Shown: in pieces, positions 1-64,000 of the stretch
Layout: every line of letters begins with the position of its first letter
How positions within the stretch are numbered: the first letter of the stretch is position 1
NCBI GenBank assembly: GCA_037349105.1
Contig: JAYJMM010000103.1
Location: 2,356,001 to 2,420,000 of the forward strand
DNA from: Limnomonas spitsbergensis
Lineage: Eukaryota > Chlorophyta > Chlorophyceae > Chlamydomonadales
Reading direction: 5' to 3'
DNA: 64,000 nucleotides
Made by a program: the position numbers and the translations under genes
Notes under the pieces: generated by a model
The model's input: only the letters and a program-made list of their open reading frames with translations
Told to the model about the DNA's origin: nothing
Database searches by the model: none

Positions 1-815
1 GCTTGCCCAATGGGTTTAGGGTTTCGGTGATGCTTGGCCAGGTGCGGCTTGCTTAAAGTGTTAAGGGTTTCGGTGATGCTTGGCCAGGTGCGGCTTGCTC
101 AAAGGGTTTAGGGTTTCGGTGATGTTTGGCCAGGTGTAGCTTGCTCAAAGGTTTTAGGGTTTCGGTGATGCTTGGCCAGGTGCGGCTTGCTCAAAGGGTT
201 TAGGGTTTCGGTGATGCTTGGCCAGGTGCGGCTTGCTCAAAGGTTTTAGGGTTTCGGTGATGCTTGGCCAGGTGCGGCTTGCTCAAAGGGTTTAGGGTTT
301 CGGTGATGCTTGGCCAGGTGCGGCTTGCTCAAAGGTTTTAGGGTTTCGGTGATGTTTGGCCAGGTGCGGCTTGCTCAAAGGGTTTAGGGTTTCGGTGATG
401 CTTGGCCAGGAGCGGCTTGCTCAAAGTGTTGAGGGTTTCGGTGATGTTTGGCCAGGTGCGGCTTGCTCAAAGGTTTTAGGGTTTCGGTGATGCTTGGCAG
501 GTGCGGCTTGCTCAAAGGGTTTAGGGTTTCGGTGATGTTTGGCCAGGTGCGGCTTGCCCAAAGGGTTTAGGGTTTCGGTGATGTTGGGCCAGGTGCGGCT
601 TGCCCAAAGGGTTTAGGGTTTCGGTGATGTTTGGCCAGGTGCGGCTTGCCCAAAGGTTTTAGGGTTTCGGTGATGCTTGGCCAGGTGCAGCTTGCCTAAA
701 GGTTTTAGGGTTTCTGTGATGCTTGGCCAGGTGCGGCTTGCCCAAAGGGTTTACGGTTAAGAGTTTCGGTGATGCTTGGCCAGGTGCGGCTTGCTCAAAG
801 GGTGTAGAGTTCAGA
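1..815. repeat. 46-bp tandem repeat with telomere-like core
   Basis: About 18 head-to-tail copies of a 46-bp unit built around GGGTTTAGGGTTTCGGTGAT and a TTGGCCAGGTGCGG part. Copies differ by a few bases, and the array degrades after about 780. It lies upstream of the first NLR-like exon I can place, so it is probably intronic or 5' flanking. The TTTAGGG words are isolated inside a longer unit, so this is not a telomere. Confidence 0.93.
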
Positions 816-1458
816 TTTTTGTTGATGTTTGACCCGATGCGGCTTGCCCAAATTTTCTTCTCCAGCTGTTCACCTCAGTACGTCCTGTTGAGGTTTTGGG
901 GTTTGGATTTGAATCTGCGTCTCAGTTACGTTCGGCTTGTCCCGCATGGCCCTTTCGAAAATAGCCAGCAAATAGATGCGCGGATGCTTTAAGTGGCACT
1001 GTCGGAAAAGAGGCTACTGTACTGGGTGCATGCGTAGTTGCCATGAATCTAACATTGCGTGGCAAACCAGCTGGGGAAAGCTTTAAGGCAGCATCAGCTG
1101 GGGAACCTGTTATGCGGCGAATGTCACATCCGCCGCTCCTTCTGTGCAACCCCTCTCTATAGAGGGCCGCTTGGAAGGAGCGGCGAGACGTCAGAGCCTT
1201 AAACGGCTTGACAAAACTGAAATCTGTCGAGCGTTGCTGCTTGGCGGCTAGGATCTTGAATTCAAATTTAATTTCGAATACAAATGCGGCTGAAATTGAA
1301 AACACTAGGAGTTACTGCCGTTTGCGTGTCGCAGCTCTGGTGACATCTCATCGCCATGACCGGGGGCGCAACCGTGCACCGGGCGCCTCCATTCAACAAT
1401 TCAAATTCCACTGTTCGGATTTGAAAAAGTGGGATCAATCGCTGTTTGTGTGGTGCAG
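816..1458. other. Non-coding stretch upstream of first placed NLR exon
   Basis: No coding exon can be supported here. Short open frames on both strands (up to about 127 codons) show no family resemblance. The stretch ends with an acceptor-like TGTGTGGTGCAG just before the first exon placed at 1459, so more 5' exons of that gene may lie here or before the window. Confidence 0.5.
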
Positions 1459-4400
1459 TTCTGGCGAGATCTCAACGGCATGATCAGCGATGCAACTCTC
1501 TCCATTGGCATCCAGTGCAACGAGAAGCTATCCACTCTGGCGCACCACCTGGCCAACACGCCGCAGCCCAGGTGAGCCCAGGTCCACTCTCGCCCACCAC
1601 CAGGCCCACCACCTTGCCCACCATCTGGCCAACACGCCGCAGCCCAGGTGAGCCCTGCTTCACTCTGGCCCACCACCTGGCCCACCACCTTGCCCAACAC
1701 GCCGCAGCCCAGATGAGTCGAGGTCCACTCTCGCCCACCACCAGGCCCACCACCTGGCCAACACGCCGCTGCCCAGGTGAGCCCTGGTTCACTCTGGCCC
1801 ACCACCTGGCCCACCACCTGGCCAACACGCCACAGCCCAGGTGAGCCCTGGTTCACTCTGGCCCACCCCCTGGCCCACCCCCTGGCCAAAACGCCGCTGC
1901 CCAGGTGAGCCCTGGTTCACTCTGGCCGACCACCTGGCCCACCACCTGACCAACACGCCACAGCCCAGGTGAGCCCTGGTTCACTCTGGCCCACCCCCTG
2001 GCCCACCACCTGGCCAACACGCCGCAGCCCAGGTGAGCCTTGCTTCAATCAGGCCCACCACCTGGCCCACCACCTGGCCCAACACGCCGCAGCCCAGGTG
2101 AGCCCAGGTCCATTCTCGCCCACCACCTTGCCCAACACCTTGCCCACCATCTGGCCAACGCGCCGCTGCCCAGTTGGGTCATTTAGTGTTTTGCTTTTTG
2201 CTGGCATGGGATGTCCTGACTCGGCAATTGTGAGTGCGCGGTGTGTCACTTTTTATGTAATATGTACCAGACAGATTTAAGTTGATGTGTCATCCCAGAC
2301 ATATTTTGTTTAGTGTGCACCAGGCTCCATGTGGTAGGCCGCTGGGCAACTGCCCAGACGTTGACCAAACCATGACCGGCCTGGCCACAGGCCGTGCTGT
2401 AGCTGAGTTGTAGCTGAGTTGTTGCTGACTTGTAGCCGAGGTGTAGCTGAGGTGTAGCTGATGCAACTTAAAAAGGGGAAGTGTTGTGTGGGTGGAGCGG
2501 AGGAGGGGATGGGGTGAAGCCCAGGCCTTCATGCAAAAATGTGAAGTGCATCAACAATGTTCCTGATCCATATCTTGATTTCTCCCTGATCCATATCTTG
2601 ATTTCTTCCTGATCAATATCTTGATTTCTTCCTGATCAATATCTTGATTTCTTCCTGATCAATATCTTGAGATGATACCTCTGAGAGTGCAGAGGTGCGT
2701 GGGGACGGGTAAGTATGAGTGTGGGTATCACGCAACAAGAAGAAACGAACGGAGTGCTGCCTCGCCTGATGTTGCATATTCTGCTGACTGTTGGAGCTTC
2801 TGTTGCGTTTGTTGCTGACGACTGCTGCTGCCACTCTCGATGGGAAACGCTGTCGCTGCCGCTGCTGCTGCTGCTACAAATTGGTACTGTAGCTGACTGC
2901 CATATCTGCTGTTGCTGCTGCTGATTGGCGTTGTTGTTATTGTTGTTGTTGATGCTGCTGATGTTGCTAGGTATCACGACGAGTCACGCGAGGTGTTGCA
3001 ACTCATGGAGGACCTGGGTGGCGTGGACGTCGTGTTGAGGGATGAGGGGTGTCTTATGCAGGTGGCCAGCAAGCTAGATGCTGGCGAGCAACTGGTGCTG
3101 AGGAAGGTGGGTGGGGCACTGTGCTGGGTGTGGGTGGGTGGGTCACTGTACTGTCGCAGGTGGATGGGGCACTGTGCTGGGTGTGGGTGGGTGGGTCACT
3201 GTACTGTCGCAGGTGGGTGGGGCACTGTGCTGGGTGTGGGTGGGTGGGGCACTGTACTGTCGCAGGTGGGTGGGTCACTGTGCTGGGTATGGGTGGGTGG
3301 GTCACTGTACTGTCGCAGGAGGGTGGGCCACTGATCTTTTGCGGGTGGGTGGGTCACTGTACTGTCGCAGAAGGGTGGGCCACTGAGCTCGTGCGGGTGG
3401 GTGGGTCACTGTGCTGGGTGTGGGTGGATGGGTCACTGTACTGTCGCAGAAGGGTGGGCCACTGAGCTTTTGCGGGTGGGTGGGTCACTGTGCTGGGTGT
3501 GGGTGGATGGGTCACTGTACTGTCGCAGAAGGGTGGGCCACTGAGCTGTCGCGGGTGGGTGGATCACAGTGACAGGTGTGGGCGCGTGGGGATTTGCTTG
3601 AGGGTGAGGGTGCAGGGTGTGGGTGGGTGGTTGAGTGTTGGGGTGTGTTGGGGCAGGGCCAGGTGTTGATGTGGAAGGGAACACAAGTGCTTAGGTTATG
3701 TTTAAAAGGCACTGCCACGGTGACAGTGGCCAAAGACTCCTTGCAGGATTGGCTTTGAAAATTGAATTCAAAAATGGTAATTTAAACAATGTCCTCTGTG
3801 GATGAGCGGGTTTGTCGATGATTGTGCCATTGTGTGGGGCGGTGTGGGAATGTGTGGGAACAGGAGATCTACAAGGATCTCCCAGCATTTTCACACTGTT
3901 CCTACAGTGTGGAACCCCCTCTAAGCCCTCATCCCCGTGCGTGCCTGGCCGCAGGTGCACGAGGCTGCCGAGCTGCTCGCGGCCAATCGCGACGAGGGCG
4001 TGCACAGTCTCATCCTGCACCCGGCCATGCGGGTGTTCTGGCGCAAGTGCTTCAGCCCGCAGGGGGACGTGCCCTGGAGCCTGTGGTGGGAAGTGTTCCC
4101 CGAGGAGCTCAAGCGGGTGCAGGCGCTGACACACGAGGTGTGAGCGGGGGGAGATCCGGGGTGTGAACAGGGATATGTGTAGAGGTACTGGCGTCTTCAT
4201 CTAAGTGTGGGAGGTGTTCCCCGAGGACTCAAGCAGGTCACGAGGTGGGAAAGGAGGGGGGGAGGGGGGGGGCTAAAATGGTAGACGCTCAGGTGCTGAC
4301 AAGACCACACTGAGGAGGATGGTAGGGCTTGCCAGGGTGGTCGGTGCTTGGACGTGTGGTGCCTTGGCAGCGCTTGGGAGGAGTTGGGGGCACTACGCAA

Positions 4401-7400
4401 CCGTCAATACCACCCTGAAGAGAGTCGAAGGGCTTGCCAGCGTGGTCAGTTCTAGGACGCGGGTGCCTTGGCAGCGCTTGGGTGCTGTCAGTGTCACTTT
4501 GAAATGTTGTGTGCGCAAGTACCGGTATGCAAACAAGCGGGATGTCCCGTCGCTTATCCGCTGCCTAGCTGACCGCGTAACTCCTCACCCTCACCCCCCC
4601 ACTTCAATTCTGAATGGAACGTCGCCTTGCTCATGCTGTTCCTGCCTGACCGCTACCCACCTTGCACATGAATCTTCACCCCAAACCTGTAACCTAACAG
4701 ACCGTCTCGTCGGTGATGCGTCGCCTGGCTTACCCGCTAACCCCTCAAATCTGAACCCTGAACCCTGAACAGGACGTCTCGTCACTGATGTGGTGTTTAG
4801 CTAACCCGCTAACCCCTTACCCTTAAACCTTCGCCCTGAACCCATAACAGGACGTGACGTCACTGATGCGGCGTCTGGCAGATCCGCGCCGCCGTGAACT
4901 GTTTGAAAAACGCTTGCGCCTCTACTCACCTGACCGGCTCAGCGTAGGGGAGCTGCGTCGCGGCATCGTACCGCACGACGCTGACCTGCTGACGGTTGTA
5001 CTGCAGCTCACGGAGTCTCCGGAACTCGACGGCGAAAGCGGGGAGGATTTGGAGGGCGGTGCGGCGACGCTCGCGTCCGCCGTGGCTCCCCCTTCGGCTG
5101 GTGCGGCCAGAGGGGGAGGCGCGAGCGTGGCTGTAGACGCAAGGAAGCAACCGGAGAGAGAGCTGCGTGGCGGCGGCGGCGGTGCCTCGGCGAGCTCCCG
5201 CTGGCCGCTGCCGTCCGTCGACTGCCACCTGCCCGCTCTGGACCCGCGTTTCGCCGCCCGCGAGGTGGACGTTGCGGCGCTGGTGCAGATGCTGCTGCAC
5301 AGAGGGCCCGCCCCACCCGGCCGCGCCCCGCCCTTGGCCTCGCTCCATGTGGCGGGCAAGAGCAGGAGCAGCAAGTGGAGCAGCATGGCGGTGTCTGTGG
5401 GGGCGGTTGGCGCCACCAAGGGCGCGTGCGTTTGCATTGTGGCGGAGCCTGGGCAGCCAAAGTGTGCGCTGGCCGCCGCCGCGGCAAGGAGCATGTGGGA
5501 GGGCGGTCATGTGCCAGGTGGTTGCTACCTAGTGGACTTACAGGTGCGATCTGCATTAGTATACCGGTTTTCCCGCAACTCTAAACCGTAAACCCTAAGT
5601 TATGTCCATATTGTTTGTAGCCCACTGTTTATTTTAGTGTCTTTCAGCTACAACTCAGCTACATGCTGGCCTCTGGCCGAATGCCCCTAGTGCAGCCAGC
5701 CCTGTTGCTTTGACCTCCAGCGGGAGGCTGGTCCAGATTTAACGCCCAGCTGCCCAGCTGTCGTTGTAGGGCAGCCCATCAAAGGCGGTTTGGTACCTCC
5801 TGAAATAAACACTGATACATTGTAGCCCATACCCTCCACAACTTTGCCCTCCGCTGTACAGGGGTCAGGTACTCATGCTGAGCTGCTGGACAGGTTTGCA
5901 CGTGCGCTCGGCGCTCCGCCGACGAGCTCTCCGAAGCAGCTCCTGAGCCGCCTAGCTCGCTTGATGGAGCGGGGCCGCTGCCTTATCGTTGTGGACAACG
6001 CGGATAGCTTGGTCCCGGCGGTGAACAGCGCGGCCTCCATTGAGGGTCCGCCCTCCTTGTTCAGTACGGGGAGGGCTGTTGACGCTGCCTCGGCAGCAGC
6101 AGCAGCAGCAGAGGCTGGCAGCAGTTTAGAGGGCCCGGCGGCGTCTGCGAGGAGGCGCGCGGCAGCTGGCGGCATCAGCGTCAGCGCTTTGAGCAAGGGG
6201 GGCCCGGCGGCTTCACGCAACATGCGCCCGGTAGGCGCGTCGGTCGCGGTAGGGAAGCAACAGGCAGCGCGAAGTGGTGGCAACGGTGGTGGCGGCGGCG
6301 GCAGCAGTATGGATGGCCTTGCGGGCGGCAGCTTGATGGATCTGCTGGTGGAGGAAGTGGAGCAGCTGTTGCGTATGATTCAAGGGGCTCTGGAACCTCA
6401 GGTGGGACACGGCATGATCTGGGGGTAGCATTGTTATTTATTTCGCTGTTGTTGTTGCTGTTGTCGCTGTGCAGTTGTTGTTGCAAATCATAGGAGGAGG
6501 GGCTCTGGAAGCTCAGGCGGAGGGGCACGTAGGATCAGACTGGTGTTACCGTATCTGATTGAAGCATTGCTGTTGTTGCTGTTGTTGCAACAGGCTGTTG
6601 CTACTGTTGCTGTTGCTATTGTTGCTGTTGTTGCTGTTAAGCTGTTCTTGCAACTCATCCGAGGGTCGTTGAAGCCTAGGGTCTGGCTAGAGGGTTGTGG
6701 CATGAAACCATTTAATGTTGTTGCATCATGTTGTTGTTGTTGCTACTATTTATCATATGATTTATGCATGTTGTTGCTGTTGTTGTTGTTCCTGCTATTG
6801 TTGCTGTCTATTGTTTTTGCAATTGTTGTGTATCCAAGGGGTTCATAAACCTCAGGTGTGGCACACAGTGCACGCCTTGGTCTGGTTAAATGCTGTTGTA
6901 AGTGTTGCTGTTTTTGTTGTCATTGCCGTGTTGCCGCTCCCGAGCATGCACCGAGGGCGAGGCGGTCAGCCCCGTATGGATGTTTCAGGGTTGGCCTGAC
7001 AATGTGGGGGGTCTTGGTGGTCCAGCTCAAGCGTCACAAACAAAGGTCCAGGAGTCATCTGTCAATAACGTTACACCTCTGGGCCCGCTCAAAGCTCGGC
7101 CGCGTGGGCGCCCAAATGTTCAGAAGAAAAGAAGACACTACAAGGAAGAGGGGGGGGAAGGAACAAAAGGAGAGGCCGGGAAGGCAGAGAAGACCAAGTC
7201 CGACACCTGAGTTCCACTAGAGACTAGCCCTCAACAAAGCCTATGAGAAAAGAAAAGTCCACAGAAGCAAGCGTATCCCACCCCTGCTTGGCCGCAAGGG
7301 CGCCCCACTGATCAGAAGGGAGAAGAGAAGAAACTAAAAAGGGGGCAAACAACAACAAAAATAAAGGATCAAAAGGGAAGGCCAGAAAGGCTAACGACAC

Positions 7401-10400
7401 CGGCGCCTCAGAATCCAGGAGTCATGTGTGTGACCGTGCCAGGATCAAGACCATGGTTACCATCCTTGTCCATTGTACTGTCTCTTTGAAAGACCAAAAC
7501 AACATCAATTGCAGACCAGTTTGATTGCCAGTTTGTCTTGTCGTCCTCCCCCCTCCCTTCTTGTCAAACGATTGAGGCTCGTTGAAGCTAGGCCCCAGGG
7601 ACGGCCTTCTCGAGCCAAGTAACCCCTGTACGGATCTTTCGTATGTTCCTGCCCCCTCACTTCCCATCCCTCCTGCCCTCCCACCTCCCCTCCTCCCACC
7701 TCCCGCCCAGCTACACCTCAGACTCTTCCTGCCCCCCACCCCCCCCTCTGCCATTTTTGCCAAACCATGCAGCACCTGAAGTGCCTTACCCCCCATTTTC
7801 CTCCCGCCTCCCCGCAGGGTGGGCGTCTCCTGATCACCGCCAACTCCATGCTCAGGCCGCACCTCGGCCCCGAAGAAGCAGCGCCCTCCCCGTTGTCCAC
7901 CGCCGTCTCTGCGGTGGCGGCGCCGCCGCCGCCGCATCGGGCTGGGATCGTGCACGTGCCGCCGGCGCTGCTGCCTCCCCAGGAGCCCCAGTACTTCTAT
8001 CTCGGCAGCATGTGCAGCGAAGAGGCGCGGGGGCTTCTCCAGGTAATGCTTTCTACTTTCTGTGCTCGAAGTGTGTGGATGTTTGTCTGCGGATGCAGCT
8101 GCGATGAAACATGGGGCCTGCTTCAGGCACGGCTCTCCGCCTTTTGCTTTCTGTGCTCGGGGCGTGTGAATGATCATAGGTGGAAACAGCTGTGATGATG
8201 GATGGTTTGGCAACAATAGCAGAGGGTGGAGGTGTGGGGGGGGGGGGGGGCAGGAAGGAAGGGAGGTGGGGGGCAGGAAGAATCTGAGGTGTAGCTGGGG
8301 CGGGTGGTGGGAGGAAGGGAGGAGTGGGGGCAGACGCCTGACATTTGTTGGTATTTTTCATGTGCCCTGCTGTCCATGCGGCGGCAGAATCTGATTGACC
8401 AGAGCCTGGCGCTTGTGAACCTCCTTCATTTCTATCTGTGGTTGCTATTTTGTGAGGAGGGTGGTTTGGTTGGGTGCGTTGCCTAGGCCAGCTGGGAGCT
8501 GAGGGGGGCTTGGGGAAGACTCGGGGAAGAAGCAGGTGCAGGGGATCCGAATCGCCTTCCCCCTCAAAATTAATTTAATGAACCCCACCCTAAGTACTCG
8601 ATGGCTTATAGAGTAATGCGCGTGAAGCGCTTCTACCTTGTGGTTCCCTAATTCAATTCGAAGGGTTACCCGGGGTCTACTCCACCAGTGGGTTACCCGG
8701 GGTCTACTCCACCAGTGGGTTCCATTGAAAATGCTCATTCATGATTGTCAATGCCCGTCTCATTTGAGGATGAGAGTTTATATCCATGTTTTGTTCCGAG
8801 GCAAGCATTATATATTAAAAATATCGGTATATATAAAACATTTACGGTATATATAGACACAGAACAGGTAAACATAATGATTTAATCCACGCCCAAGGGA
8901 AGGCAATTCATATCTATGGTGGTACTGTGCAATTAAATTTTAGAACGTACCGGACCATTTCCAGCAGGCCGTTGGATCGCCGCCACAGAGGCCATGGGGA
9001 CTTACCCTACGGCCAGTATCTAGACATGTTAATGAAGTAGTCACGTTTTTCTACGATACGATCATGGCCCATGGCCTGCGCAAAAGGCTGATCCTGGATC
9101 AGGGTTGGAGAATACTCTGCTGGGAGGCTGCAGGTTCAGGACCCCCCCAAGACCTCTGGCCACTAGCCGTGAGGCAGCTGAATCTTAGCTTAAGTGTGAT
9201 GCAGCTGAATCGTAGCGCAAGTGTGATGCAGCTGAATCGTAGCGCAAGTGTGATGCAGCTGAAACTTAGCTGAAGTGTGTTGTACCTGAATTGTAGCTGA
9301 AGTGTGATGCAGCCAAATCGTAGCTGATGTGTCATACAGCTGCGTTGCAGAGTAAGTGTGATGTACCTGAGTCGTAGATGACGTGTGATGCGGCTGAATC
9401 TTAGCCGAAGTGTGATGCAGCTGAATCTTAGCTGAAGTGTGTTGTAGCTGAATTGTAGCCGAAGTGTGATGCAGCTGAATCTTAGCTGAAGTGTCATACA
9501 GCTGCGTTGCAGAGTAAGTGTGATGTACCTGAGTCGTACATGACGTGTGATACGGCTGAATCTTAGCCGAAGTGTGATGCAGCTGAATCTTAGCTGAAGT
9601 GTGTTGTAGCTGAATTGTAGCCGAAGTGTGATGCAGCTGAATCTTAGCTGAAGTGTCATACAGCTGTGTTGCAGAGTAAGTGTGATGTACCTGAGTCGTA
9701 GATGACGTGTGATGCGGCTGAATCTTAGCTGAAGTGTGACGCAGCTGAATCTTAGCCGAAGTGTGATGTAGTCGGATCTTAGCTGAAGTGTGCCGCAGCT
9801 GAATTGTCGCTGAAGTGTGGTGCAGTCGAATATTAGTTGAAGTGTGATGCAGCTGAATTGCATAGTAAGTGTGATGTAGCTGAAGTGTGACGCAGCTGAA
9901 TCGTAGCTGAAGTGCGATACCGCTGAATGGTTGCTGAAGCGCACCAAGATATGCAGTGGTGCATTGGCTTTGTGTCTGGAAGACAAGCGTTCACAAGTGG
10001 TGAATAAATAAAATAAACGATGCGCCCTGAGGCATGGATAAAGGAAGGCCACCCTCATGGCCGTTGCACCAGGGGAGCTACCATAAGTGGTGATCCATGA
10101 CATGAGCCTCCTGCCCGCCCCTTCAGGCCCTGGTTCACGGCATGGACCGGAGGGAGGCCGCTGCCCTGGTCGAAGTGTGCACCAAGAACCCTCAGATGCT
10201 GCCGGTAGTCGTCGCCGCCGCCGCCGCCATTGCGCGCGGAGACGGCGGGGACGGTGTCGGAGCCTCGGCGCGGTCGCCCTCGGGCCCCGCAGCCCTATCC
10301 CCGACTGCCCACCTCCTCGCCCAGGTCCGGGCGGGGGTGGTCGTTGTGGCTTCGTCCGCGGTGAAGCGGAACCAGCAGCTGCGGCCGCCGGCGCTGCAGC

Positions 10401-13400
10401 GGCCGCCGAGCATGCGGCCGTCGGCAGACGGTGGTGGTGGTGGCGGCAGCCTCGGCTCGAGCTTTGCGCTTGGGAGCTTGCTGCTTCCTCCGCCGGCCAG
10501 CTCGTCCACCCCGGTGGTGAAGCTCCTCGCGTCGCTCACTCGGACACTCACGGTGTGTGTGCCGACAACGTGGATGCCTCTTTCACATCTCAGATCCGGT
10601 TTCAGATCTGGCTCCTGATCAAGTTACAGATCTGGCTTTCACAGTGTCCTGGTGCTCCGTAGCATCCTGTTCCCTCTTGATACAGAGAATAAACTGGATA
10701 CTGGCTGGAGAATAAACTGGCTAGTGGCTGTGTTCTCCTTTACTGCTCTGGCCCACAGGGCCACATCCTCTCAACCGTCAAAGAGCGCTGTTCCCCTTAC
10801 TGGTAGGCGCTTTGCCCCCGTGCCCTTTCACCCACCCTGGCCCCTGGCACCCCCCCTGGCAGGTGCGTGGTGGAGCCCCGGGATTTGCCGCAGCCGCAGC
10901 CATCAAGGCGGCCCTGCTTTTGAGGCCGATGGACGCCAGGTCCGACGACACCTCCTCGGACGCCGCTCCCTCAGCCGCGCTGTCCCCCGCGTCTGACCAT
11001 TACGTTCTCCCACCGTCCGCACGGGGGATGGTCGGTGGTGGCCATGCAGCCGCCGCCGGCGCCTCGGCGGCCTCGCCGCTGACGTCGGTGGACCGGGTCG
11101 TGTCTGGAATCGGCGGTGTGCTGGCGGGCCTGCCTGCACAGCACTACAAAGCGGTCCTGTGCCTGTCCGTCTTCCCAGGGACCTTCAACGACGCCGCGGC
11201 GGCTGCGGTGCTGGGCGTGCCGAGCTACGCGGCACGCGCCGAGTTCGAAATGCTGGAGGGCTTCAATTTGCTGTTCAGGTAAGAGAGGCGGGAAGCGCTT
11301 GTGGCTCTGACTTTCGCTGGGGAGTATCAGCCAGAAAGCCAGCTGGGGAGTATCAGCCAAAAACCCAACCTCCAACGCCTAGTAGAGAGGAGCACCTTGA
11401 GGAATACGCTCGGAAGGCAGCGTGGTTTAGGGTCACGGTTGACGCACGCTAATCCATCAAGACGAGCACCCAGAACACCACGCTTGGAAGGCAACGTGGT
11501 TTAAAGTGGTTTAAAGTGACCCTAAACCCTGATCACGATGCTCGGAAGGCAGCGAGCCTGACGCCGCAACCGGAAGCGCCATGGTCACCAGCTGGAACGT
11601 TCTGCTGTAGTTTTGGCCTTGGTTGTCAGGGTTTAGGTCTTAGGGTTTAGGGTTGGCAGGAAGGTCCACGCTGCAATGGACCTGAGTTCCTCGCATGTGT
11701 GATGACGACGACAATTATATTTCATCAGGGGGGATCAAGGCGGCAGCTTCCCCTTTCAACCCTCTACTATGGGAGTACGTAGTTTATGCCGCAGCTGCGG
11801 TGGAAGTAGTGTTGGCCTGGCTCTGCCACACTGCATTGATCGTCTCTGACAGAATTGGTACCCCTCGAGGTTACCTCAGGGTTTGCTGGATTGGCCATTG
11901 GGTCTGGCAATCCCTTTTGGCCGGCTATCAGCAAGTCGGATGACTTTCGAGTGCTCTGGACTTGATGTCTTGCTGGCCGTCAGCCCTGGAGCCTGCTTTT
12001 CCTTGCTCGGACGCTCTTCCTTGCTCTGTGTAGAACTAGCGATGGGGCTTTAGGGTTGGGGTTTAGGTTTAGGGTTTAGGTCCTGCCCGGCTGTGTGTAG
12101 AACAAGCGATAGGGCATTAGGGTTTAGGGTTAGGGTTAGGTCCTGCCCGGCTCTGTGTAGAGCAAGCGATGGGGCGGCCTCGGGGCGGCTTGCTCAAGGT
12201 GGACTTGTAACCGAAACAATTAGCACTGGCAGCGGCTGCCCGCAGATGGCTGTTGCAGCAACACTGAGTCTCGTCCCTAGAGTTGAGTCCTGTGCCCGGC
12301 TCGGTGCAGAGGCTCGCAGCAGGGCAGCGGCTGCCTGCGGATGGCTGCTGCAGCAACCCTGAACCCCGCAGATGGCTGCTGCAGCAACCCTGAACCTCGC
12401 AGATGGCTGCTGCAGCAACCCTGAACCCCGCAGATGGCTGTTGCAGCAAACCTGAACCCTGCAGATGGCTGTTGCAGCAACCCTGAACTCCGCAGATGGC
12501 TGTTGCAGCAAACCTATACCCTGCAGATGGCTGCTGCAGCAACCCTGAACCCCGCAGATGGCTGCTGCAGCAACCCTGAACCCCGCAGATGGCTGCTGCA
12601 GCAAACCTAAACCCTGCAGATGGCTGCTGCAGCAACCCTGAACCCCGCAGATGGCTGTTGCAGCAACCCTGAACTCCGCAGATGGCTGTTGCAGCAAACC
12701 TAAACCCTGCAGATGGCTGCTGCAGCAACCCTGAACCCCGCAGATGGCTGCTGCAGCAACCCTGAACCTCGCAGATGGCTGCTGCAGCAACCCTGAACCC
12801 CGCAGATGGCTGTTGCAGCAAACCTGAACCCCGCAGATGGCTGTTGCAGCAAACCTGAACTCCGCAGATGGCTGTTGCAGCAAACCTAAACCCTGCAGAT
12901 GGCTGCTGCAGCAACCCTGAACTCCGCAGATGGCTGTTGCAGCAAACCTAAACCCTGCAGATGGCTGTTGCAGCAACCCTGAACCCCTTTCCTATATTTC
13001 GGTCCTGCCCTGCTCTGTGTACAAACTTGCCTTATGACAATGGCTGCATGCTTTTGAATGCTGAGACAAATCTCAATTAAAATTGAACAGAGCCTTTACT
13101 CTTCACCTACAACCGTAAACCCTGAACCCAAAAGCCCTAAACCCAAGCCCTGTTCCCCTTATCCCTGAACCCCCATCCAGGGTTAAAATCCAGGGACAAT
13201 ATCCCTGGACACGAACGCCAAACCCATACCCTGATCCCCTACCCTGAACCCTGTGTGCCTGACCCTCTGCTTAGGAACTCGAGGGAGGGCGGCTGCTGCC
13301 TGCAAGCCGCGGTCCGCGAGGCCGCCGCCCAGCTGCTGCTCACAGACGCGTCGCAGGCGGAGCGCACCAGCGCCTCCTGCCGTTTCTTAGTTCACGTGCT

Positions 13401-16400
13401 GGGCCAGCTACGCCAGGTACCTCCAGGGTCCTGTTAGATCCGGGTAGATCCAGTTAGCCCCCAGGAAGATCTGAGTAGATCTGACTGTATTGCCTGTTTT
13501 TTTTGCACGTGCTGGGCCAGCTACGCCAGGTACCTCCAGGGTCCTGTTAGATCCGGGTAGATCCAGTAAGCCCCAGTAAGATCTGAGTTTATCTGACTGT
13601 ATCGCTGTTTAAGTGCACGTGCTGGGCCAGATATGCTGGAAACCTTCAGGGTCCTGTAAGATCCGGGTAGATCCAGTTAGCCCCTGTAAGATCTGAGTAT
13701 ATTTGACTGTATCGCTGTTTAAGTGCACGTGCTGGGCCAGATATGCTGGAAACCTTCAGGGTCCTGTTAGATCCGGGTAGATCCAGTTAGCCCCTGTAAG
13801 ATCTGAGTATATTTGACTGTATCGCTGTTTAAGTGCACGTGCTGGGCCAGATATGCTGGAAACCTTGAGGGTCCTGGTAGATTCTGTCACATGTCCAATC
13901 TTGGTAGATCCAGTTGGACCCAGGAAGATCCCGTCAGATCTGACGTTTTTGCCGGGTTTGTTAAGATCCTGTTAGATCCTTACTGGTGCTGGATTTGATA
14001 AGATCCCGTTCAGTCCTGTTCGGCTTCCGATTTTGCACCGAGCGACTTCTGGTCGCTGCTACAGGTGTCTGTTTTTTCAGGTGCCTACACTTTCAGGTTG
14101 TGACATTCGACGCAAGACTCGATTCCCTGTCTTAGGAGAGGGCTAAAAATGGTAGATGCCGCGAAGCTGCCGCAGCCATTCAAAGGACCCCTCATAGCTT
14201 TGGTTCTTGTGGCTAGTTCCCCCCCGGTTTGCTCTGCCTGGCCCTTTTGCAAAAGGCTGTGGGTGGTTGCGTCAGCTTTGAAACAACAACTTCTTAGGAA
14301 GCTACGAATGTTATAGAGAGAAGCCCACAGTCTTCCCACACGGTAAGAATGAGCAGTAGGTACGCTGACCGTAGACTTGATTTGCCTTCCCTCGGGTATG
14401 AAAACAAGTTTTATTCGAATGCTGCCCTCAGGGCAATTTTTTGACAAAACGCATCATCCCTGACTGAACACTGGCGCCCACAATCGATAATTCGTATATT
14501 GATGGATCCCTCAACCCCAAAGGACGTTAATTATGAGGGAAGGCAAGGCAAATCTACGGTACATGAAACCAGATAAAATAGAGGAAGTGAGGAACCCCAC
14601 TCATGGGGCTGGGGGTGGCTTTGGGCTTCCCCTCTCTCGCCCCACTGTCCTGGTGCTCCCCTCCACCACACACACGTGCCCCTCAAGCCTCCGGCCCCCA
14701 GCACCCTTTCCCTATCACCCGTGCCCTCCTCTGACCGGGCGGACCGGCTGTACAACAGTGCGGTACAGCTCAACCTAGGCCCTTCGCGGACCGGCTGTAC
14801 AATACTGCGGTACAGCTTTATCCTAAACCTGTCTGGTCAGACCGGCTGTACAATACTGCAGCACTGCTAAACCGATAACCCTAAACCTGTCCGGAGGACT
14901 GGCTACAAAATATTGTGGCACAGCTTAACCCTTAACCTCAACCCTTTACCCTGTTCCGACTGACCGGCTGTACAACAGTGCGGTTCGGCTTAACCCTTAA
15001 CCCCAAAACGTGACCCCTGCCCAGGCGGACCGGCTGTACAACAGTGTGGGACAGCTTCACCCTTAACCCCAAAACGTGACCCCTGCCCAGGCGGACCGGC
15101 TGTACAACAGTGCGGTACAGGCCTCGATGCAGCTGGCCATGGAGGTCCGGAGTGACCTTCTGGCCATGATGCACGTGACAGCAACCTGCAGCGATAGGGA
15201 CCAGGTGAGAGGGCCGGGGCGGGGCATGCTTAGAATAAATAAATAAACGGCTGGCCGGGGCGGTGAGTCATGGGTAGAACAGGCTGGGTGAGGGAACCTC
15301 GCCTGCTTGCAGGCGAGGTCTCCTCACTGCGCGGAGGATCACCGCAATCCGCTTCCCCACTTTGTAGATAATCGGCTGGCCTGGCGGTGTCAAATTGGTT
15401 GGTGACAGGGACCAGCCTGTGAGCGGGTTGGGTCTCCGAATAAATTCCGGGAATGCAGATTTAGGAAGCAAGGGCCCTTGATGACTCTGCGTGTTGAAGT
15501 TCCCAAATGTGTGTCCCCTCTATCATTAACACCACCTCTCTCCCCCTTGTTCACACTTGTACACCCCCACCCTCCCCCCATCTCCGACCCTGCAGATTCT
15601 GGCGGTGCTGGGGATCGATGGCCTCTTGCTGCTTGCCAAGACGCCCATTATGGCGGCCCTCGCCCTGGATGGCGAGCCAGAGTGCGAGGCGCTGTGGCGG
15701 GCGCTGTCCGGCTCGGCAGCTCCGGAGCCCGTGACGGCTCCCGAAGCGTCCCCATCTGACCTGTCGCTCATAGGTAAGGGCTGATGACGGTGCTCTGGGG
15801 CGTTATATACTTGAATTTGAGGTTTTCTGGAGGTTTCATTGTGTGTTTTGCCTTCGAGTCCTGATTGAAACTTGGTTTTTGATAGGGCATGTGATGCCTT
15901 GCTTTACTTGAGCACCGGAATGAAGGTCATACTTCGCCCTATTGGTTCATTGAGGGAGCTGAGCTTCGCTAAACCTCAACGTGTTCACACCAGGTTCACA
16001 CCAGGGTGTGTTGGAAGACCAAGCGCCACGTAGAATTCCGCTTCCGAGCGTCCATAAGTAGAAAGTGTCCTTCAGCTTTGCCATCTGTTTGTTTGACACT
16101 ATGCTTGATGCTCCCTTTGCTCGTGGATACCAGTTCCCCGAGGCGCAGGTGGCAGCGTGCTGGCCCTCATACTCCCCGACTGCCTAACTATCTTAACTCT
16201 ATTACTCCTTGTTGTGGATTTGCTATGCCTGCCCTCATATCATTGTCGTTGGTCGAGGGTTGGGGACAAATACAAATACGAGTTGTTCATCGTCCAAACA
16301 GATTGCAGAGTTTTGGCCAACTTTTCACCCGTTTCTGGTTCAAGTCGTGTTTTTTTTGAACTCATGGATGGCATATGAAATTTTTGGTGTGTCTACATCC

Positions 16401-19400
16401 CACCACTGGGAAGGCTACAACTTGTTCAAAACAAGCATCCGAAGCTAGGTCTGCACTTGCCTCTCTCAGGTGACGACCAGAAACAGGAGCCGCAGCAGGG
16501 CACCGCTGCCCGCGGCATCGGTGCAGTTCGCAGCGTGCCCCGTGCCTCCCCATCCATGGACGAGGATCCGGGCATGCAGGCGATCGCCCTGCGGTGTCTG
16601 GGCCACGCCCTCACCAAGGGCAGCAGGTGGGGGGCAGAGCAGGACTGGGCCACGCCCTCACCAAGGGCAGCAGGTGGAGGGCAGAGCAGGACTGGGCCAT
16701 GCCCTCACCAAGGGCAGCAGGTGGGGGGCAGAGCAGGGCTGGGCCCTGCCCTCACCAAGGGCAGCAGGTAGGGGGCAAAGCAGGGCTGGGCCACGCCCTC
16801 ACCAAAGGCAGCAGGTGGGGTGCAGAGCAGGGCTGGGCCATGCCCTCACCAAGGGCAGCAGGTGGGGGGCAGAGCAGGACTGGGCCATGCCCTCACCAAG
16901 GGCAGCAGGTGGGGGGCAGAGCAGGACTGGGCCTTGCCCTCACCAAGGGCAGCAGGTAGGGGGCAGAGCAGGACTGGGCCACGCCCTCACCAAGGGCAGC
17001 AGGTAGGGGGCAGAGCAGGGCTGAGGGTGGTGGCTGGTGCCAGGGGCCCATAGTCCCAGGCCACTCAGCTAATTTAGGGTTCATTTATATTCAGCTTCCA
17101 TTCAGCTTCAATTCAGCTACATATGACTACATGAGGTATGTCACAGCCTATGGCAGCTGGGGGGAGCTCTGGTACCGGAAGCCCTGATGCTTGGGCAAAA
17201 GGCTGCGTGCAGGTCCAGTATACCATTGACATGACCAGCGGCGTAAACTAAACCCTAAACTAAACCGGCATACCGGTGTATAAAGAAGCACGAGGCCGAC
17301 CGAAGGAGCACCTTAAGAGAGAAAAACGCGAGATGACACATGAACAATCGCACCCAATCCTGCCGCCCCCTCGTTCTCCCCCCTCCCCCCTCCCCCCTCC
17401 CCCATGTTTCTCCCCCCACCTCTTTCTTCCCTCTCTTGTAGATACATTGAGGCCGAGGCTGCCTTGAGGACGGCGCTGAGCCTCTCTTGGGACATTTATG
17501 GTGAGGATTCCCTCGAGGTGGCGGCCTGCCTCAACGAGATCGGGATTATGCTGACAACAACCAACAGGTAAGGACCCAATCCTTAAATCTGACCCTTAAC
17601 CCTGCTCTTCGCCCACCTTGCATAAACCCTAAACCCTGACCCTAAACCCTGCTCTTCGCCCACCTTCCATAAACCCGTAACCCTGACTTTAAACTCTGCT
17701 CTTCGCCCACCTTGCGTTCACTTTTAACCCTGACCCTAAACTCTGCTCTTCGCCCACCCTGCGTAAACCCTTAACCCTGACCCTAAACCCTGCTCTTCGC
17801 CCACCCTGCATAGACCCTTAACCCTGACCCTAAACCCTGCTCATTTCCTCCCTGCAGGTATGTCCAGGCCGAGACCGTGTTGCACCGTGCGCTCAACCTG
17901 CGCACACGCCGCCTGGGCCCGCACCACTTGGACGTGGCTGCAAGCAAGAACAGCCTTGCAAGGGTCTTCAGGTGTAAGGCGAGGTGAGAGAGCTGGCGGT
18001 GCTGCGGCATGGGGGGCTGGTTTGTGGGGGGATATTATGGTTGGGTGACATTGGAGGAGAGAAGTAAGGGGGGGGGAGGCTTTGAGGAGGTAGCTGGCTG
18101 CTCAATGATACTGCTGACCACAAGGTTTTGGGGTAGAGGGTTTGGGTTCAGGGTTTGAGGGTCAGTAGCCCTGGGCAGTGTGCCGAGCTTTGCCATTGTT
18201 TTTGCTCATACTGCCTATACCTCCGCAGAATCTCCGTACTTCAGTCCCACCCAGCCTAAGAAAGAGCTGTATGACACGCAGCACTTGGTAGTGTTGGTCT
18301 GGTGGATCATGAATAAACAGATCACTTTCAATGGGTTCCGGAGGCGGTAGGTGGGTGGTTGGTAGGCTTGGGTGCTCGATATTTTGAGGGGGGGATTAGG
18401 TCCCCAGCTTTTGTTTTGCCCCCCCCCTTGCATCAAAGTCGTTCTGCTTGTACTGCCTGTACCTCCGCTGAATCTCTGCATCTCAGTCCCACCCTTTCAC
18501 CCGGCCGTCTTCTCACCCGTACTGCCTTCCACGAAGCAGGTACGCTGAGGCTGAGGCGTTGTACCGCGAGGCCCTGGCCATCCGTACTGCTCTGCTCCCC
18601 GACTGCCACCCGGATCTTGCCGAATCATACAACAACATTGGGATCAGTCTGGGGCAGCAGAAGCGGTACGCTGGCGAGGAGCAGTTGTACAGACAGGCCT
18701 TGGACATCCGCAAGCGGTCCCTGGGTCTGGACCACCCCGAGGTGGCTCAGGCGCTGAATAATGTGGGCACGTCGCTGGCCAACCAGAGCAGTCACGCAGA
18801 GGCGGAAGCCGTGTTCAGGGATGCACTGGACATCAAGACGCGCGTTCTGGGGCCGGGCCACCCTTCCGTCGGCGTGAGCCTCAACAATGTCGGCCGCGCC
18901 CAGGCCAAGCTGGGTAGAGTAGCAGAGGCCGAGGCGACGTATCGCCGGGCGCTGGCAATCATCGAGGCGTCGCTCGGGCCGATGCACCCTGCCGCAGCGA
19001 CGTGCATGGCCAACGTCGTGAGCATACTACGCAAGCAGCCGGGCAGGGAGCAAGACGCGGCGGCGGCAAAGAAGGAGTACAAGAGCAGGTTTGGCACCGC
19101 GGCCAAGGCAAGCGCAGCGGTTGTGGCTGCGGCGGAGGCAGAGGGCCTCGCGGGCGGGCATATGTTTGCTGCGGGCGGTTTGGAGGTCGCCGGGGGGGAG
19201 GAGGACGAGGACGCGCCTCCGGTCAATGGCAACTTGATGGCTGACGAATCGATTTCGGGGTCCTTCAGCCGCTCCAATGTTGCCGCGGCGGCGACCGCGC
19301 TGGCGCTTGAGGCGGCCGGCCCGAGCTACGACTACGGCTTTGGCGGGGCGACCGCCCTCAGTACCGTCCCTGAGAACACGCGATGGACGCCAAGCTCCAA

Positions 19401-20334
19401 GCTAGCGAGCCGCGTACCGGCAAAGCAGGCCAGAGCACATCATGCCCGCGGAGGCAGCTTCCCACCAAAGAAGCTGCCCAGAAGCGAGGCGCGCACATCT
19501 GGAGTTGCCAGGCAGATGCCGGCCGATGCTGCCAAGCTATCTCCTGAAGGAGCAGGGCTATCGCCGACAATCGACGCCTTACGAGCCTCCTCGCTGGCGT
19601 CAACCCTGTTGGCGGAGTTGGAGGGGAGCATGGCTGGCGCGAGGGGCACACAGGTGGCCAAGCCATCCTCCATATTGGTGTCGGCCGGACTGGACTGGAC
19701 GGCTGCGACGCGCACTTCTGCCAGCCTCGAAGGGGCGATGGATGCGTGGAGCAATTCATTCCTAGAGAAGTCGTACGCCGTCCCTACGCCGAAAGAGGGT
19801 GCGGGGCCCCCCAAGCTTGTCCTTGGCGGAGGCACGCCTGCCCGCCCAGCCACAACAACCTCAGACTTGAGCCTGGCGGAGCTTGCATTGACCAGCAGCG
19901 GGGGATTGATACGTTCCCACTCCAGCTCAGGCGGCCGGCCTGTGGTCGCGGGGCAGCGGCGGGCAGCAGCGCCTGCTCGTCCCGTCTCGCGGATGGGCGT
20001 GGTGGCGCTTCTGCCTGCGTCGCCACCCCTTCCGGGTCCCGGCAGGTACGCGGCGGCTCGGTTGGCGACAAAGCAAACTGGCGGGCTGACGGGTGCGGCA
20101 TCCCCTGTGCGCAGCAGCTATACAGCGCTGCAGGAGATGCTTGAGTCTGAGGCAGAGGGCCTGCCTATGGCCATAGGGCTGGCTCCAAAGCCCAGGACCA
20201 AGCCACCTGTTACCGCGCCGGTGGTGGGGCACGGGCGGCGGGCCACCGCCATGAAGGCAGATCCGTTCACTTATGCACCCGCTGGGCCAAATGTTTTGAA
20301 CCCTTTCAAGCCAAGGCGGGAGTTGGCGCTTTAG
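1459..20334 (+). CDS. NLR-like protein: degenerate NB-ARC/AfsR-type ATPase plus TPR repeats (15 exons, 5' end uncertain)
   Basis: Exons: 1459-1571, 2971-3106, 3955-4137, 4851-5543, 5862-6401, 7818-8042, 10127-10552, 10863-11278, 13275-13416, 15091-15204, 15596-15773, 16470-16626, 17442-17567, 17858-17983, 18540-20334. Every junction is GT-AG, phases match, and the sum is 5370 nt (1789 residues plus stop). Numbering starts at exon 1. Residues 341-375 resemble the P-loop strand and the following VDL strand, but the loop reads EPGQPKCAL instead of GxGGxGKT. Walker B is LIVVDN (416-421). A sensor-like strand GGRLLITANS starts at 556. A winged-helix-like LSVFPGTFNDAAAAAVLG starts at 873. Six 42-residue kinesin-light-chain-type TPRs follow (about 1108-1360), then a low-complexity tail of about 430 residues. 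STAND ATPases of this layout usually act as sensors whose TPRs bind ligand; that role is inferred. No initiator Met is fixed, and ATP binding is doubtful given the P-loop. Confidence 0.85.
1530..2175 (+). repeat. Donor-anchored minisatellite after NLR exon 1
   Basis: Roughly eight to ten imperfect units, each carrying CAACACGCCGCAGCCCAG followed by GTGAGCC. This is the last 18 nt of exon 1 plus its 5' splice site, joined by a variable CTCTGGCCCACCACCTGG spacer. The first copy is the real exon end (1571). The rest lie in intron 1 and are potential alternative donors. Confidence 0.9.
2290..2490 (-). mobile_element. SINE-like dispersed element copy, minus orientation
   Basis: Read on the minus strand this has paired CAACTCAGCTACA words, then a GGCCTGTGGCC segment, TGGTTTGGTC, and a GCAGTTGCCCAGCGGCCTAC end. 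The same order of landmarks occurs near 5643, 40625, 48310, 62481 and 63547. It lies in intron 1 of the NLR gene. Confidence 0.55.
2560..2960. repeat. Short direct repeats and TGC/TTG triplet tracts in intron 1
   Basis: Four near-identical copies of a TTCCTGATCAATATCTTGA unit lie at about 2563-2670. Trinucleotide-like (TGC)n and (TTG)n tracts follow at 2820-2965, just before the exon at 2971. There is no coding signal beyond the exon edge. Confidence 0.75.
3107..3570 (+). repeat. GTGGGTGG-rich minisatellite in NLR intron 2
   Basis: The array starts at the exon 2 donor. Units alternate between GGCACTGTGCTGGGTGTGG and GGTCACTGTACTGTCGCAGG parts, about 53 bp together. Many units contain CAGGTGG, so the intron is packed with cryptic donors. 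It is followed by a variable G-rich segment to about 3660. Confidence 0.88.
4200..4320 (+). repeat. Degenerate copies of the NLR exon 3 end inside intron 3
   Basis: The stretch around 4205-4250 repeats the exon 3 terminus: GTGGGAGGTGTTCCCCGAGG, then CTCAAGCAGGTCACGAGGTGGG. It has lost the coding frame. A second, weaker echo (CAGGTGCTGACAAGACC) is near 4290. These are duplicated donor-side exon edges. Confidence 0.75.
4540..4850 (+). repeat. Three acceptor-side copies of NLR exon 4 start
   Basis: Copies beginning near 4540, 4701 and 4773 each resemble the exon 4 start at 4851 (GACGTGACGTCACTGATGCG, then a CGTCTGGC-like part) with CCGCTAACCCC-type spacers. Two of the three copies follow an AACAG-type acceptor. 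The copy nearest the real exon is the most similar. CCCTGAACCC words fill the spacers. Confidence 0.85.
5643..5815 (+). mobile_element. SINE-like dispersed element copy in NLR intron 4
   Basis: Begins with doubled CAGCTACA words, passes through TGGCCTCTGGCCGAATGCCC, GTTGCTTTGACCTCCAG and GGCTGGTCCAGATTTAA, and ends with AAATAAACACTGA. The copy at 63547-63715 has the same head, middle and AATAAACACTGA tail. That end-to-end conservation is why I call it a discrete element. Confidence 0.65.
6430..6870 (+). repeat. Echoes of the NLR exon 5 donor edge interleaved with (TTG)n tracts
   Basis: Degenerate copies of the exon 5 end (TTCAAGGGGCTCTGGAACCT, then CAGGTGGGACAC) appear at about 6480-6530, 6640-6700 and 6815-6868. 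For example, one reads GGGGCTCTGGAAGCTCAGGC and another GGGGTTCATAAACCTCAGGT. Each is preceded by TTGTTGC triplet tracts. The period is about 160-180 bp. They show successive duplication of exon edge plus intron start followed by decay. Confidence 0.75.
7047..7425. mobile_element. 355-bp insertion with 12-bp target-site duplication
   Basis: The words TCCAGGAGTCAT at 7047-7058 and 7414-7425 flank a purine-rich insert in NLR intron 5. The insert's left end shares 35 identical bases (7061-7095) with 26955-26989, where a 30-bp fragment is also flanked by a direct repeat. The shared end is the left one, so the element may lie in minus orientation with a conserved 3' end. That pattern fits a 5'-truncated non-LTR-type insertion; the type is inferred. 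Confidence 0.65.
8010..8180 (+). repeat. Tandem copy of the NLR exon 6 donor region
   Basis: The exon 6 end and donor (TGCAGCGAAGAGGCGCGGGG, then CTTCTCCAG and gtaatgc) are repeated about 80 bp downstream as a TGCAGCTGCGATGAAACATG, GGGCCTGCTTCAG and gcacggc series. The shared intronic word TTTCTGTGCTCG follows in both. The second copy has lost the GT donor. Confidence 0.8.
8548..8914. mobile_element. MITE-like foldback element (diverged copy)
   Basis: The left end GAATCGCCTTCCCC and right end GGGAAGGCAATTC are inverted repeats. They resemble the termini of the elements at 14369 and 37593. The interior is AT-rich and includes two tandem copies of GGGTTACCCGGGGTCTACTC at about 8663-8720. No ORF is supported. 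Confidence 0.45.
9170..9930. repeat. 27-bp minisatellite with higher-order structure in NLR intron 6
   Basis: About 28 units of the type GATGCAGCTGAATCTTAGCT plus GAAGTGT. A longer block repeats three times, including the variants CATACAGCTGCGTTGCAGAG and GTACCTGAGTCGTA. The long open frame on the opposite strand is a by-product of the repeat period. Confidence 0.9.
11290..11660. repeat. Short local duplications in NLR intron 8
   Basis: GCTGGGGAGTATCAGCC is doubled at about 11316 and 11342. A GCTCGGAAGGCAGCGTGGTT-type word occurs about three times between 11407 and 11555. Telomere-like TTTAGGGTT words lie near 11640. No exon is supported. Confidence 0.7.
12030..12175. repeat. Interstitial telomere-like repeat cluster
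   Basis: Three units of about 70 bp combine a GCTCTGTGTAGAACAAGCGA-like word with runs of TTTAGGG/TTAGGG and TCCTGCCCGG. They lie in NLR intron 8 beside the 30-bp array. Confidence 0.8.
12330..12990. repeat. 30-bp minisatellite (GCAGATGGCTGCTGCAGCAA...)
   Basis: About 21 copies of a 30-bp unit, GCAGATGGCTGCTGCAGCAA plus CCCTGAACCC, with TGT/TGC and CCC/CTC variants. Because 30 is divisible by three, several frames stay open across it. These are artefacts inside intron 8 of the NLR gene. Confidence 0.93.
13390..13875 (+). repeat. Donor-anchored 110-bp array after NLR exon 9
   Basis: CACGTGCTGGGCCAGCTACG plus CCAG and GTACCTCC is the end of exon 9 (13416) with its donor. It recurs at 13506, 13616, 13726 and 13836. 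Copy 2 keeps an intact CAG/GTACCT donor; copies 3-5 read GCTGGAAACC. The intronic part (GATCCGGGTAGATCCAGTTA) is carried along. Confidence 0.92.
14369..14560. mobile_element. MITE-like element with terminal inverted repeats
   Basis: Starts CCGTAGACTTGATTTGCC and ends GGCAAGGCAAATCTACGG, an imperfect TIR of about 20-25 bp. The body shares GGGTATGAAAACA, GCTGCCCTCAGGG, ATTGATGGATC-like and AACCCCAAAG words with 37593-37787. That second copy, in the kinase gene, establishes it as a family. It lies in NLR intron 9. Confidence 0.75.
14738..15125 (+). repeat. Acceptor-anchored array before and into NLR exon 10
   Basis: The exon 10 start (GCGGACCGGCTGTACAACAG, then TGCGGTACAG) with its CCTGCCCAG acceptor is preceded by about six copies between 14740 and 15060. 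Spacing is about 50-70 bp, separated by CTTAACCCTTAACCC-type spacers. The nearest copy (about 15023) is nearly identical to the real exon edge at 15091. Confidence 0.92.
15297..15318. repeat. Perfect short hairpin
   Basis: CCTCGCCTGC and GCAGGCGAGG are perfect inverted repeats separated by TT, in NLR intron 10. No run of T follows, and no function can be assigned. Confidence 0.7.
16590..17030 (+). repeat. Donor-anchored 48-bp array after NLR exon 12
   Basis: Nine to ten copies of GGCCACGCCCTCACCAAGGG, CAGCAG and GTGGGGGGCAGAGCAGGACT. The exon 12 end encodes GHALTKGSR, and each copy repeats that end plus a GTGGGG or GTAGGG donor. The unit is 48 bp (16 codons) without stops, so using a later donor would add 16 residues per unit in frame and keep phase 2. 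Confidence 0.93.
17585..17855 (+). repeat. CCCTGAACCC-type tandem repeat between the two TPR exons
   Basis: About five to six units of roughly 45-60 bp made of CCTGACCCTAAACCCTGCTC, TTCGCCCACCTTGC and TAAACCC fill intron 13. The last unit leads into the TTTCCTCCCTGCAG acceptor of exon 14. Confidence 0.88.
18210..18500 (+). repeat. Duplicated intron segment before the last NLR exon
   Basis: A stretch of about 40 bp containing ACCTCCGCAGAATCTCCGTA and TCAGTCCCACCC at about 18213-18252 recurs at about 18459-18494 with the acceptor-like CGCAG changed to CGCTG. The true acceptor is the downstream ACGAAGCAG before 18540. Confidence 0.7.
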
Positions 20335-20919
20335 AGCCGTAGGGGCGCAGCAAGCATGAGGGGACGGGGGTGGCCTGACAGCAGATCCAGGTATTGAATA
20401 AGTAGGCAGTACCTGAGGGTAGGCTGGGGTGCAGGAGAGTGGCAAGTTGCTGGAACACAACTGTTTTATTGTGCGGTTGTGCCTAGTTGGGGAGCGTTCC
20501 TCCGGTGTGTGTAGCCATTCCAATTCCAGCCATTTTTTCATTCATGATTTGCAAGCTGCTCGTTGGTAGATCTAATTTAGCGAGACTGCTTGCCATGGCC
20601 TCACTGCCTCAGTTTGTTTCGCGCTTTGATGAACTTAGCCCGGGGTACATCTAGCCAATTAGATGGCAACCACACTAGTACAGCTGGAATCACCATATCA
20701 GTTTAGTAACCGCACTTCAACTGCTTTTTGTACAGCGTGTGCGTTATCTTGCCGGACGTCATGATCTCCTTCACCCTCCGTGACTATGAGGCATGTTTGA
20801 TACTTTTCGACGAAGGGGGTGTGCGGCCCCCAAAGCTCTTTTAAATCTCTACCTCTGCTGAAGGCATCAAAGATCATGAGATCATGCCACTGGTTTGCAA
20901 GTCATCGATCAGCTCCTTC
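20335..20919. other. 3' flank of the NLR-like gene
   Basis: No exon or repeat is supported here. The TAG stop at 20332-20334 is followed by mixed sequence. I see no clear chlorophyte-type TGTAA polyadenylation word close to the stop, so the 3' end of the transcript is not placed. Confidence 0.5.
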
Positions 20920-21390
20920 TGTCATGCTGAGGTAGCGCACCGCGCGTATTACTGAATTATCAGTTCCTTGTTTGAAGATTCCTGTAGTTGAACTCTGTGT
21001 ACGGAACTGTTGTTGCAGCTACACTTTTGTGTATTCTCTGATTGTCAGTGAAGTGTGTATTTTTACACTTTCGCCTCCCTCTTATTGGCTGCATGTGTTT
21101 CTGCAGCCACTATTTCTTTCTTACTTGAATCCCTGATTTCGTAATCACCCTTTAATCTTAAGTTACATAGTCACTCCTCATCGAGCAAGCACAAACACTG
21201 CTCACTTTATTCCAGCAAGCACAAACACTGCTCGAATATCGATCCATCATACAGAACAAGCACCAACACTGTTCGACCCTTCAGTATAAGCAAGCACAAA
21301 CACTGCTTAGTCTTGGAGGTCTTCTCTTGATATTTCGGCCCTTATCAGGCATTCTCCAGCCTTCCAGCTGGTTTACCACCACCAACTCCA
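20920..21390 (+). repeat. Terminal repeat A1 of the split-repeat element
   Basis: 471 bp, starting TGTCATGCTGAGGTAGCGCA and ending CCACCACCAACTCCA. It contains three to four internal words of the type AGCAAGCACAAACACTGCTC (about 21184-21306). A2 at 26224-26695 matches throughout with scattered substitutions. Confidence 0.88.
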
Positions 21391-21899
21391 TCAACACTTC
21401 ATCAACAGCCAGTCCAGAGGCTCCAAGTCGACTCCCTGATAAATCATCAAACGAGTCTCCCCATGTGAAGATCGCCTACAAGCGACTTCCACTGAAGATC
21501 ATCGTACCCTGTCACCAGTGTACTACATCTTCGACTGCTACTACAGTCACCTTCGGAAGGGTCGACCCATCAGGCAATCTTGTCAACAGTAGAGAATAGT
21601 CAGGTAAGTAGTCCAGGGGATACTCATCTTAAATACATCGACTGATCCCCAGGTTAACAGCTGGGGATTCGAGTCTCAACAGCAGTGATCAGGAATCTGT
21701 CATATTCCTGAAGTCACAGCACTTTTCTAAGAAAGAAATAGTCCGACTGGTCGCACCTGCTGTTGTCTGTAAACAGGTCGACTCGCTCTAAGAGTCGACT
21801 CAATTAGGTGCCAGAAATCGTCGGTCGACCACTTGGCCGATCAAAGGAGTTATCTTCAGTATTCTAGAACCTTTCCTGTCAACAGTCAGGACTGGTTTC

Positions 21900-22082
21900 A
21901 TGGCTTTCGGACCAAAAGATGAACATGACAGTTGGATGGCTGACCGGGTCAAGTATATTCAGGATTTAGAGGAGCAAATTTGGATCAAGGAGCAGAAAAG
22001 AGCGCATATCAAGGCACAGGTTGAAGTTGTGCTTGCTTTGCGGGAGGAAGAGGGGCAGGAAGGTGCTGACCGGTACATGTAA
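21900..22082 (+). CDS. Small charged ORF in the transposon interior, hypothetical
   Basis: 60 codons, beginning MAFGPKDEHDSWMADRVKYI. It is Lys/Glu rich with helix- or coiled-coil-like heptads (DLEEQIWIKEQKRAHIKAQV). It sits where a Gag-like ORF would start in a retroelement. Its family is not recognised and it may be a remnant or part of a longer spliced frame. Confidence 0.3.
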   Translation: MAFGPKDEHDSWMADRVKYIQDLEEQIWIKEQKRAHIKAQVEVVLALREEEGQEGADRYM

Positions 22083-22103
22083 GCGCTCTGCAATCTTTCT
22101 GCC

Positions 22104-22769
22104 ATGCACAACCGTGTACATCTGACTCCCGTTGTCACGTCGCATTATGAGGAAGCTGGAATCGAAACTGCCATGCAGATCCATGCAGATTTGACTCCAG
22201 TTATTACGGCGCTTGAGGAGCCAAAGTGTGATGCACCCATGCTCAACATTGCACACGCGCGCATTAAGAACATAGTCGTAGATCTGGCTCCCACCAACAT
22301 GGCACTTGAGGTGATAGTTGATGCTCCCATGAACAACCATGCATATATGCCTTCTGAGGTTAAGGCACATGAGGAGCCAGAGCACGCAAGCTGTATCATG
22401 CATTCATCAGGTTTGTGGTTCATGTCCAATGCTGATGATAATGATAGGTACGAGGATTCACGGGCTCGACCCGGCTCAATAATGTTACACCCCGTGGGCT
22501 ATAGCCCTCCCGCTAACACTCCATTTGTCTGGCCGGATAATGCTTATTGGAACCCTTGCTTCGAGACCCACTCCAATGACTCTTGCAGAGTAATTGAAGT
22601 CGTTAAGACAAGGTTGTATTCCGATGAAGATAGGGTCAGCCGTGACCAAGCGCAAGATTCACCAGGGATTTCTGGGAGACTGGGATCAACTCAGAGCACT
22701 GTCGTTTTGAGCACAACGAAGGTGAGGTCACCATCAGTGATGCATGGGGACCAATTCCTTGTCATATAG
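22104..22769 (+). CDS. Hypothetical ORF in the transposon interior with internal repeats
   Basis: 221 codons from an ATG at 22104. The N-terminal half carries three diverged repeats built on LTPVxT...EE and LAPTxMALEV...DAPM patterns about 30-40 residues apart. The C-terminal half is Ser/Asp rich. No zinc knuckle, protease or polymerase motif is visible. A shorter 167-codon frame follows at 22811-23314. These may be non-enzymatic proteins of the element or relics. The frame also holds a CAATAATGTTACACCCCGTG word (near 22479) related to the insertion ends at 7061 and 26955. Confidence 0.3.
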   Translation: MHNRVHLTPVVTSHYEEAGIETAMQIHADLTPVITALEEPKCDAPMLNIAHARIKNIVVDLAPTNMALEVIVDAPMNNHAYMPSEVKAHEEPEHASCIMHSSGLWFMSNADDNDRYEDSRARPGSIMLHPVGYSPPANTPFVWPDNAYWNPCFETHSNDSCRVIEVVKTRLYSDEDRVSRDQAQDSPGISGRLGSTQSTVVLSTTKVRSPSVMHGDQFLVI

Positions 22770-24006
22770 AAAGTGAGACGAAGAGAATTGGTCGTCCAAT
22801 TCAAACTGCTATGACATTTACGACGTCTAGGAGGTCAGACGAGCGTGGTGAGAGCACCATCGGCTTAAAAACTCCGATTTGCATGGCGCATGATGCATCT
22901 CGACATGGTGATATATCCACAATAGAAACATTTGGGCTTCTGATGCAGGATTCCAGAATTTCTGAGGATTGCTTAGAACCATGCAACCCTCCAGTTGAAG
23001 CTGAGATTCCTGTAACGCCGGCTCAGATGCTGGTGCCCAACCGACTCCGGCACCAACATATGTTAAATGAAACTGTAGATCATGCTGAATGCAATTTACA
23101 CCAGTTCACGCTTTCATCCGCACAAAGAATTGAGAAGTGGGAGCTTAGACAGATGTGGATTGACACTGGTCAAGGCGTTATTGAGCATGATCAGCTTGTA
23201 TCCTCTTCTGCCCCGTTGGTGACAACTGATCAATGTGAAAAGCATGCCCTCTCCCTTTACCAGTATCAGGTTGCACACCATCATTATGCGGCTCATGATG
23301 GATCAGCGGTTTAGGCTTTCCTCAGCCCCACCTTCGGTAGCGTTGCAACGTCATGGTGAAGTTCGGTTGACCTGTCCTTGGTCAATGCCTTGTCAATGCA
23401 TTATTAATTTCTCTAGTTTCCTGTTGGCATGGTGGCCCATGCCATGGAGGTAGCTGCCCTTAAATAAGTTGGCTGGCACCTCTTAAGGCCGGTTTTAATG
23501 ATGCTTTGATTCCATGCTTCCCGTCCATCATCCGATTGGCTTTTCCTAGAGAAACGTTCTGTGTACAATGCATAAATGCACTGTGTTTAATGCAGACAGC
23601 TATGCTGTACATACTTGCTAGTTAAAACCTGCCTGTTTTACACTCGCTGGTTAAACCTACTTGTTCACACCTAGGGGTATGCAGCTGCGTGTTCACACCT
23701 GCTGATTCGCACCTCCCTGTTCATACTTGTTGAGGACCTATGGGTTTTAACTGCAAGTGATGTTTTGTCTATTTGTAATGACAAATTTCTCCAGGGAGGC
23801 TTTCCACCTTGCAACCTTCTCCACCTTTCTTTGAGCCCAGGTTGGGGCGGGAAAGATGGGCTGTCCCGACCTGATGTTGCACCTGCATTTTATTTCCTGC
23901 AAAATACTGCCCTCCTTTTCAGAGTCAACTAAACACTTGGTGCCGGCACTGGCTACGCTGATGGCCCCGACGCTATTCTTGGCGCACGTTGCAACGCTGG
24001 CCATGG

Positions 24007-24543
24007 TGCTGGCCCTGGCACGGGTTCCGGTGCGGGTCAAGGTACCACTGAGCGAGTCGGGTGGCAGTAGTTGTTTTTATATAAGGACATGGATAATATC
24101 TGGGAGTTTCATGCTTTGGAATCCTCGTATGATCAGGTTAGAACTGGTCCCGCGTGGTCCCCACATTTAGGGGGACCCGGGATGCGCTCTGGGCCCCCAC
24201 GTGTAGGGGACCCCGGGCCATGCCATGAGTCTCCACCTGTCGGAAACTCCGGCATAACAGCTACTGTGCCTCCATTTGTCGGAGGCCAGAGCCCTGTGAA
24301 TCCTCTATCTGTCGGAGGTTCCAGAAGAGTTGAAGGGCCCCCATATGTCGGGGGCCCTAGCTTCATTGGTGAGCCTCTAAATGTCGGAGGCTCCCTTAGC
24401 AACTGTGAGCCCTCACATGTCGAGGGCCCCTGACCTAGCGTTAGGCTTCCAATTGCCGAAAGCTCTAGCAATGGCCCTAGTGCTGGCTCTGATGCAGTCT
24501 CCGGATGGGGTCAATGTACCACCTGAGCTAGTCGGGTGACAGT
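24007..24543. repeat. Array of nine compensating hairpins flanked by direct repeats
   Basis: Hairpins start near 24156, 24191, 24227, 24268, 24301, 24334, 24371, 24407 and 24433, about 36 bp apart. Each has a 7-nt loop; in most it fits AxxTGTC (ATTTGTC, ATATGTC, AAATGTC, ACATGTC). Stems differ but stay paired: AGGGCCCCC/GGGGGCCCT, GCCTCC/GGAGGC, GAGCCTCT/GGAGGCTC, GGTCCCC/GGGGACC. Imperfect direct repeats of about 62 bp (24007-24068 and 24481-24543) bracket the array. It lies in the interior of the split-repeat element. Confidence 0.85.
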
Positions 24544-24724
24544 CAGTATAATAATAGACAACCTGGATCGGTGGTTGAGATCAACTGCTGTAAAAACAGG
24601 CTAGGTGTCTCCTCGGGCCAGCAGAAGTTTCCTTAGTGGAAGGCTCTTATAAGAGGCATGTAGCCAGGTAGCGTTTGAGTCAGTCCACTTCAGCAATTTT
24701 GGCTTAGAGTATCAGAACACTCTC

Positions 24725-24825
24725 GCAGGGTCCCCGAGCGGGTATCCGGAGATCAGCGCAGGGTACCCGAGCGGGTATCCGGCTGATGGCGCAGGGTACA
24801 CAAGCAAGTATCCGGCCAAGGCTGC
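24725..24825. repeat. Three GC-clamped repeats
   Basis: Three units of about 45 bp carry GCAGGGTACCCGAGCGGGTA plus TCCGG. The GGGTACCCG/CGGGTATCC halves can fold. In the third copy both arms of the inner pair change together (ACAAGCAAGT-like), hinting at the same paired-change behaviour as the nearby hairpin array. Confidence 0.65.
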
Positions 24826-26038
24826 AACGCCCGCAGGTGGATACCCAACTGGTCATAATCAGGGAGAGGAGTCAAAGGTCATGATGTGCTGGACTGTCAA
24901 CATATCTCCGTACTGACAGTGCCAGGCCATACAGATCTCTGTACTACCAAGTCGACTTACGGCCTGAGCCTCTACGGGTCTACCTTATGCTGGTTTCAAT
25001 AATCAATTCTTGGACGTTCAGCAATGCTGGCCCAAGCATGGTAATTCACAGGGAAATTCCATCCTTGCTTGACTGAAAATGAAATAAATGTAAATTACTG
25101 ACGGCTGCACTGTTGGGGGGGCTTTATTCGCATTTCCTGTTTGCTCTTAGTGCTGACTTGATCTTGCATTCAGCTCATGCATTCGCTGCTGAGTTGACAT
25201 ACGCAGATGATAAATCAGTCACCAATCATGCAAATGTCTGACGTAATGGTAGTGTCATACAAAAACTGTGCAACATATGCACCCTGTTCTAACGGTGGAA
25301 ACTGTGTTAAATGCAGTACCTATGTCAAACGGTACATTAAAAAGGAAAATATATATGGACTTGCCTTGGATTGCTATGTGTACTGTGTAACTGTACATCT
25401 GGGTACCAGTGCTAATTTGGGTTCTACTAGCCAATTTGATCTTGTGAGTCAATGATTATTCCTAATGCGGTGGGAAAACTGCCACTGTCATGTGCTGAAA
25501 TTATCTGAAATTAAAGCTTTCTTACTGTAGCTGCTTTAGCCCGCAAGATCGGCTGTGGAGGATGTTACTTTGAAGACTAAGGCCCCAGCGCAACGGAGCC
25601 CAGGGATCGTAGCCCCGTCCGGAATCAGTCCAAGGTCCTCGCCATTACGGAGCTAGATGTAAATAGCATCAGCCACTGCCCTGGGATTTTTCTGGCAAGT
25701 CTTGAAACGTTTCTCAAGATCTGGCTTAATTTTTGGAAGGTTCCTCAACTAGAACTGTTTGGATTTTGCAATCTAGAACTCTAGTCACCATAGTAATTTG
25801 ACAATTGCTGTCAATTTTAAGAGTTTGTGTGCATCCCACGCACGGCTGATGGGTGTTAAGCTTTTGTTTTATCTTACGCTTGCGGAAGACATTTTTTAAG
25901 GCTGAGGACAGCCAAGGCTTTCATCAGTTATTGTGTTGATCTGTTTTTGCAGTGACCTTGAACCAAGGTTAAACATTGTTATTCAGCTGATTTGCTTTTC
26001 AACATTTCCATGTTGAACTACGTTAAATTCGTGACCCT

Positions 26039-26221
26039 TAGCGAAGATTAAGCTGTCTTTTAAGAATTCCCCCTCGGGATTTTTCACCCTTTTTGACAGT
26101 CCTCTATAAGTGTCTCCTTATTTCGGACTGGGGGGGGAGTGAAAGGGTGTCTTTGATACTTGCTTTATTTGTTTCCTGTACTTGCGCAGTCATTTACTCG
26201 GCGCAGCGCTTAGCCCCGACA
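26039..26221 (+). repeat. Repeat B1 of the split-repeat element
   Basis: Starts TAGCGAAGATTAAGCTGTC and ends GCGCTTAGCCCCGACA. The second copy, B2, is at 26696-26887 and differs by a few substitutions plus a 6-bp GTCTCT-type insertion and one extra G in a poly-G run. Confidence 0.9.
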
Positions 26222-26223
26222 GC

Positions 26224-26695
26224 TGTCATGCTGATGTAGCGCACCGCGCGTACTACTGAATTATCAATTTCTTGTTTAAGGATTCCTGTAGTTGAACTCT
26301 GTGTACGGAACTGCTGTTGCAGCTACACTTTTGTGTATTCTCTGATTGTCAGTGAAGTGTGTATTTTCACACTTTCGCCTCCCTCTTATTGGCTGCATGT
26401 GTTTCTGCAGCCACTATTTCTTTCTTACTTGAAGCCCTGATTTCGTAATCACCCTTCAATCTGAAATTACATAGTCACTCCTCATCGAGCAAGCACAAAC
26501 ACTGCTCACTTTATTCCAGCAAGCACAAACACTGCTCGAATATCGATCCATCATACAGAACAAGCACCAACACTGTTCGACCCCTTCAGTATAAGCAAGC
26601 ACAAACACTGCTTAGTCTTGGAGGTCTTCTCTTGATATTTCGGCCCTTATCAGGCATTCTCCAGCCTTCCAGCTGCTTTACCACCACCAACACCA
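26224..26695 (+). repeat. Repeat A2 of the split-repeat element
   Basis: Second copy of A1, from TGTCATGCTGATGTAGCGCA to CCACCACCAACACCA. It is embedded precisely between B1 and B2. The B1-A2 junction is the arrangement expected of a circular intermediate in PAT-type elements. Confidence 0.88.
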
Positions 26696-26942
26696 TAGCG
26701 AAGGTTAAGCTGTCTTTTAAGAATTCCCCCTCGGGATTTTTCACCCTTTTTGACAGTCCTCTATAAGTGTCTCCTTAGTCTCTTATTTCGGACTGGGGGG
26801 GGGAGTGAAAGGGTGTCTTTGATACTTGCTTTATTTGTTTCCTGTACTTGCGCAGTCATTTACTCGGCGCAGCGCTTAGCCCCGACACTTCTCCCCCACC
26901 AAGCTTTTGAAGTTTCACATTCCAACGGAGCATCACATTATA

Positions 26943-27000
26943 AGCATGGGACAGGTCAATAACGTTACACCTCTGGGCCCGCTCAAAGCATGGGACAGGT
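26943..27000. mobile_element. 30-bp micro-insertion flanked by a 14-bp direct repeat
   Basis: AGCATGGGACAGGT occurs at 26943-26956 and 26987-27000. Between them lies a 30-bp insert beginning CAATAACGTTACACC, whose sequence equals the left end of the 355-bp insertion at 7059. This looks like a severely truncated copy of that family, inserted next to the split-repeat element. Confidence 0.6.
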
Positions 27001-29140
27001 GAATGCAACCTGTTATGTGCACTAAGTGGACCCGGACACCGAAAGAGACCTAATGTCTGCCCTAGGCCAGCAACCAACCCATAATCTCAAGGACAGTGAC
27101 CCCGTTTTTCGTCCATGAGGTGCCCTTATATAACTGCACAACTCTGAAACAAAATACAAAGATTTAAGCAGCCAGGGCTTGGCTTGTACGGGGAAATTGC
27201 GACCCCACACAAGACCCACCTGAACTCTTGTGTATTCTGGCACCAGCCAATGCTTGTAGTGTAGACATCTTTAAGGGCCTTGATGGTTGTAACCTTTCTT
27301 CCAGAGCCCTTCTGTAGGCAAGCGCCTTTGAGTCAGCCCCCAAGATACACGCTGCACTTCGCTGCTGTTTAAATAGCCAGTTGCCGACAACTTTGTCGAA
27401 TGTCCAGATGTCCTATTGAACATCCATACCAGCCGCTGGTGTGAACGGAATGAGTCCATCCAAGGCCAACCTCCCAACCGCCCAGGAATTTACGAGCGTT
27501 CTTCGTTCCCCACAACATGTCCGTCCACACCGTTTCTCCCCTGATCGACGATGCTCACTGGTTATCTGGAGTGCTATCTAGATTCTTTGGCGGGAGCCTG
27601 CGTATGGTGTGCAACACCATTGCACCACCGCCCATCCATACAGCGTTGCAGCAATTAATACTCTTGTCTCACTGGGTAAGACATACCCCAACAATGGATG
27701 TAAAGAGGGTCAGTTGCATTCGCTATGCATCAGGTAGCCATGCATGGAGATGGTTCCATGCATTGGTTGCAACTCTGCAGGTATATAAGTGCGAGCTATA
27801 GTGATGAAGACCGCGAGTCGGTTCTTAGGGATTCTGGCGTTATATGAAATTATGCATGTGTCTTTGCAGTAGGAAATTGCACAGTCTTGCGCATCACCGC
27901 ATGGTCAGATACGGTGATGATCAGAGCAACTTCAATGTTCAAGTTTCATGAATTTCTCGTAAATTTGGCCTTTGGTAAGTTCCCCGCCGAATGCCCCATT
28001 GGCGATCCGTGACAAGGTTTCCGCATATAAACTATGCCGGCCAATGAAGGGCCGCAATTACGCCATCAGAAATTTGCCGTAATTGCGGCCCTTCATGAGT
28101 GGTCCTTGTAAATTGCCCACAATGTGCACCATTTACAGAAGTACAACGCTGGACATAACTGATTACAATTTCTGAACCCTGTCCCCCCACTGGTCCACCT
28201 CTTTAAAGCACATGATGCGAACCGTTGAGATATACGGTATGCATACATTTATTTATTTAAAAGTTGCAACATGCCCAACACCCCAATTACAACGCATAAA
28301 CGCACCCCCAAAATAATTCGAACGCAACCATTCGACTTCTAAGACTGTGTTGTAAAAAAAATCAGTAATCGTTGTTCTCATGGCAATGGAGCACAAACAT
28401 CTGAACCTGATCTTGGATCCATCAACATAAACACCTACCTAAAACCCTAAACCCTACGGAAAACAAAGACAGATAAAGGGACTCTGTGTGTGAGGAAGCC
28501 AAGCCACAATATGCCCATGGGTAGGTCCGCTTGGGTGCATTCTCCCTCATGCTTCAGTGCCAATGGGAGCAGGCTCTTTGATAACGGTAAAGTGTGCGTG
28601 CAATTCAATGTGGACACAGCCCACGATCTGTTAAAATGCACCCCTCTTTCTGCGACAAAAAATTATACCTGCTCAACAACAGGGCGCTCAACCCACACAC
28701 GCCCCGCACACACTCATGATAGTTCCCCTCCTCCCCCACAGCCTACTGGCGTAACGGTATAGTAAACTGGTTATAGTAAACGTGATCAAAAAGCCAAAAG
28801 GCAGTCGATGGATGCAGAATGTGAACAGACACGCGCTGGGTACTCAGACCGTACGTGTCTGATGAAAAGGAAAAACTGCCGCACATCAACTAGGACCGCA
28901 GTTTTGAAAAAGTGGCAAGGCCGCCGACTCCTCCTGCAAACGGGGCCTAGTGCAGTGCATGGTTATGGCTTGGCTTCCGTCCAGCTACCATTCAACTTCC
29001 TCCTGGCTTCCGTCCAGCTACGGTTCAACTTCCTCCTGGCCTCCAGCCCGGCTTTAGGCCGGTGCAAGTTCTGCAATTGGCTCCCCAAAGTAAGGTGAAC
29101 TGGCAGCTGGAAAAACAAGCAAATAACAAGAGAGCAGGCC
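27001..29140. other. Intergenic stretch without supported genes
   Basis: Open frames here (for example 27517-27801, 94 codons, and 28490-28762) show no family features or matching splice sites. The stretch holds the hairpin at 28044-28096, an A/T-rich part near 28240-28440, CCCTAAACCC words at 28440, and a partial SINE-like copy at about 28970-29080. Confidence 0.5.
28044..28096. repeat. Perfect 19-bp inverted repeat, 15-nt loop
   Basis: ATGAAGGGCCGCAATTACG (28044-28062) and CGTAATTGCGGCCCTTCAT (28078-28096) are exact reverse complements. The stem is GC-mixed and the loop is CCATCAGAAATTTGC. It could be a foldback element or a small RNA precursor; nothing else distinguishes these. Confidence 0.85.
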
Positions 29141-29155
29141 TTGCTCATGCCACAG

Positions 29156-29750
29156 CATGCATGGGCACCAGGCATGGACTCGCCCTGGCATGCATGGACT
29201 CGCCATGGCATGCATGGACTCGCCCTGACATGCATGGGCTTGCTATGGCATGCATGGACTCGCCATGGCATGCATGGACTCGCCCTGGCATGCATGGACT
29301 CGCCCTGGCATGCATGGACTTGCTATGGCATGCATGGACTCGCCCTGGCATGCATGGACTCGCCATGGCATGCATGGCATGGACTCGCCATGGCATGCAT
29401 GGACTTGCCATGGCATGCATGGACTTTGCTATGGCATGCATGGACTCGCCATGGCATGCATGGACTCGCCATGGCATGCATGGACTCGCCATGGCATGCA
29501 TGGACTTGCTATGGCATGCATGGACTCGCCCTGGCATGCATGGACTCGCCATGGCATGCATGGACTCGCCATGGTATGCATGGACTTGCTATGGCATGCA
29601 TGAACTCGCCCTGGCATACATGGACTTGCCATGGCATGCATGGACTCGCCATGGCATGCATGGACTTGCCATGGCATGCATGGACTCGCCATGGCATGCA
29701 TGGACTTGCCATGGCATGCATGGACTCGCCATGGCATGCATGGATTTGTG
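29156..29750. repeat. 20-bp minisatellite TGGCATGCATGGACTCGCCA
   Basis: About 29 copies of a 20-bp unit with CCATGG/CCCTGG/TTGCTATGG variants and a few indels. It lies just downstream of the kinase stop (minus strand). CATGCATG makes each unit partly palindromic. The long open frames across it on both strands are artefacts. Confidence 0.93.
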
Positions 29751-29805
29751 GCAAGCACAAACATAATACATGGCAGCGCGGGGTGGGTGCAACCTACAAG
29801 ACCGT

Positions 29806-32800
29806 CTACTGGGAGGACACCAGACTGTCCAATGTCTTGGGCCTGACCAATAAGTTTACTGCCTGGATTTCAGGCTGGCAGACGGGGCCCTCCTCCTGCA
29901 GGTCGTGCAGATTCGAGTCGAACAGCGCGCTGCTGGCGCCGTCGTTCGTAACACCTATGCTGCCCTCCAGGCTGTTGCTGTCCATGCTTGGACTGGGTCG
30001 ACACTCGTTGTTACCGCTCAGCGCGCTCTTACGCCGCCACACCGTTGACGAGTGGGACGAGCGCGCCCGGGGGGGCACCCGTCGCTTGGGAGAAAAGTGC
30101 GGCGGCGACGCCGGCGGGCCTCCGGTCAACGGCGCGAAAGAGACGGCAGAGGCCACTCGCATGGTGCCGTACGGCTGCGGCGAGGACGGCGTGGCGGCCG
30201 ATGCGCCCTGCCAACCCGAACCCGAAACAGCTACGGAGCGTGCCGGCGAGTGCGACAAGGCTGTGAGGAAAGCCTGGACCGGCGCCTTGCCGGCCAGCAG
30301 CAGGCGGCCAAGCTGGGGTGACGAAGAGGGCCCACACAGCTCAAGCTGCAGCAGGTGCATCTTGTGCTCCACAACCTCCGGGGTTGGGCGAGCGATGGGA
30401 TCCTCCGACCAGCATCGCTCTGCCAGCTCGCGGTACCTACATTTGATGTGTGGATTAGAGTGTGGCAGGCAGGTTACATTTGCCATGGTGTGGATCCCAG
30501 TATCAGCTGCTTTAGTAAGATTTTAGTGTGGCAGACAGGTGTCAACTGCCAAAGTATGGTTAAGAGTGTGGCCGACAGGGACCAACTGTCATGGTGTGGA
30601 TTCAAGTGTGGCCAACAGGGGCCAACTGTCATAGTTGGATAAAAGAGTGACAGAGAGGTATCAACTGTCATTGTGTGGATTGAAGTATGGCAAACAGGTC
30701 CTAACTGCCATAGTATGATAGTATGATGAAGTGTGGCAGACAGGTCTGAATTAGCAGAGTGTCGTTTTGAAGTGTGAAATACAGGTACCAACTGTCACAG
30801 TTTAAATTTCAGTGTGGCAAACAGGTACCAACTGCCAAGGCGCGGGTTTCAATGTGGCAAACCAGTACTAGGCCGTCGAGCAGACCCCCCGACTTTGGTT
30901 TGGTGTGCCCTTCCGAGACACTGATCGTAAGCCTACCCGATGGGAGTGTCGGTGGGCCACGTTGGCCGGAGACCGCAGTTCTTGACTTGGTAAACAACGT
31001 CCCTGTCACTGATTCCCTGAGAGAGCGAAGGTAAATAAGCGAGATGAAGCAGGCGCGGGCAAGAATTGAGATGAAGCAGGTGTGGAAAAAGTGAGACGAA
31101 GCAGGCGCTGGCTAAAAGTGAGAAGAAGCAGGTGTGGGAGAAAAACGAGATAAAGCAGGCCCTGGAAACAAATGAGAAGAACCAGACGCGGGCACAAAAG
31201 TGAGACGAAGCAGCCGTGGCAAAGAGTGAGATGAAGCAGATGTGGGCAAAGAGTGAGATAAAGCAGGCGTGGGAGAAAATTGGAGTGAAGCAGGCGCTGG
31301 AAATACCGGTGAGATAGGTAAAGCAGGCGCGGGGCGAAAAAGTGAGACAAGGCAGGCGTGAGCCGGAAGTGAGGTGGACCAGGCCCAGCATCATACTGAT
31401 GTGGGAGGGTGGTATTCAGGAACCCTCGCGATGCTTCTTTTCGATTCGGTTAGTAATGGAGGAGTGAGCGGTTTGCAGCCATGTGTACAGCAATGGATGG
31501 CGGGGGGACAGGAGACACGCACTGGGCAAATTAAAGATTGCAGACTTGCTCAGGAGAGATCCTGAGAATGCATGCATGTTAATCAGTCTTCATTCCTGAG
31601 GGCACCAGACGACCTTCAGATGGCTCCCGGCAACTCGCCCAATTCGGACCAAACCTTGGTTGTCCAACCACCGGTGGCCCATGCTGCAGGGGCTGCTGCA
31701 ACAGGCCCGTGCTGTAGCTGAAGCATCCGAAGGGGGGCGGGAGGAAAATTAACCACCCCATCACTCAAAGTTGTAGAACTTGAAGAGACCTTGTCGGCAA
31801 ATGTTTATCACCAAATCTGGTATCCGAATGTTTCTTGTTCTTGGCCCAGGGGGAGTGGGGGATATGACACGTTACGTGGGGAGGGAGGGGGATGGGGCTA
31901 TGGTTGGGTGGTTAAAAACCACATTGCCTAAAAAGCTATTTTTCATATTAACATCAGCGGCAGTACCTTATAAACATGCTGTGATGTGAGCATTTCCCAC
32001 ATAAGAACGCCCAGGCTGAAGATGTCGGTGGCTGGGGAGAGAATCCCTGCAACGGAGATCAAGGAAACGCGAGAGGATAAGCAGCGGACAGGCTGGCAGG
32101 AGGGCAGGCGGGTGGGCAGGCAAACAAGTGAGTGGACAGGCAAGCAGGTGAGTGGGCAGGCAAGCAGGCGGGTGGACAGGCAAGCAGGTGAGTGGGCAGG
32201 CAAGCAGGTGAGTGGGCAGGCAAGCAGGTGAGTGAGCGGGCAGGCAGGTGAGTGGGCAGGCAAACAGGTGAGTGAGTAGGCAAGCAGGTGAGTGGGCGAG
32301 CAAGCAGGTGAGTGGACAGGCAAGCAGGTGAGTGGGCAGGCAAGCAGGTGAGTGGGCAGGCAAGCAGGTGAGTGGGCAGACAAGCAGGTGAGTGGGCAGA
32401 CAAGCAGGTGAGTGAGCAGGCAAGCAGGTGAGTGGGCAGGCAAGCAGGTGGGTGGGCAGGCAAGCAGGTGGGTGGGCAGGCACGCAGGTGGGTGGGCAGG
32501 CAAGCAGGTGGGTGGGCAGGCAAGCAGGTGAGTGGGCAGGCAAGCAGGTGGGTGGGCAGGCAAGCAGGTGAGTGGGCAGGCAAGCAGGTGAGTGGGCAGG
32601 CAAGCAGGTGGGTGGGCAGGCAAGCAGGTGAGTGGGCAGGCAAGCAGGTGAGTGGGCAGGCAAGCAGGTGAGTGGGCAGGCAAGCAGGTGGGGGGATGGT
32701 TGAGCAGGCAGATGGGTGGGCAGGCGGGCGGGTGGACGGGCAGGTGGATGGGTGAACGAGCAGGCAGGTGGGTGGGTGGGTAGGCAGGTACGTGAGTGGA

Positions 32801-35800
32801 TGGGTGGGCAAGCAGGCAGGTGGGTGGATGGGTGGGCAAGCAGGCAGGTGAGTGGATGGGTGGGCGGGCAGGCAGGTGGGTGGGCGGGCAGGCAAGCAGG
32901 TGGTTGGGTGGGCGAGCAGGCAGGTAAGTGGATGGGTGGGCAACAGACAGGTGAATGGGCGGGTGGGTGGACGGGTAGGTGGGCAGGCAAGCAGGTGGAT
33001 GGGTGGGTGGGTGGGCAGGCGGGTGGGCGAGCAGGCAGGTGGGTGTATGGGTGGGCGGGCAGGCAAGCAGGCAGATGGGTGGGCGGGCAGGCTAACAGGT
33101 TGATGGGTGGGTAGGCAGGCAAGCAGGTGGATGGGTGGGTGCGCAGGCTAGCAGGTGGATGGGTGGGCGGGCAGGCTGGCAGGTGGATGGGTGGGCGGAC
33201 AGGCTAGCAGGTGGATGGGTGGGCAAGCAGGATAGCGGGTGGATGGGTGGGCGAGCAGGCTAGCAGGAGGATGAGTGGGCGGGCAAGCAAGCAGGCGGAT
33301 GGGTGGGTGGGCGGGTAGCAGGTGGATGGGTGGGTGGGCAGGCTAGCAGGTGGATGGATGGGTGGGCGGACAGGCTGGCAGGTGGATGGGTGGGCGGGCA
33401 GGCAAGCAGGTGGATGGGTGGGCGGACAGGCTAGCAGGTGGGTGGGTGGGCGGACAGGCTAGCAGGTGGGTGGGTGGGCGAGCATGCTGGCAGGTGGATG
33501 GGTGGGCAGGCTGGCTGGCAGGTGGATGGGCGGGCAGGCTGGCAGGTGGTTGGGCGGCCAGGCTGGCAGGTGGGTGGGCGGGCAGGCAGGCAAGCAGGCG
33601 GATGGGTGGGCAGGCAGGCTAGCAGGTGGATAGGTGGGTGGGCAGGCAAGCAGGTGGATGGGTGGGTGGGCAGGCTGGCAGGTGGATGGGTGGGCGGGCA
33701 GGCAAGCAGGTGGATGGGTGGGTGAGCAGGCTAGCAGGTGGATGGGTGGGCGAGCAGGCTAGCAGGTGGATGGGTGGGCGAGCAGGCTAGCAGGTGGATG
33801 GGTGGGCGGGCAGGCTGGCAGGTGGATGGGTGGGCGGGCAGGCTGGCAGGTGGATGGGTGGGCGGACAGGCCAGCAGGTGGATGGGTGGGCGGACAGGCC
33901 AGCAGGTGGATGGGTGGGCGAGCAGGCTAGCAGGTGGATGGGTGGGCGGGCATGCTGGCAGGTGGATGGGTGGGCGGGCAGGCTGGCAGGTGGATGGGTG
34001 GGCGGACAGGCTGGCAGGTGGATGGGCGGGCAGGCTGGCAGGTGGATGGGCGGGCAGGCTGGGAGGTGGATGGGTGGGCGGGCAGGCTGGCAGGTGGATG
34101 GGTGGGCGGGCAGGCTAGCAGGTGGATGGGTGGGCGAGCAGGTTAGCAGGTGGATGGGTGGACAAGGAGGCTGGCAGGTAGATGGGTGGGCGAGGAGGCT
34201 GGCAGGTGGATGGGTGGGTGAGGAGGCTGGCAGGTGGATGGGTGGGCGGGCAGGCTGGCAGGTGGATGGGTGGGCTGGCAGGCTAGCAGGTGGATGGGTG
34301 GGCGAGCAGGTTAGCAGGTGGATGGGTGGGCGAGCAGGTTAGCAGGTGGATGGGTGGGCGGGCAGGCTGGCAGGTGGATGGGTGGGCGGACAGGCAAGCT
34401 GGTGGATGGGTGGGCGGGCAGGCAGGTGGATGGGTGGGTGGGCAGGCTAGCAAGTGTATGGGTGGGCGGGCAGGCTAGCAGGTGGATGGGTGGGCGGGCA
34501 GGCTGATAGGTGGATGGGTGGGGGGCAGGCAGGCAGCTAGGCCAGCTCCATGTTACAAAAGGCACTAAACATCACACACAACTATATGAGTCACAGGACA
34601 CCCTGGAATGCCCACAAGGTCAGCGCTTTGTTTCCAAAATGAGCTTAAGATGACGCCCCGTGATGCACGCTCTGGATCGGCAGCGAAGACCCGCAGGAAG
34701 CATCATATTAAATCTAATGATGCTTCCTGCAGGCGAAAGGGGATGTGATACTATCTGCGGGTAAAAGGGCACATGATGCTTCCTGCAGGGAGAAGGGTAT
34801 TTGAACCCTTTTGCCCGCAGGGAGCGACATTCCCCTTGGCATGCACGAGTAGCATAATATGCCCTTTTGCCCGCAGGGAGCGACATTCCCCTTGCATGCA
34901 CGAGTAGCATAGTATACCCTTTTGCCCACAGGGAGCGACATTCCCCTTAGCATGCACGAGTAGCATAATATGCCCTTTTGCCCGCAGGGAGCGACATTCC
35001 CCTTTGCATGCACGAGTAGCATAATATGCCCTTTTGCCCGAGGGAGCGACATTCCCCTTGGCATGCACGAGTAGCATAATATGCCCTTTTGCCCGCAGGG
35101 AGCGACATTCCCCTTTGCATGCACGAGTAGCATAATATGCCCTTTTGCCCGCAGGGAGCGACATTCCCCTTGGCATGCACGAGTAGCATAATATGCCCTT
35201 TTGCCCGCAGGGAGCAACATTCCCCTTTGCATGCACGAGTAGCATAGTATGCCCTTTTGCCCACAGGGAGCGACATTCCCCTTGGCATGCACGAGTAGCA
35301 TAATATGCCCTTTTGCCCGCAGGGAGCGACATTCCCCTTTGCATGCACGAGTAGCATAATATGCCCTTTTGCCCGCAGGGAGCGACATTCCCCTTGGCAT
35401 GCACGAGTAGGAGCAGTGAGAAACCCTAAACCCTTTAACAAGCAGGATACGACACAACCCCACGCACCTTCCGAAAGAAGCTCGGGAGGTCTACGCGACG
35501 GGAGAGCAATGGGAAGGGGAGCCACGGAGGGATGTGGGTGGGGGGGGGCAATGGGAAGGGGAGGAACAGAGGGAGGGGGGGGCAATGGGTCGTCAGTGGA
35601 TAGCCTCAAAACTGCAATCAGGTACACATGAGTTGATGGACAATGCCAACTCAATAAGGTGCAGTGCAATGATCAGTAGAAGCACACAGAGAGTACCGTA
35701 CATTTGAATGGCCCCTTGTTTAGGTTCAGGGTTTGTCAGGGAAATGACTCACTGATGCGTCACCGTGCCCATGGTCGTGGTATTGATGTGGGACAGAGCT

Positions 35801-38800
35801 GGAGAGAGGAATCGGGACAGTCCAAAATCTGCACAAGGGGGGTGGTGAGGCATCGGCATCGGCATGGAGAGAGGCATTAGCATGGCGAGAGGAATCGGGA
35901 CAGATCAAATCTGCGCCAGAGGGGTGGTGAGGCATCGGCATCGGCATAGAGAGAGGCATTGGCATGGAGAGAGGAATCGGGACAGCTCAAAATCTGTGCC
36001 AGAGAGGTGGTGAGGGGGGTCATTCAGCTTGGGAAATCGAACTAATCATTTATCTACCAATTGAGGAACCCCCCCCAGAGGCGACGCTTGATCACATCGA
36101 CCCATTCCATTTCGGCGCACTCCAGCCGCTCGTCAGCAGCTACATAAAAGCTTAGGACCAAAGCGGGCGAGGGGCAGCAAGCGCTGCTGCTGGGGCCAAC
36201 AGACACACATTAAGGTTCCCGATGGCCTACAGGTGGCCGCCCAGCAGCTGATCATTCCCGCAAGCAGTTCGGTAAGCAAGCAAGAGATCATTCCCCCCCC
36301 TCCCCCAACGTTTTGACTCCCAAAATGGCCAGGCCCGCAAGGCTGCAAACATGAGCCCGTGCATCGGATTAGCCTGGTGGCTTTTCCTTGCGCCCGTGCA
36401 CCCATTCCACCCGGCCCAGCCCAACTCGGACTGGTTGACCCGATCTGCCCAGCCCAGTCCAGCCCAGCCCAACCCAATCTAGTCCGGTCAACCCATTCTA
36501 CCCAATCCAGCCCGTTCCACCCAGCCCAGGATATTCCAGTATTCCACCCAATCCAGCCCGTTCCATTCAGTTCAGCCCGGTCGTTCTTGTGTGCTTCGGC
36601 ACTCCAACTCAAACGCCACCAGTCCGGTCATTTCGCCACTCGGGCGCTCCCATCTGGGACCGGCACTTCAGACACTGCTTCAACCCCCCAAACAAGAATG
36701 AAGTATATGCAACCAGGGTGCAATCAAGCCTCAACAAAAAATTAGTAGGTTATTAAAAATAACCTCAGCCTGGGGCACACTGGGGACTGGGGCACTAGGC
36801 GCATGCCTACCCTGCAGCTGGTGCACTGGGGCAGTGGGCGCATGCTTACCTTCCAGCTTGGCGATGTCCTTCTTTACGGCAAAAAGAGGTGTCACCGGTA
36901 TGCAAAATAGACAACCAATTACGCTAACCAGATCCGTTGCCAGCTTGGCCGTGTGTCTACACCGCATGTCCTTGCTAACCGCCAAAAGTAGTGCGCCGTA
37001 CAAAAGCTGCTGCAAATCTGCGCACCTGCCGGCCTGGCCACAATGTCACGTCTCAACAAATCCTTGTCAACTGCCAAAAGTGGTGTGCCGTGCTCTGAGA
37101 ACACGTCCTGGCTACCTGCCAGCTTTATTGCCACGGCGCATATTCTTTTGAACGACCGTCAGTGGTGTGCTGTTCAGTGGAAAAAACGTGCATGCCTGAT
37201 TGCCTACCTCTGCCAGCTTGGCCATATAGGTGTCGGCGTCTCTCATCTTTTCTAACGGCCAAAAGTGGTAAGACATTAACTGAAGAAACGCACTTGCCTA
37301 CCTGCCAGCTTGGCCATATATCGGCGGCTGTTATCCTTGTTCACTGCCAGCAGAACGTTGACAGCCTGCGTACATACACAGCAGGGGAAACAAGTACAAT
37401 TAAATAAACAATTACAATTACATAAACAAGTACAGTTAAATGAACAATTTACAGTCAGCACCCTCAGCTTGGACGCAGCCCGCCGTCCGTTCAGCCACAG
37501 GAGTGTCTGGGCTGACGCACAAGGGTAGCATGTGTCATAAGCTAATAAACCCCGTGTGCACTGCGAATTAACAAATAAGAATACATTCCACACCGTACAT
37601 TTGATTCGCCTTCCTTCGGGTACGAAAACACGATTTCTTTTAAGGCTGCCCTCAGGGGCAAATAACCGACCACAGCTCTTCATTTCTGACTGGAAATTGG
37701 TGTCGACAATCAATCATGTGTACGTTCATGGATCGGCCAACCCCAAACAACGTTAATTAGGAGGGAAGGCTAAGCAAATCTACAGTACTGGTAAACCCTG
37801 AATCAATTCATGGTGCCCAACCAGGCGTGGATGAGGCAAGCCATCCGTGCATTCTGCAATGATATGGCTGGGCTAACGCGACGCGGGTGTTTGGTCAGGC
37901 ATTACTTTGCTGACAGAAAGTGCGGCAAGTGCGGCAAGCTCAGGGCAGGGCACAGCTGTATCCATGCAAAGGCCAAACAAGATCAAGGCACACATGCATG
38001 CATGCATGTGTGCATACATATGCCTCATTGTTTGAATGTGTGAATACTCTTTAATATGTGTGTATATACGTGTGCGTCTCCGTACATGGCCCAAGCAAGC
38101 TCGTACAGAAGCATCAATGGTAGCTCAATACCTGCAGACTCTTTGCCCCCCTCAGCCACCCCCTTGGTCCCCCTTCCAGGATGTAGTTCCGATTTAGCCC
38201 GGAACTTGCTAAACTATATTGAAGGCTTGGCTTCAATACCTTGGCTTTGGAGCCCAGCCTCACTGCCTTCGGACAACTCTTGCTTCTGCTGTCTTCTTTA
38301 AGGCTTTTTCACACCGGATCGGATTATCGGGGAGAATATTCCGAATCCTTTATTGATCTGCATCCCCGCAAAAGTTTTCGGCCTATGCCCTCCCTTGATT
38401 CATTTTCAGCCCATCAACCTACAGGTTCAATAGTTCGTCAAATGTTCAGGTTCATCAATCCTGAAAAAGGGTTCTATGAGTGTTGTAGTTCCCCCCCCCC
38501 AGGCACCAGTGTCAATTTAGTGGATACTGGACCAACTTTGCCGGGCCGCCCCGCGGCCACCCCTAGGCCGATTCCCACCAAACGCTGCAGCGCACCCCAC
38601 CACAAACTCTGCCATTAACTGCTTCCCCCCCCTCTGTCTCACGTTGTGGTATGAACCCTGAACCCCGCCCTATACCCCGTCATCCACGCTGCCGTCAACC
38701 CTGCTATGAACCCTGCCATGACCCCACCTGCCATGCAATTCTGCCTCTCCCCCTCTCTCTTCTTTAGGTCTTAACCCTGAACCCCACCATGAACTCTGCC

Positions 38801-41800
38801 GCGAACCCCGCCACGAACCCCACTATGAACTGCCCACCCCACCCTGTCTCACTTTAAGATCTCCGTGGACGATGCCGTGAGAATGCAGGTACTGCAAGCA
38901 GGGTGCACAGGTACAGTCAGCAGTCGTGCTTTGTGAGTCATTCAATTTTCTCCAAGGACGAAATCACTGCAGAAGCTAGACTCAGCAGATTCGGAAGGGA
39001 GACAAAACGGAGCACCGGTATCTGAATTCCCATACGCATAATTTGCGTCCGGTACCGATCTGCGGCGTAAGGCGTACTGTCTTAACACAACACTGTTGGA
39101 AGCCAGGAAGGCAGGTGGAATGGTGTGAATGGTAAGGTGTGAACAAATATAAACATAGTACACCAGCAGCTGCTGCCAGCTACTGCAAACTATCCAGTGT
39201 GTTTCAGATATTAACCCAGCTGCTGCCAGCCAGCATGCAGAGGGGGCAGGACCCTCAACGGACACAGCTTGCACGAAGAGATCAACGGGTCAAGGCCCCG
39301 TAGACAATGGAGGGCACCCATATTATAAAGTGCACTTCAGCTTCACTTAAGCTACATCCCTACCTACAGCCAGAGGGGACATGATAGACGGCACCAGTGC
39401 TAGTTTTAGTGCACATTCAGCTACATCCCGATGAACGGCCAGGGGGAGCCATGTGAACCTTGCTGTATTGATCAGGCCTCCCTGATCTACACGTCCCATG
39501 CCCCCTATATGCACATGCCCCACCCCCATCCGTCCCTGGCCACACAATCATCCCAGCCCATGCCCCCCCCTCCCTGGCCGCTTAATAATCCCATGCCTCC
39601 CACTCTCCTCCCTGGCCACTCAATCATCCCATCCCAAGCCTCCCACTGCCCTTCTCGACGAACCTTCAGCGCCGCCGCAACTTCCGCAAGCGTCTGCAGC
39701 ACCGACCACACCTCCCACTCCTGCTTGCCCACGTGCTCCGAAGCCACCCCCGTTGAGGAATCTTCTATTGCAGACCCACACGCCCCGGACAGGAGCGGCA
39801 GGTCCTGGAGGTGCCAGCCCGCCGGGTTGGAGTGGCTGGAGCTGCTGAAGATGCCCTGCCCGATCCTGCTGGCCGGGTGGTGGAAGGCACCGCGCTTCAT
39901 CGCGTGCCACAGAGTCCCAAGCGAGCAGTACTCCATGATCATGAACCACTCGTATTGGACCTTGGCCTGCGAGGGACAAAGCACTCTTGTTGAGATACCA
40001 GTATTAAGGTTTAGGGTTCAGGGTCAGAGCACTCTTGTTAAGATACCGGTATCAGGGTTCAGGGTTATGGGGCAAAGCACTTTTGTTAAAATACCGGTAT
40101 TAGGGTTCAGGGTTAAGGGACAAAGCACTATTGTCAAGAGACCGGTATGAGGGTTCAGAGTTCAGGGACAAAGCAATTTTGTTAAGATACCGGTATTAGG
40201 AATTCAGGGTTTAGGGCGAAAGGAATCTTGTTAGTGTACCAGTATTAGGGTTCAGGGTTTAGGGGCAAAGCACTTTTGTTAAAGTACCGGTACAAGGGTT
40301 TAGAGGTTAGGGGCAACGCAATATTGTTAAGATACTGATATTTTCCATGATCATGAACCATATGCTGTGGCCCTGGGCCTACGAGGGACAATGCACTCTT
40401 GTTAAGATACCGGTATTCCAGGATTTTCAAATTCTTCAAGAAGAAGGGGAAAATGTAAATGAGAGGTACTCTGCAATCCTGAACCACCCACAGGACCCTG
40501 ACTGGGAGGGGGAACACACACACACACTTCTGCCCCCCTTTGTCGAAGACAAGGCGTTGTCGAGGGAGCAGAGATCATGATCATGGACCATTCCTATTGG
40601 ACCTAGACCGGTGTTTATTTTTTCGTGATTCAGCTACATGCCAGCTACACTTCGGCCGCTGGCCGGAGGCCCCATTCGCGGCCAGCCTTGCTGCTTTGGT
40701 CACCAGTTGCAGGCTGGTCCAGGTTTGGTCCTAATTGGACTTTTGGCAGCCGCTGGGCGGCCTGCCGAAGTTAAAGTTTTAGCCAAAAGAAGGAACACTA
40801 TCCTTGAGCTGCAAGGAGACCCCCCTATTTCCCACTCTGTCCACTGCTTTCATCTTATTTAAGAACAAGTGCTGAGCGAGCAGTTCTCCATGATCACGAA
40901 CCGCTCATACTGCACTTTGGTCTGTGAGGGAAGGATCCTTATTTCCCGAGTTACTTCCCCACTCTTCCCGCAGTTTTGATCTTCTTCAAGAAAAAGTATT
41001 GAGCGAGCAGTACTCGATGATCATAAACCGCTCGTATTGCCCTTTGGCCTGTGAGGGAAGGAGCATTACTTCCCCACTTTTCCACAATTTCGATCTTCTT
41101 CAAGAAAAAGTATTGAGCGAGCAGTTCTCGATGATCAAGGACCACTTGTACTGCACTTAAGGCCTGTGAGGGAAGGAGAATTACTGGTATTCCTCACAGT
41201 GTTCATCTCATCTTCTACTATAAAGAGTGATGAGTGAGCAGTACGACATGGTTATTTCATTCAATTATCACTCCGCTTGGTCATTGGCCTGCTATGTGAG
41301 AAGAGCTATTGCCCACTGTTGTCATCATCTTTCAGACAGGAAAAAATGATGAGCAGGCATTGCACTCCACGATCAGGATCACTCGCAATCAGTGATGTGC
41401 TGATAACGGTCCTTACGGTGGCTGAATTACGTGGCTGAGTTACAGTCACCGTAAATTTGGGGCAAATTCAGCCACTGTTACCAGTAAGAGACCGTAAAAA
41501 CTTGGACGGTTTATGAACTACGGCGCAATGGCACAGCACTGCTTGTAACGGACGATGGTTTGGGGTTTGGGAGGTTTATTCAGAGCGCCTACCCTGATCT
41601 CAGCCCACCAGTCCCTAACTGCTTTCAACCTCCCATGTGTGCTGGCCTAATCACATTTGAAACACTTTGCACCGCTCCTGCCGATTTTTCCATGCTTGTT
41701 CAGAGCGCGTACCCTGCCCTCTGCTACCAAGTCCAGAGAGAGTGGCACTGATATGCACATTTTGCACCCCTCTGCCCGTCTCTCCCAGCCCACCTGTCCC

Positions 41801-44800
41801 TTATTGCACGCATCTCCAAGCTCCACTGCAGCTTTCTTCTTCAGGTCCCTCGAGGACGCCAGGCACTTGTACGTCTCCACGATGTTGGGGTGGCCCGATA
41901 CCAAAGACATGACCAGGGCCTCAAACTGCAAGAACATGAAAGCAGGTGTGAGAGTGTGAGACGAGGGACTGGCTCTTGCTGACCGTGCAACACTCCTATT
42001 TTGTGTGGGGGGATTTCATGGAAACACACGCAGCAATAATCGTGTGTCAAGACAGAAAAGATACGCAAAAGGCGCGACCTCTGTTCATGGATCCTGTAAG
42101 CAGGGTTGGAGACGTTCTTTGTCCTCATAGCAGAGGGCTCAATCCGTAGGTTGATATAAAAACGTGACACTAACAGGCCGCGCCGGTGAACCTGCACCAT
42201 TGTTTGATAATGCGCACTATTCCACCATGTGGAGTCTGCCGCGTAGGCGGCGCTGGGCCGCCTGAAACCACCCCCTGGCCTGTACGGCTGGCGGCCCAAG
42301 CAACAAACCTACTGCACCAGGTCCCTAGCGGCACGCCGCAGTGCATCAGAGTTGCAGTCAAATCACAAAATAAACTCTGACCTGCACCATGCCCTCCAAC
42401 AGGGTCCTCTGGTCGTTGTTGCCGTCTGGGCTACCCCTCACGCCGTGTACCGCCTTGACCGCCACGTTTCGTCCCTGATACTCCGCAAGGAGTACGCGAC
42501 CATACCCTGCATGTCAGAAGGAAGGGTAAGGGTCAGGGGTTCATGGTTCGGGGTTAAGGGTAAAGCGGTCAAGGTCACGGGTTCAGAGTTAAAGGTTCAA
42601 GGGATTATGGTCAAAGTTTAAGGTTAAGGGTCCCCAAGGTTTCTTCTGGCCCTAGTAGTGTTGGCAATCCGCACCAACTCGCCCATCTGCTCCCCTAACC
42701 CGGCCTCCTGTGCTGGTCCAACAACATTCTGCAACTTGCCAATCCCGCCAACTAAGGACATGTCTGAATGGCGGTATGGTGTATGCACGTCTAGAAGCAC
42801 TGTCACATATCCCACCTTCATGCATCATGGAAACCTGCTCCCACAGGAACAGCGAACTAAATAAACACGGCCAGGGGCGTGTGTAACCACTCAAGGGCAC
42901 AAACCAATACCAGTAGGTTCACACCTTTGGGCGTACAAAACATAACCAGATAGGTACTGGACCCATGCCGAATTAGCCAGGAGTACATCTAACAGGTCCA
43001 CCTAGGTGCTCAGATCAAACACCCATAGAGGCCCATCAAGGTGCTTAGTGCATGCTCCCATGCAGGTCCATCAAGGTGCTTAATGCATGCTCCCATGCAG
43101 GTCCATCAAGGTGCTTAGCGCAAGCTCCCATGCAGGTCCATCAAGGTGCTTAATGCATGCTCCCATGCAGGTCCATCAAGGTGCTTAGTGCAAGCTCCCA
43201 TGCAGGTCCATCAAGGTGCTTAGTGCAAGCTCCCATGCAGGTCCATCAAGGTGCTTAATGCATGCTCCCATGCAGGTCCATCAAGGTGCGTAGTGCATGC
43301 TCCCATGCAGGTCCATCAAGGTGCTTAGCGCATGCTCCCATGCAGGTCCATCAAGGTACTTAGTGCATGCTCCCATGCAGGTCCATAAAGGTGCTTAGCG
43401 CATGCTCCCATGCAGGTCCATCATGGTGCTTAGCGCATGCTCCCATGCAGGTCCATCAAGGTGCTTAGTGCATGCTCCCATGCAGGTCCATCAAGGTGCT
43501 TAGTGCATGCTCCCATGCAGGTCCATCAAGGTGCTTAGTGCATGCTCCCATGCAGGTCCATCAAGGTGCTTCGTGCATGCTCCCATGCAGGTCCATCAAG
43601 GTGCTTAGCGCATGCTCCCATGCAGGTCCATCAAGGTGCTTAATGCATGCTCCCATGCAGGTCCATCAAGGTGCGTAGTGCATGCTCCCATGCAGATCCA
43701 TCAAGGTGCTTAGCGCATGCTCCCATGCAGGTCCATCAAGGTACTTAGTGCATGCTCCCATGCAGGTCCATAAAGGTGCTTAGCGCATGCTCCCATGCAG
43801 GTCCATCATGGTGCTTAGCGCATGCTCCCATGCAGGTCCATCAAGGTGCTTAGTGCAAGCTCCCATGCAGGTCCATCAAGGTGCTTAATGCATGCTCCCA
43901 TGCAGGTCCATCAAGGTGCGTAGTGCATGCTCCCATGCAGGTCCATCAAGGTGCTTAGCGCATGCTCCCATGCAGGTCCATCAAGGTACTTAGTGCATGC
44001 TCCCATGCAGGTCCATAAAGGTGCTTAGCGCATGCTCCCATGCAGGTCCATCATGGTGCTTAGCGCATGCTCCCATGCAGGTCCATCAAGGTGCTTAGTG
44101 CATGCTCCCATGCAGGTCCATCAAGGTGCTTAGTGCAAGCTCCCATGCAGGTCCATCAAGGTGCTTAGTGCATGCTCCCATGCAGGTCCATCAAGGTGCT
44201 TCGTGCATGCTCCCATGCAGGTCCATCAAGGTGCTTCGTGCATGCTCCCATGCAGGTCCATCAAGGTACTTAGTGCATGCTCCCATGCAGGTCCATAAAG
44301 GTGCTTAGCGCATGCTCCCATGCAGGTCCACCAAGGTGTTTAGTGCATGCTCCCATGCAGGTCCATCAAGGTGCTTAGTGCATGCTCCCATGCAGGTCCA
44401 TCAAGGTGCTTAGTGCATGCTCCCATGCAGGTCCATCAAGGTGCTTAGTGCATGCTCCCATGCAGGTCCATCAAGGTGCTTAGTGCATGCTCCCATGCAG
44501 GTCCATCAAGGTGCTTAGTGCAAGCTCCCATGCAGGTCCATCAAGGTGCTTAGTGCATGCTCCCATGCAGGTCCATCAATGTGCATAGTGCAAGCTCCCA
44601 TGCAGGTCTATCACGGTGTTCAGTGCAGTTCCCCATGCAGGTCCATCAAGGTGCTTAGTCCGTACTCCTATGTAGAGAGACAAGAAAAGCTTGCGCATGA
44701 AAGCACAGGATTTAGGGTTCGCCCACGCAGCACCCATGGGTGCACCTTAAAGCTTGTGCTCCCCTGCACTGTTCTTGCATGGGAGTAGTTATGCTGCAAG

Positions 44801-45610
44801 CAATGTGGCGCTGGTCTGACAGCGTGCCAGGGATCATCAAACTATACCACAGCATGCTTGGGAGGGTGCCTGGTCATGTTGGACCCTGAAAAACAATGCA
44901 CATCCCGCTGCGCCACAGCTCAGCCTACCGCAGCATGGGCGGGTGGGTTGTTGCATGCTCATATGGGCGCGTAGCAAACAACAGCTGCTGGTGCTGTAAT
45001 CAAATCATGGGTGTATGGGTGCATGGACACGCTGGACAACACATGCTGGCGCACTGCTGTATCCAAACCTACCGCCCTCTCCGATCATGCGCTTGATGCG
45101 AATGGCCTCTCCTGTGTCGTCGTCCAGCAAGATGGGTTGAGACTCGCTTGCCAGGCCAGAGGTGCTCTGCTGGATAATGTAGCTGCAGTTGCTGATGGCA
45201 GACAGTGTGCGCCTGACTTGTGGCGACAGCATCCCTGAGCTCGAGTCCACAAGATGCTCTATTGGGAAGTTGTTGTTTTCATGCTCTTGGCCGCTGATGC
45301 TGGCCGCGACAAGAGCTTCTACGAAGCTGTCCTTGGAGCCATGCACGATAGAGTTGGCGGTGCGCAAAACCAGCCCAGAGTCCTCGCGGAACAGAGAAAA
45401 TGAGTACCGGTATCCAGTAGCTGTGGGGGCTTCGAAGGCGGTGTCAGGCACAGTGGCTCTGGTAGAGGCTGGAGCGAGGACATGGCTGGTAGAGATCAGC
45501 GCTTCGCGAAGGATGCCTTGAGCTGGATCCTCTTTTTTTAAGTGAACGGCATCACAATCCAGCGATTCGCTGCCGTGCTGCTGCCCCTCTTTGGAATTCA
45601 AACAGCCCAT
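29806..45610 (-). CDS. Protein kinase, TKL/MAP3K-like, N-terminally acylated (11 exons)
   Basis: Exons on the minus strand: 45610-45073, 42506-42382, 41925-41794, 39966-39664, 38891-38853, 37365-37302, 35828-35753, 35490-35468, 32046-31967, 31016-30937, 30436-29806. All junctions are GT-AG with matching phase; 2091 nt gives 696 residues. MGCLNSKE at the start is a myristoylation/palmitoylation signature, so membrane attachment is likely. Kinase landmarks: glycine loop GEGGYG (around 180), VAVK with Lys197, E223 in helix C, hinge MEYCSLG (276-282), catalytic HGDLK (375-379, Asp377), Asn382, DFG (401-403), MGTVTHQPPELL, DIFSLG (441-446), and ERCWSEDPIARP (493-504). All catalytic residues are present; Gly replaces Arg of HRD. 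The last exon continues about 190 residues as a Ser/Pro-rich tail and could end earlier if spliced. The substrate is unknown. Confidence 0.9.
30440..30860. repeat. Minisatellite in kinase intron 10
   Basis: Seven to nine imperfect units of about 45-60 bp carry GTGTGGCAGACAGGTNCCAA and CTGCCATAGTATGG-like parts. They fill the intron between the exons ending at 30937 and starting at 30436 (minus strand). Confidence 0.88.
31030..31385. repeat. About 30-bp minisatellite in kinase intron 9
   Basis: About 11-12 units of GTGAGATGAAGCAGGCGTGG plus GCAAAAA, beginning beside the exon edge at 31016. Purine-rich on the + strand, so pyrimidine-rich in the sense of the kinase gene. Confidence 0.88.
31615..31745 (-). 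mobile_element. SINE-like dispersed element copy, minus orientation
   Basis: On the minus strand: GCTTCAGCTACAGCACGGGC, CAGCAGCCCCTGCAG, CAAGGTTTGGTCCGAATTGG. These match the middle and 3' landmarks (GGTTTGGTCCTAATTGG) of the copy at 40625. It lies in kinase intron 9. Confidence 0.55.
32095..34545. repeat. 2.4-kb compound minisatellite in kinase intron 8
   Basis: Two related domains. 32095-32690 has about 30 copies of the 20-bp GTGAGTGGGCAGGCAAGCAG. 32700-34545 has about 65 copies of 24-28-bp units such as GTGGATGGGTGGGCGGGCAG plus GCTGGCAG. In the gene's sense the strand is pyrimidine-rich and starts right before the CCGTTGCAG acceptor of the exon at 32046. Proline-rich open frames of up to 384 codons run through it and are not genes. 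Confidence 0.95.
34790..35415. repeat. About 56-bp tandem repeat in kinase intron 8
   Basis: About 11 units of CCCTTTTGCCCGCAGGGAGC, GACATTCCCCTTGGCATGCA and CGAGTAGCATAATATG with few substitutions. Two older, partial units lie at 34690-34800. The array sits just downstream (sense direction) of the 23-nt micro-exon. Confidence 0.93.
35800..36010 (-). repeat. Acceptor-side copies of the kinase DFG exon start
   Basis: The true exon start (minus strand, TTGTGCAG then ATTTTGGACTGTCCCGATTC) is repeated in the upstream intron at about 35885-35925 and 35965-36005. These read CAGATTTGATCTGTCCCGAT and CAGATTTTGAGCTGTCCCGA, each followed by CCTCTC and CATGCC. They are decayed pseudo-exon starts. Confidence 0.85.
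36835..37302 (-). repeat. Donor-side copies of the kinase NVLL exon in its downstream intron
   Basis: The exon 37365-37302 ends GCCAAGCTGGCAG and GTAGGC. Five decayed copies follow in the intron (sense direction): around 37265-37200, 37170-37115, 37100-37020, 37003-36936 and 36895-36845. All keep a CTTTTGGC-GTT-AGAAAAG-like start and an AAGCTGGCAG-like end, and some keep GT(A/G)AGC/GTAGGC donors. Spacing is about 80-95 bp. Confidence 0.85.
37593..37787. mobile_element. MITE-like element, second copy of the 14369 family
   Basis: Runs from CCGTACATTTGATTCGCCTT to GGGAAGGCTAAGCAAATCTA plus CAGT. Termini are imperfect inverted repeats, and the body is collinear with 14369-14560 (GGGTACGAAAACACG, GGCTGCCCTCAGGGG, TTCATGGATCGGCCAACCCC). 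It lies in kinase intron 5. Confidence 0.75.
39975..40340. repeat. 48-bp repeat abutting the kinase hinge-exon acceptor
   Basis: About seven units of GCAAAGCACTTTTGTTAAGA, TACCGGTATTAGGGTTCAGG and GTTA. The array starts 9 bp from the acceptor of the exon at 39966. The GAGGGACAAAGCA stretch shared with that acceptor recurs in several units. Confidence 0.9.
40340..41300 (-). repeat. Pseudo-exon series: decayed copies of the kinase hinge exon start
   Basis: On the minus strand the true exon starts CCCTCGCAG, GCCAAGGTCCAATACGAGTG and GTTCATGATCATGGAGTACT. Related segments occur in the upstream intron at about 40395-40345, 40605-40575, 40930-40885, 41055-41005, 41170-41125 and 41290-41245. They keep CCCTCACAG/CCCTCGTAG-like acceptors, TACGAG-like words and GATCATGGAGAACTGCTCGC-like parts. 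Decay tends to rise with distance from the real exon. Confidence 0.85.
40625..40800 (+). mobile_element. SINE-like dispersed element, well-preserved copy
   Basis: Reads CAGCTACATGCCAGCTACAC, GGCCGCTGGCCGGAGGCCC, GCGGCCAGCCTTGCTGCTTT, GGTCACCAGTTGCAGGCTGG, TCCAGGTTTGGTCCTAATTG, TTGGCAGCCGCTGGGCGGCC. The copies at 62481 and 63547 match across this span. GGTTTGGTCC resembles a pol III B box, but tRNA ancestry is only a guess. It lies in kinase intron 3. Confidence 0.7.
41570..41750. repeat. Two-copy duplication in kinase intron 3
   Basis: TTCAGAGCGCCTACCCTGAT and a CACCAGTCC part near 41578 recur near 41699 as TTCAGAGCGCGTACCCTGCC and ACCAAGTCC, about 121 bp apart. Confidence 0.7.
43035..44665. 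repeat. 35-bp minisatellite with higher-order repeats in kinase intron 1
   Basis: About 46 copies of TGCAGGTCCATCAAGGTGCT plus TAGTGCATGCTCCCA. A specific run of variants (CGTAGTG, then CTTAGCG, TACTTAGTG, CATAAAGG, CATCATGG) recurs starting near 43286, 43672 and 43917. Offsets of 385-386 and 245 bp are 11 and 7 units, showing block duplication. Confidence 0.95.
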
Positions 45611-46605
45611 GCGACCTAGCGAGGTCCGAGGCTGCTAGCTTACGCAGGATTATGCATCGTTGATCCGCCAGGTCACTCGGTGTAGATGAGTTGCTTGCTT
45701 GTCAAACGCAGCGGAAGTTCAATACTCATTGCGCGTCTACCGGTATGTTTCCGGGGTATATTTAGCCAGGGAAGAGGCAATTCAGCTGTTCTAGTTGGGC
45801 ACACGTACAGGTTGAATGATGCGAACTCTGGCCGCGAGGGAGTGAAGGCAACAATGAAGTCGTACTGTTTGTGTGCAGAGACTGTATGGGTGCAGAGACG
45901 CACTTTCGGCAATCCAAGGATTTCGCGCGACGGAGCTGCATTCACTGTACAAAGAAGGTGGACACGATATTTCATTAACGCTGGGCGCAGCAATTGATAC
46001 TTTTGGGCACGATGACTGGGTACAAGGTGTGAATGTTATGCTCCTCGCAGCTGTCGCTCGGTTGGGCCCCAGCTGTTGGGTGGCCGATATCCGACTGTCT
46101 TTCAGCTGTGTGACAGCAGTTGAAGTCCACCGGCTGGTTGGAGTCTGTACATCACGTCATCATGACATGTCCGGTGTCCGGTAGTGTGTCCCGGCATGGT
46201 GACGTGCGCGTGCGTCCCGCCTGGGGCGCGTTCACCGACATTGATTGGATGGAATCCGATACAGGGGAACATCGCTCGGCGGCCCTAGCTACTACCCCTG
46301 CTACTACTGTGGATCCACTCCAGTTAGGACAATTTTTTCCATCGAACTCACGGCTAGGATGCATGATGACGGATTCTTGCAAGCAGCTGATCATCAGCCA
46401 CAGACGATTTCACAGTCAAGTTCAGTTATCAACACAACACGATTCGATCGTCGTGGCGCGCTTAGTATCAGTGGTGCTGTGAACACGCTCAGGGATCTCG
46501 AGCTTGTACCAGAGCTAGCTTAGTTGTACTGACCGAGTGACCGAGACGCACGATTTTGCCAGTGCCCAGCACACTTCCGCGAATTCCGACTTAATCATTT
46601 TTTTT
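45611..46605. other. Upstream region of the kinase gene
   Basis: Holds the kinase 5' flank (minus strand). Overlapping short + strand frames (45686-45997, 45873-46184, 46120-46523) show no family resemblance. No promoter element can be assigned with confidence. Confidence 0.4.
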
Positions 46606-47421
46606 GCTTACCGTACTATCACTGGTAATTGGCATCCATTATGGTCTCAAAACATGAAACCACTATGGATAAAGTGGCTTTAAAAATTAAAACGGTCGTA
46701 CCAAACCTGGATAATCGTAAAAGTCGTATTTAGTGCGAAAAAGTGTGCTTTGAACGCGCTTTCTCCTCTAAAGCAGGACGCACGCTATTAAGAGCATATA
46801 TAATGATATGAACAGATTCGTTAACGTCTTCCTCGGCGGCAGGGGCCGGCATGGATCGGCAACTGCCACCCACAGAACGCTTTACCACCTGTTTTCACCT
46901 GAGGTACAGCTAGAACAGCGGAGAGCAGCTGATGAAAGAGCAGCTATTAGAGCAGCAGAAGCAGCAGCAGAAGCAGCAGAAGCAGCAGCAGATGCAGCAG
47001 CAGCCGAAGAATCGGGCTCGCAGTATGGGTCTGATGCCGGTGACGATGCGTTTGGATGGGACGTTCCCGCACAGGGTTCTTCCCGCAAGCGCAAGGTTGA
47101 TTTTGCGAATTAGGTGATCGATCTAGCTCAGGAAGTGACGGATGCTGTTGTGGCCACTGATCTGCATTCGACTGATGCGAGGAAGCCGGCCAGCAGGCAG
47201 AAACGAAGCATCGGTGTCTTCGCCTACTGGGATGTGTGGTCTCCTTGTCTGAGATGGCTGTTTTTGACAAAAACCAATTGTAAAATGATTTTGAGAGAAA
47301 CCAAATTCGGGTTTAAAAAAATAATCTCCATGCCAATGTTGGATAAAAATAGGCTTCATTCAAGGCCAAGACATGGTACCAAAGCTAAAGAATACCAATT
47401 ACGAATGACGGTACGGTAAGC
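46606..47421 (+). mobile_element. 816-bp TIR-bounded element with an interrupted ORF
   Basis: GCTTACCGTAC (46606-46616) is the exact inverse of GTACGGTAAGC (47411-47421). The match continues inward with gaps (TCA-T-GTAATTGG-AT), giving a TIR of about 28 bp. The ends are AT-rich. The interior holds the ORF at 46808. No clear target-site duplication or transposase catalytic motif is seen, so it is probably a non-autonomous DNA transposon; the superfamily is undetermined. Confidence 0.7.
46808..47113 (+). CDS. Hypothetical 101-residue acidic protein with NLS-like end, inside the TIR element
   Basis: ATG at 46808. The middle is an Ala/Glu-rich helix (about residues 32-67) encoded by a GCAGCAGAA-type triplet run (46955-47010), followed by an acidic GSDAGDDAFGW stretch and SSRKRKVDF, a basic NLS-like motif. 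The same frame stays open past the TAG at 47111 for another 101 codons to 47419, including ASRQKRSIGVFAYW. A longer ancestral frame broken by one stop is therefore possible. The function is unknown. Confidence 0.4.
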   Translation: MNRFVNVFLGGRGRHGSATATHRTLYHLFSPEVQLEQRRAADERAAIRAAEAAAEAAEAAADAAAAEESGSQYGSDAGDDAFGWDVPAQGSSRKRKVDFAN

Positions 47422-47548
47422 ACACCCGTTCCAAAATAACAAACTGAATGTAAACGAATGCGACAAGAAATGCACTTAATCGATCAAGTTTGAGTTTGCG
47501 TAGGCCCTGATGACCTAGGCTAGTAGCCTGCCTACGCGGCATGCAGTG

Positions 47549-47621
47549 ATTGTTTTGGAAACTACCCCGGGGGCGGATAAGGTAAGAAAGTTGCGCCCCA
47601 GGAGGTAGTTCTTGAAACAAT
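47549..47621. repeat. Imperfect 27-bp foldback
   Basis: ATTGTTTTGGAAACTACCCC plus GGGGGCG on the left pairs with CGCCCCAGGAGGTAGTTCTT plus GAAACAAT on the right, with a few mismatches. An 18-nt loop holds GATAAGGTAAGAAAGTTG. Confidence 0.75.
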
Positions 47622-48304
47622 ACTAGATGTACAAAAATAACAAGAAAGTATATCGCCCAACTCGCGCCTTAGTAAGAGTTTTGCAAATGTTTGCGGTACA
47701 CATCAACTACTATACGGTATATCTTTATCGATCTCGAGTCCTGGATGGTGAGAGATAGATGGTACGAGCACCTTGACCTACTTAGAGATATTGGCATGCG
47801 GTACACGATATGGCCGTGTCAAATACAGCTTGATGGATTTTTTTCTGAACGAATGAAAAAGCTGCACGCGCGCTTGCATACGCTATTACGCTTGACCTCC
47901 TGGGCCTCATAACACCTTCTACACCTTCCGGCCATGAGTTGTGCCCATGCATCATTAACTGCGATTTGCCTGAGCGGCGCAACGCACGTTCACGCTGGTC
48001 CTATGAGTAAATACACAACAGAATGGGAGGTTGAGATACAGCATCCACGGTGCATGGAGGCTTCTAGCGCCGGATGTCCGGCGTGCTGCATGTTTTTTAA
48101 ATGCCAGCTAGGGTATGCCCAGTTTTAGACAACCTCATGCCCTCGATAAGCGCTATCTATCGGTGGCAGCAGCAGGAATCACGTAATCTATCGGTGCTTG
48201 GCAGCAGCAGGAATCTCCCTCACTGTGCTTATAGAGCTTATAGAGCTTAATTAAGAGCCCATGACTGCGCACCACTAGCACCACATTGTTCATATGTGGG
48301 TGCT

Positions 48305-48445
48305 TCTGCTACTCTTCAGCTACAACACAACCTTATGCCTGCTCGGTTTGGTGCCTTGTTGCTGGGGCCACCCGCCGTACGCCGATCAAGGTTTGGTCCC
48401 CATCTCATCGGCGCCATGGTGGCCGCCTGGCTAGCCTGGCAGCCC
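48305..48445 (+). mobile_element. SINE-like dispersed element, diverged copy
   Basis: CAGCTACAACACAACCTTAT, GGTTTGGTGCCTTGTTGCTG, GGGGCCACC, ATCAAGGTTTGGTCCCCATC and CTGGCAGCCCC follow the landmark order of the 40625 copy with many changes. Confidence 0.45.
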
Positions 48446-49158
48446 CTCAGGTGATATGGACTCGCACTAAAAAAAATGTGACGTACATGCATGCACGCAG
48501 AGTTCAATTACTGCATGACCAATGAAGAATGCACCTACCTTTATGGTGGATAAGTCCCATTGAATCGAAGGTTGCATGGCAGAGGCCCACATGAATTATG
48601 GGTCGCATGCCCGCATGGATCTCTGGGGCTCTGGGCTGCATAGATGGATGGCTGCATGGATCCCTGGGTCCCCTGGGCTGTGTGGATTTACGGTATGGGA
48701 TGCAAGGTTGCATACATTTTCATGGGCTGCATATATGAGCCAGCAAGCCCAAATTCACAAAGCATCCCCACGCACATACACCTCACGTGGCACGCATCAT
48801 ATGCATTTGTTTCTCACTGGATAAGCGCCCTCCAGACGAGTGGCATCCACTGAAGAAAAGCATCTTCCAAGCCGACGGATCCCGTGCAATGAGGCAGCAG
48901 CCCACACAACCCATCAAATAATCCATGAAGGACAAACTGTAGAGATTGGGCCACTAGACCAAAGGACCAGCTGATGATTGTGAGGCACATATGAGGTGCG
49001 ACCACTACACAAACTACCGGTAAAAAAATGCCTACTTGAAAAGAAACAGCCTCCTTCATACGGTAATAAGTATTGATTTCTCACTCAAACGATCCACGGT
49101 TTACACCAGACCTCTCTGCAGTCTGCACCAGACCTCTTTGCACCAGCAGACGATGATG

Positions 49159-49184
49159 ATGATGAGCTGATATCAGCTCATCAT
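49159..49184. repeat. 26-bp perfect palindrome
   Basis: The arms ATGATGAGCTGAT and ATCAGCTCATCAT meet at a GATATC centre with no spacer. No function is assigned. Confidence 0.8.
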
Positions 49185-49629
49185 GATGAGCATGTACGAC
49201 ATGCCGCCACGATAAGATAGCCCCATCACTTATGTATATAATACCACAACGGTTTGTAGAATCCTTTAGCTGGATAGCTAGACATGAAGTATATGAACTT
49301 CACAAGCGAGAAGCGGCGTCCAACGTGCGTGTGCGTGTCGTGACCTTGTGAACAGGGCAATAAAGCTGAGCTTTTGCATAGCCGAGGCAATTTTGGTGCA
49401 CGCAGACGTGTCTCGGTGGACGCAGACGTAAAGCCCACACATTTTGCCCCACACAACGTTGCGTATGTATCTTCGTGTCTGTCCGTGTATGTCCGTAGTA
49501 GTTTGTAGCGATTATAAGGGCCAACTAAACCCTCGCGTCCAAAACGTCAGGGTGCAGCCTCGAACGCAGAGACAAGTGACTGGTCCAACATAAAACTATA
49601 CAGCGCACCTTTACTTGTTCAATGTCTCC

Positions 49630-50060
49630 TTTTCAAAAAGCTTGGAAAGTTATGCCTTGTAATCAGGGTTCGGTGTGGCATGGCCATGCGCCGCATGTTT
49701 CATTCGCAATGAAATATCTTGTGGAGGTTTTTGGTATGGCATGGTAATTCAGTGTGCCTGTGTTCCTTTGGTGATGATGTATGAATGACAAGAAAATGGC
49801 GGAGAACTGCACAAAGCTTGGCAAGGTATGCCTTCAAATCATGTTTTGGTGGTGCGTGGCCATGTGCTTCATGTTTCACACCGCAATGTGTTGTGAAGCT
49901 CTGGGGAAGGGCATGCTAGTGCAGTGTCAATGGGTTTATGTACTGTTGATGTATGATTGGCCAGACAATAGCGGACAGCTGCGAATAAATTGGCAAGGCA
50001 TGACATGAATTGGATCACATGTGGTTTGCATGGCATGGCAACCGGATCATGGGTGTGGGT
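49630..50060 (+). repeat. About 175-bp tandem repeat, three copies
   Basis: Units carry AAGCTTGGAAAGTTATGCCT / AAGCTTGGCAAGGTATGCCT / ATTGGCAAGGCATGAC, then TGGCATGGCCATGCGCCGCA-like and GATGATGTATGAATGACAAG-like parts. The middle copy has a perfect-looking AAG/GTATG donor, so this may be another donor-anchored array. No exon could be verified here. Confidence 0.65.
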
Positions 50061-50139
50061 AGGGCCCGGAATATGTTGTTGTTTTATGATTCAGTAAGTG
50101 CTGCCTCGATGTAGCGATGCCCCTTGACAGTACGTTCCT

Positions 50140-50900
50140 GGCTCACTTTCCATCGGCACTAGGAGCGGCCGGGTCGGAAAGTTAGAGCACAATTGACCTC
50201 GCGATGTGGGCAGGCTTTCCCCCGGAATCTGCAAGGCGTAGCTTGCCGATGCTGAGCTTCTCCATGCTTTTCAAACGACTAAAGAGGCCCTTTTGAAAGA
50301 CCTAGATACTGCAATTTAGTTCGGTGCCAGGAGTGGCCGCGTCGGCAAGTTAGAGCACAATGTAGGTCGCGGACTGGGCAGGATTTCCCTGGATTCTGCA
50401 GGGTGCAGTCCTTCCGTGGCTCGCGTGCGTATAATTTAAAACAATGCTGATATACAACGCATCGAAAGCGAAAGAAAGGGTTCGTGGGACCCTGGTCGGA
50501 CCCTGCACCAGAAGAATCGCAGAACTTCCTTCTGCGCAACATTGGCCTGACGTGACAAGCCAATCGCTGCCAGGCCGTCGAGGCCCTGACGAGCAACGCG
50601 GTGCTTGATGGGACATGTACGGGCGCCAACCGCTGCGGGACAATGCGTTGGTGAGGGTGCGTAAAGAAAAAAATTCCGCTACAAGCCTTTGTGATTCGAT
50701 TTTCCACTTCACATTCATCTGACCGCGCGCTTTCTATTACCAGATGCTCGCGTGTTGTTGGTCCTAAACCCAAAACCCCAGCGCAAATCAACGCGGTGCG
50801 TGATGTGACAAGCAGCTCAACGCGGTGCGTGATGGGACTAGTACCGCTAGTACCGTCAACCGCTGGCGCAAACCCGGCGCATTAGGGTGCGTAAAGACAT
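50140..50900. repeat. Two pairs of tandem duplications
   Basis: GGCACTAGGAGCGGCCGGGT and AAGTTAGAGCACAATTGACC (about 50156) recur about 175 bp later with changes (about 50328). AACGCGGTGCTTGATGGGAC and GGGTGCGTAAAG (about 50600-50670) recur at about 50790-50900. No coding signal. Confidence 0.65.
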
Positions 50901-51289
50901 CACCCAGGTTAAACGCCTCTCACACACAACACTGCAAGTAGTTGAGGACTTCTTAGCCGCGCTTTCTCCCACCAGCTGAACAGGCAACATGCGCATGCAC
51001 AGAGTTTCCTCTTCTCTCCCGCATTCTGGCAACGATATACACCACCGGGGCGTCCGCCAATGCAGGCCAAGCCATGTGTGCAGGCAGCCGCTGCGTTGCT
51101 TCGCCAGCGCACCTGGTCCAGATCGAGCACCCTTGACGTACTCCCGGGTTATCAAACGACCAATCAGCGACGTTTTCAACGTAAGCCCGGTGGGCTCACC
51201 TCCCTGCGCTCTTTTCCACGCTCACTTACGATAAACGAGTGTAAGCGGTGCCGTTTGGAACCTCTGGAATACAGGCCGGCCATCATAAT

Positions 51290-51515
51290 TCGGGACCCGC
51301 CTTGTGCATGGCAATGCATGGCACCTGCCTCGTGCTGAACAACACATGGCACCTGCCTCTTTTTGGCAGTGTATGGCACCTGCCCCGTGCATGGCATTGC
51401 ACGGCACCTGTCTTGTGCTGGCAGTGCATAGCAGCTGCTTCATTCATGGCAGTGCATGGCATCTGCCTCCCACGCAGCAGTGCACGGCACCTGCCTCGTC
51501 CCTGATTCAGGACTA
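51290..51515. repeat. About 30-bp minisatellite
   Basis: Seven imperfect units of GCAGTGCATGGCACCTGCCT plus CGTGCTG lie upstream of the first exon placed for the 51.8-57.9 kb gene. Confidence 0.85.
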
Positions 51516-51826
51516 CCCATGCACGCATGACACTTCTGCTGCATTTTGGCCATTGCTTGCGTGCACAGTATTAAACCGCTGTTAGGATAACTGATGGGGG
51601 CTATTTTATGAGGAAGACAATCCCGCCCCTCCTCGGCCTTAACAACAGTGTCACCCTTGCGCCTCGTACACTTCCAAGCATCCCTGAATGAGCCTCATGG
51701 GCTACGATTCCTCCTATCATCGTCTAATCACAGCAGTAGTGACATCACATCTCCTACGCTTCCCACTTCCGAGTACCCCTGAATAAGGCTCATTGGCATC
51801 CAGGCCGGTCCCATTGTCCCGCACAG

Positions 51827-54800
51827 GCCGTCGCAGACTTTCGGACTGTGGGCATCTACTCTCCCATCTCGTCGGGCGAGATGGTGAAGGGCGACGAGCC
51901 GACGGAAATTGGCGCCCAATTCCGTGTGTACGGCTCGGTCAACCTCGGCCCACTGAAACTGGTGGGGAAAAAGGCCATGGCTCCACCCCCACTATGCTAG
52001 CTGCACTGACTACTGCTGAGTCAACAGCCTTTAATCATTTAGCAACTGAGTGACGGGCTGCTGAGCCATCTGCGATGAGCCACCTTTGCTAAGTGCTGCT
52101 GAGCAACCTGCGATTTGCCCCCTGCGCTGACTGCAGCTGAAGTGCCCAGCCACCTGCAATATGCCACTTGCTGTTTGCTGCTGAGCCATCAGAATGAGCT
52201 ACCTGTACAGACTTATGCTGTGCCACCCGGCACCCGCCCTTGAGCAGCTGGCCATTGAGTATCAGGCTGCTGAGCCATCTGCAACGAGCTACCTGACGCT
52301 GAGTGCTGCTGAGCCATCTATGATAAGCCACCTGTGCTGACTGCTGCTGAGCCATCTACGATATGCCACCTGTGCTGACTGCTGCTGAGCCATCTACGAT
52401 ATGCCATCTGTGCTGACTGCTGCTGAGCCATCTACGATATGCCATCTGTGCTGACTGCTGCTGAGCCATCTACGATATGCCATCTGTGCTGACTGCTGCT
52501 GAGCCATCTACGATATGCCACCTGTGCTGACTGCTGCTGAGCCATCTACGATATGCCATCTGTGCTGACTGCTGCTGAGCCATCTACGATATGCCACCTG
52601 TGCTGACTGCTGCTGAGCCATCTACGATATGCCATCTGTGCTGACTGCTACTGAGCCATCTACGATATGCCACCTGCTCGGACTGCTGCTGAGCCATCTA
52701 CGATATGCCACCTTCGCTGACTGCTGCTGATGTGCTGAGCCACCTGCGATGTGCCACTTGCTGTTTGCTGCTGAGCCATCCGCCCTTGAGCAACTGGCCA
52801 CTGAGTATCGGGCTGCTGAGCCATCTGCAATGAGCTACCTAATGCTGTGCCTCCTGCCCTTACCTGCTGCTCTCGCCCTCTAGACGGGCAATGAGGGATT
52901 CCCTGCAACGGGGAAGGATCCTGAGGACGCCCAAAATGCATTGTTGTCAGACTCTTGCCACAGGCAGGTCAGACTCTAGCCACGGGCAGGTCAGACTCTA
53001 GCCACGGGCAGGTCAGACTCTTGCCACGGGCAGGTCAGACTCCAGCCACGGGCAGGTCAGACTCTTGCCACGGGCAGGTCAGACTCTTGCCACGGGCAGG
53101 TCAGACTCTTGCCACGGGCAGGTCAGACTCTTGCCACGGGCAGGTCAGACTCTTGCCACAGGCAGCTTAGACTCTTGCCACGGGCAGGTCAGACTCTTGC
53201 CACGGGCAGGTCAGACTCTAGCCACGGGCAGGTCAGACTCTTGCCAAGGGCAGGTCAGACTCTTGCCAAGGGCAGGTCAGACTCTTGCCACGGGTAGGTC
53301 AGACTCTTGTCACGGGCAGGTCAGACTAGTGCCACGGGCAGGTCAGACTCTTGCCACGGGCAGGTCGGACTCTTGCCACGGGCAGGTCAGACTCTTGCCA
53401 CGGGCATGTCAGACTCTAGCCACGTGCAGGTCAGACTCTTGCCACGGGCAGGTCAGACTCTTGCCACGGGCAGGTCGGACTCTTGCCACGGGCAGGTCAT
53501 ACTCTTGCCACGGGCATGTCAGACTCTTGCCACGGGCAGGTCAGACTCTTGCCACGGGCAGGTCGGACTCTTGCCACGGGCAGGTCATACTCTTGCCATG
53601 AGCATGTCAGACTCTTGCCACGTGCAGGTCAGACTCTTGCCACGGGCAGGGTCGGACTCTTGCCACAGGCAGGTCAGACTCTTGCCACGGGCAGGACATA
53701 CACAAGTTGCCACCAGTCCGCTGTGCATGTGTATACGAGTGTTTGTTTATTGCTTGCACATGTATTTTATGTTCCCTCCAGTCTGCTTCTGCATCTGTTT
53801 GTGTGTGTGACCGTGGCTGTCTTTTGCTCGTTGCTTGCAGAATGTATGCACAGATGACACCCAGTCTGCATGTGCATGGCATGTGTGACTGTGAATTATA
53901 GCCGAATATGCGAATATGGCTGTAATGAGTGCTTTAGCTTCTATATACTTTTTAGGGGGGTTTTCAGCATTAAAATTAACGGCAATATTTTTTGCATTTG
54001 TATGGACGCGTGGTACATTACCACATTATCGTTATGATCAATTTATGCGACTAAGTTGGAAAGCGTATTTACCCTAAGTTTAGGTATTTTTGCTACAAAC
54101 GCTAGTTTAGATGTTATTTGCTTCTTGTTTCTTGCTTTCAGGATGGATGCACAGATCACAATCAGTCCCTCCGCGAATCTGTGTGTGACTATGACTGACC
54201 GCTGCAACTGTCTCTTGCTGGTTGTTTGCAGAATGGGTATGCAGATTACCGCCAGTCCGCCTGTGCATGGCATATGTGTCTAAAAGGGTGTGTTTGCTTC
54301 TTGTCGTTTTCCTTGCAGGATGGGTATGCAGATAACCGCCAGTCCGCCTGTGCATGGCATATGTGTCTAAAAGGGTGTGTTTGCTTCTTGTCATTTTCCT
54401 TGCAGGATGGGTATGCAGATTACCGCCAGCCCGCCTGTGCATGGCATATGTGTCTAAAAGGGTGTGTTTGCTTCTTGTCGTTTTCCTTGCAGGATGGGTA
54501 TGCAGATAACCGCCAGTCCGCCTGTGCATGGCATATGTGTCTAAAAGGGTGTGTTCGCTTCTTGTCGTTTTCCTTGCAGGATGGGTATGCAGATTACCGC
54601 CAGCCCGCCTGTGCATGGCATATGTGTCTAAAAGGGTGTGTTTGCTTCTTGTCGTTTTCCTTGCAGGATGGGTATGCAGATTACCGCCAGTCCGCCTGTG
54701 CATGGCATATGTGTCTAAAAGGGTGTGTTTGCTTCTTGTCGTTTTCCTTGCAGGATGGGTATGCAGATTACCGCCAGCCCGCCTGTGCATGGCATATGTG

Positions 54801-57800
54801 TCTAAAAGGGTGTGTTTGCTTCTTGTCATTTTCCTTGCAGGATGGGTATGCAGATTACCGCCAGCCCGCCTGTGCATGGCATATGTGTCTAAAAGGGTGT
54901 GTTTGCTTCTTGTCATTTTCCTTGCAGGATGGGTATGCAGATTACCGCCAGTCCGCCTGTGCATGGCATATGTGTCTAAAAGGGTGTGTTTGCTTCTTGT
55001 CGTTTTCCTTGCAGGATGGGTATGCAGATTACCGCCAGTCCGCCTGTGCATGGCATATGTGTCTAAAAGGGTGTGTTCGCTTCTTGTCATTTTCCTTGCA
55101 GGATGGGTATGCAGATTACCGCCAGTCTGCCTGTGCATGGCATATGTGTCTAAAAGGGTGTGTTTGCTTCTTGTCGTTTTCCTTGCAGGATGGGTATACA
55201 GATTACCGCCAGTCCGCCTGTGCATGGCATATGTGTCTAAAAGGGTGTGTTTGCTTCTTGTCATTTTCCTTGCAGGATGGGTATGCAGATTACCGCCAGC
55301 CCGCCTGTGCATGGCATATGTGTCTAAAAGGGTGTGTTTGCTTCTTGTCGTTTTCCTTGCAGGATGGGTATGCAGATTACCGCCAGTCCGCCTGTGCATG
55401 GCATATGTGTCTAAAAGGGTGTGTTTGCTTCTTGTCGTTTTCCTTGCAGGATGGGTATGCAGATTACCGCCCGCCCGCCTGTGCATGGCATATGTGTCTA
55501 AAAGGGTGTGTTTGCTTCTTGTCGTTTTCCTTGCAGGATGGGTATGCAGATTACCGCCAGTCCGCCTGTGCATGGCATATGTGTCTAAAAGGGTGTGTTT
55601 GCTTCTTGTCGTTTTCCTTGCAGGATGGGTATGCAGATTACCGCCAGCCCGCCTGTGCATGGCATATGTGTCTAAAAGGGTGTGTTTGCTTCTTGTCGTT
55701 TTCCTTGCAGGATGGGTATGCAGATTACCGCCAGTCCGCCTGTGCATGGCATATGTGTCTAAAAGGGTGTGTTCGCTTCTTGTCATTTTCCTTGCAGGAT
55801 GGGTATGCAGATTACCGCCAGTCTGCCTGTGCATGGCATATGTGTCTAAAAGGGTGTGTTTGCTTCTTGTCGTTTTCCTTGCAGGATGGGTATGCAGATT
55901 ACCGCCCGCCCGCCTGTGCATGGCATATGTGTCTAAAAGGGTGTGTTTGCTTCTTGTCGTTTTCCTTGCAGGATGGGTATGCAGATTACCGCCAGTCCGC
56001 CTGTGCATGGCATATGTGTCTAAAAGGGTGTGTTTGCTTCTTGTCGTTTTCCTTGCAGGATGGGTATGCAGATTACCGCCAGTCCGCCTGTGCATGGCAT
56101 ATGTGTCTAAAAGGGTGTGTTCGCTTCTTGTCGTTTTCCTTGCAGGATGGGTATGCAGATTACCGCCAGTCTGCCTGTGCATGGCATATGTGTCTAAAAG
56201 GGTGTGTTTGCTTCTTGTCGTTTTCCTTGCAGGATGGGTATGCAGATTACCGCCAGTCCGCCTGTGCATGGCATATGTGTCTAAAAGGGTGTGTTTGCTT
56301 CTTGTCGTTTTCCTTGCAGGATGGGTATGCAGATTACCGCCAGCCCGCCTGTGCATGGCATATGTGTCTAAAAGGGTGTGTTTGCTTCTTGTCGTTTTCC
56401 TTGCAGAATGGGTATGCAGATTACCGCCAGCCCGCCTGTGCATGGCATATGTGTCTAAAAGGGTGTGTTTGCTTCTTGTCATTTTCCTTGCAGGATGGGT
56501 ATGCAGATTACCGCCAGCCCGCCTGTGCATGGCATATGTGTCTAAAAGGGTGTGTTTGCTTCTTGTCATTTTCCTTGCAGGATGGGTATGCAGATTACCG
56601 CCAGTCCGCCTGTGCATGGCATATGTGTCTAAAAGGGTGTGTTTGCTTCTTGTCGTTTCCTTGCAGGATGGGTACGCAGACTACCGCTTGGCTCGATCTG
56701 AGCGGGACAGGCTCCTGATGTGGGACGTTGTCAACACGCTGGGACAGTCGGTGCAGACGATGGCCATGGAGCCGGTCTCCCTGCTCTGCGCAGCGGGAGC
56801 CGAGGGCACGAGCGGCAGCGGCTTGGCTGGGGGGTCCAAGGCAGCCACGCTGCTGAGTTGGACGCTCAAAAGAGTCAGCAGCGAGAGCGCGGGGGATGTA
56901 CCGGTGACCCTGTGGGTGAGTGCCTGTGGGTGGCTTTGAGTGGCTTCGATTTGGCTTGCGTGGCTTTGAACTGGCACTTGAATTTGGGTTTTTTTGTGGG
57001 TTAGTGTCTGTGAGTGGCTTCAAGTTGGCTCTGAGTGGTTGTGTCGATGAGTGGCTGTCAAAAAGCTAAGATTTATGGTAAGCGGTATACCGGTAAGCGG
57101 TATATATTAGCCGAAATATTAGTCCCAAATTGGAGAACATATGCCACCTGATAGGATCATCTGTGGAGCTAGCTGACGCTGAATGAAAGCTGACTGTGTG
57201 GGACTGGGGGGAAGTGCCAGTAAATTGATATCGTTGCGCTTCAGGCGGACTTTGGGTTCGGCCAGGTCGCCACCACTGGGCCCATGAGGACTAAAGCTGG
57301 ACTGGCCTGTGGCCCGTGGCCCAAGCTGCAAGGCTTGCTTCACCACGCCTCCTCATTTCGCCTGACCCCATGTGCATTTCCCCCCGTTACTGCCTCTGTA
57401 ACATGCAACGCCCTCTTCAACTCTTTCATATTTCCTCGGGGCTCTCCCCCCGAATCACCCCTGGGAGCGAACCCCTTACTGTGCGTCCCTGTATCTGCAC
57501 CACAGACAAGCAGGTATTTCCCTTGTATGTTTGCGGTGACGACTGGTTTAACGGGACCTCTGCAGGGCTCAGGGAGCCCACAAGACCTCTTGACCCTGGG
57601 CTGCCGCACGCTACGCGCTCCTTCCCTCTTTCAGTACCCTCGAAATTTTACTTCCTTATGGTCCCTGCATCCCTCTCTCAGCACCCTCGGAATTCCACTT
57701 CCTAATGGTCCCTGCATCTGTGTGCCATTGCAGACGCAGTTCGCAATGATAACCGGGTTGACGGGGCTGCTACAGCGCTTGGGAAGCTACGATGATGTCA

Positions 57801-57889
57801 TAATGCGCAGGGCGGCGGTGAGCGACATCGATCTGTTAGCGGCATGGCTTGAAAAAACGGGTGATGCGGCGGAGGCTGCATCGACGTGA
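51827..57889 (+). CDS. Unrecognised gene, 3' part (three exons placed)
   Basis: Exons: 51827-51961 (acceptor CCGCACAG, donor GTGGGG), 56667-56915 (acceptor TTTCCTTGCAG, donor GTGAGTG), 57734-57889 (acceptor GCCATTGCAG, stop TGA). All are phase 0: 45, 83 and 51 codons plus stop. The first contains AVADFRTVGIYSPISSGEMV and VYGSVNLGPLKL, the second DGYADYRLARSERDRLLMWD, the third GLTGLLQRLGSYDDV and a short acidic end. They are internally charged and hydrophobic like a globular protein, but I recognise no family. Upstream exons must exist. Joining exon 1 to exon 2 across a 4.7-kb repeat-filled intron is plausible by phase only; they could belong to different transcripts. Confidence 0.55.
52085..52735. 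repeat. 38-bp minisatellite
   Basis: About 12-15 units of GATATGCCATCTGTGCTGAC plus TGCTGCTGAGCCATCTAC, with older diverged units before 52300 and after 52720. They lie in the large intron between 51961 and 56667. Confidence 0.93.
52955..53705. repeat. 22-bp minisatellite CAGACTCTTGCCACGGGCAGGT
   Basis: About 33 copies of a 22-bp unit (CAGACTCTTGCCACGGGCAG plus GT) with rare variants (TAGCC, GTCGG, GTCAT). Frames stay open only because variants rarely create stops. Confidence 0.95.
53893..54118 (+). pseudogene. nad1: Nuclear mitochondrial insertion: nad1 C-terminal fragment
   Basis: An AT-rich island in GC-balanced surroundings. From 53901 it encodes AEYANMAVMSALAS, then FLGGF, FAFVWTRGTLPHYRYDQFM and RLSWKAYLP. 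These are the conserved C-terminal blocks of NADH dehydrogenase subunit 1, a membrane subunit of respiratory complex I. One base is missing just after WKAYLP (CCCTAAG near 54074), putting a stop in frame; the remaining LSLGIFATNASLD follows in another frame. There is no start and no N-terminal two-thirds, so this is a broken copy (NUMT). It sits inside the large intron of the 51.8-57.9 kb gene, between two old copies of the 87-bp repeat. Confidence 0.85.
54200..56690 (+). repeat. 28-copy 87-bp acceptor-anchored array
   Basis: Each unit carries GTCGTTTTCCTTGCAG (a strong 3' splice site), then GATGGGTATGCAGATTACCG CC, the start of the exon at 56667, then CAGTCCGCCTGTGCATGGCA and TATGTGTCTAAAAGGG. 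Units are over 95% alike. The period is 29 codons, so frames of more than 800 codons stay open on both strands. The last intronic unit lost one T (TCGTTTCCTTGCAG), which shifts the array frame against the real exon. Older, decayed units are at about 53830 and 54140. Confidence 0.96.
57480..57760 (+). repeat. Decayed copy of the terminal exon start in the preceding intron
   Basis: Around 57485-57575, CTGTATCTGCACCACAGACA, TTTGCGGTGACGACTGGTTT and AACGGGACCTCTGCAGGGCT parallel the true acceptor and exon start at 57715-57785. There the sequence reads CTGCATCTGTGTGCCATTGC, AGACGCAGTTCGCAATGATA, ACCGGGTTGACGGGGCTGCT. A nested repeat of CTCTTTCAGTACCCTCG type lies between. Confidence 0.7.
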
Positions 57890-59282
57890 AGCCGTCAGAA
57901 TGGGGACGTGTGACCCTGTGACAGGCAAACAGTGACCTCAATTGTGGTCGGCCTCCTGCTTCGGCGGAGAATTGGTCTTTCTTTCTTTCTATGACCGGCC
58001 TTGGGTGTGATATCTGCTGGTTGTGGCGTTGCGCGTTTGGTTTGCATGCTTCCACTGTTTGACAAACCTTGCATGTCTCGCAGTTAGGGGTATTTCAAAA
58101 TGCCGCAATCTTGACTTGAATGTAGAGAAGACGAGCTCCACATGATACCGGTGTGCTGTTTGTTTGACACAGACACTGCACCATTCTAAACTGACACTGC
58201 GTTAAGTGGCGTTACACTTTCATCATTTCCTCACAGATAAGGATGGGCCCATGAAGCGGTATATCCATGTATGAACGGAGTGTGGCTGGAAATCAGAATG
58301 CAGAGGTTTGTGTTGGTCCAGTTTTTTTAGGTCCTTACGTGAACCCAGCATGATGAAATGAAAAGAGATACATGTTAAAAGCTTTGCCAAACCTCCTATT
58401 CTTAGTGGGAGGTGCTCAACCCCTTTTCTATTCAACCAATGCCAAGTTTTGTATAGAGCCCCCCTCCTGTCCTGGGAGGTCATTCCTGCAACACTAGTCA
58501 GAGGTTGTGTCTTGGCCTAGCCGGGAGGTGCACTGTAATTTTTTCCCACTGTCTTAAGCTGGTAGGCTGCAATCAGAATCAGAAGTGAAGGCGGCAGTCA
58601 GAGCCTTGTGCGGGCTACCAAAGCCACACATTCAAGAAAAGTTGGAATGTGTGCAAATGTATCGACACCTACGTGAAGTGTGAACTCTGAAGAATAACAT
58701 CACATTCCTCGCGTCTGGCGCACATGCAACCGAGTCTAGGCCCCGAGTACTTTTACAGCCAACGAAGTGCAAACAAGGCACATGTGAAACAAGAGGACTC
58801 AAAAGTCCCCGTAATAAGCAATTAAAAAATTCATACCGTCATGCCATGTCTACTGGGGCCATACGTCCTGAGATTGTCAGGGAAGCAAAATACATCAGAT
58901 ATGGCCCCTGGGAGTGGATGAAGCTGGAAGGTGGGGGGATTTACGTCAGTGGAATGGATTCCAGGCATAATTATAGCGAATCCCACGGATCATATATAGC
59001 ACAGAAGGATCTGAAAAGAGGGCCTTACCATGAGAAGAGAAGCGATCTCTGCATCGTCCAAGAAGCCCACCTTCCTTTTGACAGCATAACCACGTTGCTA
59101 GAATCATGGCATGTCCAGTACGGTCATCAAGTATGTGACGATCAAGCCTCACAAAAAGTGAGCAAAAACGAGCCACAGCCTACCACGCATCTGACAGCTC
59201 AAACAAGCAGCGGGCTTTTACCGCCTCGACAACAGCTATGTATGAACCATGTAGGAGAAGAGGTTTCTGCTGGGTAGCTGGT
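57890..59282. other. Convergent 3' region between two genes
   Basis: Lies between the stop at 57889 (+) and the stop at 59283 (-). A 143-codon + frame (58846-59277) and an 86-codon - frame (58223-58483) exist, but I see no domain, repeat or splice context to support them. Confidence 0.45.
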
Positions 59283-62200
59283 CTACACCCGCACGGCCGC
59301 CGCTGCTACTTGAGCCTGAAGTGCCATCATCTCCATTGTCTGCGCCTGCACCTCTCCACGCATCTACGAGCATCATGGCAAAAATGCAGGTAGCAGGTCA
59401 CCATCATTGCAAGAATGCAGGTAGCAAGTCAGCAGCGGCGCTTGTTGCCAGCGCGAGGGGATGCAGGTGACAAGCTGGTTTAGGATGTTGCATGCTTGCT
59501 AAACCTGCATCCTTGCCGGTAACAAGCAGAGGGTGGCTCCTTGTCGATGCACGAGGATGCAGATAACGAGTCCTCCGACCATTTCCAATGTGCGATAAAA
59601 GTAAAACTAAACTAAAACCAAATCAACGATTTCAGGCTAAAAACAAATACTTGGGGGTTCTCGTTAGAAAGAAAGAAACTACGCCCTACTGGGGCGTGGA
59701 GATAAAGGAAACAACGCAGCTTGGGCCGTAGCCATATCCGCGCTGTTACCACGGGTGATTGTCAATAGACCGTCCAAGAAGTTGCTTCACCTGCAGGATT
59801 CGCCCGCTGCATCACCAGTAATGTGGCAGCCAGGAAGTGGTTAATAATTTCGAGTCGTAACCAGTAACGGTTTAGGGTTTTTTAGTACTTACTGGTTACG
59901 AGTCGTAACCAAAGTGGTAACCACACAATTAATTTGGCGAAGCTGAGGTTCAGTTGCGAGGTAACGAAAACTGACGAGATCAATTAAAATCGGGATTTTT
60001 CCGCCACCTGCGACGTGTTCTTCAACAAGAACTTCACCAGAGCTCACCACTTATGGTAACAAAAGTTAATTCCGAATGCCGCTAAAAATTCCTGGTGGCA
60101 GAAACTTTTCCCATGGCCTTCTGTCGACTCATACTCTACTAGATGGCATGCCCAGGCAATCACAGCTCCCCTTCTTACCCAGATCCTTTCTGGCAGCCTG
60201 TGGGGCATCAGTCGCTCAGCAACCTCACTCCGAGACAAGGGAACAGTGCCTCTATTCCAGAGTGAGGTTGCCGAACTCGAGCAGAAGATGCCCAGTCCGC
60301 TGGGGAATCTGCATCTGCAGGGTACTCATCATCTTGGTTCGCCAACCCTTTCCCATTGAATATCACCTAACAAAGTGAATCCCCTGATTCTAATTTATTG
60401 CCAACCCAACCACCCACGCACATCCCTCCCTAGTCCCGGCAGACTCCAGCAGCTCCAGCGTACTTCTGACACAAGGCACAGAAACCACTGCACTACTGCA
60501 GACTTCTTGAAAAATTGCTCCCCATGCTTTGCAGGGCTCTGCGTCCCTCTACCATGGAGGGCTGCATGTAAAGAAACCAGTCCTAGCCACACCGCTGCCA
60601 GGCCCACACCTTGATCATCTGCCCCTGCGCTATATTCAACTCCGCCTTGGCCTTGGCGCACTCGTACGTCGCCCTGCTGTATTCCTAAACAGCAGCAGAT
60701 GCACGGCGCGATCAAGAAGGGACGGCGAGTACACAAATGATCATGAAGCGACAGCGAGTGCACGAGCGATCATGAGGCAGGCTCCTTCCTTGCTTTTTGC
60801 TTAAATGTTAAAATGTCTGATGCAGCCTCCTGCTGTGCTACTCAATCTGCTCAAGACCCGTAAAAATACACTTGTGGCCAATGGCCACTGTCAATCAATC
60901 AATCCCAATGCCCAAGAGAGAACCACCGGGCAGGGGTGAAGCCATGCAAGTATGTGCAATAGGTTGGAGCAGGGACATGCACTGCATACAGAACGAACTG
61001 TGTGCTATATGAGCCCATGGCCTCCAACAACATATAAAACTGCCTCATACAAAATCTACGGTCCGGAATACAAAGGTCGACAACACTAGAAGACAGGTGT
61101 GTGAGCTGCAAAGATCTTTGTCAGCACGGGGCGTGGTGGCAAAATTGCCCTGCTCCTAAATTGATGCAACTCACAGTCTCACATCAGTGCCACACAGGAC
61201 CCCCACGTATAATAAATCTCAAACTTGTTGTAGTATTATCCAACTCTCCAACCTGAGCTCACTCCTGCCCTTGACACCCACATTGAGCCTCACCATCTGC
61301 CAGCTCACATTCGGACACACCATTTGCACATCTGCCAGCTCACATTCGGACTCACCATTTGAACATCTGCCAGCTCACATTCGGACACACCATTTGCACA
61401 TCTGCCAGCTCACGTTCGGACTCACCATTTGAATATTTGCCAGCTCACATTCGGACTCACCATTTGAATATTTGCTAGCTCACATTCGGACTCACCATTT
61501 GCACATCTGCCAGCTCACATTATGACTCACCATTTGCACATTTGCCAGCTCACATTATGACTCACCATTTGAATATCTGCCAGTTCCCTCTCCGCCCTGC
61601 CCAGCCTGTCCTTCATTGCTTCTCTCGAGGTGGAGTCGGAGAGCATCGCCGTCCTCTTCGCCTCAGCCTCAGCCAGCATATCTGCAACGCGCTCCTTGCT
61701 CGCCTCGAGCGCTCCCTAATGAGGGCAGGCAGGAAAACCAACCGTCAAGCCAGCGACAAACAAGACACGGGGAGCACCGCCATCCGCTTCACGTCAGCAG
61801 GGCCACAAGCGGACACTTGTAAGAGGTGGCTAACCGCGTTGTCCTCCTTCCAAGGCAGACGCCGATCTGGGGGAGCAGGACACGCGGGGGTGAATGAGGG
61901 CATCTATGCGACTCAACCTCATAACACGACTAACTTCCTCCAACACCCTCTCAGTTCTTCCCGCTAACAGGTCCTTTCCCCTACCAGATGTCCTCTCTGC
62001 TCCCTTGCCATGGAGCACCAAAGAAATGCTATTTTGTTCTCAGTTTCCTCCTCACATTCTTTTGATCCTAGTTACCTCCCCTCGCACTTTGTGTATCCTA
62101 GTTTCCTCCCCACATTATTTTATCCTAGTTTCCTCCTCACACACTACCTCCATGTCTTGATTTTTGATCCTAGTTTCCTACCCACACACTTTTTGCATCC

Positions 62201-64000
62201 TAGTTTCCTAACCAGACTGGTCCTCCTGACAGGCCTGACAGAGTACGGCTCCTGCTCCCCCATCCTTCCTAGGACCGATAGTCCAGCTCCCCCTAATTCT
62301 TCGCAGGCCCGAAAGTAGGGCCCCAACCATCTCTACCATTATACACAAGAAAGCCATGCAGGAGTGCATTCCTGCGCCTCATCCAGATCATCATCATCGC
62401 ATCCTACCGACCGCAGCCTGCTGTTCCATATCCGTTTTTGATTAGGGGATTCCGACCACTGCTCAGTTTTTTTTTCCGTGACTCAGCTGTATGTCAGCTA
62501 CACTCCGGCCTCTGGCCTGAGACCCTATTTGTGGCCAGTCGTGCTGCTTTGGCCGCCAGTTGTAGGCCGGTCAAGGCTTGGTCCAAATCGGGCCTTTGGC
62601 AGCCGCTGGACGGCCTGCCAAAGGCGGACTCGTAGCCGGAAAAAGAAACAATGCGGCCGCGTGTCCTGCCGCGACCATCCGTTTTGAAAAGAATTCCCCT
62701 GGACCGATCAAGGGCCATCCTTCATTAGGAGTGCCTCACCTGCAGCATGTCCCGCAGCCGTCAAAGACCTGATTGGGGCCAAACCTTGACTGACCAACAG
62801 CCCACAGCCCAAGCAGCAAGGCTGGCCGCGCAAGGCGCTTCAGGCCGGATTCCAAGTGGTAGCTGAAATGTAGATAAACAGTACAGGAGCCACACAGAAA
62901 GGAAAACTTCCGACCACCTGTCCAGGCCTGCTCACAGAGTGCCTCACCTGCAGCTCATCCCGCTCCCTAGCAAGGCCTTCTGCCTTGACGCCAGCCACCC
63001 GCGCCTCCTCAGCTGCCCGCTTCACTGCCGCTTCCGCCGCCGCCGCCTGGGCCCGCCCCGCAGCCACTTCCGCGGTGGCAGTGGACGCGCGGCACTCGGC
63101 TGCCGCCTTGTCAGTCTCTAGATCCACCTGCATTACAGGATGGTAGGTAAGAAGCCAGCATGCTGTATATGTCACTTCGATGTGTTGCAGAGGACCACGG
63201 CATAACTATATGGGATATCGTATTAGGACGAGGTCCAGGCACTGCCTCCTTCAAGGTTGAGGGTTCAGGCTGACGGTTCGCGGTGAGGGTTCTACCTGAA
63301 CCCTGAACTGCTTGAGGCACTGTCTGGCCCTCTGGTCTGGCTTAAAATTTAGGTGCGCATTTCAACATTGATTCTCAGTGGGTGAGGCAATGCCTGGTTA
63401 AGGGTTCAGGGTTCACACAAACTTGCAACCTTGACCCAAATAGGGTAGTGACACTGCCTGGGAGCTCGCACGGTGGTCATACAAGTTAACCCCTCAAACA
63501 GCTGTACCACTTCATTGGTTTTGAGCGCTGCCAGAGTTTCTTTTGTCTTGACTCAGCTACATGTCAGCTACACTCTGTCCACTGGCCGGAGGCCCGATTC
63601 GTGGCCAGCGTTGCTGCTTTGGTCACTAGTTGCAGGCCAGACCAGGCTTGATCCTAATTGGCGGCTGGGCGGCCTGCCAAAATTGAGCTTGAAGCTGAAA
63701 GAATAAACACTGAGCACTGCCCCAGTTCAACGCGCCCAGGGGATTGTCCACTGGGATTTCAGTTTTTATTTCAGCAGCGGCGCCTCCTCTCAAAAGCTTG
63801 CGGTTCCCACCTTCTCCTGCCGCGCTGCCTGCAGCTCAGCTTGCAGCCCGGCCAGCGAAGCAGCCGCCACGTCTGCTGCACCTCTTGCTTCCAGTTCCAA
63901 TGCCTCTGCCTCCTCTCTGGCGTGCCGCTCTGACGCCGCACCTGACTCGGCGTCAGAAGCAGCCTTGCAGGCAGTCGCGAGCTCGCCAGCCCTGCAGACG
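59283..64000 (-). CDS. Ala/Glu-rich coiled-coil protein, 3' part (gene continues past the window)
   Basis: Minus-strand exons: from about 63991 (acceptor CTGCAG; possibly partial) to 63811; 63127-62948; 61715-61566; 60676-60610; 59363-59283 with stop TAG. Sequences are heptad-rich: LELEARGAADVAASLAGLQA, RAAEEARVAGVKAEGLARER, EASKERVADMLAEAEAKRTA, YECAKAKAELNIAQGQMIK, and EVQAQTMEMMALQAQVAAAA near the end. Phases match for the first three exons and the last two. The exon at 60676 needs a phase-2 predecessor, whereas 61566 ends in phase 0, so one small exon is probably missed between them. The fold is a long coiled coil; partner and location are unknown. Confidence 0.65.
59370..59560. repeat. 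GCAGGTAGCAAG-type repeats upstream of the last coiled-coil exon
   Basis: About five imperfect units of AAGAATGCAGGTAGCAAGTC type lie next to the acceptor of the exon at 59363, in intron sequence of the minus-strand gene. Confidence 0.6.
61295..61590 (-). repeat. Donor-anchored 35-bp array after a coiled-coil exon
   Basis: The exon 61715-61566 ends (minus strand) GAACTGGCAGATATTCAAATG and GTGAGTC. About eight copies of GAGCTGGCAGATGTGCAAAT, GGTGAGTC and CGAATGT follow in the intron. Every copy keeps an intact GTGAGTC donor. 35 bp is not a multiple of three, so use of a later donor would shift frame. Confidence 0.93.
62481..62660 (+). mobile_element. SINE-like dispersed element copy
   Basis: CAGCTGTATGTCAGCTACAC, GGCCTCTGGCCTGAGACCC, GTGGCCAGTCGTGCTGCTTT, GGCCGCCAGTTGTAGGCCGG, CAAGGCTTGGTCCAAATCGG, TTGGCAGCCGCTGGACGGCC: the full landmark series. 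Inserted in an intron of the minus-strand coiled-coil gene in opposite orientation. Confidence 0.7.
62725..62765 (-). repeat. Decayed donor-side copy of a coiled-coil exon
   Basis: On the minus strand, GCGGGACATGCTGCAGGTGA plus GGCACTCC echoes the end and donor of the exon 63127-62948 (GAGCTGCAG, then GTGAGGCACTC), about 200 bp downstream. Confidence 0.7.
62770..62875 (-). mobile_element. SINE-like dispersed element copy, minus orientation
   Basis: Minus strand: TTTCAGCTACCACTTGGAAT, GCGCGGCCAGCCTTGCTGCT, GTCAGTCAAGGTTTGGCCCC. It lies 110 bp from a + oriented copy, making an inverted pair within one intron. Confidence 0.55.
63547..63715 (+). mobile_element. SINE-like dispersed element copy with AATAAACACTGA tail
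   Basis: CAGCTACATGTCAGCTACAC, CACTGGCCGGAGGCCCGATT, GTGGCCAGCGTTGCTGCTTT, CACTAGTTGCAGGCCAGACC, AGGCTTGATCCTAATTGG, GGCTGGGCGGCCTGCC, then GAATAAACACTGAGC. The same tail occurs in the copy at 5643-5815. Confidence 0.7.

Follow-up and report, generated by a model that had tools for sequence, protein, structure and literature searches.

Do tandem repeats gather at exon-intron borders through a process tied to the border itself, or does the border merely lie within introns that duplicate along their whole length? The question is raised by a 64,000-nucleotide stretch of the Limnomonas spitsbergensis genome (hereafter the window), for which the initial annotation described minisatellites on at least a dozen splice junctions in four genes and inferred a local process at exon-intron borders. 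We re-examined the junctions of the window and counted repeated junctions in conserved genes from other parts of the genome. What had been described is for the most part real and extends beyond the window; the border-tied process is not supported, leaving room for a modest junction excess.

Repeated junctions in the window

We scored each junction by its best ungapped self-match spanning the border (match +1, mismatch -1.5), calling it repeated at a score of at least 20 with at least 7 on each side; a relaxed setting accepted at least 4 per side, and under it none of 150 reversed-sequence controls scored in the 14-20 band. By this test, nine of the 15 junctions named in the initial annotation carry a clear tandem copy across exon and intron and three a weak one, while three have no spanning copy (Table 1; the pairing of its NLR exon numbers with junctions is our own matching). 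The weak cases are the NLR exon 5 and kinase NVLL donors, both scoring 0 under the standard setting and 15.5 under the relaxed one, and the coiled-coil donor at 62948, which falls just below threshold. At the NLR exon 3 donor an array adjoins the border and includes about 2 nt of exon but does not span it, at 57734 the array stops 15 bp before the acceptor with no spanning copy, and at NLR exon 6 no spanning copy was found by the ungapped test.

Table 1. Repeats at splice junctions of the window, and the kinase gene used as a test set.
Feature	Positions	Strand	Border	Evidence
Minisatellite across NLR exon 1 donor, 64-bp unit	1552..2144	+	first intron base 1572	TRF; score 69.0
Array of ~53 bp at NLR exon 3 donor	3105..3571	+	first intron base 3107	TRF; span score 0
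Repeat across NLR exon 4 acceptor, ~78 bp, 2-3 copies	4696..4879	+	first exon base 4851	TRF; score 28.0
Weak case: NLR exon 5 donor, with a single diverged copy 454 bp downstream	6363..6885	+	first intron base 6402	
Minisatellite across NLR exon 9 donor, 110 bp x 4.5	13389..13882	+	first intron base 13417	TRF; score 66.5
Minisatellite across NLR exon 10 acceptor, 66 bp x 3	14920..15120	+	first exon base 15091	TRF; score 72.5
Minisatellite across NLR exon 12 donor, 47 bp x 9	16598..17023	+	first intron base 16627	TRF; score 81.5
Gene with a protein kinase domain (TKL-like), 12 exons and 11 introns	30337..45112	-		Spliced alignment
Repeat across kinase DFG-exon acceptor, 82 bp x 2.6	35800..36015	-	last intron base 35829	TRF; score 33.5
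Weak case: kinase NVLL-exon donor, with a single diverged copy 452 bp downstream	36830..37320	-	first intron base 37301	
Kinase hinge-exon acceptor and diverged upstream copies	39932..41185	-	last intron base 39967	Score 44.0; TRF
Minisatellite across third gene acceptor, 87 bp x 28	54226..56687	+	exon start 56667	TRF; score 27.0
Minisatellite across coiled-coil gene donor, 35 bp x 8	61294..61583	-	exon end 61566	TRF; score 61.0
Coiled-coil gene donor and weak copy 208 bp downstream	62740..62965	-	exon end 62948	Score 19.5

Copy number does reach about 28, as had been noted, in the 87-bp array of the third gene (29 acceptor-like copies by pattern); the NLR exon 1 array holds eight donor copies by the same kind of count. 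At the kinase hinge exon the best copy lies at an offset of 412, with arrays at 39972-40342 and 40951-41185, and acceptor-like copies were chosen there by a second run of the spliced alignment (DP). The models of the third gene, whose exon has no Pfam match, and of the coiled-coil gene are based only on open frames and splice signals.

At least one clear case occurs in every one of the four genes, but most junctions of the kinase gene are plain. This gene, which matches Pfam PF00069 (E 6.6e-42) and PDB 4uya_A (E 1.2e-26), has repeats at 2 of 22 junctions, as compared with 22 of 66 points in intron interiors and none of 21 exon-interior points (from 7 of its 12 exons). By the same criterion, 40 of 150 random points across the window are repeated, and the description of the duplications as lying always at intron edges is thus wrong.

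Junction duplications in conserved genes

The larger sample, drawn from other parts of the genome (124 contigs, 260 Mb), consists of 27 conserved genes, 16 dynein AAA1 and 11 CCT/Cpn60, with 186 introns in all; CCT-family matches on contigs C82, C84, C97, C102 and C114 were left out. The dynein set contributes 87 introns, 8 of its 16 models span the whole 327-position profile, and no model used for the final counts has an exon shorter than 15 nt. Judged by protein similarity only, the spliced models restore conserved proteins, and one AAA1 model, 312 aa after splicing, can be aligned to a PDB 8glv chain over 309 residues with no gap (E 3.4e-189). The splice consensus in this genome is AG/GT at donors and AG/G at acceptors.

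In these genes 48 of 372 junctions are repeated (23 donors and 25 acceptors), distributed over 44 of the 186 introns, as against 0 of 722 in reversed-sequence controls (1 of 526 in an earlier pass over 77 introns). The best copy of a repeated junction always lies within the same intron (48/48), and the affected introns are longer than the rest (median 668 vs 376.5). Best-matching copies are a median of about 112-116 bp apart in the tested introns, 111.5 at junctions and 116 in intron interiors. The junction-copy offset is a multiple of three in 14 of 48 cases, approximately the chance expectation, indicating that the copies are not kept as coding sequence. Duplications are nearly absent from exon interiors (7 of 324 points, the other copy lying in a modelled intron for six of the seven and outside modelled introns for the last), and the statement that coding sequence away from junctions is not multiplied holds in the tested genes.

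Is the border a preferred site?

A local process favouring border duplications, such as R-loops or slippage at G-rich donors and pyrimidine tracts, predicts that junctions stand out from the rest of the intron. Comparison with random intron positions, proposed in the initial annotation and carried out here on the 27 genes, gives a mixed answer: the raw junction rate (48/372) is not above that of interior intron points (127/704, and 202/1006 in a second sample), while collapsing arrays to one copy yields a junction excess of 1.09 per intron (0.77-1.52) or 1.66 per bp (95% bootstrap 1.15-2.29). Arrays found by TRF and placed at random also suggest an excess (27 junction-spanning arrays seen vs 18.0 expected, p 0.02), nearly all of it from dynein (20 vs 12.3, p 0.019), with CCT/Cpn60 alone giving 7 vs 5.7 (p 0.33). 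If a junction is treated like any other site of the collapsed intron, 28.2 are expected, and restricting the count to complex units of at least 25 bp, a filter picked post hoc, gives 25 vs 13.9 (p 0.002); an early comparison on 77 dynein introns (15 spans vs 10.7, p 0.11) is superseded by the larger set.

When the copies are split by age, the per-bp ratios are 1.29 (identity below 0.85), 3.37 (0.85-0.92) and 1.23 (above 0.92), computed on a list that still included two false junctions of the dynein C109 model; the youngest class speaks against a border-directed process, the 0.85-0.92 class for a junction excess. A copy under selection on the protein should decay more slowly, which would inflate the number of older junction copies. 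The denser tandem repeats near intron ends reported for two other green algae (PMC3887541) speak for a border effect, as do the random-placement result and the per-bp ratio; set against the raw rates, the per-intron ratio and CCT/Cpn60, they leave a border hot spot unlikely. The borders probably caught the eye in the window because a copied exon end is visually recognizable.

Probable tolerance of duplications at borders

We consider it probable that these repeats reflect tandem duplication of an ordinary kind, which affects introns throughout and is tolerated at borders through use of the outermost splice site. Short tandem duplications would arise along introns at a high rate. Where one covers a border, the original mRNA could still be made if the outermost site were used, that is, the 5'-most donor or the 3'-most acceptor, and selection on the protein would tolerate the duplication because that site still yields the same mRNA. 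The extra exon end and splice site would then become intron sequence, able to expand like any minisatellite, and duplications wholly within exons would alter the protein and be removed. We infer such a neutral filter from these patterns, and the conservation of the proteins points to a putative outermost-site rule; the copying itself may proceed by slippage, unequal exchange or end joining.

The copies carry candidate splice sites of their own. The splice dinucleotide is intact in 42 of the 48 best copies, and in 25 of 48 the predicted strength of the decoy equals or exceeds that of the used site, used sites being assigned from protein similarity. In the dynein genes the decoy GT or AG is retained in 140 of 148 copies, vs 518 of 651 non-splice GT or AG dinucleotides in interior repeats, a comparison dominated by a few long arrays and counted with the false C109 borders included. 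Decoys are not purged, and the dynein retention figures support no more than this. A stricter version, in which an outermost-site rule anchored on the exon side ignores many equally strong decoys and lets introns lengthen through copies of their borders, combined with a mild border preference in mutation, is conceivable but doubtful.

Alternative explanations

The arrays might instead be relics of intron birth, the introns having arisen by tandem duplication of an AGGT-containing piece of exon. This mechanism is known from other work (PMC4974935; PMC2891723), and the splice consensus here has the form that the model requires. The distribution of the copies argues otherwise. Among the repeated dynein junctions, 21 of 30 lie at intron positions common to at least two paralogues (as do 59 of all 87 dynein introns). 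Of 11 junction duplications in two pairs of genes whose introns occupy the same positions, 10 occur in one copy only, at introns present in both. These pairs differ by fourfold-site distances of 0.69 and 0.33, and one sister border scores 16.0, below threshold. Such private duplications are unpolarized between gain in one copy and loss in its sister, and could in part be losses. In addition, the 5' end of the intron resembles the start of the downstream exon in one of the 88 dynein introns counted before two introns of C109 were merged, that one being a gene-model slip. The introns therefore look older than the copies, and the earlier suggestion that duplication continues once an intron exists is borne out; birth by AGGT duplication is a highly improbable source of these arrays.

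Nor do the inner copies look like functional alternative exons or splice sites, a use that the surviving and often strong decoys would allow and to which the 87-bp array, open in several frames, might seem to lend itself. The offsets are such that most copies would shift the frame, in the 87-bp array the final spacing is 86, which means that a same-phase read from an earlier copy misses the frame of the exon, and nearly all events in the gene pairs are private to one gene copy; regulatory or coding use is accordingly very unlikely. Tandem arrays are difficult to assemble, and one false border was found among the gene models and removed (a zero-length exon, dynein C109 at 5442). However, 35 of the 48 best copies are below 92% identity, divergence that misassembly would not create, the assembly consists of 124 contigs, two models agree with sequences of solved structures and the result recurs in two gene families, and we give almost no credence to an assembly or annotation artefact.

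Relation to known systems

The closest parallel is the amphioxus 'mirages', described in Adh3, the globins BflGb6 and BflGb9, TnC and PGBD5, in which units of 10-160 bp span the exon-intron boundary at the 5' or 3' side, many copies retain splice signals, and regular splicing is reportedly undisturbed (PMC3087553; PMC3902484). The repeats described here are of the same kind, their units likewise crossing the boundary in the window and in the conserved genes, with both border types affected. What is new is the host, a chlorophyte-like nuclear genome, and a genome-wide count on the 27-gene sample, in which the rate at junctions is compared with intron and exon interiors and events are found private to one member of a gene pair. 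Amphioxus is described as showing allelic and somatic instability, whereas here one assembly provides differences between gene copies only.

Intron gain by duplication of AGGT-containing exon sequence shares with our case tandem duplication involving splice motifs (PMC2891723; PMC4974935), but here the intron appears to come first and the copies lengthen it. The introns of Chlamydomonas and Volvox are similarly described as rich in tandem repeats that are denser near junctions, although that study (PMC3887541) is described as treating units of 1-50 bp counted inside introns, and is not described as addressing units that extend over the border. Introners too are intron-associated repeats that alter gene structure, yet they are reported to spread to many genes and make new introns (PMC9860276), unlike the present copies, which are local, tandem and derived from the gene's own border. 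A search of the open-licence literature, outside which most subscription papers fall, turned up no report of such border-spanning minisatellites from algae.

In about a quarter of the tested introns of the conserved chaperonin and dynein genes (44/186) a splice border is present twice or more, and the old question of how the spliceosome chooses among near-identical neighbouring sites becomes directly testable by ordinary RNA sequencing. If a strict outermost-site rule holds, such genes would form a natural library for the study of splice-site choice. The results suggest that, in a lineage distant from amphioxus, introns lengthen through duplication of their borders with no new intron being gained.

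Repeated junctions in the window

All exon borders are predicted from homology, open reading frames and splice signals; those of the kinase gene come from a spliced alignment to a reference that combined residues of the window itself with known kinase motifs, and those of the NLR and other window genes from translations. A junction was called repeated when an ungapped self-match crossed the border with a score of at least 20, and at least 7 on both sides. By this test nine of the 15 junctions named as repeated in the initial annotation, whose NLR exon numbers were assigned to junctions by our own matching, are clearly repeated, three weakly so and three not. The border arrays in the window are real. 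The further claim that borders are special fails within the window, since interior intron points and random points are often repeated too: in the whole kinase gene (TKL-like, minus strand, 12 exons and 11 introns) this holds for 2/22 junctions, 22/66 interior intron points and 0/21 exon points, and across the window for 40/150 random points. The tandem-repeat finder (TRF) returned 133 rows for the window. Several dynein introns elsewhere in the genome contain minisatellite units with the same telomere-like motifs as the window (see table), and the host of the NLR-like gene looks like a green alga.

In the array of acceptor-like copies upstream of one exon, copies are spaced 87 bp apart throughout, with a last spacing of 86, and several frames are open. 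Because of that last spacing, a splice of the same phase to an earlier copy would miss the exon's frame, and this argues for reading the array as intron.

Features of the window and duplicated chaperonin genes
Feature	Coordinates	Details
87-bp array, acceptor-like	window 54226-56687	29 acceptor-like copies by pattern
Long G-rich minisatellite in one kinase intron	window 32104-34536	20- and 28-bp units, ~95 copies (TRF); G-rich strand opposite the kinase gene
Strong GC skew, overlapping the G-rich minisatellite	window 32001-34000	0.578
Interstitial telomere-like motifs within many minisatellite units	window 1-811, 12023-12175, 17581-17842, 39972-40342	CCCTAAA/TTTAGGG
NLR-like gene	window 4851-20334	AAA_22-like nucleotide-binding part (E 4.3e-8) and TPR region; one putative gene in the initial annotation
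CCT duplicates	C39:6055000-6063047; C99:3125296-3134500	17/499 residues differ
Cpn60 duplicates	C36:4467334-4476300; C119:2693106-2702100	3/482 residues differ

Junction repeats across the genome

Because the window genes evolve fast, conserved families were chosen from the surrounding eukaryotic assembly (260.2 Mb in 124 contigs, with the window at C103:2356001-2420000). For dynein AAA1 (PF12774), 89 exon matches fell into 16 genes. All 16 were modelled, 8 across the whole profile, by GeneWise-like dynamic programming with a profile built from paralogues in this genome; the models contain 87 introns. The nearest match of one model is a chain of PDB 8glv, the Chlamydomonas axoneme, which together with the interstitial CCCTAAA-like repeats suggests a chlorophyte host. 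Eleven modelled CCT/Cpn60 genes (PF00118) added 99 introns. Splice signals are distinct: donors read AG/GT, with G at +5 in 168, and C precedes the acceptor AG in 156, of the 187 introns listed before two dynein introns were merged.

Repeated donors number 15/87 in the dyneins and 8/99 in CCT/Cpn60, and repeated acceptors 15/87 and 10/99; 26 and 18 introns, respectively, have at least one of the two. Interior intron points are repeated at 96/348 and 31/356, and exon-interior points at least 45 nt from a border at 5/162 and 2/162; for six of these seven exon matches the second copy lies in a modelled intron, and for one outside modelled introns. The control, reversed sequence of another gene, gave 0/524 and 0/198 (1/526 in a first pass on 77 introns).

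Preference for borders

As array length inflates interior points, these were weighted by 1/copy number. The junction/interior ratio per bp was then 1.66 (bootstrap 1.15-2.29), and 1.09 (0.77-1.52) with every intron counted once; unweighted, 202/1006 interior points of this sample are repeated. When TRF arrays were placed at random with one unit of overhang allowed, 18.0 border spans were expected and 27 observed (p 0.02); the dyneins account for nearly all of the excess (20 vs 12.3, p 0.019), and the CCT/Cpn60 count is 7 vs 5.7 (p 0.33). Under a post hoc filter for complex-sequence units of at least 25 bp the counts were 25 vs 13.9 (p 0.002), and taking a junction as any site of an intron with each array collapsed to one copy raised the overall expectation to 28.2. 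By copy identity, the per-bp ratio was 1.29 below 0.85, 3.37 at 0.85-0.92 and 1.23 above 0.92, in a list that includes one false acceptor and one false donor. A several-fold hot spot at borders is unlikely, though there may be a mild one; slower decay of the exon copy, which is under protein selection, would give the same appearance.

Age of introns and duplications

Intron positions common to at least two paralogues account for 59 of the 87 dynein introns and 21 of the 30 repeated dynein junctions. Of the 12 genes that share the commonest dynein intron (first pass), 2 have its donor repeated, 3 its acceptor, and 8 show no repeat at either border. In the CCT pair on contigs C39 and C99 and the Cpn60 pair on C36 and C119, with fourfold-site distances of 0.69 and 0.33, intron positions are identical within each pair; among 11 junction duplication events, 1 is common to both copies and 10 occur in one copy only, a count that includes one sister border scoring 16.0, under the threshold, and that fits both gain in one copy and loss from the sister. 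Taken together, these patterns make the introns look older than the border copies, with duplications that appear to keep turning over, which supports the proposal that they continue after the intron exists. The paired genes lie on separate contigs, often with very different intron lengths, and are possibly part of a larger genome duplication.

Decoy splice sites

Among 48 repeated junctions, the best copy keeps the splice dinucleotide in 42. Compared with the used site, it is predicted to be of equal or greater strength at 25 junctions and to come within 2 bits at 33. Its offset is a multiple of 3 in 14/48, so free use of inner sites would mostly shift the frame. Because the proteins are conserved, the outermost splice sites are probably the ones used, as exon-anchored site choice would yield.

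Relation to known systems

In Chlamydomonas and Volvox, tandem-repeat density is higher towards intron ends, but the passages of PMC3887541 that we consulted do not mention border-crossing units, and searches of an open-licence library turned up no paper that describes minisatellites across exon-intron borders in algae. According to passages of PMC3087553 and PMC3902484, the amphioxus globin, Adh3, TnC and PGBD5 genes carry mirages, tandem repeats of exon-intron boundaries, which reportedly leave the mRNA undisturbed. The present case shares both of the mirage features that were tested outright: repeat units that span a boundary, and their presence at 5' as well as 3' borders. Normal mRNA may also be made here, as the spliced models recover conserved proteins. 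We take it as the same phenomenon in a new lineage, and our analysis puts a rate on it across 27 genes, with interior points as the control.
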